Below, in pieces: positions 1 through 64,000 of a stretch of DNA of 64,000 bases. The DNA comes from Pyropia haitanensis (taxonomy: Eukaryota > Rhodophyta > Bangiophyceae > Bangiales > Bangiaceae). The translations under genes and the position numbers were made by a program. The stretch is taken from NCBI GenBank assembly GCA_008729055.1, contig SDUX01000008.1:682001-746000 (forward strand). Direction: 5' to 3'. A model generated the notes under the pieces. The model saw only the letters and a list, made by a program, of their open reading frames with translations, had not been told where the DNA came from and did no database searches. How positions within the stretch are numbered: position 1 is the first letter of the stretch; each line of letters begins with the position of its first letter.

Positions 1-728
1 GAGTTGTCCACCACCTCCTCCACCGTGCCCCGCTGCGCGTTGGTGACCTTGCGCACAAAGGGGCGGTCAAAGACGTCGGGCTCAAACGGCGCAAACGACA
101 CCGCGCCGGGCTCCTCCCGCGACGACGACGCGTGGTTCCACCGCCGCTTCCGGTCCGAGTTCTTGCGGCTGTACGCCGAGAAGGGCGTGCACAGGACGGT
201 CGTCAGCACCACCGACGGGTTGTCCGACCGGAAGAGGCGGAGGAAGAGCTGGAAGCGCTGCCCCCCGTGCGCCGAGCCGGTCGTCGCCAGCCGCAGGCGG
301 GAGAAGCGGCACTCCCCAGACCGCGACAGCCGCGCGTTTTGCACCGACGCGGACGAGCCGTCCGACGCGGTGATGCCCACGTCGAGGAGCGTGCCCGCCT
401 CCGCGCCCTCCGTGACGACCGTCAAGTACGCGTCAATGTCCACGTCCGTCGGCGCGCGGCTGGCCCGGACGACCACGTCGGGAAAGCGCCAGCTCTTGGG
501 CCACCGCCACTCGTTGCGCGCATAGTCCCACGTCAACGGCCGGCTGAGGGCGATGGTCAGGTCGAAATCCGCGGGGCTCCGCTGCCCCGCCGACACGTCC
601 GCGGGGTCGTCCCGCACCGCCCGCGCCGACCCGCCCTGCGCCGCCGACGGCTGCACCAGCCGGTGGAGGCACATGTGCCATCCAAACTTGTGCGACGACA
701 CGTCCACCTCATTTGCATCGCCGCTACC

Positions 729-759
<31 letters not shown>

Positions 760-857
760 CCGCCACCGCCGCCGCCACCGGGCGCGCCGCCCGCACCGCC
801 ACCGCCACCACCGCCTTCGCCACCGCCACCGCTGCCACCACCGCTGCCACCACCACT

Positions 858-888
<31 letters not shown>

Positions 889-1382
889 GCCCCACCCGCG
901 CGACCGCCACGGCCGCCGCCAGCCCCGTCCCCCCCATCCGACGGCTTGCTGTCCTCCCCGTCGCCGTCCGGGTCGTCTGGCCCGTCAGTGGGGGCGCCCA
1001 CCGGCGCGGCGCCGCCCCCCCCAACAGCTCCGGCGGCCGCGCCCCGCCGCGGCGCCGCCCCCTGCAACAGCTCAGACGGCGACGGCGGCGGCAGCGGCGA
1101 CAGCGGCGAGGCGGCGAGGCTGGCAACGGGTGGTGGCACCGCCAGTGGCGCGCAGAGGGGGGGCGCCGGCGGCTGCGCGGCAGCGGCCGCGTCGGCCGGC
1201 GGCTGCCACGGTAGCTGGAGCCACGCGACGAGCGGCCGGGGCGGCCAGCCGCCGCCGCCACTGTCGCCGCCGCCGCCACCATCGGCTGGGACGTTGGCCA
1301 GCGCCCACCGCGGGGCGGCGGCGGCCGCGCCCGGCGGGCCAACCGGTAACGGCGGCGGCCAGTGGCCGCCGACCGAGCACAT
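1..1382 (-). CDS. Unrecognised probable nuclear protein, 5' part (3' end off the left edge)
   Basis: One open frame runs from an ATG at 1382 to the left edge (about 460 codons) without a stop, so the gene is 3'-truncated here. Residues 1-220 are low complexity: Pro/Ala-rich, then an acidic GPDDPDGDGED patch, then a long Gly tract encoded by 721-890. From about residue 222 the composition becomes that of a folded domain: a KFGWHMCLHRL segment, FDLTIALSRPLTWDYARNEW, then alternating hydrophobic strands (CRFSRLRLATT, QRFQLFLRLF, VVLTTVLCTPFSAYSRKN) ending in a basic RKRRW patch. Alternating strands that end in a basic loop recall p53/Rel/STAT/CudA-type DNA-binding beta-sandwiches, but I cannot assign a family. 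The other frames over this stretch are Arg/Pro-rich shadows. A T-rich tract lies just upstream of the ATG on this strand. Confidence 0.6.
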
Positions 1383-3340
1383 GGCGCGCGCTGGCCGGCG
1401 GGGAACAGACCGCACCGCGCGCACACACACAAAAAAAAAAAAAAGAGAAAAGAGAACAACAAAAAAAAAAAAAAAAACGAGCACGGCGGGGGATCTCACC
1501 GACGAGATACAAGCCGCCGCGCGGCGGGCGTCAGCAGTACCTCGACTGCACCGCCTCCGCGGCGAGACGCACCGCAAGTCAGCCCACCGGCCGCGGCTGG
1601 GCACCGGCGACGGCCGTGCGTGCGCGACGCGTCGGCCGTCGCCCGCCGCGGCGCGTCGTGCGCCGCGAGACGACGGCGGCGGCGGCGGCGGCGCCAGCGG
1701 CGGCGGCGCCAGCGGCGGCGGCGGCGGCGGCGCCACCACCAGCCACACCGGGTGCGTAGGGGGGGGGGGCGCGCGCCGCCGCGCGCCGCCGCATGCTCCT
1801 CCACCCGGCCGGTGGGGGATGCAAGGGGCGGCCGCCGCACGCACGCACCGGGACGGCCGGCGCGCCACAACCGCCGCGGCCAAGGGCACGACGAGGTGGC
1901 GGGGAGCGACACCAGACACGCGCCCGTCCCAGCGGGCTCCAGCCACCGTCGGCCGGCCAGGCCGCGGACCCTCCCCCCCCCTCCGCCGCGGCGCGGCCGG
2001 CTGGGGGGACGGCGCCTGTCGATCAGAGGCGCAAAAAGGTGGCGTGTCAGTGTGGTCGCGGAGGGGGGGGGGGGGGGGGGGGAAAGGAGGGGGCCGCAAC
2101 GGGCCGCCGCGCACGTGGTGGGGGGCGGCCGCGGCCGCGCCAGACGACGGTCGGCCAGCCGCCGCCTCGGTGGCGGACTCGCCGAACGTCGGCCGCGGGC
2201 CGCGCTTGCATGTGCGTGCAAACTTTGCGTTGGCACGGGACCGCCACCCGCGCCGTCGACGGGGGCCGCGGACCGCGCCGTGGGGCCCCCAGGGGGGGGG
2301 GAAAGAAAAGGCGGCGGCCGCCCGCCTCAACCCCCCTGGCCAATTACGGCAAGTTGGTGTGCAAAGCGGTACCTACAAAACGGCGGCCGCAACCCGCCCC
2401 CCCTCCTCCCCTTCCTCCCGTTGCAGAAACAGCGGAGGATCCGTGTGCAGGCGGCGCAGGGTGGCATTCCTGATGAAGCGGGTGGAAGCAGCTCAGAAAG
2501 TGGCGCCTAATTTCGAGCCGCGTCGCTCCTCCACGCTCCCAATCGGGCGGGTTTTGTTTCCACTCTGACCGGGAGGCGGCGCCCCGGCCGCGAATTTTCA
2601 GCGACTGTGGGGGTGGAAACCAGAAAACCTGGCGCTGGTTGTCCCCCCAAACACAGGCCACGGACGCGGAAACCCAGGCTCTGGACGGGTGACGTATCAC
2701 GACCGCCGCGGCGCGTCTGCTGGTGCGAGATGGCCCTACAGAGAGAGGACCGCGGCCGCGGATCTCTTCGTCTGCTGCCGCCACTTGCATGCACACGCCT
2801 GACGGATTCCACACCGAGGCCGTGGTAGGGGCGGATACAAAAAAGACACCGCCCCTCTCGTGACCCTGCGTCCCAAGGCGGCGGTAACTACCGACCGCGA
2901 GTCGGGGGGTCCGCCTGCTAGCCACGTCCACGCGCCTGCGGAACGGGACAAAGAGTACACCCAAACAGAGCCCGCCTATATCCGTGCACGAGAGACACCC
3001 GCCGCCACCGAAAGATGTCCACTGCCGCTCCCCTCCCCTGGTTGTCCTCAGGGGCACGCCGGCGTGTCGCACAGCACGTTACCGACACAGCGGGTGTTGC
3101 AGCAGAAGAACGTGCAACGAGAGGCTGAGTCCAGAGTGGACGCGCACCATGCCCACGCCGCGGGCGCGCCGCACCTCGCCTGGACAAACTGGTCTTCATA
3201 GAAACATGCGGGACACGGCGAACGCAGGGGAGCGGTGAAAGAAGGGAACGGCGAGCGACATCAAAGGGCAGGTCAGCGCCGGGTGCGAGGCCAAAACACG
3301 GCTCAACCAGGCCCCGGTCACGTCCGTTCCGTCCGCCGTG
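1383..3340. other. Intergenic, no supported gene
   Basis: This stretch holds only Arg/Pro/Gly-rich ORFs of the kind GC-rich noncoding DNA produces, a G run at 2061-2082, and the A-rich block at 1430-1477 (T-rich on the strand of the left-edge gene). I see no domain, splice pair or codon pattern supporting a gene. It probably includes the promoter and 5' leader of the left-edge minus-strand gene. Confidence 0.5.
1430..1477 (-). promoter_or_regulatory. T-rich tract just upstream of the left-edge gene's ATG
   Basis: Read on the minus strand, two T runs (13 and 17 bases) separated by a CT-rich spacer lie roughly 50-95 bases upstream of the ATG at 1382 and are followed by a short GT repeat. It could be a core-promoter T tract, part of the 5' UTR, or the polypyrimidine tract of a leader intron. 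The sequence alone does not decide. Confidence 0.3.
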
Positions 3341-4114
3341 GGAAGGGGGGGAGGTGGAAGATGGGGGGGTGATGGGGTGGGGAACGGCGGGGGGTGGGGG
3401 ACGGGGGGTGGGGGGGGGGGAAGGGGAGGGGGGGGGGGGAGGGGGGGGAGGTGGTGAACGACAAGGGGTGGGGAAAGTGGGGGTGGGGGGGAGGGGGGGG
3501 GGGGGGGTTGCGTGGGGCGGGGGTGGAGTGGGGGGGGGGGGGTGGGGGCGGGGGGGGGTGGGGGGAGGTGGTGAACGGCGGGGGGTGGGGGGAGTGCGGG
3601 TGGGGGGGGGTGGGGGGGGGAGGGGTTGTGTGGGGGGGTGGGGCGGGCCGCGTCACATGGGATCAAACGCCCCCCAGTGGGATTTGATGATAACAGCGGG
3701 GGGTGTTATCCAGATATCAAACCCCCCTCACGACCTCTAGGAGGGGGTCGGATAACATGTTATCCAACCCCCCCCCCAGAGGTCGTGAGGGGGGTTTGAT
3801 AACTGGATAACACCCCCCCTGTTATCGAACCCCCCTTACGACCTCTAGGAGGGGGTCGGATAACATGTTATCCAACCCCCCCCCCAGAGGTCGTGAGGGG
3901 GGTTTGATAACTGGATAACACCCCCCCTGTTATCGAACCCCCCTTACGACCTCTGGGAGGGGGTCGGATAACATGTTATCCAACCCCCCCCCAGAGGTCG
4001 TGAGGGGGGTTTGATAACTGGATAACACCTCCCGCTGTGATCATCAAATCCCACTAGGGGGCGTTTGATCCCTTGCGATCCGGCCCGCCCCCCCCCCCCC
4101 CCCCCCCCCCCCCC
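3341..4114. mobile_element. Foldback / MITE-like element with long terminal inverted repeats
   Basis: The arms at 3641-3711 and 4020-4090 are inverted copies of about 71 bp with roughly 90% identity by hand count. Beyond the arms the flanks mirror each other: a G-run-rich block on the left (about 3341-3640) and an uninterrupted 27-base C run on the right (4088-4114). Between the arms are tandem copies of a 108-bp palindromic unit. No coding capacity is visible. I could not define a target-site duplication because both boundaries lie in homopolymers. A nonautonomous foldback DNA transposon fits best; a recombination-derived inverted array is the alternative. Confidence 0.65.
3718..4012. repeat. 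108-bp tandem repeat, each unit itself palindromic
   Basis: The 16-bp perfect palindrome GGATAACATGTTATCC recurs with its GATAAC starting at 3751, 3859 and 3967, an exact 108-bp period. Each copy is flanked by inverted CCCCCTnACGACCTCT and AGAGGTCGTGAGGGGG blocks, so every unit can fold on itself. The copies are nearly identical, differing mainly in C-run length. Confidence 0.85.
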
Positions 4115-4120
4115 GACCCC

Positions 4121-4976
4121 CTCCGCCGCCGCGCCCGCGTGCATCGCTCGCTAATGGCCAGTGGCGGTCGCGGTCACCGTGTCAAATACATGTGATGTAC
4201 CGCATAAGTATTCAACGTTCTTCAATTGATTGCATTGGAATTGATTTCAATCGTTCAGAAGAGATTGGTTTCTGAATCCGCCAACCCTGGCGGACGTGGG
4301 CAAGCGGGGACTGTCTCCCCAAGTTCATTCTTTGGATAAATACCCAGGCAGAGCGACCGAGCAGCCCCGGCCCGTACTGAGACGCCCGCCAGTGATTGGC
4401 AGAGTCTCCCTAGAGTCCTCGACAGGTGGCTTGCAATCACAAACGAGTCGAGGCCACCGCAACACCCTCTCATCCGGCGTCGCCAGCTGGCCGGCGGCCT
4501 TTAACAAGAATGCGCTCACGGCAGGCGCTTGCCGGCGAGCTCTGCGTGGGTGGCGACGCCGAGTGGCCTTGGCGCGCTTTGGACTACGTGTCTCGACCAG
4601 AGAGGGCGTGGCCCCCGCTCTGCGGCCGGCGGCCGCAGCGTGCGGGATTCTGGCCCGGACCGGGCGTGATTGTGGCCCGCTACACGACATAAGAGCGCGG
4701 CGCACGTGCGCGGCGTGGTCTCGCGGCCGCGCGTACTCGTCAACGTCCGTCGTCGCCGCCAGAGTCGGAAACTGTCGCTACTCTGGCGAGGGGGGCGCGG
4801 CGGGCGGGGCGGCCCCGTGCGTGGCCCTCTGTGACCGGTTGGCAATCTGGGTTCCCGTGACCCCCCTCCTGGCGATCGTGACGTGGGGGGGGTGGTGCGG
4901 CCCACGGGCGCCCTCCCCCCTTGCTCCTAAGCCGACCCTCTCGTTTTCGGCCGCCCCCCCCGCTGTTCACGGCCCC
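4121..4976 (+). promoter_or_regulatory. Upstream region of the PNUTS-like gene
   Basis: This covers the space between the foldback element and the ATG at 4977. It contains an AT-richer patch at 4180-4270, unusual for this window, followed by increasingly GC-rich sequence. The frame of the downstream gene stays open back to 4296, but the upstream residues lack protein-like character, so I treat this as promoter plus 5' UTR. No defined factor site is claimed. Confidence 0.35.
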
Positions 4977-7757
4977 ATGGCAGACAGCCCTGGGTCCAAC
5001 GTCGACCCGACGCTTATGGTCCACCCGCTGACTGGTGAGCGTCGTGAATTTACGGGTGTTGTGTTGGAGGCGGCGTTGAGCGAGTCTGCCAAGCAGGTCA
5101 AGGTGCCGTGCAAGGGGCGCTTGGCGGACGCGCTGTGGCAGGTGGTACGGGCCAGCGCTACGCACGCCCAGGCGGGTAAGCCGAGTTTGACTGCCGCGGC
5201 GCTAGCGCTGGCGCTGCCCACCATTAATGAGGCCACCTCTGCGTACGTTTCGGGTCTGCCGAGGTCGGCTGGGGCCAAGGCCACGCGGAAGCGGCCTCGT
5301 CGGGCCGCTGATGCTGGTGGCGGGGAGGCTCCCCTCCCAGAGGGTACCGTTGCAGAGCGGGCAGCGGGGGCGCCCAAACGGCCGCGGGATGGCGCTGAGG
5401 TACAGCCTCCTGTGGCCCCAGCTGCGCGGCATGCAGCTCCGGTGCGGAAGCCGTCGGCGCCTAGCAGCACCGCTGCTCGTCCTGCCGATGACCCCCTGCG
5501 GCGACTGCAGGCCCGGCGGGTGGCGGAGCTGCTGCATCGGCGCGACTGGGACGCTGGCGCGGCAGACAAGTTTGCGGGGCTGCTGCGGCAGCCGGCCGAG
5601 GACCAGCTGCTGGTGGCGCAGAGTGTTCTGCACCTCGTGACGCGCGGCAAGAATCTGGCTTTGTCAGGCTGTTTGGCGCATGTGCCGGAGTTTGTGGCGT
5701 GGATATCATCTGCTCTGGAGGCCCGCCTGTACGGGGTGATTGATGTGCTTTGCAAGATGCTGCTGCGCTTTGACGCGGCGAGCATTCATGCGGTATGTTG
5801 CGCGCGCGTCTCGTCTCATGGTGCTCCATCAGTCTCGAGCATAGTGTTCTCTCTGTGGCCGTGCTTTTCGTGCCCATGGCCTCTTGGTGCGCGTGCTTGC
5901 TTTTCGCGGCGGCGACTCATTGGCAGGGGCGTCTGAGTGGGAAACCGTCAATGGGGCGTATGTCGTTGAGCTGGTCGTCCATTGTGACCGTTGTGCAGAG
6001 GTGAGCTTTCAGAGCTTGTGGGAGACGACGAACGGCAGTGGCCACTCGGGGCCGTGTCGCGACCTCAGACGACTCTCCGCCGCCGCCTCTGTTGGGATTG
6101 TAGTGGTGTCGCTGTGGGGTTGGGAGCGTTGACGGCTTGTTTTGATCGGTGACCGATGTCGACAGGGCGCTAACCTCCGTGGCTGTGTGTCGACTCTGGG
6201 TTGCCCTTGGCCTGTTGACCGTCGCAGTGTGGCGTGTCGCACGTCGCTGAGCTTGGTCGGCTGATGAAGGCCTTGGTGGCGCAGCTGGCCAAGGAGCCAC
6301 AGGCGACCAACTTGGGCGAGGCGGAGACGGCGGCGGTCCACCACCAGCGCGCCTCGTGGCGCTCTACTGCCAAGGAGTTGTTCAAGCACCTGAAGGAGGC
6401 GATGAAGGGCGCGCCCACTGCGGACCAGCCCCCGGTCGCCTCCGATGGCTCTCAGTTTAGCGCGCCCAGTCCACCATCTGTGGTGCCGACTGTGCCGGCA
6501 AACGGAGGTGAGGTTGCTCGGGCTCCTGTCGTAGTGCAGGAAGGCGCGCAGCCTATGGAGGCAACGGTGCCCGTGGTGCCTGGTACAGCTGTCGCCTCTG
6601 CTGCCGAAGGCCCATCAGTCCCCGCCCTCTCCCTGGACGGTCAAGCCAAGGCGGCGGGTGCGGACGCGCCCAAGCTGTCTTTGCCCAAAGGCGTTCAGCG
6701 ACGTCCCGGCAGCAAGGTGCTTTCCACCTTGGCAAGCGCTGGCAGCTCACTGCATTCTACGTCGCCTGCGGCCAAGAATGGAGCTTTGAACGGCGTGGAC
6801 GGCAGCCAGGCCGCGCCGATTGCTTCCGAGGTGGACTCCATGCCGCACATTCCCAAGAAGCAGCCGTTGCGGCCAACCGCGGCAGCGGATACGTCCCTCT
6901 CCCCGACGACTGCGGCGGGAAGTCGCTCATCTGGGGAGTCCCCGCCCGCGGCGAAAGGGAGCCAGCCATCGGGGTTGCTGCTGCCGCGACGGCAAGACCT
7001 CGAGCTTCCCGGAGAAGCCGTGTCGGAGTCTCCCCCGCACCGGACGGCGTCCCCGCTGGCGCCGACATCCCCGCGGCTGCTGCTGTCACCCCGCCCACCG
7101 GCACCGCCAGGAATGCCGCCCCTCTCACGTGCGCAGTCCCAATCTGGCGCGCAGACTGGCAGTGTCCTTGCGCCTGACCCGCCGCGTGGCCGGTCCTCGC
7201 TGCCCTCTCCTCGGGACGCGAAGAACCGTGCGGGTGCGGCTTACCCTGTGAAAGCCATTGGGGGGAGCGTGTACGACGCCATCACAGAGGACGGTGGGCT
7301 GCATGAGTACGTACCCTTGCCGCCTGGGAGGGGAGTACTGCGGTCCGCGCTGGATCGCCGTGGGGGTCAACGGTCGGTCACCTTTGGTGCTGACAAGGCG
7401 TGGGTCCTGCCGCCGCTCTCCCCTTCTCCATCCCCGATTCGAGACGCGTACGAAGCTGTGATGGACGAGGACGACGACGGCGGTAACGAGGACAACGACG
7501 GCGGCAACGAGGACGTCGGTCTGGCGCTGAAGGTGCGGCACAAGGACGTTGAGTCGGAGGCCAAGCACTTCCGCGCGAGACACGTGGCAGCTGACAGTCC
7601 AGCCGTGGACGCGCTCCTCACCCTGACGCTGCAACGGGCGTTCGAGTTCTTCTCGAACAATCCCAATTTGCTGTCGGATCCGACGCCCGAGCAATTGGGG
7701 GAGGTCATGCGGGATATTTCCGGCTCCATTGATCTCGCTGAATTGAAGGAGGTGTAA
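4977..7757 (+). CDS. PNUTS-like protein phosphatase 1 targeting protein (TFIIS-N-like domain plus RVxF motif)
   Basis: Exons 4977-5792 and 6228-7757 join in phase 0 across a 435-base GTATGT...CAG intron, giving 781 residues. Residues about 175-331, spanning the splice junction at residue 272, form a helical TFIIS N-terminal (LW)-like domain: VLCKMLLRFDAASIHA joins VSHVAELGRLMKALVAQL, then SWRSTAKELFKHLK. The middle is disordered, rich in Ser/Pro/Ala with KRPR-type nuclear localisation patches. Near residue 653 is QRSVTFGADK, matching the PP1-docking RVxF consensus, followed by an acidic DEDDDGGNEDND stretch. This order resembles animal PNUTS (PPP1R10), a chromatin-associated PP1 regulator. 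The ATG at 4977 is preferred over upstream codons because recognisable sequence begins there. An IWS1/TFIIS-like elongation factor is the alternative. Confidence 0.6.
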
Positions 7758-8346
7758 TGTCAAGGCGACAATCAACATTTTCAAGGTGCACCAGAACGCG
7801 TCGACACAGTCCTCAACTTTGAAGGTACAGTCTTTCTCTCCATTGTTGGCCACCCTTTGCGTCGACCGTAAGCCCGCTGACCGCAGCACGATGTCGCTTC
7901 CTCATTGGTCGGTGAAGAGGATCGAATGCTGACACATGCGATGATCGTATCGGAAACGTCGGTCGACCTGCACTGGTCACTGGTCTCCGTGCCCAAGAAA
8001 GGATGTCACAGTAATGGAGAAAGACTGTACCAGTGCCGCACGACCCGAAAATTCGTCACTGTGACTGGCAGCAAGATCGTAGGGTGAACCGGAGCTCATT
8101 CCACGTCGCAACCTGCTGCACCAGACAGAAGAGGTGACGTGCCCTCATCACGACGCACTGTTGAATGTGGTTGCACACACCAGTGTGACCACGTCTGCAT
8201 CGACAAATGTTTCATTGCAAAGAAGATCAGCACGTGTTCGTTATTAGCGCTGTACTCCGCTGAGCACCCCAAAGTGCCCCAAATACATATTGGACAGGCA
8301 GTCAGACGTGTTTTGAGTCAAGTTGGAGAAAGTGTTTCCGAACTAG
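7758..8346. other. Low-GC spacer, no supported gene
   Basis: Base composition drops sharply after the stop codon at 7755-7757. Only short ORFs without protein-like character are present. This probably includes the 3' UTR of the PNUTS-like gene and marks the start of a lower-GC island that continues to about 15 kb. Confidence 0.4.
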
Positions 8347-8663
8347 CCTGAGGCGCCCGTGCGGCGGTCTGCAAAGATCCTAACCTTGTGCTGGATCATG
8401 CTACAGCACTGCACGCAAAATTGACTGCGGAGAAGCTTTACCGGTCGGCCATTCTTTCTGGGATGGCGGACGCGGGATTGTTGGCAAAATTGATGAAGCT
8501 GTACCGGAAGAGCACCCTTGTGACGACAAATGATGGGATACGAGACGCACCACTGTTCAAGAGCGCCGCTGCGGATATCCTGCTGAGGTGTGCCCGAGGT
8601 TTTCGACAAGAATTGGAGGATTATCTACGGGCAGCCGTGGGTGCTGGCCGAACTCGCGAAGTA
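8347..8663 (+). pseudogene. PP4R3/SMEK-like gene fragment
   Basis: An open segment encodes a helical repeat whose order of motifs resembles protein phosphatase 4 regulatory subunit 3 (SMEK/Psy2). A KLYRSAILSGMADAGLLAKL block is followed by FKSAAADILLRCARGFRQEL and EDYLRAAV. In SMEK proteins the corresponding armadillo helices read roughly as R-x-x-F-F-K-T-L, then R-S-A-A-T-D-I with an acidic/hydrophobic tail. No N-terminal EVH1-like domain lies in the short space after the preceding gene, and the downstream sequence does not continue in frame. I therefore call a truncated or decayed copy; an isolated exon of a gene with many introns is the alternative. Composition (about 50% GC) is unlike the intact genes. 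Confidence 0.4.
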
Positions 8664-9188
8664 GCTCCCAGTTGAGTGTCCCATCGGAGTACGGATTTAT
8701 TTCTGTTACTTTTACGGATATATCCTCTGCCGGCTTGCTCCTGAACACCCGTGCTGAGCAGCTAAGCAGAGGGTTGGGGTTGATATCGTCGGATCATCCG
8801 CACGCTCAACGGAGCCGACAATACAGCCGCTGCGAAGCAGCAGCAACTGTCTTCGGGGCCGAGCGGCTCGATGCTCCGCTCTGCTGGGCTGCTCACGTGG
8901 CTCAAAAATTTCTCCAATGCTTCACGTCCTATGGTGCTACGTCGGAGTCTTTGTGATGCGGTTTGTCAGCGTGGGTCTGACGGCGAACAGGTGCTCGTGA
9001 CCTGGCATGTACTCTAGAAACAGAGTGCAGTGCGCTTCATGGCTGACACTGAGTAGCAGCCGTATGTCAAGCTGGCGGCTTCAATGGCGCTCGCGAGCAG
9101 GGTGAGCTACGCGAAGCTGGATTTCAAGGTACTCGGTGGGGGCTCCACCTGCGCAGTGACACGTGAGATGTCTCCGAAAGTTTGAGCA

Positions 9189-9290
9189 GTGCCTGATCTT
9201 GATGCCCCGATTGATTCCGTGCCAAGGTATCGGCTGAAGTGTGAAGCTTTAGATGTACTTGTAGCGCTCATGGACCATGTAGCATCCGGC
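9189..9290 (+). pseudogene. Possible further fragment of the helical-repeat gene
   Basis: A short open stretch reads as amphipathic helix (APIDSVPRYRLKCEALDVLV) and has the look of real coding sequence. It lies 0.5 kb downstream of the PP4R3-like fragment on the same strand. It may be a later exon of that relic. It is too short to assign independently, and the intervening 8664-9188 contains nothing I can support. Confidence 0.2.
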
Positions 9291-9507
9291 GACCCCCCGG
9301 ACGGTCCCGGCTGCCCAGAGGCGAGCGGGCGCAGGACACGCCCGTACAGGGGGGTGGCGGGCGCGGGCTGCCGGTCGCAGGACGAAACGGGTCCAAGGCG
9401 GAGGGCCGGATTCGGTCTCGCGCCCTTCTCGTGATCGAATCATGAGAGAATGCTTTTTTGTATTTTGTGAGGGATATCTTGAAGGGAAATTATTAGAAAT
9501 AGCTGTA

Positions 9508-9565
9508 GGGGAGATATTGGGGGAGACCGACGAGGCTAGACTCGGTCTCCCCCCCAATATCTCCC
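9508..9565. repeat. Imperfect hairpin, 23-bp stem
   Basis: The segment 9508-9530 is the near-perfect inverted complement of 9542-9565 (GGGAGATATTGG...GAGACCGA), with an 11-base loop; the only discrepancy is the length of the C/G run. It lies in noncoding low-GC DNA and may be a transposon-end remnant. Confidence 0.6.
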
Positions 9566-10230
9566 GAGGGGATCGATAGGGGGGCTACCGGGCCAAAGGC
9601 CGGTACGCCCCCCCCCCCCCTTTTGCTTTTAGATGGGACAGCAGGGCGCCCGTGGCCCGCGTTCCCGGGAAAAACAAATGTGCGTTTGCGACTCTCTTCC
9701 CCGTGTGCACGACCGTGCATCTCTGGCGACCCTGCCGCCAGGCGCGTGAGGCGACAGGTAACGCCCAACTCGTAGTTCCCTCTTCCCAATAACCTCCCCC
9801 TTTCCCCGGAGGGCATTTCTGGTCCCGGTTGAGATCGATTATGTACTACAGATTACTGCTTGTCGCAGTTCCCAACCTTTTACATGAAACGCAGCTAGTG
9901 CCCTGTGTGTTGCATACAAGCTGTCGACAGGAGATCATTGTCCACCGAAACGGAAGAATGGATGCTTGCATACAATAGGACTGCAAGCAACAGACGAAAT
10001 TTCTGAACAACCGATGCGGTGTTTTTTTGACTGGGCGTGTACGAACACATGCGCGCTTCTGCTTGGATGCCCATTTCTGTTCGGGCGTGCCCCACCCGGT
10101 CTTGCAGGACTTGTATAGAACGGGGAGCAGACAAGCCGAATAAGCGGAATGGGCCGAATAAGAATGGGGCTTACGCTGGTGAGAGAACGAAGACCCATCC
10201 CCATTCCTCGAATGTCGCTTCAAATCGGGA
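9566..10230. other. Noncoding spacer before the Harbinger element
   Basis: No open frame here has protein-like content. The sequence is of average composition and contains a C run at 9608-9620. I see no further repeats, splice-site pairs or RNA genes. Confidence 0.35.
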
Positions 10231-10250
10231 TCAGGCCCGTTCGCAGTTCC
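10231..10250. repeat. Harbinger left target duplication plus terminal inverted repeat
   Basis: TCA at 10231-10233 followed by the 17-bp terminal repeat. Similarity to the inner right end continues for another 10-12 bases (GCTTAGTATAA against GCTTGGTATAA) with a small gap. Confidence 0.75.
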
Positions 10251-10300
10251 GCTTAGTATAAACATAACGTCGCGCTGATTGGTCGACGGCGTTATACGGA

Positions 10301-10355
10301 CGGTATAACGTTATGACATACGCGAACGGCTCGCGTATGTCATAACGTTATACCG
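10301..10355. repeat. Perfect 25-bp inverted repeat with 5-base loop, inside the Harbinger element
   Basis: 10301-10325 is the exact reverse complement of 10331-10355 around the loop ACGGC. It lies between the left terminal repeat and the 3' end of the transposase remnant. Perfect stems of this length are unusual in a decayed element and suggest a recent subterminal palindrome or transposase-binding region. Confidence 0.9.
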
Positions 10356-10396
10356 ACCCCCGCAGCCGCTGGAATTCCAATCGAACGAAGCAGCAA

Positions 10397-11038
10397 TTAC
10401 GGCAGTGCTCGTGGATTTGCAACGGTCGTGACGGGATGTGCCACTACACGAGACCGACATGGCCCGCCGCGACAGCACTGTCCCTTCCGGGAGTAGTAGT
10501 CAGCGACACACGCCACGTCTGTAGGCAATGGCTGCTCTTGCTTGACCGCAATCCCGTCAAGCGCCCCGCACACGTTCCCGAACGGCGAATTGCGGCGGCG
10601 TTGGAAGCCCGCGGCGTACCCCAATCTCCGCGCCGGGTTGTCGAGCTGGTAGTCCAGGTCTAGAGAGGGAGAGGAGTTTACTGCGTCTATCACGTCCCAC
10701 AGGGAGCGATACACAGTAGCGCAGTGCACGCCCAGGGCAGCACAGATGTCTATGTAGCTCCCGCCGCCCAGATACCGGAGGGCAATCGCCACGCGCACCT
10801 CAGGATGCACGCCTCGACGAGGAAGGCGCGGCTTCAATAGGTCCGACAGCTCGTGGAAAGCGTTGGCGGGCATGCGCATGGCGCGATCGAAGTGGCCGCC
10901 GTACGCTACCTGGACGTCGTGGAAGGACACCCGGGGGAGGTGGTGCGAGGACGGGAGCACGACACCTCTGCGGGCGTACACGGCACCGGCAACCATGGCA
11001 GAGAACTGGCCACTTCGTAGCGTCGCGGAGATGTCCAT
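10397..11038 (-). pseudogene. Truncated Harbinger transposase (HARBI1/DDE_Tnp_4 family)
   Basis: This 213-residue ORF starts at an ATG (11038). It carries a family-typical N-terminal helix-turn-helix (VRVAIALRYLGGGSYIDICA, then GVHCATVYRSLWDVIDAV), then FGNVCGALDGIAVKQEQP, which contains the first catalytic Asp (the GxxDG motif), then DYYSRKG, corresponding to the YYNRKG motif. After RKG the similarity stops abruptly and becomes an Arg/Pro-rich tail ending at 10397. The second Asp and the catalytic Glu regions of the DDE domain are missing, so the protein should not be an active transposase. An internal deletion in the element is the likely cause. Confidence 0.75.
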
Positions 11039-11261
11039 GGCGGACGGCGGGTGTCAGGCTGCGGCAGCGGAGCGAGGGGGTGTGACCGGCACGCCGCCGC
11101 ACTGGCCTCCACTGGTGATGCGCTGAGGACGGTGCGTGCCGGTGCCGGCTTTAACCAAAGTGACCTGTCAAATATGTAATTGAAATAAGACGTTCTGCCA
11201 AGCTCTCAACGTTTTTTCGCATCCCAGCAAGTGTTATACCGTCGTTATACCAAGCCCGCCG

Positions 11262-11281
11262 GGAACTGCGAACGGGCCTCA
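11262..11281. repeat. Harbinger right terminal inverted repeat plus target duplication
   Basis: GGAACTGCGAACGGGCC is the exact reverse complement of the left end and is followed by TCA, matching the trinucleotide outside the left end. Confidence 0.75.
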
Positions 11282-11369
11282 GAGAGGCAGCTGGGATGCG
11301 AGCCCGCGATCGTCCACAGCCACGTTTCAGTCACCCTATTCGTCCGATTTCGTTTCACTGGTCGCCTAC

Positions 11370-11582
11370 AGGATGGGGATGGTCCCGCTCGCTCCCCAGT
11401 CTTGCCCAAATTGGGGCAGGAGAGAGACCAACCCCATCCTGCGATCCGAATATGTAGAGTACTTACCAAAAATACGTGAAACTGATTCGTCATATGTGGC
11501 TTGCCTTTGGGGCGTCATGTGGCTGGACTTCTGAGCGTTCCAACCCGATCGAGCGAATATGAGAGCCACGTCTACATATTCG
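11370..11582. repeat. Nested short inverted repeats
   Basis: An imperfect 15-bp pair (11370-11384 with 11426-11440, one mismatch) and an exact 12-bp pair (11447-11458 with 11571-11582, CGAATATGTAGA and its complement) lie within 215 bp. This may be a small MITE remnant next to the Harbinger copy. No terminal duplication was recognised. Confidence 0.4.
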
Positions 11583-12978
11583 CAACCATCCCCACGTTGT
11601 TGGATTTGCACTACGTGCGGGATAAACTCATTCTTGAAAATTATGCGTACCCCAGGATCCGGTAGTCCTGGGACAATCGCAATCCTATAAGGACCCCTTC
11701 TAGTATCGCGATAGTCCCAGAACTAACCCATCGCAGATCGTTCATCGGACGATAGCACGCCACGCCCTCGTTTCACAGCGCTGGAGTGGTGCTTTTCGAC
11801 AGAATGTGAACAGCCACAACCGGTACGTTTGGGATTTGGAGAGGACAAGCTGCGCTCCGTCTTGCAAGGTAGCCCGTTGGTAGCCCCCGTGTCGGCCTCA
11901 AGTTCTTCCCTGTCGACTATCCCGATAGTATGACGATAGTCAAACCACTCAGCGGCGCACAAGTAGCTTACGAGGTGCTCTAAGACGATTCCTTTCAGGC
12001 CATTAGTCGACGTTGAAGGCTGTGCCCTAAAGCATCACAGAGACCGTCGAGGGTCGTCCCCATGGTAGAGGCTTTTCATTAAGCACATTTGGTATGTGAG
12101 ATCTTCTCAATACAAACCGAACGATGCTGAAGCTGCACCGGCTGATCCGGCGGCGACTTTGAAGGTGGTCGACCCCCTTACTAGCTGGCTGTAAAGACAT
12201 GAAAGTCATGTGATGACACGATCAAGCAACACATGACTTCGCTCTGAAAAGTAGCAATACTGAGCCTGATCCTACTTATGGCCAGTACATGTGCTTAATT
12301 GAGCAAATAACGCTGTTGCGTTACTCTTTTTGGGTGTGCACGTGTTAGTTAATGACCAATGACATGTCCCAGAATCGGTTGCTCCATTGGATTGTCGCTC
12401 AGTAATGCGGTTCCGATGTTGCTCGTAATCCACGCAGTGAGATCGTCTGGTAATTTTGACACTGAAACACTGGCGGACTTGTTCCAGTTGCTGCTGGCGG
12501 ACCTGCATTTTTCCGTAAACAATTCGAGATTCGGATGAAACAAAAAAGATTGGAAGAGGGCCCATGTGGTGGTGAGACCAATCAAAAGCCGGCACGAACT
12601 GAGCTCCATCCAGCTGCCCGCACTTCATTGGTCCGCAACTTTTTTTCTTGTGGCGATGAGATGAAATGCGCTCAACCGGAATATCACACTGAAGCCGATG
12701 TAGTGCCCGTGAGTTCGTGAAGTTGCTTTGAGAAGGATGTCTTTGGCGCCCCAGATCAAGACGGAAAGCAGTAATCGATTCTTTTGATTGTCATTACCGT
12801 GGGCTCTGCGCATTTCTCAGTGACCGCAATGAAATTGATCTGATGATGTCCAAGATCCAAAGTCGCGACGACAGAAGGTCTTGCTTCCGTCAGTCAATTC
12901 TTTGCGGAGCCAGATTCAGATAGGCATCAATCCCACTGAATGTAAGCCTAGACTACGTGGCCCGCTCGTCGCAACGAA
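11583..12978. other. Low-GC noncoding stretch
   Basis: GC content here is near 50%, far below the genic parts of the window. Overlapping minus-strand ORFs at 12272-12628 (118 and 86 codons in two frames) have mixed composition but no motif I recognise. I treat this as intergenic or decayed mobile-element DNA. Confidence 0.35.
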
Positions 12979-13818
12979 TTAGTGTTGTGCAATCTGTCTG
13001 ATGGAAATTGTTTCTCCAGTCATTCCTGTCGCTTTCCAAGACAGAGGGGAAAGAGAGCACGTTGGAGAGGGCGTCAGGCCTCCACTGTCAAGAACTACCA
13101 GCAGCGTTCGAGAGTACTCCTGGAGTATTTTCGTCTGATCGCCGGCTCTCGCTGCGGCGGCTGCGCCGCAGACGTCCGCCCCCCCTCCTTCCATGGCGTC
13201 GCCCATCCACGGTGCGCCCCGCCCCCCCCCCGTCCCTCCCCGGTGGTGATCTGACTTCACCCACATGCCCGGTGCCTGCCTCCTCACCCGCCCCCCTCCC
13301 CCCCCCTCGTCCGACGCCCCGCGGTCGCATGCGGCCCCCACGGGTATCCTCTGCGCCACCCCCGCAACCCCCTTCACCCCACCCCCGCCCACCCCCCGCC
13401 CCACCCTCCCCTCCAGGGATTGCGCGCCGGTCGAGCCAGATGCAGACGACCTCCCGATCGCCGCCAGCATGTCCGGAAACTGAGATAATGCATGCTCGCA
13501 ATGGCGTAGGTGGCCCTCCATACGAAGGATGTTGTCATAAAGGGAGCACATGCACGCGTCAGCACCGCAGGTCAGAGTCCTCCGGCCATCACGAACGATC
13601 ACCTTCACAAAGCGGTACACCGGTCGCTGCTCCCGGGGTGCTCGTACAGGGTGAGGGGTCATGTTAACGTCAGCTTTGCCGTCGTGGGCGGCTCCTCGCA
13701 GGCGTGGGCAGCCTCTGCGAGAAGCTGGTCGGATGCGGTGCGTCCGACCAGCACGGCAAGTCGGCGCCGTTCCGGCCAGCGGGCAGGGCGAACTTCGCGT
13801 ACTGCCGCCGCCTTTCAA
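12979..13818 (-). CDS. ORF with a SWIM-type zinc finger, possible transposase remnant
   Basis: The useful part of this ORF is encoded by about 13485-13620: VYRFVKVIVRDGRRTLTC followed by CMCSLYDNILRMEGHLRHCEH. That gives CxC then, 15 residues later, CxH, which is the SWIM zinc-finger pattern (CxCxnCxH) found in MULE transposases and some chromatin proteins. The N-terminal 60 residues and the Gly/Arg-rich C-terminal half look like noncoding translation, and the frame opens at a TTG rather than an ATG. It is therefore either one exon of a spliced gene or a fragment of a mobile-element protein. The location in a low-GC, transposon-bearing island favours the latter. The function is unassigned. 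Confidence 0.35.
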   Translation of the reverse strand: MKGGGSTRSSPCPLAGTAPTCRAGRTHRIRPASRRGCPRLRGAAHDGKADVNMTPHPVRAPREQRPVYRFVKVIVRDGRRTLTCGADACMCSLYDNILRMEGHLRHCEHALSQFPDMLAAIGRSSASGSTGAQSLEGRVGRGVGGGGVKGVAGVAQRIPVGAACDRGASDEGGGGGRVRRQAPGMWVKSDHHRGGTGGGRGAPWMGDAMEGGGADVCGAAAAARAGDQTKILQEYSRTLLVVLDSGGLTPSPTCSLSPLSWKATGMTGETISIRQIAQH

Positions 13819-15156
13819 AGGTCATTCCGCGCCAAACGCCACGTGTCGGAAAGAAAGGAAAAGAAAGGAAATGTCAGGAAATCGCGCCGCACGGGGTCGT
13901 GCGGAGGGGTGCTTGACGTGTCAAGGAAGTTTCCATACGTGGCGGACAGATGCACAACACTACAACGAATGCGATCTAAATTACAGTACAATTTCACGAC
14001 CTGATCAGAAGTGTCACTTACTGACGTGGCAGGTACTAAGTAATCTACCAAGTGTATCATGCGCATGTAAGTTATCAGATGTTTGGGAGATCAGACCTTA
14101 GTTCACAATCCGAGCCTGAATTCGAGCTATTTTCTGTGAATCCGGGGCGTTGGTCCCCAAGGAAGCATCAAGGAAGGCTCATATACGAACTAAAGCGATA
14201 CCTGGAGAAGAACAACTGCAATGCTGCAGCAGGCAGCTACTTCTCCCGTCCATCTTCCCTGGAATCCACAGACAGCCTCGGGTTAGCACTGTTTGCTCGA
14301 CGACGAATCGTGATCCTGAGCGGCCATTAGTCAGACAAGAAGAGTCAGAAGCATGTCCCTGGTCATCCACTGTCTTGCGGTTCTACGCATGTTCAACGGC
14401 GAGAGATGTGACGACAGCCATGTCCAGACACTACCATCTCAAGCAGTAGCTGAGATGGACTTTGGATCTTGCCCCCTGTCAGACTCATTGGCACTCAACC
14501 GTGTCGCCACGCACGTTGCGAGCTCTTCGATTGACTAGCAGAGTTCCGCCTGACAGATGGCAGAGACAGTCATCGCAAGGGGATGAGTAAATGTCGAGCA
14601 AGCGCCAGTCTCGCCGTGCTGTATCGGCTCAACTCCGATCGAACTGGTTCGGGCATTTGGAGGTTGCGTGCGACACACGCTGCGTGGCATGTGAATGCAT
14701 GAGAAGTAGACAAATGGCAAAATACAACCTCTTCGTCACAACTCCGCCAATCTGTCATTTATATAGATCTTTTGTCATTCAAATGTGGTCGTCTCATTTC
14801 TCTCTTGGGGGCATGCTTCCAGGGCGCGAATGCGCCCTGGATGGCCGAAGGCGCAGCCCTGGCCAGGGGCACGCGGTCTATGACCCCGAGGCGGACGGTG
14901 CGGGTGCACGCGCCAGGTTGTTGGGTGCAAGCGCCGTCGTCGACAGTAGGGGACGTGGGGCATGAGCAGGGGGGCGCATCAGAACGCATGCCTCGATCTC
15001 TTGTCATCCATCCAAACTACATGCTCTCACCAGATACCTATCCCACAATCTCAGAACCTCACAGAGGGGAGAGGGGTTCTGTTGAGTCCAACCTTGCTGT
15101 CCACCTCATAAGCCCGATCACTACGGTACAGCCATCAAGCTGCGTAGACCCCCACC
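13819..15156. other. Low-GC noncoding stretch
   Basis: Only short ORFs without recognisable domains occur. A small hairpin (CCAGGGCGC, loop GAAT, GCGCCCTGG) lies near 14819-14840. No gene is supported. Confidence 0.35.
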
Positions 15157-16770
15157 TCAGCTGATGTAGGAGTAGTAGGGGTACGGATACCATACAAACC
15201 AGCCCATCGAGCATGCTGCTGTGCCGGCCCCGCATGCAGACTGGCCTACGCACAAACCCGGGACAGCCGCGGCAGGGAGCGAGCACGGAGATGGGGCAGA
15301 TGGGTAGCACGGTATCCCCCACTCCATCTCCCGACCAGCATTGCGGTGCTCAGGAAGGAGGCTCGGCTCGAGCCCCCCCGACCACTCCTCGGTAGTACGT
15401 CGACCCCAGCCCCAGGCCGAGCCGCTGCTGCTGCTCCACGCGGCTGTGCTGCTACTGTTCCATGCTGACAGCCCAGCACGGGGGCCGCTTCCAACGCCCT
15501 TTGAGTGGTCGGTGAGCCCCGCGGTCGACGGGAACGCGCGTGGCGGCACAGCGAAGGAGCCGCGGCGCGCCCAAGGGGTGGACGTCATCTTGGCAGGGAC
15601 GCGCGCAACAGAAAGCGGCGCGCTGACAGAGGCAGACCGCACCACACTGTCCCGCTTGGACACGACCGTCCATACAGGCGGCGTGGGTGCCACGGCGGCG
15701 ACCGGCGGGACGGCCAGAGGGGGGTTGGGAGTCGGCGTGCCGTTGACCTGTCGCGGTGCGGCTGCGAGCGCGTACCACCGCGCAAAGAGGTCGTCCGAGA
15801 TGGAGAGGCCGGCTATGCGGTCCGTGTCGCTTGTGATGCCCAGCTCTGGTGCAGGCGGGGGGGGGTGAACAGCGCCTTGTCTGCCTGCGAGTCGGTGTCG
15901 GAAGATCCCTGCTTGACTTCGGCAGATGAGTTGGTGATGCGCGAAGACGGCGACCAGGGCTGGGATGGCCAAGCAGCACGATTGAGACGCAGAAGAAGCA
16001 GACCTACAGAACTGGCAACAGCGCACTTTTTTAGGGTTAGTGAGCGTTGACGATGTGAGCTTACCTGCAAAGGACATCACCCCCATGCGTCGTAGTAATT
16101 GCCCGTCCCTCCTTGACACTCTCCCCAGCGCGCCTCTGGGCAGGCCACTCAAGTTGAACGCGATCCCAGCCCACGCGAGCACACACCCTCACCTTACCGT
16201 TGTCTGCCCCACCACATCTGGGTTGCCCATCCCCGCCTTGTACTTGGGGTTACGCGTCTGCTCCACGCACAACACCATCCCACCCGGCGAGTGCGCCTCC
16301 TCGGCCAGCAGCGCCCGCATCGTGTCCGATTGCTTGTTGTCCAGCCGGCGAATGCCGTCGCCCACCTCGGCAGCCTTGACGTACGCAACACGCGCCCACG
16401 GGCGCACAAAGACATTGTACGGCGGCGCCGCAAGAGCGGAGGCGCGTAGCGCACGCCGCACGGCGTCGACGCCACCGTCCTCGGGAACGTGAAAGGACGC
16501 CAGGACAAAGCGTGCGACCAGTGGAGCGGACCCATCGCACAAGATCCAGACACGAAAGTTGGTGAGCGGGGCGGGCTTTGGGCGCGGATCCAGCACCGGG
16601 GGACGCAAAGCAGTTGACTCAGGCACGTGCGGAGGGGAAGCAGCCTCGGCAGTCGTCACAGCCTCACTTGCAGCAGCTCGAACGCCGCTCTGGTGCGGCA
16701 GGCACGGGGACCCAAGAGACCGGGAAGGGGAAACAACGCTCCGAACAGACACCACCGAGGCGGCCGCCAT
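15157..16770 (-). CDS. Two-exon orphan protein, function unknown
   Basis: Exon 1 is 16770-16198 (191 codons) and ends at a GTAAGG donor. Exon 2 starts at 15959 after a CCCAG acceptor; the 238-base intron is in phase 0. Exon 1 carries a compact segment of about 125 residues (NFRVWILCDGSAPLVARFVL, VFVRPWARVAYVKAAEVGDG, SPGGMVLCVEQ) that looks folded but matches no family I know. Exon 2 begins with a polar SSDTDSQADKALFTPP stretch, changes frame at the nine-base G run 15857-15865, and continues as PELGITSDTDRIAGLSISDD to a Ser/Pro-rich tail with an aromatic end (GWFVWYPYPYYSYIS). The frame change has the sign of one missing base. The ATG at 16770 (MAAASVVSVRSVV) is chosen over upstream codons by composition. 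Confidence 0.5.
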
Positions 16771-18481
16771 GGTGCCGTCCCTCGATCCGTGGGTCCCGTT
16801 TGGAGGCACGGCGGGCAAAACAACAGCCAGCTGCCAGTTTGCGAGGACAGCGGCACCCCTATGACAGCTCCTCGGGGCTCTCTTGTACGCGCGTTGCGGA
16901 CCCTCCAGCCCCGCGGTCGTGCTGCTGCCCTCCCCAACCTCACAGACGTTGCGGAAAGCTACAGGGACGCGCCTGTTGGCTTTCCTCGACAGTCGCACGG
17001 CGCCCGTCCCCGAGCGGCAGACGCGCCCTACGGGTCCACCAGTGTTGGCGCGAACGGTCGCCTCCTGGCCGCCCTACGAACGTTGGCAATGCGTAGGGTG
17101 CACGGGACACACCACCTCAAACGTGCCCGTAAGAGACCCTCCCCCGGTGAGGGGTCGTGACGCCGCCTCGAAAAAACAACAACGGTGCCTGCGCTGCCAT
17201 CGATTTGAAAGCTTCCCTCTCTCACTCGAGTGGATCAGCTGGCGACGGCGGCGGCCGCGCAGCCTGCAGGGGAAGATGCGGTGGCGGGAGTCGTCCCCGA
17301 CTCGTGTCCTGTCGGGCACATCTTCGCCAGTTCATGCGCTGCTGAGTGACAGGGTCCGGACGTGACCCGTTGCCCGCGGTGGCTGGACCGATATGGTCGG
17401 GTAGGGGATCGGTGTCGTGGTTGCGTGATGCATAGCAGCCCTCCACCTGGCACATCCCCCAACGCACACCAAATGAGATGGCGCCACACGTCCAAATCTC
17501 GACAGCGAGGCCTGCTCACTGCTGCCCTTCTCCTCCCTCCCTGATACCCGATCACGCCCGGGGGTGCTCACGTGGCGGCGAAGGGGGGACGTGGGCGGAA
17601 TGAACGGCAAGCACGAAGAGAAGCCTCCCGTCCAGACGGTCAGCAACGGCGGTTTCCGGATTTACCCCGCGCGCTCCGCTCTGCATCGGCCACGACTGGC
17701 GCCGCTTCGATCGCGTGCTGAACTGCAAAGTCGGCGAGCCGCTGCCGGGGGACGACACGCATCCTGAGAGGTGTTACACGCGTCAACTAAGTGTGGAGTG
17801 GACGCCGTGACGGCGCAACCATCACGATGATACAGGGTGGCCGCCCTTGCCACGCGGCGCATGGTCACGACCAGCGGCCCGGGTGTGAATCGGGGGCGGT
17901 TCCACAGACACGGCGTCGTTCGAGCGGAAAGCTTGACCCTGAGGTGTCCTGGATCGGTGTCTCGAAGGATAGCCAGCAAGGAGCGAGGCCGTCTGGCTGC
18001 GTGCCTCGATGGAAGAGGCAACGGCGAGCCACCCTGCTGGCAGCCGGGAGGCCCCGCGCGGCGCCACGGCAAGCGCTGCACACGTGCCGGCCGGCAGTTG
18101 AGCAGGGGCTCGTTGGTGGTCATGCCGTGATTCGTAGCTCGGGTTTGACAGACGAGAACCGCCGAAACGGTCTAATTGTTCACTGCAACCAACGAGCAAT
18201 GTACTTTGTCACTAGGTCGAAGAGGGGACCTAACGACGACTGACCCGGGGCGACGGCTCGCGAAGCCAGATGGCAATCTCGGACTCCTGGCAAGCTTCCA
18301 TCACCACAAACGCCGGAACGACAACTTGAACCGTTGCGCTCTCCAGAGGCCGAGTCTGGCCGCCATCGTCGCCTGCCTCTGTTCTTCCTCTGTCTGCCGT
18401 TCATTCCCCTGCCAGAGTGCTCACTCTCTGCCTCACCCCGGCTTCCTTGGTACGCTACTCTGCTTTCCTTGTTCCCCGTCC
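16771..18481. promoter_or_regulatory. Divergent intergenic region (orphan gene / FKBP gene)
   Basis: About 1.7 kb separates the minus-strand ATG at 16770 from the plus-strand ATG at 18482, so both promoters must lie here. Overlapping ORFs in all frames are Arg/Pro/Ser-rich and show no conserved features. No specific factor site is claimed. Confidence 0.35.
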
Positions 18482-20331
18482 ATGGCGTTTACCAGCCTCG
18501 CCCCCCCCCTGCGCGCACAGCGTGTCCCGGCGCGGCGCGGCGCCGCCGCCGCCACGTGCACTGCTCCGCCAGCGGGACCGCCCGTCTCTCGTCGTACGGC
18601 CCTGGCGGTGGCGGCGGCGGGGCTGCTTGCGGCGGGATTGGGAGGCCCTGCCCTGCCAGTGGCGGCCTACTCCTCCCGAACGCAGAATGACATGAGCAAC
18701 GCGTCGCCGACGAGGTACGTGACGGCGAGACAATGAGTCAAGGCTCGGATGGGGTGGCGTCAATGTAGCCGAGGACAACTGCGTTTGCCCGTGAGCATGG
18801 TTGCTCGTCGGGGGGGGGCAGGCGGTATGGGTCAAGATTGACCCGTAGAAGCAGTCACACTCAGGCGCTGGCGAGCTCTTTGTGGAGGGTGCCTGCTCTG
18901 CGGCTGGCGGGAGGTGGCGGAGTGTGATATGCTTGTGGTCAGGAGCAATGGAGCTTGCGGATAGCAGGGTATCGAATGCGGTCGGGTGCTCTATGCACGA
19001 GCGCGTTTGATGAGGGATACGGCCGGCCATCTTGGGGCGTTGTGCCAAGGCACGTCCGGGTGGCGCGGTGACACAGGTCCGCCAGGATTGACACTTTTCT
19101 GTGCACCTCTGGCTTTCTGTTCCGTGTGCACTATCTGTCTGCTGCGGCAGATATGATGGCACCAAGGAGGTGCGGACCGATTCGGGTATGCGGTACCTGG
19201 ACCTGGCGGTTGGTGATGGCGTCGACGGCAACGTAGAGCCAGTCGAGGACGGTGACAAGGTCACCATATACTACACCTCCCGACTGTGGGGTTACAATGG
19301 TACGGCCGGGGGACCAATCGGGGTGGAGCGGACACGAGACGGAGAGGGCCGGGGCAGGAACATGAGTTCGCCTCCAGTGGATACACACTGCGCTCGGGAC
19401 ACAGACTGACAGGACGGCGCTTTTCTGTTTGTACGCTGTGCGCTATGTCGATGTGTGGTGCTGGGTCGGGCGACCTCCACTGTAGGCATTGTACTGGACT
19501 CGACCAACGACCACAAGCGCGACGGCATCCCCGAGCCTTTTGTCTTTACCATGGGCGATCAGGGTACGTGTGCTGCTGTCACGCCGCGTGTGGCTCGATC
19601 GATACTCTGCTCGCTGGTTGTGCCGCCGAGCCCGTCGCCGTGTGGGAGGATGCGACGCCCGCGTCCTTCCGCGAGAGACCTGACGCTATCGTTCCGCTAA
19701 TCCTTACTGCTGGTAAGGTGGGACGCCGCTTTGACTGAGGCAGGTCTTTGACAATAACGGAGTGTGTTTGCATGTTCTGTCCCTGCCAGTTTTTTGGGCA
19801 TGACGTGGGCGCTGCCTGCTGCTGCTGTTGTGTGCTTGTCGTGTGCATATCCTTCCTTCCCCTCCCCCGGCAGCGGTCGTGCCCGGTCTGCAAGAGATGA
19901 TCAGGACGATGCATGTCGGCGGCAAGCGCCGCGCGGTGCTGCCGCCTTCCATTGGCTACCAGACCGCCACAATGAAGCCTACGCCCGCCGACGTACGTTT
20001 CTGCAAGTGTGACGCCACTTGCATCGATTGTACATCTCGTTGGGGTACTCGAGACTTCTTGTGTGGAACGGATGCCTTTTTTTGTGCCACATCCCCTCCT
20101 CCGTGCTGCCCCTCTAACGGCCCACGCGCTGTCTTTGTTGTGTCCCTTTGGCTGTCTTGGCCTGACTGCTGCATTTGTTGCGCGTCCCGCACTTGCTCTC
20201 ATCCCGCCATCCCTCCACAGTTCCCGTCCATGAGGCGGCTCCGGTCTGTGCTGGAGACTAGCCGGGATGCCACTATCGTGTTTGACGTGGAGCTGCTCAA
20301 GGTCAAGCGTGCGGCCGGTCGCGGGGCTTGA
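18482..20331 (+). CDS. Thylakoid-lumen FKBP-type peptidyl-prolyl cis-trans isomerase
   Basis: Five exons (18482-18714, 19151-19299, 19486-19563, 19874-19992, 20221-20331) join to 690 bases, 229 residues, with GT-AG borders; three of the four donors are GTACGT and one is GTACGG. The N terminus is bipartite: a Ser/Arg/Ala plastid transit peptide, then a twin-arginine signal (SRRTALAVAAAGLLAAGLGG) ending near PVAA, indicating Tat export into the thylakoid lumen. The FKBP fold follows: SGMRYLDLAVGDG, VEDGDKVTIYYTSRL, PEPFVFTMGDQ, VVPGLQEMIRTMHVGGKRRA, PPSIGYQ and a closing ATIVFDVELLKV strand. Lumenal FKBPs assist folding of photosynthetic complexes. Several lumenal paralogues exist in algae and plants, and I cannot say which this is. 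Confidence 0.9.
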
Positions 20332-20785
20332 CTCTCTTGTCGCCGTAACCAGACGCTGTCGCTCGCACGGCTGGTCGAGGTGTGGAGTGCTGGGCGTGGC
20401 TGCTGTCACTAGTGGATCCTGTTGGTGGTTGGACGCCAAAGGATGCGAGGTCACCGGGGAGGCACTGTCCCAGATGAGCTACATGACTGTGATGGGCCAC
20501 CCGCAGGCGGCACAAAGCGAAGCCGCCTGACGAATGCCCGCTCACGTGCGCTTTCCACCGCGAGCAGTCACCCCTCGATGCTACAACTGTTCTGGTCATC
20601 AAAAAGAATATATACGTGGGTGCTCGAGGCGCCTCAAGCCCTGCAAGCCACACCCATCTCCCTAGAAAGCAGAAGTCCCTGCTCGCCCCACCAAAGCGTG
20701 CCGTCCAGACATACCAGAGCCAAACAAACGCCAAAGTGCGCACAGGGCGCCACTCCGCCCTCCATACCCCCTCGCGTGCCGCTCC
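20332..20785. other. Convergent 3' intergenic region
   Basis: This region lies between the stop codons of the plus-strand FKBP gene and the minus-strand DDHD gene, so it should hold both 3' UTRs and their polyadenylation sites. An A/T-rich patch (AAAAAGAATATATA) occurs at 20600-20613. No gene is seen. Confidence 0.4.
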
Positions 20786-22238
20786 TCAATCCAGCTGCGC
20801 AATCGCCTCGGCCCGCTTCCGTGCCTCTGCCTGCCGCCGCGTCAGCCGGACGGCGTCGACCATCACCTTGGCCACCTCCGCGCTCGTCCAGTAGCTCGTG
20901 TGGCTGGTCAGCGCCAGCCACATCTTGACCGCGTCGTACGACGTGTCCACCCCCGTGGGGAGCTCATAGTCGATGCGGCCGGGCACCACCCAGCTGTCAT
21001 CGTCCGCGCCATTCGCCGAGTGCAGCGGCGCGGGCGCGAGGCCGCCGCCGCGGCCGCCGCCGCCGCCGCCGCCGCGGCCGCCGCCGCCGCCACCGCCGCC
21101 GCCCTTGGCCGCCGCCCGCTTCGCGTCGGGGCTGCCCACGCCGCCGCCGCCGTCGCCGCCGGGACCGCGGCCGCCGCCGGCGCCGCCGACCCCCTCGCCA
21201 TGCCCCCCCCCCGGCCCGCCACCACCCCCACCGCCGCCGCCACCGCCGCCGCCGCGTTCCCCCCCCGCGCCACCCGCCAAGTCCTCCGCGTCCACGTCGT
21301 GCCGAGGCGCGGGGGGCGCGCCGAGCGCGGCGCGCGCGGGCGGCGCCGGCTCCGCCACGGGCACCGCCGCGAGCAGCGGCGGCGGCGGCGTGGCGAGGCC
21401 GGGCGGCAGCGGCGGCGCTGACGCGGCGCCGGCGAGGCGCGGCGCCCGCGGCCGCCGCGGCGGCGTTGCGGCCGTCGTGGCGGTCGGGCCCTTGGCGGCC
21501 GCCGCGGTGGCCGTCGACGCCTTGGCGGCAGCGGCGGCGGCGGAGTCGGCCGCCGCGGTCCCCGCCCCTGGCGACCGTGCCGGCCGGGGTGTCACAGGTG
21601 GGGTGCCTGCCGCCGCCGCCGGCACGTCCTCGGTCGACGGAGTGCGGCTGAACAGCTTGCCCAGCTTGGTGAGGGTGCTCGCCCAGGCGGCCTCGCCCGG
21701 GAAGGAGCCGCCGCCACCGCCGCCACCCACCAGCCCCGCAGCAGCGGCGGCGGCGGCAGACAGCGCCCCGCCCCCCCCCCCCCCCCTCCGCCGTCGGCGC
21801 CCCCCCCTCCCCCCCCGCCGCCACCACCACCACCCGCCGAGCCCGCCACACCCACCCCCCCCCCGGCCTTGAGCCAGCTCTTGTACACGGGCAGCCGCAC
21901 GGCGGGCGGGTCCGACGCAAAGTCCGGGCGGAGCCACGGCTCCACCCGAAACGCGAGCGGGTCCATCGGCGCGTACAGGTTGAAAAAGACCGGCGTGTCG
22001 CGGGAGAGCAGCACCTCAGACGCGACCGCGCCGTCCTCAAACTGGAGCGACAGGTAGCTACCCAGCGGGGAGCCCGCACAAAAGACGTGGTCAATGACCA
22101 GGCCGGGCGCCAGCCGGTGGCGGTGCTTCCAAAAAAGGCAAAAAATTATGGCCGAGCCGAGGGAGTGCGCAAAGATGGAGAAGCGCACGGGGGGGGGGGT
22201 CGGCCCGCCGCCGCCGCCACCGCCGCCGCTGCCGCCGC

Positions 22239-22269
<31 letters not shown>

Positions 22270-23057
22270 GCCGCCGACCCCCGCTGCGCCGCCGTCGGCT
22301 GCCGCCGCAGCGCCGGGGGTGCCCGCCGCGGCGGCAGCCGCGGGGCTGGTCGGGGACGTGTCCCCCCCCCCCCCCCCCCCTTCCCCCCACACGCGTACGC
22401 CGCGTACACCGCGTTGATCTGCCGCAGCACCTCCTCAATGATATATTCGTGCCAGCGCGGGCTCATAAACATCATCACATCGCCGGCCGACGAGAGGATG
22501 GCGCCCCGCAGCTGCTTGACCGCGTCTGGCGTAATCGACTCGACGGCGCGGCGCCAGCCCGCGTCGCCCGAGTGCAGCTTCGAGTGCCACTCGACCGGGT
22601 GGAACGCCACGTGCGCCGGCGCGTGCACGTCACGGGTGGCTCCGAGCACCTCGCCGACGAGGGTGGACATGTGCCGCGACGCGCGCGCCAGGGACATGAC
22701 AAACGGCGGGTTGTCCACCGACTGGTCGCCAATGCCGTGCACGATGAGGACGACGTGGTCGGCGGCGGCGTCGACGGTGATGCCGGTGGGGGTTGGCACG
22801 GGCGCCTCGGGGATGGCGGCCGACAGGGAGGGCGGCAGGGGGGTGGCGCCGGCGGCCGTGGCCGCCGCGCCGCCGGCGGGCTTGGAGGCCAACGCCGCCG
22901 CGGGGCGGCCGTCAGCCGACGCCGCCGTGGCCGCGACGGCCGTTGCCGCCGCGGCGGTCGCCAGTGGGTGGGAGGGCGACGTGCCGCCGTCAGGGTCAGA
23001 GGCCGAGGGGGTGGCAGAGGCCATCCCCACCGCCGCGGCGGCGGTGCCCTTCAACAT
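20786..23057 (-). CDS. DDHD-domain phospholipase A1-like protein (SGR2/PA-PLA1 family)
   Basis: Three frames are used in order. The first part (from about 23057) contains ADHVVLIVHGIGDQ and VAFHPVEWHSKLH. The second contains the lipase elbow FSIFAHSLGSAIIF (catalytic Ser in HSLGS), then VFCAGSPLG and FFNLYAPMDPLAFRVEPWL. The third contains GRIDYELPTGVDTSYDAVKM and ALTSHTSYWTSAEVAKV. Together these are the hallmarks of intracellular phosphatidic-acid-preferring phospholipase A1 proteins, including plant SGR2. The frame changes fall in C runs 22362-22380 and 21771-21786, each with the sign of one missing base. Long Gly/Ala tracts separate the blocks. The last residue of the DDHD quartet appears to be Glu (TSAEVA) instead of Asp. 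The ATG at 23057 is tentative; the family usually has a longer N terminus. Confidence 0.8.
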
Positions 23058-25212
23058 GGTCCCCAAAAGGGCAGCGCGGACGGAGCCGCCGGGAAGCGCC
23101 GAGCGGGGGGGTAGGGCGCCGTCGAGGAGCGCAGCGGGGGAGAGGGCAGTGGTGGGGGAGGCGGTGGAAACAGACGGGCGGGGCGGTCGGGCCGTCCAAC
23201 CCAAACGCAGCTACACGGGTGACTGCGGGCCCGCCCCCCCGCGGCGAGCGCCGCCGCGGCAAGCGCCGCAGCGGCAACCACGGCTCGGCGGCGCCCGCGC
23301 CGCCGCCTTCCTTCCCCCCCCGCCCGCCCGCCGCAGCAGCGGCAGCGCGGCGTGGGGTGCGCAGCCGGCAGGCCGACGGGAGCGGCGCGGCCACGCGGCG
23401 GGCACGCACCCGCAGCGGGGTCGGGGAGGGGGGCGGGGAGGGCGGCAGAGCGCTTCCACCCGCGGCGCCGCTGGTGGCGCGCGGCAGGCCGCGCGACGAC
23501 GGGGTGGGGCGGCGGCGGGCGGGGCGGGGGAGGAGCCGGCCACGGGCGCGCCGGCGCGGCGGGGGTCGTCGACGGCGGACGGCGGACGCGGGAGGGGGGC
23601 GGGAGGCGGCGGAGGGGCCGCTGGTTTGCAAAAGGTTTTGCACGAAACCTGGATGGGTTGCTCGTCATTTGAAATTAACTACAGTAGTTTAGTTACCAAT
23701 ATTTGACAAATACGTGCGCATACACGTGTACCGGAGGCTCACGCTGCGCCGCACTCGTCAGCCTTGACCTCTTGTTGCGCCGATGGGAACGGCTCGGCGA
23801 CTTGGCGGCCCCGGTCGTGTCGCGCCCGCCACGACCGTCGGCGCATGCTCATCAGGTCGCCCACCCTGCTGGGTTGCTGGCAGAGCCCTTCCTACCTGGA
23901 CGTGGGGCACTCCCCACGAGGCCCCTTGCTACCTCGCCCGTCTCCATCATCATGACGCCGCCCCCGCCCGTGTGCCGGTCCTGATCGCCGCCGCTGCCGT
24001 CGAATAATTTGACTGGCGGCACGGTGGGTGCACGCCCCGCCGGTGGGCCGCCCTCCTTCCCGCCCTACACCTCGCACCGCCTGGGGGAGGAGGGAGGGAG
24101 GGAGGGAGGGAGGGAGGGAGGGAGGGAGGGATAGGATGGGGCGCTTTCTCGCTTCCCCTCCCTTCCCCGCCCAAGAGAGAAGCGGATCAGGTATCGCCGC
24201 GGCCCGTCCTGGCGGCCGGGCGGCCGCCCCAATTCCGTGGCCGCCGCGCCGTCCTCACCGCCGCCGGCCGCGCCCGCCCGGACGGGGCGCCACGTGAGCG
24301 GCAGCGGCCTGCCGATGGCGGGGGCGGTTGCTCCGTCTTTGCGCTGCCGCCGCCGCCCCCCCCGTGCCCGCGCTCTTGACGGCGCTGGATGGGATGGCCT
24401 TGGCGGGGGCCGCGGGTGGTTCCTCGTAAGCAGGTGGGGGGGGGGGGGGGGGGGGGGGAGCGCACGTGGCCCCTTGCGTCGTCGGCGCTTGCTGCGGTGG
24501 CCGCCGCTGGCGGCTTTGGTGCCGGCAGTTTGCGTGCCCCCCTCCTCGCCGGCACGAGGTGCCGTGGCCACCCGTCGGTGTTCCACTGCTGGGCGGGCCC
24601 CCCCCCCGGCCTCGGAAGGTTGCACCGCCGCCCGCTTTGGCGAGCCGTCACCTCCCCTTTCTCCCTCTCGCGTTCCTGCCTGGCGATACTCGGAGCAGGC
24701 AAGGGGGGAGGCAGGGGGGGGTGGGGGGGGGGGGTTGGTTGTGGTTGCGAGCTCGAGCGGTAGCGGTGGACGGCTCTCACCGCACTGGCTGCCCGCCCGC
24801 CACCCTGCTCGTCGGGTGGGGCACCCCAGCGGGGGGGTGGGGCGGCGCGGGCTGTGGCGGCTGTGGCGACGCCCTGCCGCCTGGCCGGGGGGGGGGGGGG
24901 TGGCCGTGCCCGGTGCGCGGCGGCGTGTGCCCTCAAGGCTCGGCCGCCACGGCAGGGGGGCGGCACGCCAGCGCTTGCGGTCACGTCGCCCTGCGTGCGG
25001 ACCGCGAGCGCCGGCCATCCTCTTCCCCCCGGCAGACGTGGGTGGTCCGTGGTCGTCGCCAGCTCGTGCTCCAGCCGTTACCGGCACCGTGGAGCCCCCG
25101 CCCACCCGCCGCCCGTATCCCCCTCACACTGGCTGGGGTGGTCGACGGGAGCGCCTGGCGGGGACGACGGTGAGAGAGCGGGCGGGGGCGGGCGGGCGGG
25201 CGTGGGCGGACG
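23058..25212. promoter_or_regulatory. Divergent intergenic region (DDHD lipase / serine protease)
   Basis: This separates the two divergent genes. It contains an AT-rich patch at 23630-23710, a (GGGA)n array at 24090-24131 and several G runs of 8-18 bases (for example 24433-24458). ORFs covering it are Arg/Pro/Gly shadows. The real 5' ends of both genes could extend into it, since neither start codon is firmly placed. Confidence 0.4.
24090..24131 (+). repeat. (GGGA)n microsatellite with G-quadruplex potential
   Basis: About ten uninterrupted GGGA units lie in the space between two divergent genes. Four or more closely spaced GGG runs satisfy the usual G-quadruplex pattern, so a structural or regulatory role is possible. 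Simple slippage expansion explains it equally well. Confidence 0.8.
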
Positions 25213-27351
25213 ATGGCGGACGGACCGACGACGGGCGCCCGCCCGCCGGGTGGCTGCTGTGCCTGTTGTGGTGGGCCCAGCTGCGGCGGTGGTGGTGCGG
25301 CGCGCGCCGGACTTGTTGCCGTGGCTCGCGGCGACGGCGGTGGCGGCCGCGGCTGCTTCAGGCCTCGGACGAGGATACCCACCGTGGCGGGTGGCTGCGG
25401 CGGCGGCGGTGGCGGCGGCGGCGACGGCGGCGGCGGCGGTGGCGGCCGCCCCCGCCGGCCACCCCACCACCGTTTCGGATGGGGGGTGGGGCTCTCGGCA
25501 CGCGCCCTCGCGGTCAGCGCTCTCTCCCTGGTAGCGCTCGCCCGGCCTGATGGCGGCGGGCTCACCCCTGTGGCCGCGACACCCACGCTGGCTGTTCCCC
25601 CGCCATTGGCCCTACGAACAGGGGGCAGCGCCTCCTCTTCCCCACCACCTACCGGAACACCTCCGCCGTCGACGGTCGGTGCGTCGCCGACAATTGCCCC
25701 ATTAACGCCCGCCGTTGGTGCGAAGCAGCACACCAACGCGACGACGCTGGTTGCGGCAGCCTTCCCGCACGACACGTTTGCGCTCGTGGACGCCCCGCAC
25801 CCCCGCTTCCACCGCCGCGCCCGCTCGTTTGAGCCCGTCTCGCACCTCACCACCCTGTGCGCGTCGGCGGGCCAGACGGTCCTCGGCTCGGCCTCCGCAA
25901 CGTGCCCCTGCTATCTCTCCTCTGCGGTGGTGGACAGGGCGCCCGTGCCGGCCGGCCGATCCACCACCCCCGTCGCGGGCTACGACCCCGGCTGGCACGT
26001 GCTGCTCGTCGCCGACGCGGACTACCAGGCGTGGCGGGCGTCCAACCCGGTGGCGGGCGTGCTGCCCCGGTCGGTGGGCACTTACTCCCGGGCGGTGCCG
26101 CCCAACGGGCAGATACCCCGGGCGGATGTGCTCGTTGACACTGCCGGGGACTTTTGGCTGCTCTTTGCCCGCGCGGGCACCGAGGCGGCGTTGACCAACC
26201 GGGCGTGCCTTGACGAGGCGTCGTACGTGTTTGAGGCGGTCCCGACGCCCTGCCCAGTGCGGTCACAGCCGCAGGCCGCGGGGCGCGTTGCGGCTGTCGC
26301 GGGCGGGGGTGGGGCGGACGCCGCGCCCGGCAGTGGAGTGGTCCGCCGCAGCGGCGCGCCTGGCGGGGGCTTTAGCCCGCGCATTGTTGGCGGCCTGGAA
26401 GCGTCGACCGCCGAGGCGACGTTTATGGCGGCGCTCTTTGACGCCAACGACGTCTTTTTCTGTGGGGGCTCCCTCGTCGCAGCGCGCGGCTCGCTTATGG
26501 TCCTCACCGCCGCTCACTGTGCCGAGGTGCAGCCCACGGTGGTGCGGCTAGCAGCGCTGGCGCCTCGGCGAGCGGGCGCCAGCAAGGCCGCCGCGGGCGG
26601 CGGCATCGTCAGCGGCGCGACGCCCTACTCGGGCGGCCGCTACGCGGTGGCGCGCATCTTTATCCACCCGTTGTGGGACTCGATACGGCTCAAGCACGAC
26701 ATTGCGCTGCTGCAGCTGCACGACGTGGGCATCCGCGAGACGGCGGCCACGCTCACCGCGGCGGCCATCCCGCTGGCCACTCACAGCGGCGTCGTTGGCG
26801 ACGGCGATACACTCCGCACCGCCGGCTGGGGTGCGCGACGGGAGGAGTTTTCGTGGCTCCCCGCCGCGGGCAACACCCTCCAGTCGGTGGAGCTGGACGT
26901 GGTCGGCGCCGCCGCGTGCGGCCGCGCCTACCCCAACACCGTTGACGGCGTGCGTCAGCTGTGTGCGGGCGTTCCGGGCGGCGGCTGCGACAGCTGTCAG
27001 GGCGACAGTGGCGGGCCCGCGTACGTGTGGGCGACGGCCGCGGCGGCGGCGAATGGGAGTGACGCGGCCAAGGCGGCCGACGCGGGCGTCGGGCGGTGGG
27101 TGCAGGTCGGGCTCGTCTCGTTTGGCACGGGCTGCGCGCGGTCGGGCATGCCGGGCGTGTACACGTCGGTGGCGGCGTATGGGGAGTGGATCCACGACGG
27201 GACGGTGGTGGAGGACACGGTGCCGGCGAGCCTGTCCATGACCATCCTGGTGGTAGGCGGGGTCGGTGCCGCCGTTGCGTGCGTGCTCGTTGCAATTGTC
27301 GCGACGGTCGCGCTGCGGGGGAAGCGGGCGGCGGCGGTAGAGGGGGGCTAA
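25213..27351 (+). CDS. Membrane-tethered trypsin-like serine protease (S1 family)
   Basis: The 712-residue ORF has a low-complexity N terminus, then a hydrophobic stretch (LSARALAVSALSLVALA, about residues 98-114) that could be a signal peptide. An unrecognised beta-rich domain follows (about 175-360). A complete S1 domain starts at RIVGGLEAS: CGGSLV, VLTAAHC (catalytic His about 434), LKHDIALLQL (Asp about 496) and CDSCQGDSGGP (Ser about 599). The Asp six residues before the Ser (position 189 by chymotrypsin numbering) predicts cleavage after Lys/Arg. A C-terminal transmembrane helix (about 675-701) ends in a short basic RGKRAAA tail, so the protease domain should face the lumen or outside. 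Most S1 proteases are secreted, and C-terminal tethering is less common. The true start may lie in another exon or nearer the hydrophobic stretch. Confidence 0.85.
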   Translation: MADGPTTGARPPGGCCACCGGPSCGGGGAARAGLVAVARGDGGGGRGCFRPRTRIPTVAGGCGGGGGGGGDGGGGGGGRPRRPPHHRFGWGVGLSARALAVSALSLVALARPDGGGLTPVAATPTLAVPPPLALRTGGSASSSPPPTGTPPPSTVGASPTIAPLTPAVGAKQHTNATTLVAAAFPHDTFALVDAPHPRFHRRARSFEPVSHLTTLCASAGQTVLGSASATCPCYLSSAVVDRAPVPAGRSTTPVAGYDPGWHVLLVADADYQAWRASNPVAGVLPRSVGTYSRAVPPNGQIPRADVLVDTAGDFWLLFARAGTEAALTNRACLDEASYVFEAVPTPCPVRSQPQAAGRVAAVAGGGGADAAPGSGVVRRSGAPGGGFSPRIVGGLEASTAEATFMAALFDANDVFFCGGSLVAARGSLMVLTAAHCAEVQPTVVRLAALAPRRAGASKAAAGGGIVSGATPYSGGRYAVARIFIHPLWDSIRLKHDIALLQLHDVGIRETAATLTAAAIPLATHSGVVGDGDTLRTAGWGARREEFSWLPAAGNTLQSVELDVVGAAACGRAYPNTVDGVRQLCAGVPGGGCDSCQGDSGGPAYVWATAAAAANGSDAAKAADAGVGRWVQVGLVSFGTGCARSGMPGVYTSVAAYGEWIHDGTVVEDTVPASLSMTILVVGGVGAAVACVLVAIVATVALRGKRAAAVEGG

Positions 27352-28711
27352 ATCAATGGCGGGCGGAGGGGGGGGGAGGGCGGTCGGCAGGGGTAGGGCG
27401 GGGATTGTGAGGGTGGGGCAGGAACGGAACGGAGACTGGCCCGCTGCTGTTTCCTACACTGGCCCCAGCAGGTGCGTGCGGTCCTTTCAGTGTACCTGTC
27501 GCAAAGGCAGGGGGCGTGTCACGTCGTGGCGTGGCACGGACGGGCATGGTGAGTGACGGCGGGCGCGCTGGTCGTCTCCCGCGGCGGGGAGGGAAGAAGA
27601 GCGGTGCACGTCGCCGCCCGTGCGACGCCCGCGACTGGCGATGGGCGTCGAGCTTGGGGGGGGCGGGATGGCAGTCGCGGCTGCGGCTTTCCCCAACGTT
27701 GGCCAAGCGATGGGGACGGAAGCACGATTTGCACAGCCCGACCCTTCCGCGCGAGGGCCGCCCCCCAGCGGCAGCCGCACCCAGCCGGCCGGCTAGCCGG
27801 CGCCCCGCGCGGTAGAGGATGGGCGCCGCGGCGCCGTGCTCGCGGCGGCTGTGGCCGACCCCCGCCGTCTGACGCCGCTCTACGGCCGCCTCCCCTCCAC
27901 CGATGCTTCATCCCACCCCGCACTTCCCTTACCTGCCCCCCCTGCCCCGCCCCTGCCGCTGTCGTTCCCACCCGCCCACGTGCGGGGCGGCTGGGGGGGG
28001 GGGGACCCCCCACCATGCGCGGGCGCCGTCTGCCCTCTGCCCTGCTGCGCCCCCCTCCCCCCCCGCAGTGCGATGGGTGGGAGGTCGGCGGACGTCGCTT
28101 TTTCGCAACAGCGGTGCGGGGCAGGCGACTGTTGCTATGGCTACTAGCCTCAGTGGTGAGCGAGGGTGGTGTTTCTCGAGGGGGGGGGGGGGGAAGCACC
28201 GAGAGGGAGGGTTCCGAGAAGGGGAGGGGATCAGACCGCAGGGGCGCCCGTCAGAAGGGCGCCGGCACCGCCAGCGCCGCCGCCGCCACGCCGGTGCTGC
28301 CGACCAGCACGTCGCTGGCAGACGGCGGCGGCGCGGGTGAGGCAGGAGAGGCGCAGAATGCAGTGCTACGTGCAGGACGGGCGGGCGTGCGACTGGGCGA
28401 CCGGGGGCGGGACCAAAAATACGCACAAAAAAACCGAAGAAGCACCGCGTCGCTGTCGGCGGAGCGACGCGGCCGCCCACTGCGGGTCTATACACGCCTC
28501 CCCCTCCCCCCCCATCCCGCCACCCCGCCAGGCAGCCGACATACCCCCGTACGCGGCGCCGTCCCCACAGACCCCTACGACGGGCGCCACTCCCCCTGCA
28601 CCTCCCCAATCGCCGCACCATCCCCACAGCCCCCCTGGACCTACGCTCGAAGGAGCTATCCCCACAGACGTCTGGCGGGGTCCAGGACCCCTCCCCGCCC
28701 CCTGCTCCCCC
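27352..28711. other. Convergent intergenic region
   Basis: This lies between the stop codons of the protease gene (plus) and the giant gene (minus). Only Arg/Pro/Gly-rich shadow ORFs are present, with several G/C runs. It should contain both 3' UTRs. No gene is supported. Confidence 0.4.
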
Positions 28712-30769
28712 TCATCGCCCGGGCGACGACGCCCGCGTCGGCGACGGGGGCGCCACATACACCCCTACCTCCACCTCAGTAACCCGCCCCGCCGCAACCA
28801 GCGCCGCGACCGCCGCGGCGGCGACCTGCCGGCGGTTGGCCGGGTCCCCCCCCCCCCCCCCACCCCGCCCCCCCCTGCACCCCCTCCAGCACCACCCGCC
28901 GACCGGCCCGCTGTGCCGGCCGGCACGCCCACAGCGCGGAGGAGGGAGCGGAACGGCAGCGGCCCAGCGTCGCGGATCGCCCGCAGCACCGCCCCGCGCA
29001 TCGCGTCGGCGGGTGGCGACGGCGGCGGCGGCCGGCGCCCGGCTGGGGTCGCGCCAGGGGGAGTTGGGGGGGGGGGGGTGCCGCCGCGGGCGACCGACGC
29101 GGGGGGGCGTGCCCTGCAGCGCCGCCAGCGCGCGCGCCACCATCAACGAGGCTGGCGGCGAGTGGCCGGGCGGAGGCTCGCGGCGGTGAGAGGGCCCGCT
29201 ACCAGGGTGGTCGCTCCGGCCGCCGCTGTGGCCGCTGCTGCCGCTGCCACCACTGCTGCCGCTGCCACTACCGCAACCACCACTGCTGCGGCTGCCACCA
29301 CCGCCGCTGCCGCTGCCGCCGCTGCCGCCGCTGCCGCCACCGCCGCCGCCGTCAGAGCGGCGCGCCCCCGCAGCAGCAGTTGCGGCCGCCGGCCCGCCCC
29401 ACGGGGGGGGAGGAGCCGCCGCCGTCGCGGCGGCCACTCGGGTGCCGCCACCGCCGCCGCCGCGGCTGTGCGGTGCGGGCGCCGGCGGCGGAGCCGCCAC
29501 CGTCGGTGGTGAGCCGCGCCCGCCACCACCGTCGCCAGGGGTGGGCCGACAGCGTGTCACTGGGGCCACTGTTGACGCTGGGTGGGCTGACGCCGCCGCG
29601 CCGCCAACAGCGGGTGGCCGCGGCGGAGGCGGCGGCGGCGGTGGTGGCAACGACGACAGCGGCGGCGGCGGCGGTGGCAACGACGACAGCGGCGGCGGCG
29701 GCGGTGGCAACGACGATAGCGGCGGCGGCGGCGGTGGCAACGACGATAGCGGCGGCGGCGGCGGCGGCAGCGACGATAGCGGCGGCGGCCGTGGCGGTAG
29801 CGGCACCGCCGTCGCGGCGGCTGATGCGTGGCCGGTATGCCGCAGTGGCGGCCGCGGTGGCAGCAGCGCGGGAGCCCGACCTGGGGGGGGAAGGGGGTGG
29901 CACCGCTGCCGCGGTCCGCCACCACCCCCGCCGCCGCCCCACCGTTCACGTACGAGGTGCGCAAGGCGGTGGCAGCGACCGCCGCGTCGGCCGCCACAGC
30001 AGGAGCAGCGGCGGGCGTCCCCGACGCCGTGGGTGCAGGAACAGCCCCGCCCGCCACGCCGTCGGGCGGCCACCCCGGTTTACGGTACCCCCGGTGCGGA
30101 GGTGGTGGAGGCAGCGGCGACGGCGGCTGGCGCGGCGCGCCCGCGGCCGTCGTCATCGCTCCAGCCGCCGCCAAGTGCGGAAAGGTGGACGACGCCACGC
30201 CCGCCGCCGGCGCGGCCGTTGGCGGTAGCGGCGCCCCAGGGCCGCCGCCCGCGGGCACCAACGGTCGAGCCTGCTTCATTCGCGGCCGCCGGACAGGGGG
30301 CGGCGGCAGCGGCGCCAACGCGGCCACCGCACGGGCGCCTGCTCCTGCCGCGATCGACGCAGCGGTGGGGGCCGCCGGTGCCGCCGGTGCCGGTGCCGCC
30401 GCCACCGGCGCCGGCGCTGCCAGCGCCGCCGCCGCTGCGGCCGCCGCGGCCAGGGGGGACCACCCCGTCGGGCTGCCCGCCACCAGCCGCACCTGCGTGC
30501 CCTGCGGCTGGCGATCTGGCGGCGGGGGGAGCCGCCCCAGCGACGACGACGATACGGTGGCGGTGGGCGCCGCAGCTGGGGTCGCCGCCGCCGCCGGAAA
30601 CGCCACGGCCGCCGACGACGGGCCGGCGGCAGCTGGGGTGGTGGCCGGCGGCGGCACCAATGCCGGCGCAATTGGCGCGCCGTTCGCAAGGGACCCGCCC
30701 AGCGGCGGGTGCTGCTGCTGTTGCGGCGGCCGCGGCGGGTGCTGCTGCTGCGGCGGCGGCAGCAGTGGC

Positions 30770-30847
<78 letters not shown>

Positions 30848-31162
30848 AGCAAGGTGGACGCTCCGGGCTGTGGCGCGCCGCCGCCCGCCGCCAACTGCTG
30901 TGCAGGAGCGGCCACGCTCACGACCGGGGCGGCCGTCCCAGACAACGACGCCGGCGCCGGCGAAACACCAGCAAACGTCGCCGGCGCGGCGGCAGCGGGG
31001 GCGGCGGCAGCGGCGAGGGGTGCTCGGATGGACACGACGGCAGGCGGCGGCGGCAGCACCAGCACCGGCACCGACCCCGGTTCCTGTGCCAGCGGCAATT
31101 TTTTGCGGTGACGCCGGCGGGTAGGGGCGGGCGGCGGCGCCGTCACCACTGCCGGCAGCGGC

Positions 31163-31198
<36 letters not shown>

Positions 31199-34133
31199 AG
31201 CGGCGCTGCTGCAGTTGCGGACGCCCCTTCCTCTTGGATGGGGGGCCCCCACGGCAGCGACGGGGTGGCCTCGACCGCCGCCACCACCGCCGCCGTTGCC
31301 GCGGCGGCCGCCTCCGCTACGGGGTCGGGCACTTTTTTGCGGTGCAGCCGCCGGGGCGGCCGCGCCGGTCCCGCCGGGGACACGAGCACGACGGCGACGG
31401 GAGGGGCGGGCGGAGGCTCCTTTCTGCGGTGCACCCGCCGGGCGGGCGCAGCGGGCGCCGCCGCCGCGGCCGTCTCCGATGGCGCGGCGGCCGTGGCCGA
31501 CGCCGATGGCGCAGCGGCCGCGGCCGCCGCGGCCGCCACCGCTGACGCCGACGCGGCCAGTGGCGGCGCCGTCAGCGCGGCGCCGCCCAGCCCCGCCGCA
31601 GCCGCCGCCGCCGCCGCCGCCGCCACGACCCCCACCGGTGGCGCGCACCGCGGCGGGCGGGCCACGCGGCGGGCCGGCAGCGCGGGCGCCGCTGCGGCGG
31701 CCGCCGCCGCGAGGGCGGCCGCCGCGGCGGGTGGCTGGCCGGCAATCGCGGCGGCGAGCAGCGCCGACGCCGCGACGAGCGGCGGCGGCGGCTTGCGTCG
31801 ATGCGGCCGCCGCGTGGGCGACGGCGGCGGCGCGCGCGTCAGCGGCGGCGGCGACGGCGGCGGCGGGGGTGGCGCGCCATCGGCGCAGTCGAGGAACGGC
31901 CGCAGCGGCAGCTGGGGCGGTGACGGTGGCGACGGGTGCAGAGCGGGCAGGGGCACCACCGGTGGCGGCGGTGGCAGTGGCGGCGGCGGTGGTGGGGGCG
32001 GCGGCGGCGGCGGCGGCGCAGTCCCGGGCGGCGCCAACTGGACGACCGCGCGTGGCGGTGGCAATCGCGGCGGCGGCGGCGCGGGTCGCGGCGGCGGCGC
32101 CAGCTGAGGCGGCGGCACAGGTTGCGGCGGCGGCGGCGCCAGCTGCGGCAGCGCCAATGGCGTCGGGGCGAGCAGGGGCACTGGCGGGATTAACGGCTGG
32201 GCGCCGAGCGGCAGCTCGGGCGCCGTTGTCGGGGGCAGGGCTCCGTCGGCAGCAACGGGGGGTGGGGGGGGCACAGGGATTGGGGGCGGTGGCGACGTCG
32301 CCGCCGCCTCGCCTTCCTGCGCGCCGGCCGCCGCCGACGATGCCGCTGCCGCCGCCGCTGCCGTTACCGCTGCCGCCGCCGCCGCCGCCATCCGCGCTCG
32401 CAACGACCGCCGCGGCGTCGGGGACGACGAGGGGGAAGCGGCGGACCGCCCCGCTCCCCCCCCTCCCCCCCCCTCCCCCCTCCCCCGACCAGCGGCACCC
32501 GCGCGGCGTGGCCGCTTGGCGGGCCCCGCCGACGAGGGAGACGCCGCCGCCCGCTGCCGGCGGCCCCGACGCCGCGTTGACGGCCGCGTCACGCGTGCCG
32601 AGGACGCGGGCGACCGGGGCGGCGACGGCGGCGACGGGCTCCGCGCGGCCAGTGGGGGGGGGGCCACGGGCGGGGCAGCCCGAGGTGGTGACGGCGACGG
32701 CACCCGCGCGGGGCTGCCGCCGTCGGGCGGGACGGGCGGGGCGGCCGCCACGGCCGGCGGCACGGGCGGAGCGGTCGCCACGGCGACCGGCGCAGGCGGG
32801 GGGGCACATTGGCGGGCGGCACGGACGGGGCGGCGGCCACGGCGGGCAGCACAGGTGCGGGGGCGACTACGGCGGGCGGCACGGGCGGGGCGGCCGCTGC
32901 GGCGGGCGGCACGGGCGCCGGGGCCACCACGGCGGGTGGCGCGGACGGAGTGGCCGCGACGGCGGGAACCCCCCCAACCTCCGCCCCCCCCCCGCCGCCG
33001 CGGCTGCCCCGCCACCCCCAGGCTCCGCCACCAGCGCGTTCGCCTCGCCCGCCGCTGGCGCGGGCGCCGGGTCGGCGGCCGCGCGGAGCCAGCCCGCGGG
33101 CGTCAAGAAAAACGCGGGAAAGCCGTCCACGACCGTCCGCCCAACGATGCCCCTGCGCTCCAAATTGAGCAGGCTCGAGTGGAGCGCCCGGTAGTCGTCG
33201 ATCCGCGACTGGTCGCCACGGATGGGCGCCGAGCGGGGCCACTCAAAAATGGCCCGCGCAACGTCCATGCCCCGCCAGCAGCGGTGCTGCCCGTCGACGC
33301 GACCGCCCGCGGCGAGCGCGTCAACAATCGCCACCTGCGCCGCCTGCTCCAGCGACACCCGCGGCAGCCGCCCGGCCGCGGCGAGGCGGTCGGCCAGGAG
33401 CGGCAGCTGCCGGGGGGCCGACCGTGGCATCCGCGGCCGCGGCGGGACGCGGCCGCCGCGGACGCCCCGGCCGGTGCGACCGGCGGCGGAACCGGAGGCG
33501 GTAGCGGTGGCGCCGTCGGCCGCCGCCGACGCCCGTCGCCCGCGTCCCTGCCGCGCCCGCCGCCGCGGCTGGCGCCACTCCCCATCACTGCCCGCCGCGT
33601 CACCGTCGCCGTCGCCATCGTCGTCGCTGGTGACGCTGTCGTCGTCGTCGCCGGCCGCATCGGTCGGGCCGCTGCTGCCAGCGGGGGCTGCCGCCGGCTG
33701 GTCTGACGCCGGCGTGCTCGCGGGGGGGGGGGCATGGCAGCGGATATCGCTGCGGCGACGGCCGCGGCGGCGGCAAGGCGGGAGGAGGCCCCCCACACCG
33801 GGGATGAGTCGAGGCTGGCCGACGTGTCAGACGCGACTGCCGACGCCGTTGCGCTCCCGCTGCCGCTGCCGTCCGCGTCCGAGGCCGCTGCGCTCCCGCT
33901 ACCGCTGCCGTCCGCGTCCGAGGCCGCTGCGCTCCCGCTACCGCTGCCGTCCGCGTCCGAGGCGCTGAGCGGGGCGGCGCGGTCCATCGACAAGTGTCGT
34001 CGCTGCTTCGACGCACGCCCCTCCTCGCGGGTGTCGCCGCTCCGGATAGGGCCGCTGTTGCCACCGCCGCGGCTCCCATTGCTGTTGCTCCTGCGGCTCC
34101 CCCTCCTCCTCACGTCTTTGGGACCGCTGTCAC

Positions 34134-34165
<32 letters not shown>

Positions 34166-35541
34166 CCGCTGCTGCTGCCGCTGCTGCCGCTGCTGCTGCT
34201 GCTGCTACCACTGCCGCCGCTGCCGTTGCCGCCGTCCGACCGCCCAGCCGCCGCTTCCTCCCCGTCCGCACTGTTCCAATCCGCATACGATGCGCCTCGC
34301 AGCCGCCGCGAACGCGTCGTACCGCGCCCGCCAAACGGGGGGGACAAGCGCGGCGCTGCACCCCCTCCGCCGCGAGTCGCCGTCGGTGATGCCAACGGCG
34401 CCGCTGCTGCCAGCGCCGGCGCCCGCGGCGGCGACCCCGCCCGCGGCCGAGGGTGCTTGCGCGTCCGCCGCGGCCGCGGCACCAGGTCCGCCATGGCGGC
34501 CGCCACAGCGGCAGCGGCGCCGAGGTCCCCCGCTGCAGCCACCCCCATGATAGCGGACCCGTCGGCGGCCAACCCTCCCCCCCCCCAGACGTCCACAGCT
34601 GCCGCCGTTGCTGGTGTCCCCGCCGACATCGCCGCCGGCGCCGTCGCTGCCCCCCCCGCCACGCCCCCACCGATATCGCTGCCGCCGTCGAGCGCCGCCA
34701 GTTCCGACGCGCTCAGGCATATCGACTCGAAGACGGGCGGGTGCCGCCGCAGGCGGGGGCCACCCCCCCCAGCGGCGCCGAGCGCTCCCGCCCCGCCCGC
34801 CGCGATGCGGCCGGCAAGCCCCCCTCCCGCCGCTGCCGCTGCCGCCCCCGCCGCCGCGGCAGCGGCGGCACGGCTCGCCGCACCACGCGTGGCGTGACCG
34901 CCAGAGGGGAGCGCGGCGGTGGCGGCGGTGGCGGCGCCCAGCCGCCCACGTTCGCGGCGGGGGCGGCGGACGGGCGCCGCGCCGCGGGTGCGGCGGGCCC
35001 ACGTGCGGCGCGACGCGGCGGCATCCGCGGCTGGCGACGCTGTCGTCGCGGCCGTGGTGGCGTCGGCCGCGCCGCCGTCCTCCCCCGATGGGGAGTCCTC
35101 GTCCACCCCCCACACCAGCTCGTCGAGGGGACTGCCGCCGCGCCCTTTTCTGGCATCGCCACTGCCACTACCACTGCCACCGCCGCCACCCCCGCCGCCG
35201 CCACCGCCACTGCCATCACTGCTGCCGCCACCACCGCCGCTACTGCCGCCACTGTCGCCACCGCCACCGCCGCCACTACCGCCGCTGCCGCCGGGACCGC
35301 CGTCGCCGCCACCACCACTACGACGGCTACCACCATAACCGTCAACAGGCAGACCCGCGGCAGTCGCTGGCACCTGCAGCGGCGCACCCCGGCGGGTGTC
35401 GGCAGCCGCACCAGCCGTCGACAAGGGCGGCGTCGGGGACCGCGACGGTGACCGTGCGCGCCGCGGCCGTGGCAGCCGCGTCGGCGACCGCGTCCGCGGC
35501 GGCCGCGCCGCCGCCTTGCCCTCGCGCGCGGGCTCACCCAT
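28712..35541 (-). CDS. Giant low-complexity, probably nuclear protein with winged-helix-like segments and RRxHRxK repeats
   Basis: From the ATG at 35541 to the stop at 28712 one protein of about 2,270 residues can be followed if the frame moves by the equivalent of one missing base at successive homopolymers: 33722-33732, 32984-32993, 32798-32804, 29883-29890, 29101-29107 with 29066-29078, and 28846-28861. The N terminus is basic/Ser-Gly-rich. A 13-residue SDADGSGSGSAAA repeat (three copies) and an acidic DDDDSVTSDDDGDGD patch precede a winged-helix-like segment (33085-33370: PRVSLEQAAQVAIVDALAAG, YRALHSSLLNLERRGIVGR, FPAFFLTPAGW). Long Pro/Ala tracts then carry four RRxHRxK motifs. The C terminus has a second helical/winged segment (AMRGAVLRAIRDAGPLPFRS, QVAAAAVAALVAAGRVTEVE). 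A chromatin or DNA-binding role is inferred; no family is recognised. It could be two genes. Confidence 0.5.
29646..29790 (-). repeat. 30-bp tandem repeat encoding LSSLPPPPPP
   Basis: About five copies of a 30-bp unit (GGCAACGACGACAGCGGCGG... on the plus strand) encode LSSLPPPPPP decapeptides in the minus-strand giant gene. The period is a multiple of three, so copy-number change keeps the frame. Confidence 0.7.
33852..33967 (-). repeat. 39-bp tandem repeat encoding SDADGSGSGSAAA
   Basis: Three near-identical 39-bp units start at 33852, 33891 and 33930 and encode a 13-residue Ser/Gly/Asp repeat within the giant gene. Near identity points to recent slippage or unequal exchange. Confidence 0.85.
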
Positions 35542-36198
35542 GCGGTGTGGGGGGGGGGGGGTGGGGGGGATGGGTGGGGGTGGGGGGCCGCGCCGCCCTG
35601 TCGCGGGGCCACGCCGCCCGCCACGCCCCGTTCCCTAGCCGGCGCCCCCTTGGCGCGGACTCGGCAGCCCCACCCCCTCCACCCCCCCCGCCCCCCCGCA
35701 CCCCCCGCCCCTGACCACCACCGTCCCCGCCTTGCCCCACCGCGCTGGCCGGAGTACAAAAGGCGCCAGGCGGTGGGCGATGGATGGAGCAGGTGGGGAA
35801 GGGGGGAGGAGGGGGGGGCGACCGCGGCTGGGGGGCGTGGGCGCGCGCGCGCAGCGGGTGGGCGTTGGCCCGCGTCGGGCGGGGGCGCGTGGACCAGCAG
35901 CTGGGGGCGGTGGCGGCGGCGCCCCCACCAGCGCGCCCCGCGCGAGGCGCCCGCCGGCCGCCGCGCCGCGCCGCGCGCCGCCGCGCGCGCGTGCCGCGCA
36001 GCGGCGGGCGCGGCGACCGCCGCGACCGCCGCGGCGCGCCACGACCGCCGCGACCGCCCTGGCGCGCCGCCGCGCCGGCTACTCGCCGCCGCGGCCAGCC
36101 GTGGCCATGCCCCGCCCGCCCGCCGCGGCCGGCAGCGGAGCAGCCGCCACCCCCGCGTACCGCCGCCGCGGCCGCCACCGCCACCGCCGCTGCTGCCT

Positions 36199-36239
<41 letters not shown>

Positions 36240-36429
36240 TGCCCGCCACGGCTCGGCTCGTCTGCGGCGCGCGCGCGCGCGCGCGCGACAGGGGGGACGG
36301 CGGAGGCGCGGCGGCCGTGGAGGGGCGAGCGCGGCGTCGGCTAGGGCGGGGGGGGGGGAGGGGGGGCGGACGACGGCAGTGGGGCGTCTGAGTGGGTCGT
36401 CGGCCGGGTGGGTTGGGGGGCGGGACGCC

Positions 36430-36477
36430 GGTCGGGCGGTCGGGTGGTCGGGTGGTCGGGTGGTCGGGTGGTTGGGG
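36430..36477 (+). repeat. 8-bp tandem repeat (GGTCGGGT)n
   Basis: About six units of GGTCGGGT or close variants run without interruption in noncoding G-rich DNA. Confidence 0.8.
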
Positions 36478-36861
36478 GGGTCGGGGGGCGGCGGGCGCGG
36501 GGCGGGCCGCCGCACGGTCCGGGGCGCGGCCACAAGTAAGCGCCGGGCGGGGGCGGGCGGGGGGGGGAGGGCGGCGACGCGCGGGGGGGGCGGCGGCGGC
36601 CGCGGCGCACGGGAGGGGGGGGGGGGGGGGGGGGCGACGCGGCGGGTGGGACGCGGGGTGGCGGGGCGGGGGGGGCGGCGGGGCGGCTCGGCGCCGCCGC
36701 CGCCACCGTCGGGGGCGGGGGAGCGGCGCGCGTGTGCAGCGCGGTGGCGGCGCGCGGGGGCACGCGGGCCGCGTGCGGGCGCGCGCGCCCCTGTCCCGCG
36801 CACCCGCGAGCGAGTGGCTGTCACGCGGGCGGGGGGGGGGGGGGGTGGGCGCCGGCAGGGC

Positions 36862-36966
36862 CTATTGGGGGGCGGCGTTGGCCCCCACGCGCCGGATATC
36901 CATGATGGCGGGCTCGGTGGGCCGCGGGTCGGGGCCACCAAAGTAGCCCAGCGGTGACGGTCGTGT
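36862..36966 (-). CDS. Probable 3'-terminal exon of an unidentified gene
   Basis: After a plausible acceptor (GACACAG, with the AG at 36968-36967) the minus strand reads TRPSPLGYFGGPDPRPTEPA, continuing IMDIRRVGANAAP to a stop at 36862. This is strikingly protein-like against the Arg/Pro background. An in-frame TAG sits immediately upstream, as expected for intron sequence. A GTAAGG donor at 37232 downstream of a short ATG-initiated Pro-rich exon (37281-37233) is a possible partner, but its phase does not match unless the adjacent seven-base run is miscounted. I do not recognise the protein. Confidence 0.3.
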   Translation of the reverse strand, partial: TRPSPLGYFGGPDPRPTEPAIMDIRRVGANAAPQ

Positions 36967-39900
36967 CTGTGTCTATCGCTCGCCGTCGCGGCGGGCGTAC
37001 AGTCCGCCCTCGGAGGACGCGGCGCTCTGATGGGGGGGGTGTGGGGAGAGGGCAGTCGGTGGGAGGGGGGGGCAGACGGCGGGAGCGGGGGGGTGGGGGC
37101 GGGGGGGGGTCGGTGGGGGGGGGGGGGGCGGTCGTTGTTGGCCGCTCCGTCGCTGCGGGCGTACCCGCGCGGGGTGGGCGACGCAGGGTGGCACGGGGCC
37201 TGGCGGGGGGTTGCCGGCGGCGGTATCCTTACGGGGGGGCAGAGGGTTGGGGGCGAGGGGTAGGGGGTAGGTGGAGGGCATGGGCAGCTGACGCCGCCCT
37301 GCGGTCGGACGGCTGGGTGCCGACAGGGAAGGCGTGCCCCAGCGGCGGCGGTAGGGGGGCGGCCGCGAGGGGCAGGGGGGAAGAAGAACGGCGCCCCCGC
37401 TTCGCGGCCGCCCGGCCAGTCTACCCCCGCGGCCGTCAGTGCCCGCCGCGGTGGCGGCAGTGCGGTCGGCCGCGGGTGGGGAGCGACGGTCGCTGTGGGG
37501 GGCAGGCGCACGCGTCGCCGACCGACGCGCCCTCCTCCCCACCACCGCCGCCCTCGCCAGCTGTCCATATGGGCAGCGACGGGGGCACCCGCCGGCGGCA
37601 CGCACGGGCGGGGTGGCCGCGGTGACGCCGGCCGCGGCGGCCGACGGCACCGGTGGCGGCGACGGTGGGCGACGCCGGGGGGGCGCCGCCGGCGGGGGTG
37701 GGGGGAGGGAAAACGGACGCGGTCGTAGCGGTGGCGGCGGCGGCCGTGGCTGGGGGGGGCGGTGGGTGGCCACCGCGGCGGGGCTGCGGCGGCGGGTCGG
37801 GGGGCTCCCGTCGGCGCCCTCGATCACCCGCCTCGTCTTGCCCTGGCCGCGGCAACGGCGTGGCGGCGCCCGTGGTGGGGGGGCGTGCTCGCAGGGTGCC
37901 GTCTTCCACTTTCCCTATCGACCCCCCCTCAACCCCCCCCCCGCAGCATCTTGTCAGCTCCGGCCTCCACACATGGCGCGCGCCCTTCCGCGCCCTTCCG
38001 AGCCCGTCCCTCTCGCCTCGCGTCCCTCCCAACATCCAATCTCCCCTCAATGAGCATCCCTGATTTCGTGTGCGGGGTGAGGGAAGGGGTGCGTCGCTGC
38101 CGCGCCCGGGTGGGCGCACCGGCGCGAGCGGAGCTCTCGACGATAAGCAGATAGTTGGACTGGGGGGGTCGACGGGGGGACGAGCGAGTTCTCTCCCCCG
38201 CCCCCCTCCCCTTCAGCTCTGGCTGACCTCCCCGTCATGACCAGTACTGGACACGCGGCGTGGCTGTAGCGGCACGACAAAAAGCTGTCGGCCGAGCGAC
38301 AAGGCGTCGGCGCGCGGCCGTCTCCCATCCCCATCCGAAGCCATAGGCAACTCCATCCCCTTCTCGGTGCCCTGCGGCACCGGCTGCCGTGCGTCGCATT
38401 GGCGGCGGGCAGGTCGGTCGGCATGCGCCCACCGGCGTGGGGGCGCGAAGGCTGTCTGCCGCCGGCCTCCCTCCTGGAAAGAGGGAAGAGGGCGATACAC
38501 TGAACATACAACTGGGAAACGACGCCCGCTGAGGCGGTGGGGTTTTTTCTTTTTGACCCCCGCCCGTGGGTGGCAGCGCACCCGGGGGGGGGGGGTCGGG
38601 CTGCCTTGCGAATGAGCGAGGCGTGTCGGTGCCTGGACCTGCGGTGCGCCGCGCCGTGCGGCCGCCGCGGCCGCTGCCGTGGCCGCGTCAGCCGCGGGCG
38701 CCCGCGGCACGGGGTCACGGCCACGGCGGCGGCGGCGGCGGCGGCGGTCCCTGCCAGTGGACGGTTCGCCACCCGCTGCCACTGCCCGCCGCCTGCCGGC
38801 TGCGGTACGGGCTCTCGCCGCCGTGGACAGGCGGCTGGCCGCGGCAGCCACGAGCGGACCACCCTCCGTTGCGAGCGTCTGCGGCGGCGGTGACGGTCAT
38901 CGGCCTGGCGGAGCGCGGTGGGACGGGCGCAGAGCTGGAGTGGAGGCGGGGGGGAGGGCGTCACGAGGGGGCTGGAAGAGGGATGGAAGGAAAAGGCGGA
39001 CAGACCGAGCGGGTGGCAGACCGACAGGGCATATGGGAGAGGGGGTGGAGGAGACAGGAAAGGGACAGGGACGATATAGCAGCCGAGTGTACCGATCCGG
39101 CGTGATGGTCGCATTTGCCGCGGTGCTCGGATGAGGGTTCGTCCAGCATCCGAGGGGCGACCCAGAGCAGGGGGCGGCGGACAAAGAAACGCAAGACGTG
39201 GCTGCTCCGGCCAAGCCAGCCGTACGCGCCTCTGCCGCAGTGCCCGGATGGTGGGGCGCGCCGCTCGTGGCCGAGGATAGAAGACCCAAGGCCCTGCTCA
39301 GACTACCGCCGAAGTTGAGTTTGCACGGCATCAGCCGTGGTCACAGACATGGTCCCGGCCGCGTGTGTGACTTGCTGCATTGGGTTGCTCATGCGGCACC
39401 TCCTTTCCAGAACAGACCACGACCGTATCCTCTCCGCAGCCGTAGGATCAGGCGGCTGCGAGGCCAGCTCGCCAGGAGGTTCTTGCTTGCGTCAAAGGTT
39501 GCTCTTGCAGCGGCGTCTCCATTGCAGTCCGTGTACTACAACGCACTTGTGGTGCCTCAGGCGCTTCCAGGTCCCGGTCAGAGGCACAGAAGGAGAGTGC
39601 CCGGCAAATCGCCAACGGGAAGCGACCAGCACGCCGCCCGACCCCACCAGTCGATCAACGATGGGGGCGACACCGCGGGAAACAACAAAGTCGCCAGGGC
39701 GATGCAAGGGCGGCTCGGACGGGACCGTGACTGACTTGCCCGCTCTCGATCGGCCGCCAACGCCGGTACGCATCCATCCTCCCCCCCCCCTCTCGTGTAG
39801 CCACGCTATCCGCACGCACAACGTCAGACTGCCGGTTGTGGAAGCGAAAGAATTTCCCAACAAAAAGTTTGAGTCAATGCTTATATAAATAGTGTCCACA

Positions 39901-40622
39901 CGCGGACTTGATGACACTGCATGGCTGCCCCGCATCGGGGTGGTGGGGGGTGGCGGTGCTGGGCGCGTGCTTGGCGCTACCTGGGAGCGAGGAGGTGGGG
40001 GTGGCGGCACGCGCCCCGCCCGGTTCGCGCGTGCCGCGCGCCCCGGTCCCCCACACGCGTCGTGGGGACGGGCGCGGTTGGTGGCGGCCCCCGCTCACCG
40101 GCGTGTGCCCCCCTCCTCCGCTCTCCTCCTCCCCCGCGCCCTCCCCCCGCCGCGCGCCCATCCTCCGCGGCGGCTCGTCATGGCGGTAATGTCCCCGCCG
40201 ATTGTGGGATTGCGTGCGCACTGGGAGTGGGGGAGGGGGGATGCTGCCGAGGCGGCACGAACTTGGCGGGGTGGGGGGGGTGCGAGGGGGAGGGGCCCCG
40301 ATGCCCACTTTTGATGCCCCTGTCACCCTGCCCTGCCATGCGCTTTGTGTCTGACGTTGCAGGTTTTTTTGTTTTTTTTATTCTTGGCGGCGGTGGACGG
40401 CCCCGCGTTTGGCCACGTTGATGGTTGTGGCCTCTATTTTCTGTTGTTTTTTTTCGTGGCGCGTGCGTCCGCTCCCCCCCTCCGGTTGTCGTCCGCTTGT
40501 GGATTGGTGTTGCCTTCCGTGGGCTGCTCCACCGGCTCTACCGGCTCCGTGGGGCGGGCGGACCACAGCACCGCTCCCCCGGCGGGCAGCGCACCTCCTC
40601 CACTCCCGAGAACGCGCTGTCC

Positions 40623-41337
40623 ATGGCGCAGCTGGTCGGCCGCCCGTCGGCGCTCGCCGCCGAGTTTGTCCCGCGCTCTGCAGGGCGGGGCGTTGTCGGC
40701 GGGGTGGGGGGGGGCGGGGGGGGGTCCCCCGCCGCCACGTCGCCCGTGTCGCAGCAGCGGCTGTCGTCGCCGCCACCCCGCCAGCGGGGGATACTGTCGT
40801 CGCCGTCTGCCGGCGGCGATGGTGCTGTTGGCGGGGGGGGGGGCGCCGGAGGCGCCCGCTCCTCCCCGGCGGCCGCGGCGCTCGCCAGCGGCCGGTGGCA
40901 GCGGCTGGCCAACGCGCCCGAATTCGTCCCGGGCTCCGCGCCGTCGGCGGGTGGGGGCGCGTCCCCTGCTGCCGCCGCCGCCGCCGCCTCCTCTTCTGTC
41001 TCCGCCGCCGCCACCTCCACCACCACCACCGCCGCCGCCGCCGCCCGCGACGCGACGGCAACATCGGCAACAACGGCGTCGGCGTCGACGCGGCACGCCC
41101 CCCCACAGCCGGCAGCCTACGCGCTGGCCCGGCAGCAGGGCTCCCACGAGAAGGAGCGGCGGCAGCCGGCGGTGCATCATTCGCCGCCGTCGTCATCGGC
41201 GGCGGCGGTCGAGTTCCGGCGGGGCCTCGCGTCCGCGTTTGGCAAGGCCCCACCCCCGGCGCGGCCGTCGCCGACGCCGACGCCGCCGCCACGGGAGGTG
41301 CCGCCGCACCTGCCGCCGGCGGCGGCACCCCCCGTTG

Positions 41338-41368
<31 letters not shown>

Positions 41369-41787
41369 TCCGCCGGCGCCACCGCCCGCTGTGACGACGC
41401 CGTCCAAGGCTTCGATGAGCAGCCGCGCGGGGGGGGGCAGGGCCACGCGTTTGCCCCGCCTGCCGCGCCGTTGATGCCATACCAACACCATCAGGTGGCG
41501 CGCCAGCTGGCGGTGGGCGCGGACTTTGGTGGGTCCGCCCTTGGATCGACCGGATTCCCTGGCGGTGGTGGCGGCCGTGGGGGTAGGGGCGGCGGCGGCA
41601 GCGGCGGCGGCGGCGGCGGCGGCGGCGGCAACAACAGCAGCAGCAGTACGGGCCATTTGGGTGTCCTGGTCGGGGGCAACAGCGCGTTTCCTCCTCTCCC
41701 CAGCGCCGCGGCGGAGGCCACCCACCCGCCACCCGTGCCAGCGGGCGGTGGCCGCGGCGGCTATGGCGGCTACGTCCCCAGTTTGAT

Positions 41788-41818
<31 letters not shown>

Positions 41819-43255
41819 CAACAGCAACAGCTGCAGCAACAGCAGCAGCAGCAGCAGCAGCATCAGCAGCAGCAGCACATGAACGTGGGGGTGGGTAGCC
41901 TGGCCCCGATAGACTCGCTGGCCATCCTCCGTGCCGGTGCGGACCTGTACACGAACCCTGACGGGCGGGAGGACGCCCGTCGTGACGCGTCCCTGCTCCT
42001 CTCCACCGCCCCGCCGGGCACCGTGCCAGACGCGGTGCACCACTACTATGGGCTGCTGCCGCTCGAGGCAGAGCCCTCCTCCCCCGCCGCGGCGCCGCGG
42101 TCCAGCACCGGTGGCCCGCCGTCGGTTGTGTACAAGGCGGTGTCCACCAATGACGGCCGCGGGTACGCACTGCGGAGGTACCTGGGCGCGCCGCCCGCCC
42201 GCGGCGACGCCATCGTCGCGGCGGTGGAGTCGTGGAAGCGCATCCGCCACCCGGGGGTGGTGGCGCTCCGCGAGGCGTTTACCAGCCGTGCGTTTGCGCC
42301 GGCGCGGTCGCCGCTGCCCGCCGCCAACGAGCTGGTGTTTGCCTACGAGCTGCACCCGCGCGCCGAGACGCTGCGGGCGGCACTGCTGGCGCCGCCGCAT
42401 CTGTCCTCCCTCAACGCGGTGGATGGCCCCCTCTCCGAGACGGCCGTTTGGTCGGTGACGATTCAGCTGCTGACGGCGGTGGCGGCGGTGCACGGGGCGG
42501 GCCTCGTCCTCCGCACCGCCCTCTCCCCCGACGGGGTGCTGGTGACGGGTCGACACCGGGTGCGGATTGGGCGCCTCGCCGAGGCCGATGCGTTTGACGC
42601 GGACGGCGGCGCGCTCGGCCACGCAGCGGGCACCGCACGGCTGGCGGCGCTGCAGCGGGAGGATTTGGCCAACCTCGGCCGCATCGTTGGCGCGCTCGTC
42701 AGCCGCGGGCCCGCCGCGGGCGCCACGGACGGCGTCCGCCGCACGCCCGAGCTGGCCCGCCTGGTGGCGCTGCTCGTCAGCGGCTCGGCGCGGACGACCA
42801 TCACGGACGTGCTCGCGTTTGTGGGCCCCCGCATCGCCGTCGAGTCGGCGGCGGTGTGGGCGCACGCCGACGCGACGGCGGGGGTGCTGCACCAAGAGTA
42901 CGACGCGAGCCGGCTGCTGCGGCTGTCCTCGCTCCTCGGCTTTATCAACGAGCGCGCGGATGACGCGGCCGCGGCGGCGGGCGGCGCGGCGGCGTGGTCC
43001 GAGACTGCCGACCGGTACCTCCTCAAGCTCTTCCGGGACTACGTGTTTCACCAGGTGGACGCGGACGGCCGGCCTCTGCTCGACTTTGCGCACGTGATGG
43101 AGTGCCTCAGCCGGCTCGACGTGGGCTCCCCAGAGACGGTGCTGCTGAGCTCCCGCGACGGCGCCGCGCTGATCCTTGCGTCCTATGCCGAGCTGCAGCG
43201 CTGCCTGCGGACGTCGCTGGAGGACCTGCGCCTGCGCTCCAACGCGCATTCCTGA
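40623..43255 (+). CDS. PAN3: PAN3, regulatory subunit of the PAN2-PAN3 poly(A) nuclease
   Basis: PAN3 recruits the PAN2 deadenylase to poly(A)-bound mRNA through poly(A)-binding protein. The N terminus (frame from the ATG at 40623) carries two PAM2-like motifs, SALAAEFVP (about residues 9-17) and LANAPEFVP (about 96-104). The frame changes at the nine-base G run 41429-41437, with the sign of one missing base. A Gln-rich tract (41786-41880) and the catalytically dead kinase domain follow: VVYKAVSTNDGRGYALRRYL, WKRIRHPGVVALREAF, AVHGAGLVLRTALSPDGVLV, REDLANLGRIVGALVS. The C-terminal coiled coil and knob are present (VLHQEYDASRLLRLSSLLGF, YLLKLFRDYVFHQVD, LDFAHVMECLSRLDVGSPE). The CCCH zinc finger found at the N terminus of many PAN3 proteins is not seen. 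Confidence 0.9.
41786..41880 (+). repeat. CAG/CAA tract encoding poly-glutamine in PAN3
   Basis: Mixed CAG and CAA codons encode about 28 Gln residues interrupted by one Leu and one His. Codon mixing usually stabilises such tracts. Confidence 0.85.
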
Positions 43256-43885
43256 GCCCCACCCACGCGGGTGGGCGGCCGTTGGGGGGCATGCTCGTCT
43301 GCTCGGATGGGGGTCCGCAGTGAACGTGCGTACGGCCAGCGTGAAACAAAAGAAAACGTAAAGGGGCATTCTCTCGAGCGCGTCCCCGTCAAGGCTCTCC
43401 CCGTAGACGGCGGGGTGCCTCCCTGTCCCATAGTGACCGGTTCCGATAAGAGGGGACGCTCCCGTCTTCCCTCTTCGCATCCCGGACGCCGCTGGAACCG
43501 TTGTCCACTCGTTTTGCAGTGCACCCAGCATGGTACAGCGTCCCGTGTACATGCACATTCGCTGGGCCAAATTTTGGGTCTCGCGCGTTGAGCTGGGCTG
43601 CGTTCCTTCGTGCCGCTGCCGATCCACAGTCGCGGTCGTGGTGGCCCCGACTACGACCGCGCGCCTTCCACCCCTGCCGTGTCCTCCGCTGCCCACTCCC
43701 ACACCCACCCGCCAACATCCGTCCCCCTGTCATCCCCAGTCCTGACCCCTTGCGCTTCCGCCCCCCCCTCCCCCTAGACCGTGGCTCCCCCACTCGCGTC
43801 ACCAGCCGCCGCCCCCTTGCACCACGTCTTTTCACCCCCTTCGGCCAGCCCCCACGCCCCCTCTCCTCCCACCTCCCCTTGCCCT
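43256..43885. other. Intergenic region between tandem plus-strand genes
   Basis: This holds the 3' UTR of PAN3 and the promoter of the small lumenal protein gene. It becomes C/T-rich over 43700-43885, immediately upstream of the next ATG. No gene is seen. Confidence 0.4.
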
Positions 43886-45080
43886 ATGGCGTTTGTGTCG
43901 GCGCCCCTGCCGTCGCGGTCGGCCGCCGGCCGCCCAGCCGCCACGCCTGTCATGACGGCCCGGCCCGGCCGGGCGGCGGCGACCGCGGCGGCGGCGGCCA
44001 CGGCTGCCGCGGCGGTGCTGCTGGCCACGTCGCTGCCATCGCTGTACGTTGGTGACGTGTGCGGGCTGCCGCTCCTTTCCATCTCCTCCAGCGCTTGCGG
44101 GTGCCTCCAATCCCCTCTCCGCGCTGTGCGCTCTGGCTCGACGGGCGCCAGTCCCTCCCGTCGCGCCCGGCCGTGCGGCGGCGCCGCGCGGCTGCGATGG
44201 TAGCTGGCCTCCCTGTCCGCCGTGCTTGCCCACCTCCCCCGGCGCTGCCATCCCCGGCCCTATAAGTGCCCGTTCTAACGTCGGCATTGGTGCTCGTTTT
44301 GCGTCCCTGTTGTGCCGCCCTGCCCTCTCTCCCCCCGCTTGTGTGACGTCCCCCCTCCCCCTCCCCCTCACACTCTTCTGCCGCCGTCTTGGACTGGACC
44401 GGTGAGGTGTGTGACAGGGCGGCCATCTCATCTGCACCCTGCGTGGCGGGCGAGGGCGCCGGCTGTGCCGACGTGGCCGAGGAGAACCCGCTAGTCAAGC
44501 GGCTGCAGGAGCAGAGCCGGAAAAACAAGGACACCAACGAGCAGGCCATGCGGGAGAAGTACTGGAGAGAGGGGTACGTGGAGGGGGGATTGGCCGGCGG
44601 ATGACCCACGCGGGTGTCGCTTGGAGGGGGAGGAGAGGCGCGGGGGCGGGGGCGGGAGCGCAGCATGGCGCGGGCGTGTGGTGGGGTGGGTTTGGTGTGC
44701 GTGGCGCGAGCGTGCAGTGGGGGATCCAGTACGGTGTTCGCTGGGGGGCTGACGTTGACGCCCTGCCTTTCGCGTGCTGTGCGCCTGCCGCTGATGGTAC
44801 CCCGTTGCGTGCCCACCCCGTCCACCACTGACGGAATCGGTGACGTTCCTGTGCGTCGCGTGGCGCGGTCCTCTGAACTGGACGTTGCCTCCCTATCCCC
44901 CCCTTCCCCCCCTGCCCCCCCTCCCCCACTTTTCTGTCGTCCAACAGCTACAACTCGTACTTTTCTTTTGGCTACAACCAGCAGCTGCAAAAGGACGAGG
45001 CGACGGGTAAGTGGTCGCTCGTTACGCCCGAAAACCCCATCGCCAAGTTGGTGCCCAAGCCCAACAGCATTGGCAAGTAG
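43886..45080 (+). CDS. Small probable thylakoid-lumen protein, three exons
   Basis: Exons 43886-44043, 44418-44573 and 44948-45080 join to 447 bases, 148 residues; both introns start with GTACGT and end in CAG, and the phases match. The N terminus is a Ser/Arg/Ala transit peptide followed by a hydrophobic lumen-transfer segment (ATAAAAVLLATSLPSLAA) with an AxA-type end, predicting delivery to the thylakoid lumen. The mature part is about 90 residues: a charged helix (NPLVKRLQEQSRKNKDTNEQ, AMREKYWREG), an aromatic turn YNSYFSFGYNQQ and a Lys/Pro tail ending PKPNSIGK. The helix pattern (LxxxSxxNKxxNxxxxxxxY) is reminiscent of small lumenal photosystem proteins such as PsaN, but the rest differs, so no name is given. 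Confidence 0.75.
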
Positions 45081-45624
45081 AGGGGCATGTGGGGCGGCCG
45101 CGGCGCTGCGCGCACTGTTTTGCTGGGTGCTCCCGTGGACCAGTCTCTTTGTCTTGGGGGGAACTGTATTGCACCTCGTTCGTCTCGTTTCTGTCGCGGG
45201 TTGGGGCTATGACTGCTGTGTCAGACACCGGCACCAGTTTTGTTTTGTTTGTGTATTCCTTTCTTGTCGCTCATTCCCTCCGTCTCGACGCGGCGTCACG
45301 CACCGAGCTGCGACTCGTATCTCAGAGGACCGGCACATAAGCCGAAGCACAGATGTCAGGATAGGGACTCTCAGCGGCGCGCGCCGCGGAACGCAAAGCA
45401 TACACCGTTTGCATTGATAAACACACCCTCTACCCGTAGCATATCACAGAAAAGCACTCTCGATGCAACAAAGATACGACCCACGTCGTCCCCACTTCCC
45501 GGAAATTCACACGCTCAGGCTACGGCTACTGCAAGAATAAATTCACTCACGCGGCGACTCCCCCGCCGCTACCCCCCCCCCCGTCCCCCGCTAGCATTCC
45601 CCCCCCCCTGCTAAGAACGCACAG
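45081..45624. other. Convergent 3' intergenic region
   Basis: This separates the stop codons of the lumenal protein gene (plus) and the SPX-RING gene (minus). The sequence is AT-richer than the neighbouring genes. No coding feature is supported. Confidence 0.4.
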
Positions 45625-47373
45625 CTACGCGCTCAGTCCCACCCACCCCTCCCACCCGCCCCCCCGCCCCCTCACCCCCCGCCCACCCAGCCCCGCCACC
45701 CGCGCGGCGTACGCATTGTCCCGCGCCGCGGCGGCCGCCGCCTCCCGCCGCACCGCCCGGCGGCGGCACGCGTACGCGACCGGGTAGGCGGCGGTGAGGG
45801 CGGCACGGAGCTCGGGCGCCGGCACCCCCGTCCGCGCCGCCCGCGGCGTGCGGCACAGCGCACAGCGGTCGTCGCCGGCGGCGAGCTGCGACGCGTTGCA
45901 CGCCGCGCAAAAGATATGGCCGCACTGCAGCCGGCGGGGGGAGACGAGCAGCTCCAGGCACACCGCACACGTGGCGTCATGCGCCACGCCAGACCCGTCG
46001 TCGGTAGCAAGGGGGGGTGGCGACCCCGTCGCGTCGCCGGCCATTGCCGCCGTCACCACCGCCGCCACCGTCGTCGCCATCGATGCAGCGTCGACAGTCG
46101 AGTCGCTTGTGGGTGCCACCGACGGCGCCGCCCCAGTAGACGCCACCGTCATCGCTGACGACGTCGCGGCGCCAGGCCGCCCCCGTGCACGCACGGCAAG
46201 CGACAGGCGGTGTCCCCAGGCCCAGCGGCGCCCCCCTCCCCTCGCCGGCGGGTCGCACCCACGGGTGCCCGCCAGCAGCAGCAGCTCCGCAGTGCGGCCC
46301 GCCTGCTCCAGCGCCGCGAGCAGAGCGGGCATGGCCCACGGGAGCTCCCCCCCGCCGCCGCGGGAGTGGAGGTACGCCGCGCCCGCGTGAGAGCGGGTGA
46401 CCTTGTCGTGCTTCTTGACAATCTTGGCCACCGCCTTGGCATTGACCGCCGCCGCGACGGCCAGGTGACGCGCCGCCGCCGCACGGCGGGACGGCTCGGT
46501 CGCCCAGTGAGGGGGGGGAGACACGCCTTTGAAGGAGGCGGGCGCAGCAGCCGCATCGCCCGCATCCTCGGGCGTGCGCGAGCTGCCGCCGGCAGCGGCC
46601 GTCGCAGTGGCATACCCATCCGCCGCTGTCGCGGGCGGCGGCGGCGGCGGCGACGGCAGTACTCGCGTGACCGGTGCGGTGGTCGATGACGAATCCCGCC
46701 CACCCCGGATGTCCCCGCTGCCAGGGGTGACATCTGCCCCGACCGGCGAAACGCCCGCGCCGGCCCATGTGCGCCGCCGCCGTGGCGACGCCGGCCGAGA
46801 TGACGCCGGCCGCAACGACGGTGGCGGCGGCGGCGGCGGCGGAGGCGGCGGTACGCCCTCGCCCTTCGCGCGCGTGGGCCCGAGCGGTGGTCTCGGCGGC
46901 GGTTGCCGCGACAGCGACACGCGGCGGGGCGGGGCGGAGGCGGCGTGGGTGGACCGCGTCAGGGCCATGAGGTACGAGATAAAGGCGGCGCCGAGGCGCT
47001 CCAGTTCCTCGTCGAGGCAGCGGAGGAAGGGGGTATGGCCGTCAGAGATGGCGCAAGCGCCACCGCCGTCGCCGCCTCCGCAGCCGCATGCGGCGGGCGG
47101 CATCGGGCCGTCGTCGCCGCTGAGGCTGCCGCCGCCGCCACCACCGCCACGGCCGCTGCCGCCGCTGCCGCCGCCGCCGCCGCCGACACCGCCACATCCG
47201 CTGTTGCCGTCGCGGGCGGCAGCGTCCGCGGCGGCGCCCGCGACCGAACAGTGCTCGTCCGCGCAGGCAGGGCGCTTGAGCGTCCGCTTCAGGTCCTTGT
47301 AACCGAGGAATACTGGCGCCATGTCCGCGCCCGCGCGCGTCGCCGCGGCCGTCACCGCGTGGCCATACTTCAT
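45625..47373 (-). CDS. SPX-RING E3 ubiquitin ligase (NLA/BAH1 type)
   Basis: A single uninterrupted frame of 582 residues starts at the ATG at 47373 (MKYGHAV), the expected beginning of an SPX domain. SPX elements follow in order: VFLGYKDLKRTLKR, FLRCLDEELERLGAAFISYL and, after a Gly/Pro/Ser insertion, NAKAVAKIVKKHDKVT, whose lysines form the inositol-pyrophosphate-binding surface in this family. A RING finger lies near residue 467: CAVC, CGHIFCAAC, CALC. In plants SPX-RING proteins ubiquitinate phosphate transporters and thereby tune phosphate uptake; a similar phosphate-dependent role is inferred here. The insertion between the second and third SPX helices is unusually long. Codons upstream of the ATG stay open but lack SPX character. 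Confidence 0.9.
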   Translation of the reverse strand: MKYGHAVTAAATRAGADMAPVFLGYKDLKRTLKRPACADEHCSVAGAAADAAARDGNSGCGGVGGGGGGSGGSGRGGGGGGGSLSGDDGPMPPAACGCGGGDGGGACAISDGHTPFLRCLDEELERLGAAFISYLMALTRSTHAASAPPRRVSLSRQPPPRPPLGPTRAKGEGVPPPPPPPPPPPSLRPASSRPASPRRRRTWAGAGVSPVGADVTPGSGDIRGGRDSSSTTAPVTRVLPSPPPPPPATAADGYATATAAAGGSSRTPEDAGDAAAAPASFKGVSPPPHWATEPSRRAAAARHLAVAAAVNAKAVAKIVKKHDKVTRSHAGAAYLHSRGGGGELPWAMPALLAALEQAGRTAELLLLAGTRGCDPPARGGGRRWAWGHRLSLAVRARGRPGAATSSAMTVASTGAAPSVAPTSDSTVDAASMATTVAAVVTAAMAGDATGSPPPLATDDGSGVAHDATCAVCLELLVSPRRLQCGHIFCAACNASQLAAGDDRCALCRTPRAARTGVPAPELRAALTAAYPVAYACRRRAVRREAAAAAARDNAYAARVAGLGGRGVRGRGGGWEGWVGLSA

Positions 47374-49230
47374 GGCGTGCCCGCAAAGAGCGGAGAGGAA
47401 GGAGGATGGGGGTGGGTAGGCGCGGTCGCTGGAAAGAGGGGGAGGGGGGGTCACACTAGCACAACGTGCGCAGGAAGAGCAGCATGTACGCTTCGCGTCG
47501 GCGACCGGGGCGGGCACACCGGCAAGAGCTGGCAACAGGCAGACCACCGCCGCTCCGTCGCCGCGCACGCACGCGAACAGGGGGGGGGGGGCACTCGCCA
47601 GACGGGAAGTGCCCCCCGCGGCCAAGGGGGGTCAGTGGGGAGGGCGCCCCGGCCTCGAGAACGGGACGCAGCCGCGGCTCTGGCACCTGGCAGCGGCGGC
47701 GGTGCGGGAAATGAGAGTGAAAACAAGCCAACAAAAGAAGAGGGGCGCGCGCGATGGCGGCGGCGGCGAGACACCAGCGGGACGGATGCGCCGCCGGCCG
47801 ACCCATCTGCCCAGCACGACGGCCACGGCAGATACAAATATCCCATCGCGGCCACCGCGCGGCACCGAGCGGCACCGGTGTGCCGGAGGCTCGGCCGACA
47901 GCTTGGCGCGTCGGCCACCTGATGGGGGCTTGGGCCGGGGTACGAGACCCGCCACTGGGTGACGCACACGTGGCTGGAAGCAGCATACCTCCCCGCTAGG
48001 CGGCGCGCCCATTGGCCTTCGACCGGCGTCGCACACCGAGGCACCGCCGTACGACGGTAGACCGCGCGCCGGGCCAGGCGAGGGAACAGTTCGGCTGACG
48101 TGTCAGAGGAATGGGCCTGTCGAGGGGCACCCACTCGGCCGTGCTGACGGTCGCGCCGAAGGGGCTTGTGATGTGGACCAGATCTCGCGTCGGGCCCGAT
48201 ATACTACAGTGAATTTCAATTATGTTCGACTCGCATATAGCCGATGCGGCGAGAAGAGAGCCGAACATTCGCGCAAGGATCATGCTTTAAATGTTCCGCG
48301 TAGAACTTCGACACACAAAGGATCATGAAAATGCAGTCGCGGTCATTCAAATACTACAGCCGTTCTCCAAAAAACTGTGCAGAACGGCTGTATGCGATCT
48401 CCTCTTCTTTCGGTGGGCATGCTGGGCTGTACCACTCCGCCGCGTCCCTACTTTCTACTGAGACGGTGGCGGAGGTCCGCCGCCAGGTCCACGGTGTAGT
48501 CCCTGCGTTTGCCAACGCGCACACAGATGTATCTGATGCGGTGGCTCTGCTGGGGAACATCTTGCTTGACGAGTAGTTTGTAGGCGTGGGGGATGAGGAC
48601 CGCGCACAGGCGGTCCGTCGGTGGCAGGCGGCTGAGGATGATGTGAGAGCTGTTGATGAGACCGTCGACAAAGTTTTGCATGGGCAAAACGACCGCGAGT
48701 GAGCCATGCGTTTTTGTTCTTTATCCTTGTCTGGCAGACTGCGTCCAACAAGCATCTCAATCCCCCTTCCCCAGCCCCCTACCGGCCTGCCTGCGGCATT
48801 CTTGCGATCCATTGGTCTACTGAGTATCTGCTCAAAAGTGGATGTTGCGCGGACGTGCAGGTGTGGGATCCGTTGGTCCAGGCAGCGATTTCATGCGCCT
48901 TCACGTACCGTCAACATCTATTTTTTATCGGCAGCACCATAGAAGAAGCTGTCAGCTTGCTGTTGTCGTGCAGTTGTACACATGCACATCCGCCAAAATC
49001 GGGGCGTTTGCTATAGCAATGGCGGGAGTGTGGCCGCGCCACAGGCTCCTGCGGCGGGGTAATGCACAACGCAGTACATCGGAGTGTAAGTCGAATGATG
49101 TATGCAGCTGCCGTGGCGCACGCGAGAACGGGGTGCCAGCTGGGTCTTCCCGGGGGAGTGACGCGCAGGGTATCGTGCAGAATGAAAATGCAGCCTTTCT
49201 ATTGGCTGATACACCTTCCATATGCGCAAC
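47374..49230. other. Intergenic region, no firmly supported gene
   Basis: The left part is the promoter of the SPX-RING gene. Between 48190 and 49210 composition falls to near 50% GC. A minus-strand ORF at 48448-48687 (79 codons, for example NFVDGLINSSHIILSRLP) and a plus-strand ORF at 48699-49016 look mildly protein-like. Neither carries a motif I can name, so I do not call them genes. Confidence 0.35.
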
Positions 49231-49234
49231 GAGC

Positions 49235-49309
49235 CCTTCGATCTGCGCCACGAGCCTTCGATCTGCGCCACGAGCCTTCGATCTGCGCCGCGAGCCTTCG
49301 ATCTGCGCC
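49235..49309 (+). repeat. 20-bp tandem repeat, four copies
   Basis: Units CCTTCGATCTGCGCCACGAG start at 49235, 49255, 49275 and 49295 with one or two base changes; the last copy is partial. The period is not a multiple of three, so the repeat cycles through frames and is unlikely to be coding. Confidence 0.9.
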
Positions 49310-49534
49310 GGGCACGCATCGAAAGCTGTGGTTTTCTTGGTTGCGCTGGATGCGACATGACGAAATTACAGGTGCGGCTGCCGGCGGTAACCGGATTTGC
49401 GCAGGCCAATTTACAGCAGATCTGCGTCCACCACCTGCCTACGAACGTGTGGTCGAAGTTGGCAATGGCGTCGACACGTGAAAGCCCATCTCCCGCCCAT
49501 CCGACGCGCCGCCGTCCCTACAGTCGACGGGGAC

Positions 49535-50256
49535 GACCACAGAGGAGCGAAGCACCGCCTCGGTGCTGGTCGTGTCGCCCCTGGCCGCGACGGCGGCGGT
49601 CATCGGCGCCGCGTTGGGCATAGAGGCAGCGGTATCGATGGCCAAAGGACGCCTCGACGCCGCAGCCGTTGCCGCTGCAGCCGCCCGTGGCCAACTGTAT
49701 GGGTAGCTCTGCCGGTTTCGAGAGGTGGTCTGCCCCAAAGTGGCGCCGCCGCTACGGTTGACCACCGCCGCCCGCGACGCGGAGATGGCGGCGCATTGAC
49801 TCGCCCCCGCTGACCATCGTCGCGGGCGCCGACGACGCCCATTGGCTTGGTCGGCGCCGTGGCGGCCGCTGCCACATCCGCCTTCCCGTCGGGAACGTCT
49901 TCTGCCTTTCCCACTCTGCCATCGGTCGCCAGCGTCAGCGTCCACCCCAAGGACGGGGGTGTCGCCCTGGTGGCGCTTGTCGACACGCTCGCGTCGGACG
50001 GCTGGCCGGCGACTCCTGCGGAATGAGCCGCCGCCGCTGATGCGGTTGACGCGCTCTGTGCCGTCTGGAGGCCTAGCCGGCGACTGGCGGCGACGCCGTC
50101 ATCTTTGTGCTCGTGCTAGACGTCCGCCCGAGCAAGTACACCATAAAGATGCTACGCTCTGGCAGCTTCTTCAAGGAGCACAAGGATGTGTTGATCATCA
50201 CTCGGGACGAGCTGCGAACCTATCTACCCGACGAGCTGCTCTCCCGCAGGCTGTGA
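49535..50256 (+). pseudogene. Orphan coding-like segments, possible exons or decayed gene
   Basis: Two stretches on the plus strand read like protein. About 49535-49708 encodes TTTEERSTASVLVVSPLAAT, then an Ala-rich helix ending ARGQLYG and a stop. About 50092-50256 begins after a CCTAG that could be an acceptor and encodes DAVIFVLVLDVRPSKYTIKM, then FFKEHKDVLIITRDELRTYL, PDELLSRRL and a stop. The second segment is convincing as a C-terminal exon. I find no clean splice joining them, and the intervening sequence is frame-broken, so this may be a decayed gene or a gene with exons I cannot resolve. The family is unknown. Confidence 0.35.
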
Positions 50257-52152
50257 CGTACACCGTGGCCTTCCGAGGACCCGCGCTCATGTGGTGACGT
50301 CGCTCCACGCATGTTGTGCGCGCCGGCGGTGACCAGGCACTTGCAAGCCTGTTTGTGTGCGTGATCGGCAACTCATCTGGCGGCGGCTGGGTGCTGCTCT
50401 CTGTGGGGCCGGCTTGCTTTGAGGCCGTGGGGCTGGCGCTGTGGCTCGCCCACCGCATTGGCTGGTACTGCAGCTGGACGAACGTGGCCGTCGCGACCCC
50501 GCGGGCGGAAGGGGTGGAGGCCGTTGAGGCACCCACCGCCCGCGCTTATCCGGGGCGGCGCGGCACACAAAGGAGTGGGAAGGGGCACCAGGCAAAGTGA
50601 CTGAGTGCTGTCGCAAGCTGCCGGGGCCCGCCATTGCATCCGCCGCGTCGCCCGTGGGCTGGGCGGGGCATGCGCCTCGCCGGCCACCGGAGGGTCGTCC
50701 TGGGCGCCCGCCCTCTCCGTAGCCGCCCGCAGCCGTACGTTCTCGGTCTTGACGGCTGCTTTTGGGGGAGAGGGTGCGCGGCCCGCTGGCAGCCGATCCC
50801 ACCGCGGCCGGCGCGGCGGCGGCTCCGCCCCCGCCGGGCGCGCGCGGCGGGACGCGCCGTAGGGCGCACGTATGGGTGGGACGGGGCGGGCGGGCATGTG
50901 TGTGGGGCGCGACCGGCGGCCGAGCGGGCGCCAGCTGCGTGCCCTCCCCTGCCGGCGCGAGCGGCGATGGAGCTACGCTGGGCGCCCGGCCTGGCGGCCG
51001 TCGTTGGCGACTGCGACAGGGCGCTGCGGCTCGGCGCCGCATCGGACGGGGCGGTCCTGCTGCTGCAGTCGGCTGCCGGCGACCGCCGCTGCGGCCGTGG
51101 CGGCGACCACGGGCGCTCCGCGCCGCCTGCCGGTAGGGGTGCTGCGCCGTGGCTGGCGGCGGCCGTCGCGGCGGCGGCAGAGGGGGCCACGGGCGCTGCG
51201 ACAGCGGGGGCGTGGGCGGCCGACGCTGCCGCCTCGCCCCGCGCGTCCCCGATGGTGCCCGCGGCGGCCGCGCTCGGGTCCGTCACCGACAGGGGGGGGG
51301 GGGGCGCCGCCGCCGCTAGCGCCGCCGCCGGCGCGCCCGCCGGCTCTCCATTGGCGGCGGCGGTCGTGGAGGCGGTGCTGCCGGCGGTGCCGTCCGTGGC
51401 GTTTGTGTTGCAACTGACCGGCGGTGGCGAGGGCGGCGGGGCGGGGCGGTCGACCGAGACGGCGCGCACCCGCCTAGTGGAGCCGCGTCCACCTCCGCCA
51501 CGGGCGCTTTCCCAGTCCCGCAGAGGCGCCCGCTCGGCATGATGCTTGGTGGTCCACCCATCCAGGGTCACGGCCAACACCACCTGCCGGCGCGGACGCA
51601 CAGAGGCGCGGGGGACGAAGCGAAGAAGGGCAGAACGCGTGTCCGCTAGCGGCCCCGCGGGCGATCGTCTTGCAGCTTGCGTGGCCGTCTGCATGATCGG
51701 ATGGTGGCGTGATTCCACGGCGCCAAAGCAGACGGTCTCACGTGAGCGCTTGTCATGAGTGAAGATGTGGTGGCAGAGACCCCGGCGAGGTGCTCCGGGG
51801 TACAGTAGTAGGGGGGGCAAGATCGAGCCACTGTCGCCCGACCGCGACAATTTTGCATATGCACATTCCGAATCGCGGTGGTCCGGCTGCTGCCGGCGTC
51901 TGTCAAGGGATCACGCGCGTCTTGTTCGCTCTGGTGCCGGGCGTCAAGCAGCGCCGCCGCACGTCAGCGCCCGGCCGCTCGCCCCCGTCGCCCGCACGCT
52001 CTCCCCCACCGGCCGCCCCCCTCCCTCCGCCCCAACCCGGGGTCCCCCCGTCCCCCCCCCCCTCCTCCCCCCATCACCCACGTCGTGCACACCGCCGTCG
52101 CCGCCGTCGTCCCCGCTACCGTGGGTGCCGGCGGCGGCGTCGGCCGCCCGTC
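50257..52152. other. Region with ambiguous ORFs, no firm gene
   Basis: Long overlapping frames exist on both strands. The best plus-strand candidate is 50967-51542 (191 residues, starting MELRWAPGLAAVVGDCDRAL, Ala-rich). On the minus strand a short KAAVKTENVRLRAATERA stretch (near 50740) resembles a helix. Neither shows a domain or splice support. The right end is the promoter of the glycosyltransferase gene. Confidence 0.3.
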
Positions 52153-52203
52153 ATGGCGCCCGCGTCTGCCCGGCGCGTCCTCCCGCCTCCCCCGGCAGCG
52201 GCA

Positions 52204-52241
<38 letters not shown>

Positions 52242-54930
52242 AGCGGCAGCGGCGGTCGCCCCCCCCCTCCCCCTCCCTCCCTCGAGCCGGGCCGCCGCGC
52301 CCAGTGGGGCTGGACCGCCTGCCTGCTGGTGCTCGTCGCGGGCATCCTTGCGCAGCTGCGACAGCTGCCGCCATTGCCGACGGGCTCAGCCACCGGGGCG
52401 GCGGTGGGGGCGCCCTCCCCCCCCCCCCACCCTTCCCCTCCCCCTGCACCCGGCCGTGGTGCCTCCTCACCCCCTCCCCCCGGCTCCCCCCCCCCTGGTG
52501 TGTGACCCGCCGCCGGCGGTGCACCTCAAGCCCACCGTCACCGACGCGGTCTGCTCGACCGCCGTGTCGGTGACGCCATCATCGCTGCACGTGGCCTTCC
52601 CCGCGTCACTGGTGACAGACGCCAACGCGGCGGCGGCGGCAGCGGCGGTTGGGCGGGGGAGGGGGGGGGGGGCGGTCGGGAGCGGCCACCCGCTCACCGC
52701 CCTCGTCGCGAGCCTCGCCACGCCCGCATCGCTGCGCGGCCTGGCCGAGCAGACGCTGCCGCTGGAGAATGGTAGCGCCCCGCTGCGCGCCGCCGCCGCG
52801 GTGCACGTTGCGTTTGAGGGCCTCGAGCCGGGTGAGTCGTACGTGGTTGCCCTCGTTGGCCGGCGGCTGGCGCGGCGGTTGCCCCTCTGCCGCGTCACGC
52901 TCGTGACGGCCGCCGCGGCGGGTGGCGCCGCCGGGCCGGCCGCGACCGACGCGGCGACCAAGGGCGACGCTGCCGCCGCCGCCGACGCGGAGCCGCCGCC
53001 GCCGCCGCCGCCCCCGCCGCCGTCGCTGGCCGTCAATGGGGGGTTTGAGGCGCACGGCGCGGCGCCGTACGCGCCGACGCGGCCGGCGGGGGCGGGCGGC
53101 GTGGCGAGCCCGCCTCGCCGCGCCGCCACCGGCTGGACGCCCTTTTACAATGGCGCCTACGCGCGGGTGTGTGGGGTGCTGCCGCTGGCGGGGTGGCCGG
53201 GGGGGGGGGGGGGGGGGGTGCCGCCGCTGGTGGGGCGCTGTGCGCTGCAGCTGGGCTCCGCGTCGGCGCCTGGGGCGAGGGGGGAGTGGGGGGGAGGCGG
53301 GGGGGGGGAGGACGAGGAGCGGTACTATGGCGCGCACCAGGCGGTGTGGGTGCCGCCGGCTGTCCGCGGGGGGGGGTTCCTCCTGGCGGTGTGGTACACG
53401 GTCAGCCCCGACTTGGCAGCATCGGCCGCGGCGGCGGCGACGGCGGCGGCGGCGGCTGCGGCGGCGGCGGCTGCTGGCGGCCGGCCGGCCGAGGCGGACC
53501 GGGACCGCTCCGACGCCGACGCCTTTTCGTTGGCCGTCTCGTGGACGTACGAGGCGTCTGGCGGGGCGTCCCCGCCGGGGGGAGGGGGGGCGGCCGCGCC
53601 CTCGCCCGTCCGGTCGGTGGAGCCGGCGGTGGTGCCACTCGACGCGGCCGCCGCGGCGCCCGGCGCGTGGGCCCGCGCGTGCGTGTTCATCCCGGCGCCG
53701 ACGGCGGCGGCCGCTGCCGCGCCCCGCCGCGTCCGGCTGCTGCACGCGTTTTTGCACCTGCACCACCACCGCGGCAACGCCTTTTTTGACGCCTTCTCCG
53801 TGCACCCGGTGGGCGCGCGGGGCGCCGCCGCCGCCACCGCCGGGTGTGCCACGCTCGACCGACACCCGGCGGGGGGGGCCGGCGTCGCGGGCGACGCGAC
53901 CGCCGACGCGGTGGCGGCTGGCGCGGCGGCGGACGGGGACGGCGTTGGGGGCGGGTCGCCGTCGTCGGCCCCCCCCTCCCGTCCCGGCTTTTACGCCGCC
54001 GCGGTGCGGCCGACGGCGGGCCAGCTGAGCCTGGCGGTTGCGCTCACGTCGGAGCGGGTGCTGCGGCTCGAGGCGCTCGCGGCTGCGTACGGCGGCGGCC
54101 CCGTCGTGGCGGCGGTGCTCGTGACGCACCCCGACGAGGCGGCGGACGTGGTGCGTCTGTGGTCCCGCATGCCCGCCCTCCGGCGGCACGTCGACCTGCA
54201 GCTCTACGGCCCGCCGGCGGACGTCGCCATCGACGCGTCGGCCGGCGGTCACGCCCGCGACCGCGACGGCGACGGCCGCCCGCGGGGCGCGCTGCCCATC
54301 AACGCCCTCCGCAACGCGGCGGTGGCGCTTGCAACGACCGACTATGTGGCGCTGCTGGACGTGGACCTCCTCCCGTCCTCGTCCCTGTCGTGCTACCACT
54401 CCCCCGGCTCGGCGGCACGGCTGGCGGCGGTGCTGCCCGCGGGCGCGTCCCGCGGCCTCGTCCTCCCCATGTTCATCACAGACGTGGGGGTGGCGGTGCC
54501 GCGCACCAAGGCGGCGCTGCTCAACCAGCTGGCCGCCCGCCTCGCCGCCCCCTACTGCTTGGCCTCCCAGGCGGCCACCGCGTACGACCGCTGGTACCGG
54601 GCGACGGCGGCGGTGGAGGCTCGCTTTGTACCCGGCTACGAGCCGTACGTGGCGCTCCGCACCGCCGACGCGGGCACGTACGACGAGCGGTTTGTCGGTT
54701 ACGGGTTTAACAAGGTGGCGTGGACGTGGGCGGCGGCCGCGCGCGGGGTGCGGCTGGTCGTGTCGCCGGCGTCGTTTGTGGTGCACGCCAACCACGCGGA
54801 CAATAGGTGGGTGGCGCGCATCCACCGGGGGGGGTACCTGATGACGTGGCGGCGGTACCTTGCGTTTGTGGCGGAGGAGGCCACGGCCGAGCGCTGGGGG
54901 CTATGGGGGGGGGGATGGGACAACCGCTGA
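52153..54930 (+). CDS. Type II membrane glycosyltransferase, LARGE/GT49-like
   Basis: The C-terminal half (from about 54010) carries the Glyco_transf_49 signature: LPINALRNAAVALATTDYVA, then the metal-binding LLDVDLLP (DxD near residue 735), YEPYVAL, YDERFVGYGFNKVAWTW and FVVHANHADN. GT49 enzymes add GlcNAc or glucuronic acid in Golgi glycan synthesis. The middle contains a carbohydrate-binding-like beta module (VNGGFEAHG, ALQLGSAS, FLLAVWYTVSPD, FDAFSVHPVG). The ATG at 52153 opens a poly-Ala stretch. A typical membrane anchor, QWGWTACLLVLVAGILAQL, follows in another frame, reachable through C run 52259-52267, with a return through runs 52417-52428 and 52486-52495. All three steps have the sign of single missing bases. 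Read without them, the ORF stays open but lacks an anchor. Confidence 0.75.
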
Positions 54931-57110
54931 GGAAGAGGAAGGAGCCACCGCGGCGCGGGAGGGTGGCGCCGCCGCTGTGGTGGTGGGGGGGGAGGCGCCA
55001 CCCCCGTGGTGGTGGGGGGCGCGGTCGGGGGTCCGGACCCCCCATGGCCACGTGGCCACGGCGGCAGCGGGGTACGCTACAGAGGGCTCTCCCGGCCGCG
55101 GCGCGCGCGGCAGTGGCCCACCCGCCAGTCACCGCAGTGGGGCAGCGGCGGTCGGACGGCCCCGTGGTGACTGGCGCCGTGTGACCAGCGGTCCCCGCGC
55201 GCCGACGAGGGAGGGCCGCCCTTTGCTTTGGGTGCTGCCGCCGCCGCGCCGTGGCGGGCCACCCCCCGCGGCGGCCGCCGTAACACCCCGCTGGGCGCGT
55301 GGGCCCTCGCTGCCACGGCACCCCAAGGCCGACGCACCCCACGGCCGCGTGGGGGATGGATACGCGCGGGCCGGGGTATCCCGAGGCCGCGGCACCTCAC
55401 GGGATGCGCGGGCCCGCGGGGCCGCTGCACCCCACCGCCGTTGGTGGCGCACACCTCCTGACCTCTGGGCTGCATGACCAGGCCACACCGGCAGCAGCCA
55501 CCACCTCGCACCGTCGTGCGACTCGTCGCGCACGCAACCCCCCGCTCAAACACCCCCCGCTCGCCTCGCGCCGTCCCGCCCCGCCCGCCACGACGGCCGC
55601 CGCGTTGGCCTGCCGCCCTTTTGTAGCGCCACCGCCGCCGGTGCCTGTCGCCACCGCCGCCGCGATCCGTTGCGCGTCCGCCGCCGGTGCCTGCCGCCAC
55701 CGCCGCCGGTGCTCGTCTCACGCCACTGCCGTTGCTGCCCGTGGACTAGGGCGCCGGTGTCCGTCGCTGCCCCCGCCTGCTGTGCGACGCCTCCTCGTGC
55801 ACAACGCGCGGCGCCCGGCCTCTCCGGCGGCCGTCGTCGCCGGCCGCGTCGCCCGCCGTCTATCGACACCATCGCCCGTGGCCGTCGCTACCGCTGCGGT
55901 GTGTGCGGCGCCTGTTGCCGCCAGCGCCGACGTCGCCGCCAGCTGGCGCGGGTGGTGACGGCCACGACGGCAGGGAAGGGCGCCACCTCCCCCCCTCTCG
56001 TAGACACCTCGCAGGCCTCGCACCCCCCCGTATCACTTTCGTCTGACCTGTTTTTCCACGCCTGTCTCCCGGCGCTGCCGTAGACAGTGCCCCGTCCCCC
56101 TCTCGCCACTTCCCAGTGGCGGTTGTGACGGTCTCGTGGACACCTTGCGAGCCTCGCACCCCCCCTGTCTCTTGCATCACTCCTGCTGTATCCCCCGTTT
56201 CCCAACGCTACTGCACACTGTTTCCCCCCGCCCCCGCCGCCGCCCGGTTGCAACCGCCATGGCCGCGACGGCGGGGCCTGCCCCTCCCCCCTCCCCTCTC
56301 GTGGACACCGCCCGTGCCTCACACCCCCCCTGCCTATGTCAATCCTGTTATTCCGCCCCCATCCGCCCTAGACATCCCCGCCTCCCCCCCCCCCCTCCCG
56401 CGCTGTTCCACTTCCCCGTCGCCCCGCCCGTCACCAGCGCGGAACGTTGGCTCGCCACAAAGACCCAGCGCCGGGAGGCGGGTGGCTGTCGCCGAGCGCC
56501 GTCTTTGTATGGTGCCTCGATAGCGGTGCCTTCCACCCCCCCCCCCCCCCCCCCCCCCCGCCCGACGTGTTGGCCATTGGGTTGGTTGGATCGCCCACCC
56601 CCGCCGCCCACGCCTTGCCGTCGGACGGATCCGCCGGCCGTCGGCCGCTGGCCGCCGGCCGCCGGCTGCCCCCCCGCTTCCGCACGCGCGCGCCGCCACG
56701 GCACCGCCGCCGCGGTCGACGGCAAGACCCCAGCGCCGTCAGAGGCAACGCCGCGGCGGCAGCAACGGTGGCGGTAAGGGGTGTGCAACGCCGCACGGCC
56801 GCGGCGTGGGCGCCGCGGGCGTGGGCGTACCCATTCAGTCGCGGGAAGGAGGGCACACCAGGGAAGACCGAGAGCGGCAGAGCGCCGCGCAGGGGGGGAG
56901 GGGGGGGGGGGGGGGGGGCGGACGACGAGAGAGAGAAACGCTATCGAGAAACAAGACTATGAGCGCCGCACCGGCGGCGGCCGCCACGCCGCCGTTGGTG
57001 GAACCGACGGTCTGGTGACGGAGCACCGCCGGCAGCGTCCGCGGGCGGCCGTCGCGGGGGGGAGGGCGGCAGCGTGTGGGTGACCGGCAGCGGCGCGCGC
57101 GGACGCGCGC
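54931..57110. other. Convergent intergenic region with degenerate repeats
   Basis: This lies between the stop codons of the glycosyltransferase gene (plus) and the bHLH gene (minus). It is C-rich with many short repeats and only shadow ORFs. Confidence 0.4.
55995..56345. repeat. Degenerate tandem repeat, about 140-165 bp period
   Basis: The block TCTCGTGGACACC...GCCTCGCACCCCCC recurs at about 55995, 56132 and 56296 with substitutions and differing spacers. It lies between convergent genes. Confidence 0.55.
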
Positions 57111-57201
57111 TCACCCCGACGGCCGGTGGCCGCCCTGCGCGGGCGGTGGCGGCCAGTAGCCGCCGCCGCCGCCGCCGCCGCCGCGGCCACCGTGGTGCGG
57201 G

Positions 57202-57258
<57 letters not shown>

Positions 57259-57483
57259 ATCGCCGCCAGCTGCGCCAGCTGCGACGGGTGGGGTTCCCCG
57301 CCACCCCCCCCCCCCCTCCCCCCCCCCCCCCCCGCCGCCGCCACCGCCGCCGCCGCGATGATCCCCCCCGCCCCCATCGGCGCCGCCATGGAGGGGCCCG
57401 AGGCGCCCCCCCCCCCCCCCCCCCCCGCGCCCAGCGGCGGCAGCGCGTCGAGCGCGGCGGCCGCCCCACTCACCGGGTCCACC

Positions 57484-57518
<35 letters not shown>

Positions 57519-58795
57519 ACCGCCCGCGGCGGGCGGCCGGCCGTGCTCCCGCGCCGCCGCGGGCGCCCCCGGCGGTCCGCCGCCAACGCCGGCCGCGCCG
57601 CCGCCGCCGCCGCCGACGCCGCCCAGCACGGCGGCGCCGACGCCGCCCACCGTGGCGTCTACGCCGGCCGTGGCGCCCGCACCCCCACCCCCCCCCCCCC
57701 CCCCCCAACGGACGGGGCTCCCCCCCCCCTCCCCCCACCCCCCCCCCCCCGGCCCGTCCCGCTCGCGCATCGCGGCCTGCACGTTCTTGACAAACTGAAA
57801 CGCCGAGACGAGGACGACGGCCTTTTGGGAGCTGCCCACCCCCAGCGCGAGCCCCAGCTCCCGGATCTTATTGTCAATCTTTTGGCGCGACTGCTTGGTG
57901 TGCTGGTTGTGCCGCTTCCGCCGCAGCTCCTTGTCCGTGACGGGCTTGAGCACCCCCGCCGGCCGCCGCAGGCCGTACGCGTCCCGCCCGCCGCCGCCGA
58001 CGCCGCCGCCGCCGCCACCACCACCACCACCGCCGCCGCCACCGCCGGCGCTGCCAACGCCGCTGCTCACACCGCCGCCGCTGCTGCCGACGCCACCACC
58101 GCCGGGGGGGGGCAGGTGCCCGCCGGGCACGCCGCCCATGGCGCCCGCCGCCGACGCGGCGGCAGCCGCCGCACCCGCCGCCGCCGCGACCGCCGCGGCG
58201 CTCTGTGGGGTGCCGCCGCCACCGCCGTGGCGCCCGCCCTCCCGATCCCCCACCCCCAGCAGCGCCTCCCCAAACGCGCCCGCCGGGCTGCCACCGCCAA
58301 CGCCGCCGCCGCCCCCCCCACCACCCACGCCACCGCCCGGCGCGTAGGGCAGCGCCGACAGCGGGCTGCTGCCGGCTGGCCCACCGCCGCCGCCGAGCCC
58401 CGGGTGGTGGTACACCGCCGCCATGCCAGGCCGCCCCCCCGGGGGCGACAGCAGCCCCGCGCCGCCGCCCACGCCGCCGCCGCGGCCGCCATCACCGCCA
58501 TACATATCCCCCCCGCCGCCACCCCCACCGCCGCCGAGGCCATCATAGCCACCACCCCCGCCCCCCCCATCGCCGTGGCCACCGCCGCCGCCGCCACCGC
58601 CCGCGACCGCCACACCCGCGTCGCCGCCGCCCATCCCCCCCCCCAGGCTGTGGCCATACCCGCCGCCGTCCCCCCCATACGGGTGCCGCCCCGGGTGCCC
58701 GCCCGGCGGGCCATACCCGCCCCCGCCCCCGCCGTGCACGTGGCTACCCGCATAGGCCGCGGCGGCCGCCGCGGCGGCCGCCGCCGCCGCGGCGC

Positions 58796-58826
<31 letters not shown>

Positions 58827-59188
58827 CATGTACGAAGGCGGCACGGGCGGGGGCCAGCCGCCGGCACCGCCGCCCCCCCCCCCCATGCCATGGCCCAGGT
58901 GCGGCGGGCGGTACCCCCCCCCCCCCCCCCACCGCCGTGCCCATACCCGAGCGCCCCCCGCCCCGCCGGGCTCGTCGCGCCCTCGTCGGGTCCCCCCCCC
59001 CCCCATCCACACGCCCGCCCGCGGCGGCGCTGAGGAAGCTGATGCCGCCCATCCCCCCCGGCGGGGGCTCGCCCCCGCCAACGCCGGCGGGGCCAGCCGA
59101 GCCATCCCCGCCGCCGCCGGCGGGGCCACCGAAAAAGGGGGCGCCCACGCCGGGGTGCGCCTTGGGGTGCCCGTGCCGCATCGCCGCC

Positions 59189-59241
<53 letters not shown>

Positions 59242-59485
59242 ACCGGGCGGGGGCACCCCATAGTACCCGCCGCTGCCGCCGCCGCCAGTGCCCGGCCCGC
59301 CCACCCCGCCGCCGCCGCCGTGGCCCATCCCGACGCCCGTGTGGAGTCCCCCACCACCGACGCCGCCGACGCCGCCGACGCCGCCCGGTCCGCCGCCGCC
59401 GCCGGCCGGCCCGCCACCCCCAGCAACGCCCTGCCCGTAGGGGAGGTGCATGCCCAGGCCCCACGTCTCATACGACGGCGCCCGC

Positions 59486-59526
<41 letters not shown>

Positions 59527-59769
59527 GCCAACACCACCGCCGCCAATGCCGCCAGCCGCGGGCGAGTAGCCGCCGCCGCCGCCACCACCAACGCCAACCC
59601 CACCGCCGACACCCCCATACGGCCCACCGACAGCGGGAGGTGGAGGGCCCCCGGCGGTTCCCCCCCCCCCCCCCCCCCGGCCCCCACCACCACCGCCACC
59701 ACTGCCACCGCCGCCGCCGCCGACACCGCCACCGCCGCCGCCACCGCCACCGCCAGATGGGCCGGCCAT
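57111..59769 (-). CDS. bHLH-like transcription factor with Gly-rich and poly-Gln regions
   Basis: Starting at the ATG at 59769, a Gly/Pro/Tyr/His-rich N-terminal region of about 600 residues precedes a single bHLH-like domain (about residues 613-665): KELRRKRHNQHTKQSRQKID, NKIRELGLALGVG, KAVVLVSAFQFVKNVQAAM. The tail contains Gly/Ala tracts, a QLAQLAAM segment and 18 Gln residues (57204-57257). In the basic region His5 is kept but the E-box-contacting Glu9 is Thr and Arg10 is Lys, so DNA recognition may be atypical. The frame changes twice, at C runs 58992-59004 and 58914-58930; between them the middle frame reads DEGATSPAGRGALGYGHGGG. Both shifts have the sign of a missing base. The gene is probably nuclear and regulatory; its targets are unknown. 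Confidence 0.7.
57204..57257 (-). repeat. (CAG)18 encoding poly-glutamine in the bHLH-like protein
   Basis: Eighteen uninterrupted CTG triplets on the plus strand are CAG codons in the minus-strand gene, immediately after a Met. The pure repeat suggests recent expansion and length polymorphism. Confidence 0.9.
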
Positions 59770-59924
59770 GCGGCCGCCGGCCGCGGTCGAGAGGGGCGGG
59801 GAAAGGGGAGCGCGCCGTGGGGGGGGCGGGGGGTGGGGGGTTGGCTGGGTGGAGCGTGGCCGGGGCCGCGTGGGTGTCCGCGCGGGGGGGGGGAGAGAGA
59901 GAGGGGGACCACGGCAGCCTGAGA

Positions 59925-59960
<36 letters not shown>

Positions 59961-62209
59961 GACCGGTCGGAAGGGATGGGGTCGGTCAGCGGTGGCGACG
60001 GAGAGCGGCGACCGCCCGCCGTGGCAGGGAGCGTGGGTTGGGGGGGGGGGGGGTGCCGAGAGCGGCCGCCGGCGAGGCGCCCTGAACGCGACGGCCGGCG
60101 TCCGTCGCGAGCGAGTGAGCGGGCGGGAGGCGGGGGAGCGACCTCGTTGCTGGCGGGGGGGGGGGTGGGGTGGGGGGGGTATCGCCGAGCGCGAGGCACG
60201 ACCCGCGGCCGGCGGGCGGGCACTGCCAGCGGTAGCGTGCCACGGGCCGTTGGGCAGAGCGGCGCGGGGTGTGGGCGACCGCCCCAACGTCACGAACAGC
60301 AGCGGATGGGGAGCGAGACAAGCGAGAGCGGCGGGGGTGGGGGGGGGGAGGACACTGCCCGCGGGGAGGGGCGGGGGAAGCTCGAGAACGGTCGGCCGCC
60401 GCGGCGGCCACGCCGCCGACCCGAGCGGGAACGCCGCGCCGGTCGGTTACTCGACGGCGGTCGGGTGGCCGCGGCGGCGGCCGGCCGACGCGCAGGGGCG
60501 TGCCTCGCGAGCCGCCGCGGCGGTGCCACCGCCCGCGTCGGCGGCCGCCCCGCCGTCACGGCGCGCGCGCGCGCGAGCGAGCGTCGTGACCCGTCGCGGC
60601 CGCCGCCGCGGTGGCGCGCGCGCTCGCACGCGCGCGCGACCGCGCGCGCGCGCGCTCCCGACCGCTCTCTTTTTTTTTTTTTCCCCACCAGAGCTCGTGG
60701 CGGCTGGCCACGGCGTGGGCGGGCGTTGGCCGGCGGCGGCGGCTGGTGCGCTGCCGCCCGGCGTGGCGGGGGCGCATCTCGAGCGGCGTGGGGGGGGGGG
60801 GGCGGGCGTCTCGTGGGGGGGGGGGAGCCACGCCTGTGGCCCACACGCGTGGCCACAGCTGGCGCGTTGGTGTCGCGACGGCCGCCGCCGCGGCGGCCGT
60901 GCAGGTGGCCGCGGGGATAGCCTACCTGCCGAGGCAGCGTCGAGGCGCGCGGTCTGGGGGCGGGGGGGGGGGGGGGGCTGGAGGAGGGCGTGCGCCGCGC
61001 CGCAGCCGCCCGTGCCACGGCGCGGGCGGCGAGAAGCGTCGCCGCGGGTGTGGCGGGCGCGGCCGCGTGGGGCGGCGGGCGGCCGCCAATGCCGCCGCGG
61101 CCCTCGTCAACACCCCGTTGGGGGTCGTTGAGCGGTCTGAGTTTGAGGCGCGCGCACCACCAGAGGGCGGGAACGGGGGGGGGGAGGGGGGCGCGGGAAC
61201 TGGTAGCCTGCCAGCAGCGCGGCACCGGCACGCCAGGGAATGAGGCAAGACGGGATAGGGGAGGGGGGGGGTGGGGGTGAGGAGGCCAGACGAGCGTCCA
61301 TTCCGACGCGGGTGGCGCCCACCCCCACCGCGGCCCGCCGCGAGGGGCCCCCGGGACTTCGCGCCGCCGCGGGGATCTCTGCCCACCGCCCGCGGCGGGC
61401 GGCCGCCGGCGCACCTCGGCCGGCCTGCCGGTCGGCCCGCCGCCGCCCGTCGCGGCGGCGGCGGCGGCAGCCGCGGCCGCCGCCGCCCGTGACCTGCCGC
61501 CGCGAGCGGCAGCCCGCCCACCCGCGCAAACGACCGACCGCGACGGCTGCCGCGGCGCGCGCGCGTGAATGCACGCGCACGGCCGCGCGGGGCGTGCCAG
61601 GTGGACACCATCGATGCAATAGGCAAGCGCCCTCGTGAGGCACGCCGTCGCGTGGGCCCCGCGAGCGTGACAACGACGCGCGCTGGATGCACCGTCGTGG
61701 GGGCACTGCATCGTCAGAGGGTGTGCACAGACGCACTAAGCGGTTTTTCGGCCCGCGTGCCGTCGCTGGACGAAAGCGGCAGGCCATAGGACTCTCCAAA
61801 TTTCGTCACAATTGAGTACGCCTGTCTCGAGGAAAAGGTCGCGACCGGGCGGCGGACTCACGCAAGGTCCCGAGAGACTGTAGTGACAAAGGCAAGGTTA
61901 GGGCTCTCGAGTGGCGCTGCATTAGGCACCTGCCCAGGTGTTATATATGATGCTTTAGCCGTGCCGCCGGTCCATTTTCAAATGGTCGGCATCGGGCGTG
62001 GACGGTCCTGCAGCGCGCCACCGCAGGTGCGTTTTCCACCGGCCGGGTGGTGGGGCAGCAGCGCTACCGCAGCTGCGGTGCGTTTTCCACCAAGAAACGT
62101 GCATTGAATCATCCACTGTCCCACTCCCTCACACAAGTGCACACGCTGTAGCACCGCCCCCCATCGCTCTGCACGCCCACCCTCGCCCACCTCCCTCGCC
62201 GGAAAAGCC
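59770..62209. promoter_or_regulatory. Upstream region of the bHLH-like gene and spacer
   Basis: G-rich sequence with a very long G run (59929-59959) and a 14-base T run (60668-60681). A lower-GC block begins at about 61780, where GTGCGTTTTCCACC occurs twice (about 62029 and 62078). No coding feature is supported. Confidence 0.35.
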
Positions 62210-62285
62210 GGCCTACAAACGGCCACCAGCACGGCACACGGGGCTACGGCCTACAAACAGCCACCAGCACGGCACACGGGGCTAG
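62210..62285. repeat. 38-bp direct repeat, two copies
   Basis: 62210-62247 and 62248-62285 differ by a base or two (ACAAACGGCC against ACAAACAGCC). The repeat lies just downstream of the stop codon of the minus-strand gene, in its probable 3' UTR. Confidence 0.85.
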
Positions 62286-62317
62286 CCAGCGTAGTAGGCC
62301 GTGACAAGCACCGTGGT

Positions 62318-64000
62318 CTAGTCCAGCGCCTCAAGGAGCCCGCCATCCGGCGTCGCCATGGACGTCCAGCCGCCACCGCCGTCGGGCATCGCGGCCGCGC
62401 CGGCAGCACCCACCGCAGCCTCTGCAGCGGCCGCGTCGGCAGCACCTGCGGCAGGCCCTGCAGCGGCTGCGGCTGCACTGGCATCCCCTCCAGCGGCTGC
62501 GGCTACAGCGGCAGTCGCGCCGCGACCCGCGGGAGGAATTGCGCACCCGCGAGTGGGTGACGCCGCGTCTAAGAGGCGCAGCCCGTTACAGGCGGCGGGC
62601 AGTCGCCAGTACACGCCGTCCAGGTTCGCCAGTTCGCGAATCCACGGCTCCCGATGGCCCTCATTCATGCCGCTTGGGTCCACCAGCGGCACTGCCACGC
62701 CGTCGTTCGCACGGAGCCTCAGGTGCTCCCGCACCTTCGTGACCACAAACGCCACGTGACCGAGCAGGCACACAACGGTCTTGCCTGCGGCTCCCGGCGT
62801 CGTCTCCTCAAATAGATGACTGGAGGTGAGGGAGGCAAACATGTTCTCAATCGCCGCTAACAGCGCCTTGTGCGCAAACGCCTCGTTGATGAAGCGGTCG
62901 CCCGTGCGTAGGTACTCAGCGTCCGACCGGGAAAACGTCAGCACCGTCCGCGTGCTGCTCCCATTCACCGGGACTTGCTGGGCCATCCCCGTGCTCTCAT
63001 TGACGTTCGATACAAAGGCCTTTACGGCGGCCTTGCCCAGGTTCTCGTAGAAGTGCGATACGGACCGCTTGAGATAGCGGTAGGCCACCACTGTGGCTGG
63101 TGCCTTGCTGTTCTTCCGCTTCGATGACGGGATGCGCTCGAGCAGCTTGGCGTTGGCCTCCTCCGGGGAGAGACCCAACCGCTCGGCAACCAGCCGCGCG
63201 AGGGTGGCGTTGTGCTCCTCCATAGGCTTGTAAACGTCCCATGCCGTGGTGGCGTGCACAAACTGGTCTTTCAGCACACGCAGCAAGTCCTTCTGTACAG
63301 GTTGCGCCGGCAGTCACATAGAGAATCAACCAAATTGGGCGCAAGACGACCAGACAGCTCAGGTACGATGATGGTGCACAGCAACGTCAGGCATCGTGAG
63401 AGAGAATCCACTCGGACCCCGAAAATAGGGCTTCACTGGCTGGATGCCAAGCGAGATGACCACCCACGTGCAGGCTCCACGCACCGCTAGAGTGCACGCG
63501 CGGCACACATTGCCAAAGAAAAGTGCACCCAAGCAGGCAAACCCAGAAAAACGTACGCGCAACGGAGCAACCCACGCATGTGGATCGTCCACAGGAGCAC
63601 TCTCGTTGTCGTCCGCGTCGTCGTTGGCCGTCACCTTCTCCAGAACTTCGTCGAGTCGCTTCGCTATGTTTGCCATCGTCTGCCGGTCGGCCATGTGAGC
63701 CGCCGTGCTCTGCTCCAGGGCGACTGCCAAGCGGTCAACCTTGGTCATACCAGCAGCTACCTGGCGGGCCAAGTCCGTGGACTGCGCGCGTTGCTCCGTC
63801 AGTGCTCCCCGAACAGTTGCAAAGCTGCGCTTGACCTGCCCCAAGACGTCACGCACGCCAAGCTCCGCATCATCAGCGTCCGCCCGACGCGCAGAGTCAG
63901 CGCTGACAGGTCCTGCAGCAGCGGGGGGGAGTGGAGAGTGCGATCGCGGGCGCGCAGTCAGAGCTCGCGCCGCAGGTTGGCGAGCTCGCGGGCGACGACC
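62318..64000 (-). CDS. Coiled-coil orphan protein, 5' end off the right edge
   Basis: The 3' exon is 63292-62318 and is preceded by a 264-base intron with a GTACGT donor (63556) and a TGTACAG acceptor, joined in phase 0. The upstream exon stays open from 63557 to the window edge, although a CTGCTGCAG acceptor near 63910 may mark its real start. It encodes a helical, coiled-coil-like stretch (VRDVLGQVKRSFATVRGAL, DRQTMANIAKRLDEVLEKV) and an acidic DDADDNESAPVDDP linker. The 3' exon continues with helices (EEHNATLARLVAERLGLSPE, VVAYRYLKRSVSHFYENLG, HKALLAAIENMFASL, KTVVCLLGHVAFVVTKVREH), a VYWRLPAACNGLRLLDAA block and an Ala-rich tail. I recognise no family. A lineage-specific or mobile-element-derived protein is possible. 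Confidence 0.55.

Follow-up and report, generated by a model that had tools for sequence, protein, structure and literature searches.

The window analysed here is a stretch of 64 kb with a GC content of 71.4%; the eukaryotic genome from which it comes measures 52.9 Mb and is split into 136 contigs. It holds 186 listed runs of at least 7 bases, apart from five A/T runs of at least 8. A putative DDHD-domain lipase gene, recognised from hidden Markov model (HMM) blocks, translation and Pfam, lies on the minus strand at 20790..23061 in three frames. An open frame with a Pan3 pseudokinase domain (Pan3_PK, E 1.6e-37) lies on the plus strand at 40355..43255, and a GT49 glycosyltransferase open frame, also on the plus strand, at 51763..54930. 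A further minus-strand gene at 57334..59794, delimited by HMM blocks and translation, contains a basic helix-loop-helix-like segment near 57949-57800, a putative bHLH domain; Pfam gave no match to this segment at E <= 0.1. Other domain matches were to a trypsin domain (25174-27351, plus strand, E 5e-34), a RING finger (45625-47631, minus strand, E 2.9e-6) and an FKBP-type isomerase (19804-20331, plus strand, E 1.6e-6). Repeats rich in G runs, together with three tandem 108-base copies, occupy 3337-4033. Positions 8001-16000 have a GC content of 56-59%, compared with about 75% for the genome, and the open frames there are almost devoid of Pfam matches; one sub-threshold Sigma70_r4_2 match was seen at 10397-11050.

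The initial annotation had reported that several genes of the window switch frame at long C/G runs, always with the same sign. The runs concerned are present in the sequence: G9 at 15857-15865, C19 at 22362-22380, G11 at 33722-33732, G9 at 41429-41437, C17 at 58914-58930 and C13 at 58992-59004.

Frame Detection

Our data set consisted of 311 kb, namely the window and 25 other stretches of the same genome (247 kb), 20 of them around kinase genes and five chosen by position. The 20 kinase-gene stretches have a GC content of 74.7%, and long C/G runs are frequent in the outside stretches as well as in the window. Frames were assigned with a codon HMM of seven states (non-coding plus six frames), which was seeded with 19 kinase domains and then taken through three self-training rounds on all stretches, the window included. 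In later passes the bases in runs of at least 7 were neutralised; the frame was free to change at each of these runs and also at shorter runs and decoy positions. One missing base shifts the frame by minus-one on either strand, and in frame terms plus-one is the same as minus-two (a net change of 1 equals one of -2). The fitted shift prior comes from the same data and leans to minus-one, and symmetric priors of 0.05 and 0.15 were used beside it.

The method was checked on 258 artificial runs in clear coding stretches. When these were in frame, 257 were called unchanged. When they were one base short, 175 were called minus-one, none plus-one, 12 unchanged and 71 ambiguous, and when they were one base long, 176 were called plus-one, none minus-one, 12 unchanged, 69 ambiguous and one low in coding signal. 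The method thus overlooks some changes without confusing their sign, at artificial sites that are cleaner than the surroundings of real runs.

Broken Frames in the Window

With neighbouring runs grouped and the fitted prior, the window has seven clusters with a confident net change, fewer than the "about a dozen" switches first counted: five are minus-one, one cluster of four runs is -2 and one is +1. Most runs are unbroken. Under the fitted parameters, with a prior that favours minus-one, the runs at 15857, 22362, 33722, 41429, 58914 and 58992 are all called minus-one, with posteriors of 0.87-1.0. The runs at 33722 and 58992 nevertheless have strong support, those at 22362 and 58914 moderate support and the one at 41429, in PAN3, weak support.

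Judged by homology, the clearest case in the window is the predicted DDHD lipase. Its Pfam domain is split over two frames, with DDHD positions 5-86 in block 22343-21817 (E 5.9e-12) and positions 218-254 in block 21767-20790 (E 1.7e-6). Between these two blocks lies a minus-strand cluster of C runs of 16, 8, 8 and 10 bases (21771..21864) with a net change of minus-one. The C19 run at 22362..22380, which reads G19 on the coding strand, separates the middle block from the upstream block 23061-22392, and the symmetric-prior Viterbi path places another minus-one change there; its posterior is 0.71 under the symmetric prior of 0.05, 0.67 under that of 0.15 and 0.97 under the fitted prior. By eye, a GT...AG stretch of 47 or 53 bases around this run would restore the frame too. 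Pfam gave no match to the upstream block, which carries a putative VHGIGDQ-like motif. A PDB search with the pieces of the gene returned mainly chance matches to glycine linkers; the middle piece matched PITPNM1 (E 0.0065-0.0092), and the first piece gave no match. No second copy of the gene, with which run lengths could be compared, was found among the DNA matches listed, the others being repeats or low complexity.

In the minus-strand gene with the bHLH-like segment, the C12, C17 and C13 runs at 58873..59004 give a net change of -2, as with two runs each one base short. Under the symmetric prior of 0.05 the minus-one posterior is 0.95 at the C13 run (58992-59004) and 0.75 at the C17 run (58914-58930); under that of 0.15 the values are 0.98 and 0.66. 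The G9 run at 41429..41437 (plus strand) lies in the low-complexity N-terminal part of PAN3, where the reading frame is +2 before the run and +1 after it and the Viterbi change falls within 41431-41492. The minus-one posterior at this run is just 0.30 and 0.31 with the symmetric priors, compared with 0.87 with the fitted prior. A protein search with PAN3 returned a single distant match of 27% identity. A break had also been claimed for the GT49 enzyme. We found no confident one within its domain; the Glyco_transf_49 match (positions 113-293) lies in one frame, and the fitted calls mostly leave the frame unchanged.

Three further runs were called minus-one. The G11 run at 33722..33732 (plus strand), in a region of more than 80% GC without homologues, has a posterior of 0.83 under the symmetric prior of 0.05 and 0.93 under that of 0.15, although the first Viterbi pass set its flanks on opposite strands, which leaves the strand uncertain. 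The G9 run at 15857..15865, read as C9 in the sense of a lower-GC gene on the minus strand, is minus-one at 0.99 with the fitted prior and 0.98 with prior 0.15; with prior 0.05 coding was uncertain, and minus-one is called only under the looser prior. A G7 run that the initial annotation did not name (32798..32804, plus strand) is minus-one at 0.97-0.99 with the symmetric priors and in the Viterbi path. The exception in sign is a C7 run at 56669..56675 (minus strand), which is plus-one (or -2) at 0.58 under the symmetric prior of 0.05 and 0.81 under that of 0.15.

A Minus-One Bias at Long C/G Runs

Across the 311 kb, the fitted HMM assigned 121.4 unchanged, 68.2 minus-one and 0.8 plus-one readings to C/G runs of 9-13 bases. 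The likelihood ratio (LR) against a model with equal signs was 25.3, compared with at most 5.15 in 24 controls with shifted labels. The ratio of minus-one to plus-one was 32.4:1.3 at runs of 9-10 (LR 9.5) and 35.6:0.1 at runs of 11-13 (LR 16.5), and at runs of 14 or more we saw 26.9 minus-one against 15.5 plus-one or minus-two (LR 0.97), a mixture that under-calls increasing with run length might produce. There was no net bias at runs of 4-6 (LR 1.95), at runs of 7-8 in the pooled fitted model (25.8:35.6, LR 0.55) or at decoy positions (11.5:13.6, LR 0.05), and clustered runs of 7-8 leaned to plus-one (13.4:34.5). The frame bias is restricted to homopolymers and less common at short runs, with an onset at about 9 bases. 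A/T runs of at least 7 in coding DNA were too few to test (4.3 weighted).

The symmetric-prior Viterbi path gave the same picture. Gaps of less than 120 bases that contain one run of at least 7 showed 15 minus-one changes, one plus-one and one unchanged, and 12, one and one, respectively, when only stretches outside the window were counted. Gaps with two runs showed six minus-one and four minus-two (equal to plus-one) changes and none of zero, as expected of additive errors. The strict symmetric posterior made confident calls at runs of 9-13 of 11 minus-one and no plus-one with prior 0.05, and of 12 and one with prior 0.15. In a two-flank test of isolated runs of at least 7, all 12 changes were minus-one with 120-base flanks (49 callable runs), as were nine of nine with 150-base flanks and 10 of 14 with 90-base flanks. 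The random-position control for this test was clumped, so that with 150-base flanks its 30 minus-one and 3 plus-one positions come down to 10 against 4 distinct sites; counted by distinct sites, non-run control positions show a slight minus-one lean (22:15, 10:4 at flank 150, and 58:42).

Under the fitted prior, isolated runs gave 25 minus-one against two plus-one changes (19 against two outside the window), numbers on which we do not rely, since that prior already favours minus-one. Confident calls at these runs with symmetric priors were nine to one (0.05) and 14 to five (0.15), with many runs ambiguous. We place the main weight on the likelihood ratio of 25.3 with its shifted-label controls and on the single-run gaps of the symmetric-prior Viterbi path, in which 15 of 16 changes were minus-one. 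The same-sign pattern first noticed in the window stands as a bias well above chance, while single sites are less sure and the run ending at 56675 goes the other way. The changes are spread beyond a few genes; about one third of the runs of 9-13 in coding DNA are broken, and most runs of equal length are read straight.

Run Lengths in a Tandem Satellite

Run lengths could be compared directly in 26 complete copies of a tandem satellite of about 720 bases, bordered by CGC-rich repeats, on the small contigs designated C77, C33, C128, C46 and C94. A C8 run was 8 long in 19 copies and 7 in seven; a C9 run was 9 long in 19 copies, 10 in five, 11 in one and 3 in one; and a C13 run was 13 long in 11 copies, 12 in 14 and 11 in one. 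Short runs hardly varied, two C7 runs being constant in 25 and 26 of the 26 copies and three C6 runs in every copy, and an A14 run was constant in 25 of the 26. Among eight copies that are identical once runs are collapsed, seven distinct combinations of C-run lengths occurred, with A14 in all eight. This pattern suggests either noisy calling of C runs or unstable C runs, with a single A run compared; the copies cannot tell which run length is the true one.

Discussion

We consider it very likely that the frame breaks are an artefact of systematic under-calling of C/G homopolymers in the assembly and not new biology. In the assembly, many of the long C/G homopolymers would lack one base, and the longest runs sometimes more; where such a run lies inside a coding region, the protein downstream would appear in the -1 frame, and the genes themselves are presumably intact. 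The reads would be expected to reveal the extra base, and the source may be the consensus step of long-read assembly, which is known to leave strand-blind errors at homopolymers with the sign of a missing base. The initial annotation had preferred the same explanation, and our results support it, because under-calling predicts an error that is genome-wide, minus-one, bound to homopolymers and indifferent to gene and strand, and the minus-one sign does recur across the 247 kb outside the window.

Published long-read errors (PacBio and ONT) resemble those proposed here in being bound to homopolymers, mainly false deletions and gene-breaking. In one long-read assembly, indel errors were mostly false deletions tied to homopolymers, and homopolymer indels made up 92% of PacBio CCS errors (PMC12007338). 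A second report finds that Illumina outperforms HiFi on indels in GC homopolymers, the two being similar in AT homopolymers (PMC11489684); this weakness of HiFi indel calling is at C/G runs, like the runs here. Unlike in those studies, the bias here is read from frame statistics alone.

Several observations count against under-calling. In PMC12007338, A/T homopolymers fared worse than G/C ones. In coding runs of 9-13 over the 311 kb, 18 of 36 sense-C runs were broken under the fitted prior, compared with 17 of 77 sense-G runs, and with prior 0.05, ambiguous runs left out, the counts were 5 of 28 and 6 of 89; an error blind to strand predicts no such difference. Minus-one changes do occur with either base in the sense strand, but more often with C. 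The lack of net bias at runs of 7-8, the plus-one lean where these are clustered and the slight minus-one lean at non-run controls also have to be set against it.

The foremost alternative is that the runs lie in spliceosomal introns and are spliced out, so that the frame change is only apparent. The genome is eukaryotic, some run-free coding gaps of 120-420 bases behave in an intron-like manner, and the GT...AG stretch of 47 or 53 bases at 22362-22380 would likewise bring the frame back. However, there is no reason why introns should have a length of 3n+2 at 15 of 16 single-run gaps, and several changes fall within gaps of just 6-26 bases. The coding signal in the 30 bases adjoining changed runs, as picked with the fitted prior, was 3.5 (left) and 4.0 (right) nats, compared with 2.9 and 3.0 at unchanged runs, and on both sides of the run the score was no lower than further out. 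Since the coding signal extends to the run on both sides, little room is left for introns, and the run-free gaps held candidate GT...AG pairs from which no clear consensus could be learned. We regard introns as an improbable explanation of the breaks.

Slightly less probable still are real contractions of the runs, as polymorphic or decayed alleles, with genes that really are disrupted in the sequenced strain. Mononucleotide runs of C or G can be mutable, and the satellite copies do vary in C-run length. Real slippage or length polymorphism, however, ought to leave both signs, and with about a third of coding runs of 9-13 broken the flanks nonetheless keep a strong codon bias.

Genome-wide changes of frame have a precedent in the ciliate Euplotes, whose frameshifting occurs where a slippery codon is followed by a stop codon and is not known to depend on long C/G runs. 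For Euplotes octocarinatus, frequent +1 programmed frameshifting is reported in about 11.4% of genes (PMC5011710); the likeness lies in genome-wide frame changes in conserved genes, and the difference in sign, which is +1 there and minus-one here. Transcriptional slippage, the subject of a review (PMC5009743), also has homopolymers as its site, but it would not yield one sign in genomic sequence. That the printed lengths are right and that ribosomes or RNA polymerase routinely slip by -1 on long C/G runs at very many sites is, in our opinion, scarcely credible: the observed sign is indeed that of -1 slippage, and an RNA-level process might break sense-C and sense-G runs unequally, but slippage would be needed at thousands of runs and about a third of the long coding ones while most runs of equal length are read straight, other shifts also occur at the longest runs, and slippage on runs at the DNA level would relax selection on both signs.

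If homopolymer under-calling is the cause, gene models throughout this assembly are broken on a large scale. At runs of at least 9 in the 311 kb, the fitted model counts about 95 minus-one changes; a rough hand extrapolation to 52.9 Mb, with 20 of the 25 outside stretches of the sample chosen around kinase genes, would give some 16,000. Protein sets, domain counts and claims of pseudogenes or recoding in this genome would then first have to be verified against reads. No reads are required for the sign test, which could be used to screen other GC-rich protist assemblies.

Some other features of the genome were recorded on the way. Patterns of tandem TTAGGG, TTTAGGG or TTTTAGGG had no match in the whole genome, and neither did the RuBisCO large chain. 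The kinase domains of the 20 stretches have an odd codon use for a GC-rich genome, with TTT 122 times against TTC 77 times and ATT 71 times, and their third positions are nonetheless mostly G or C.
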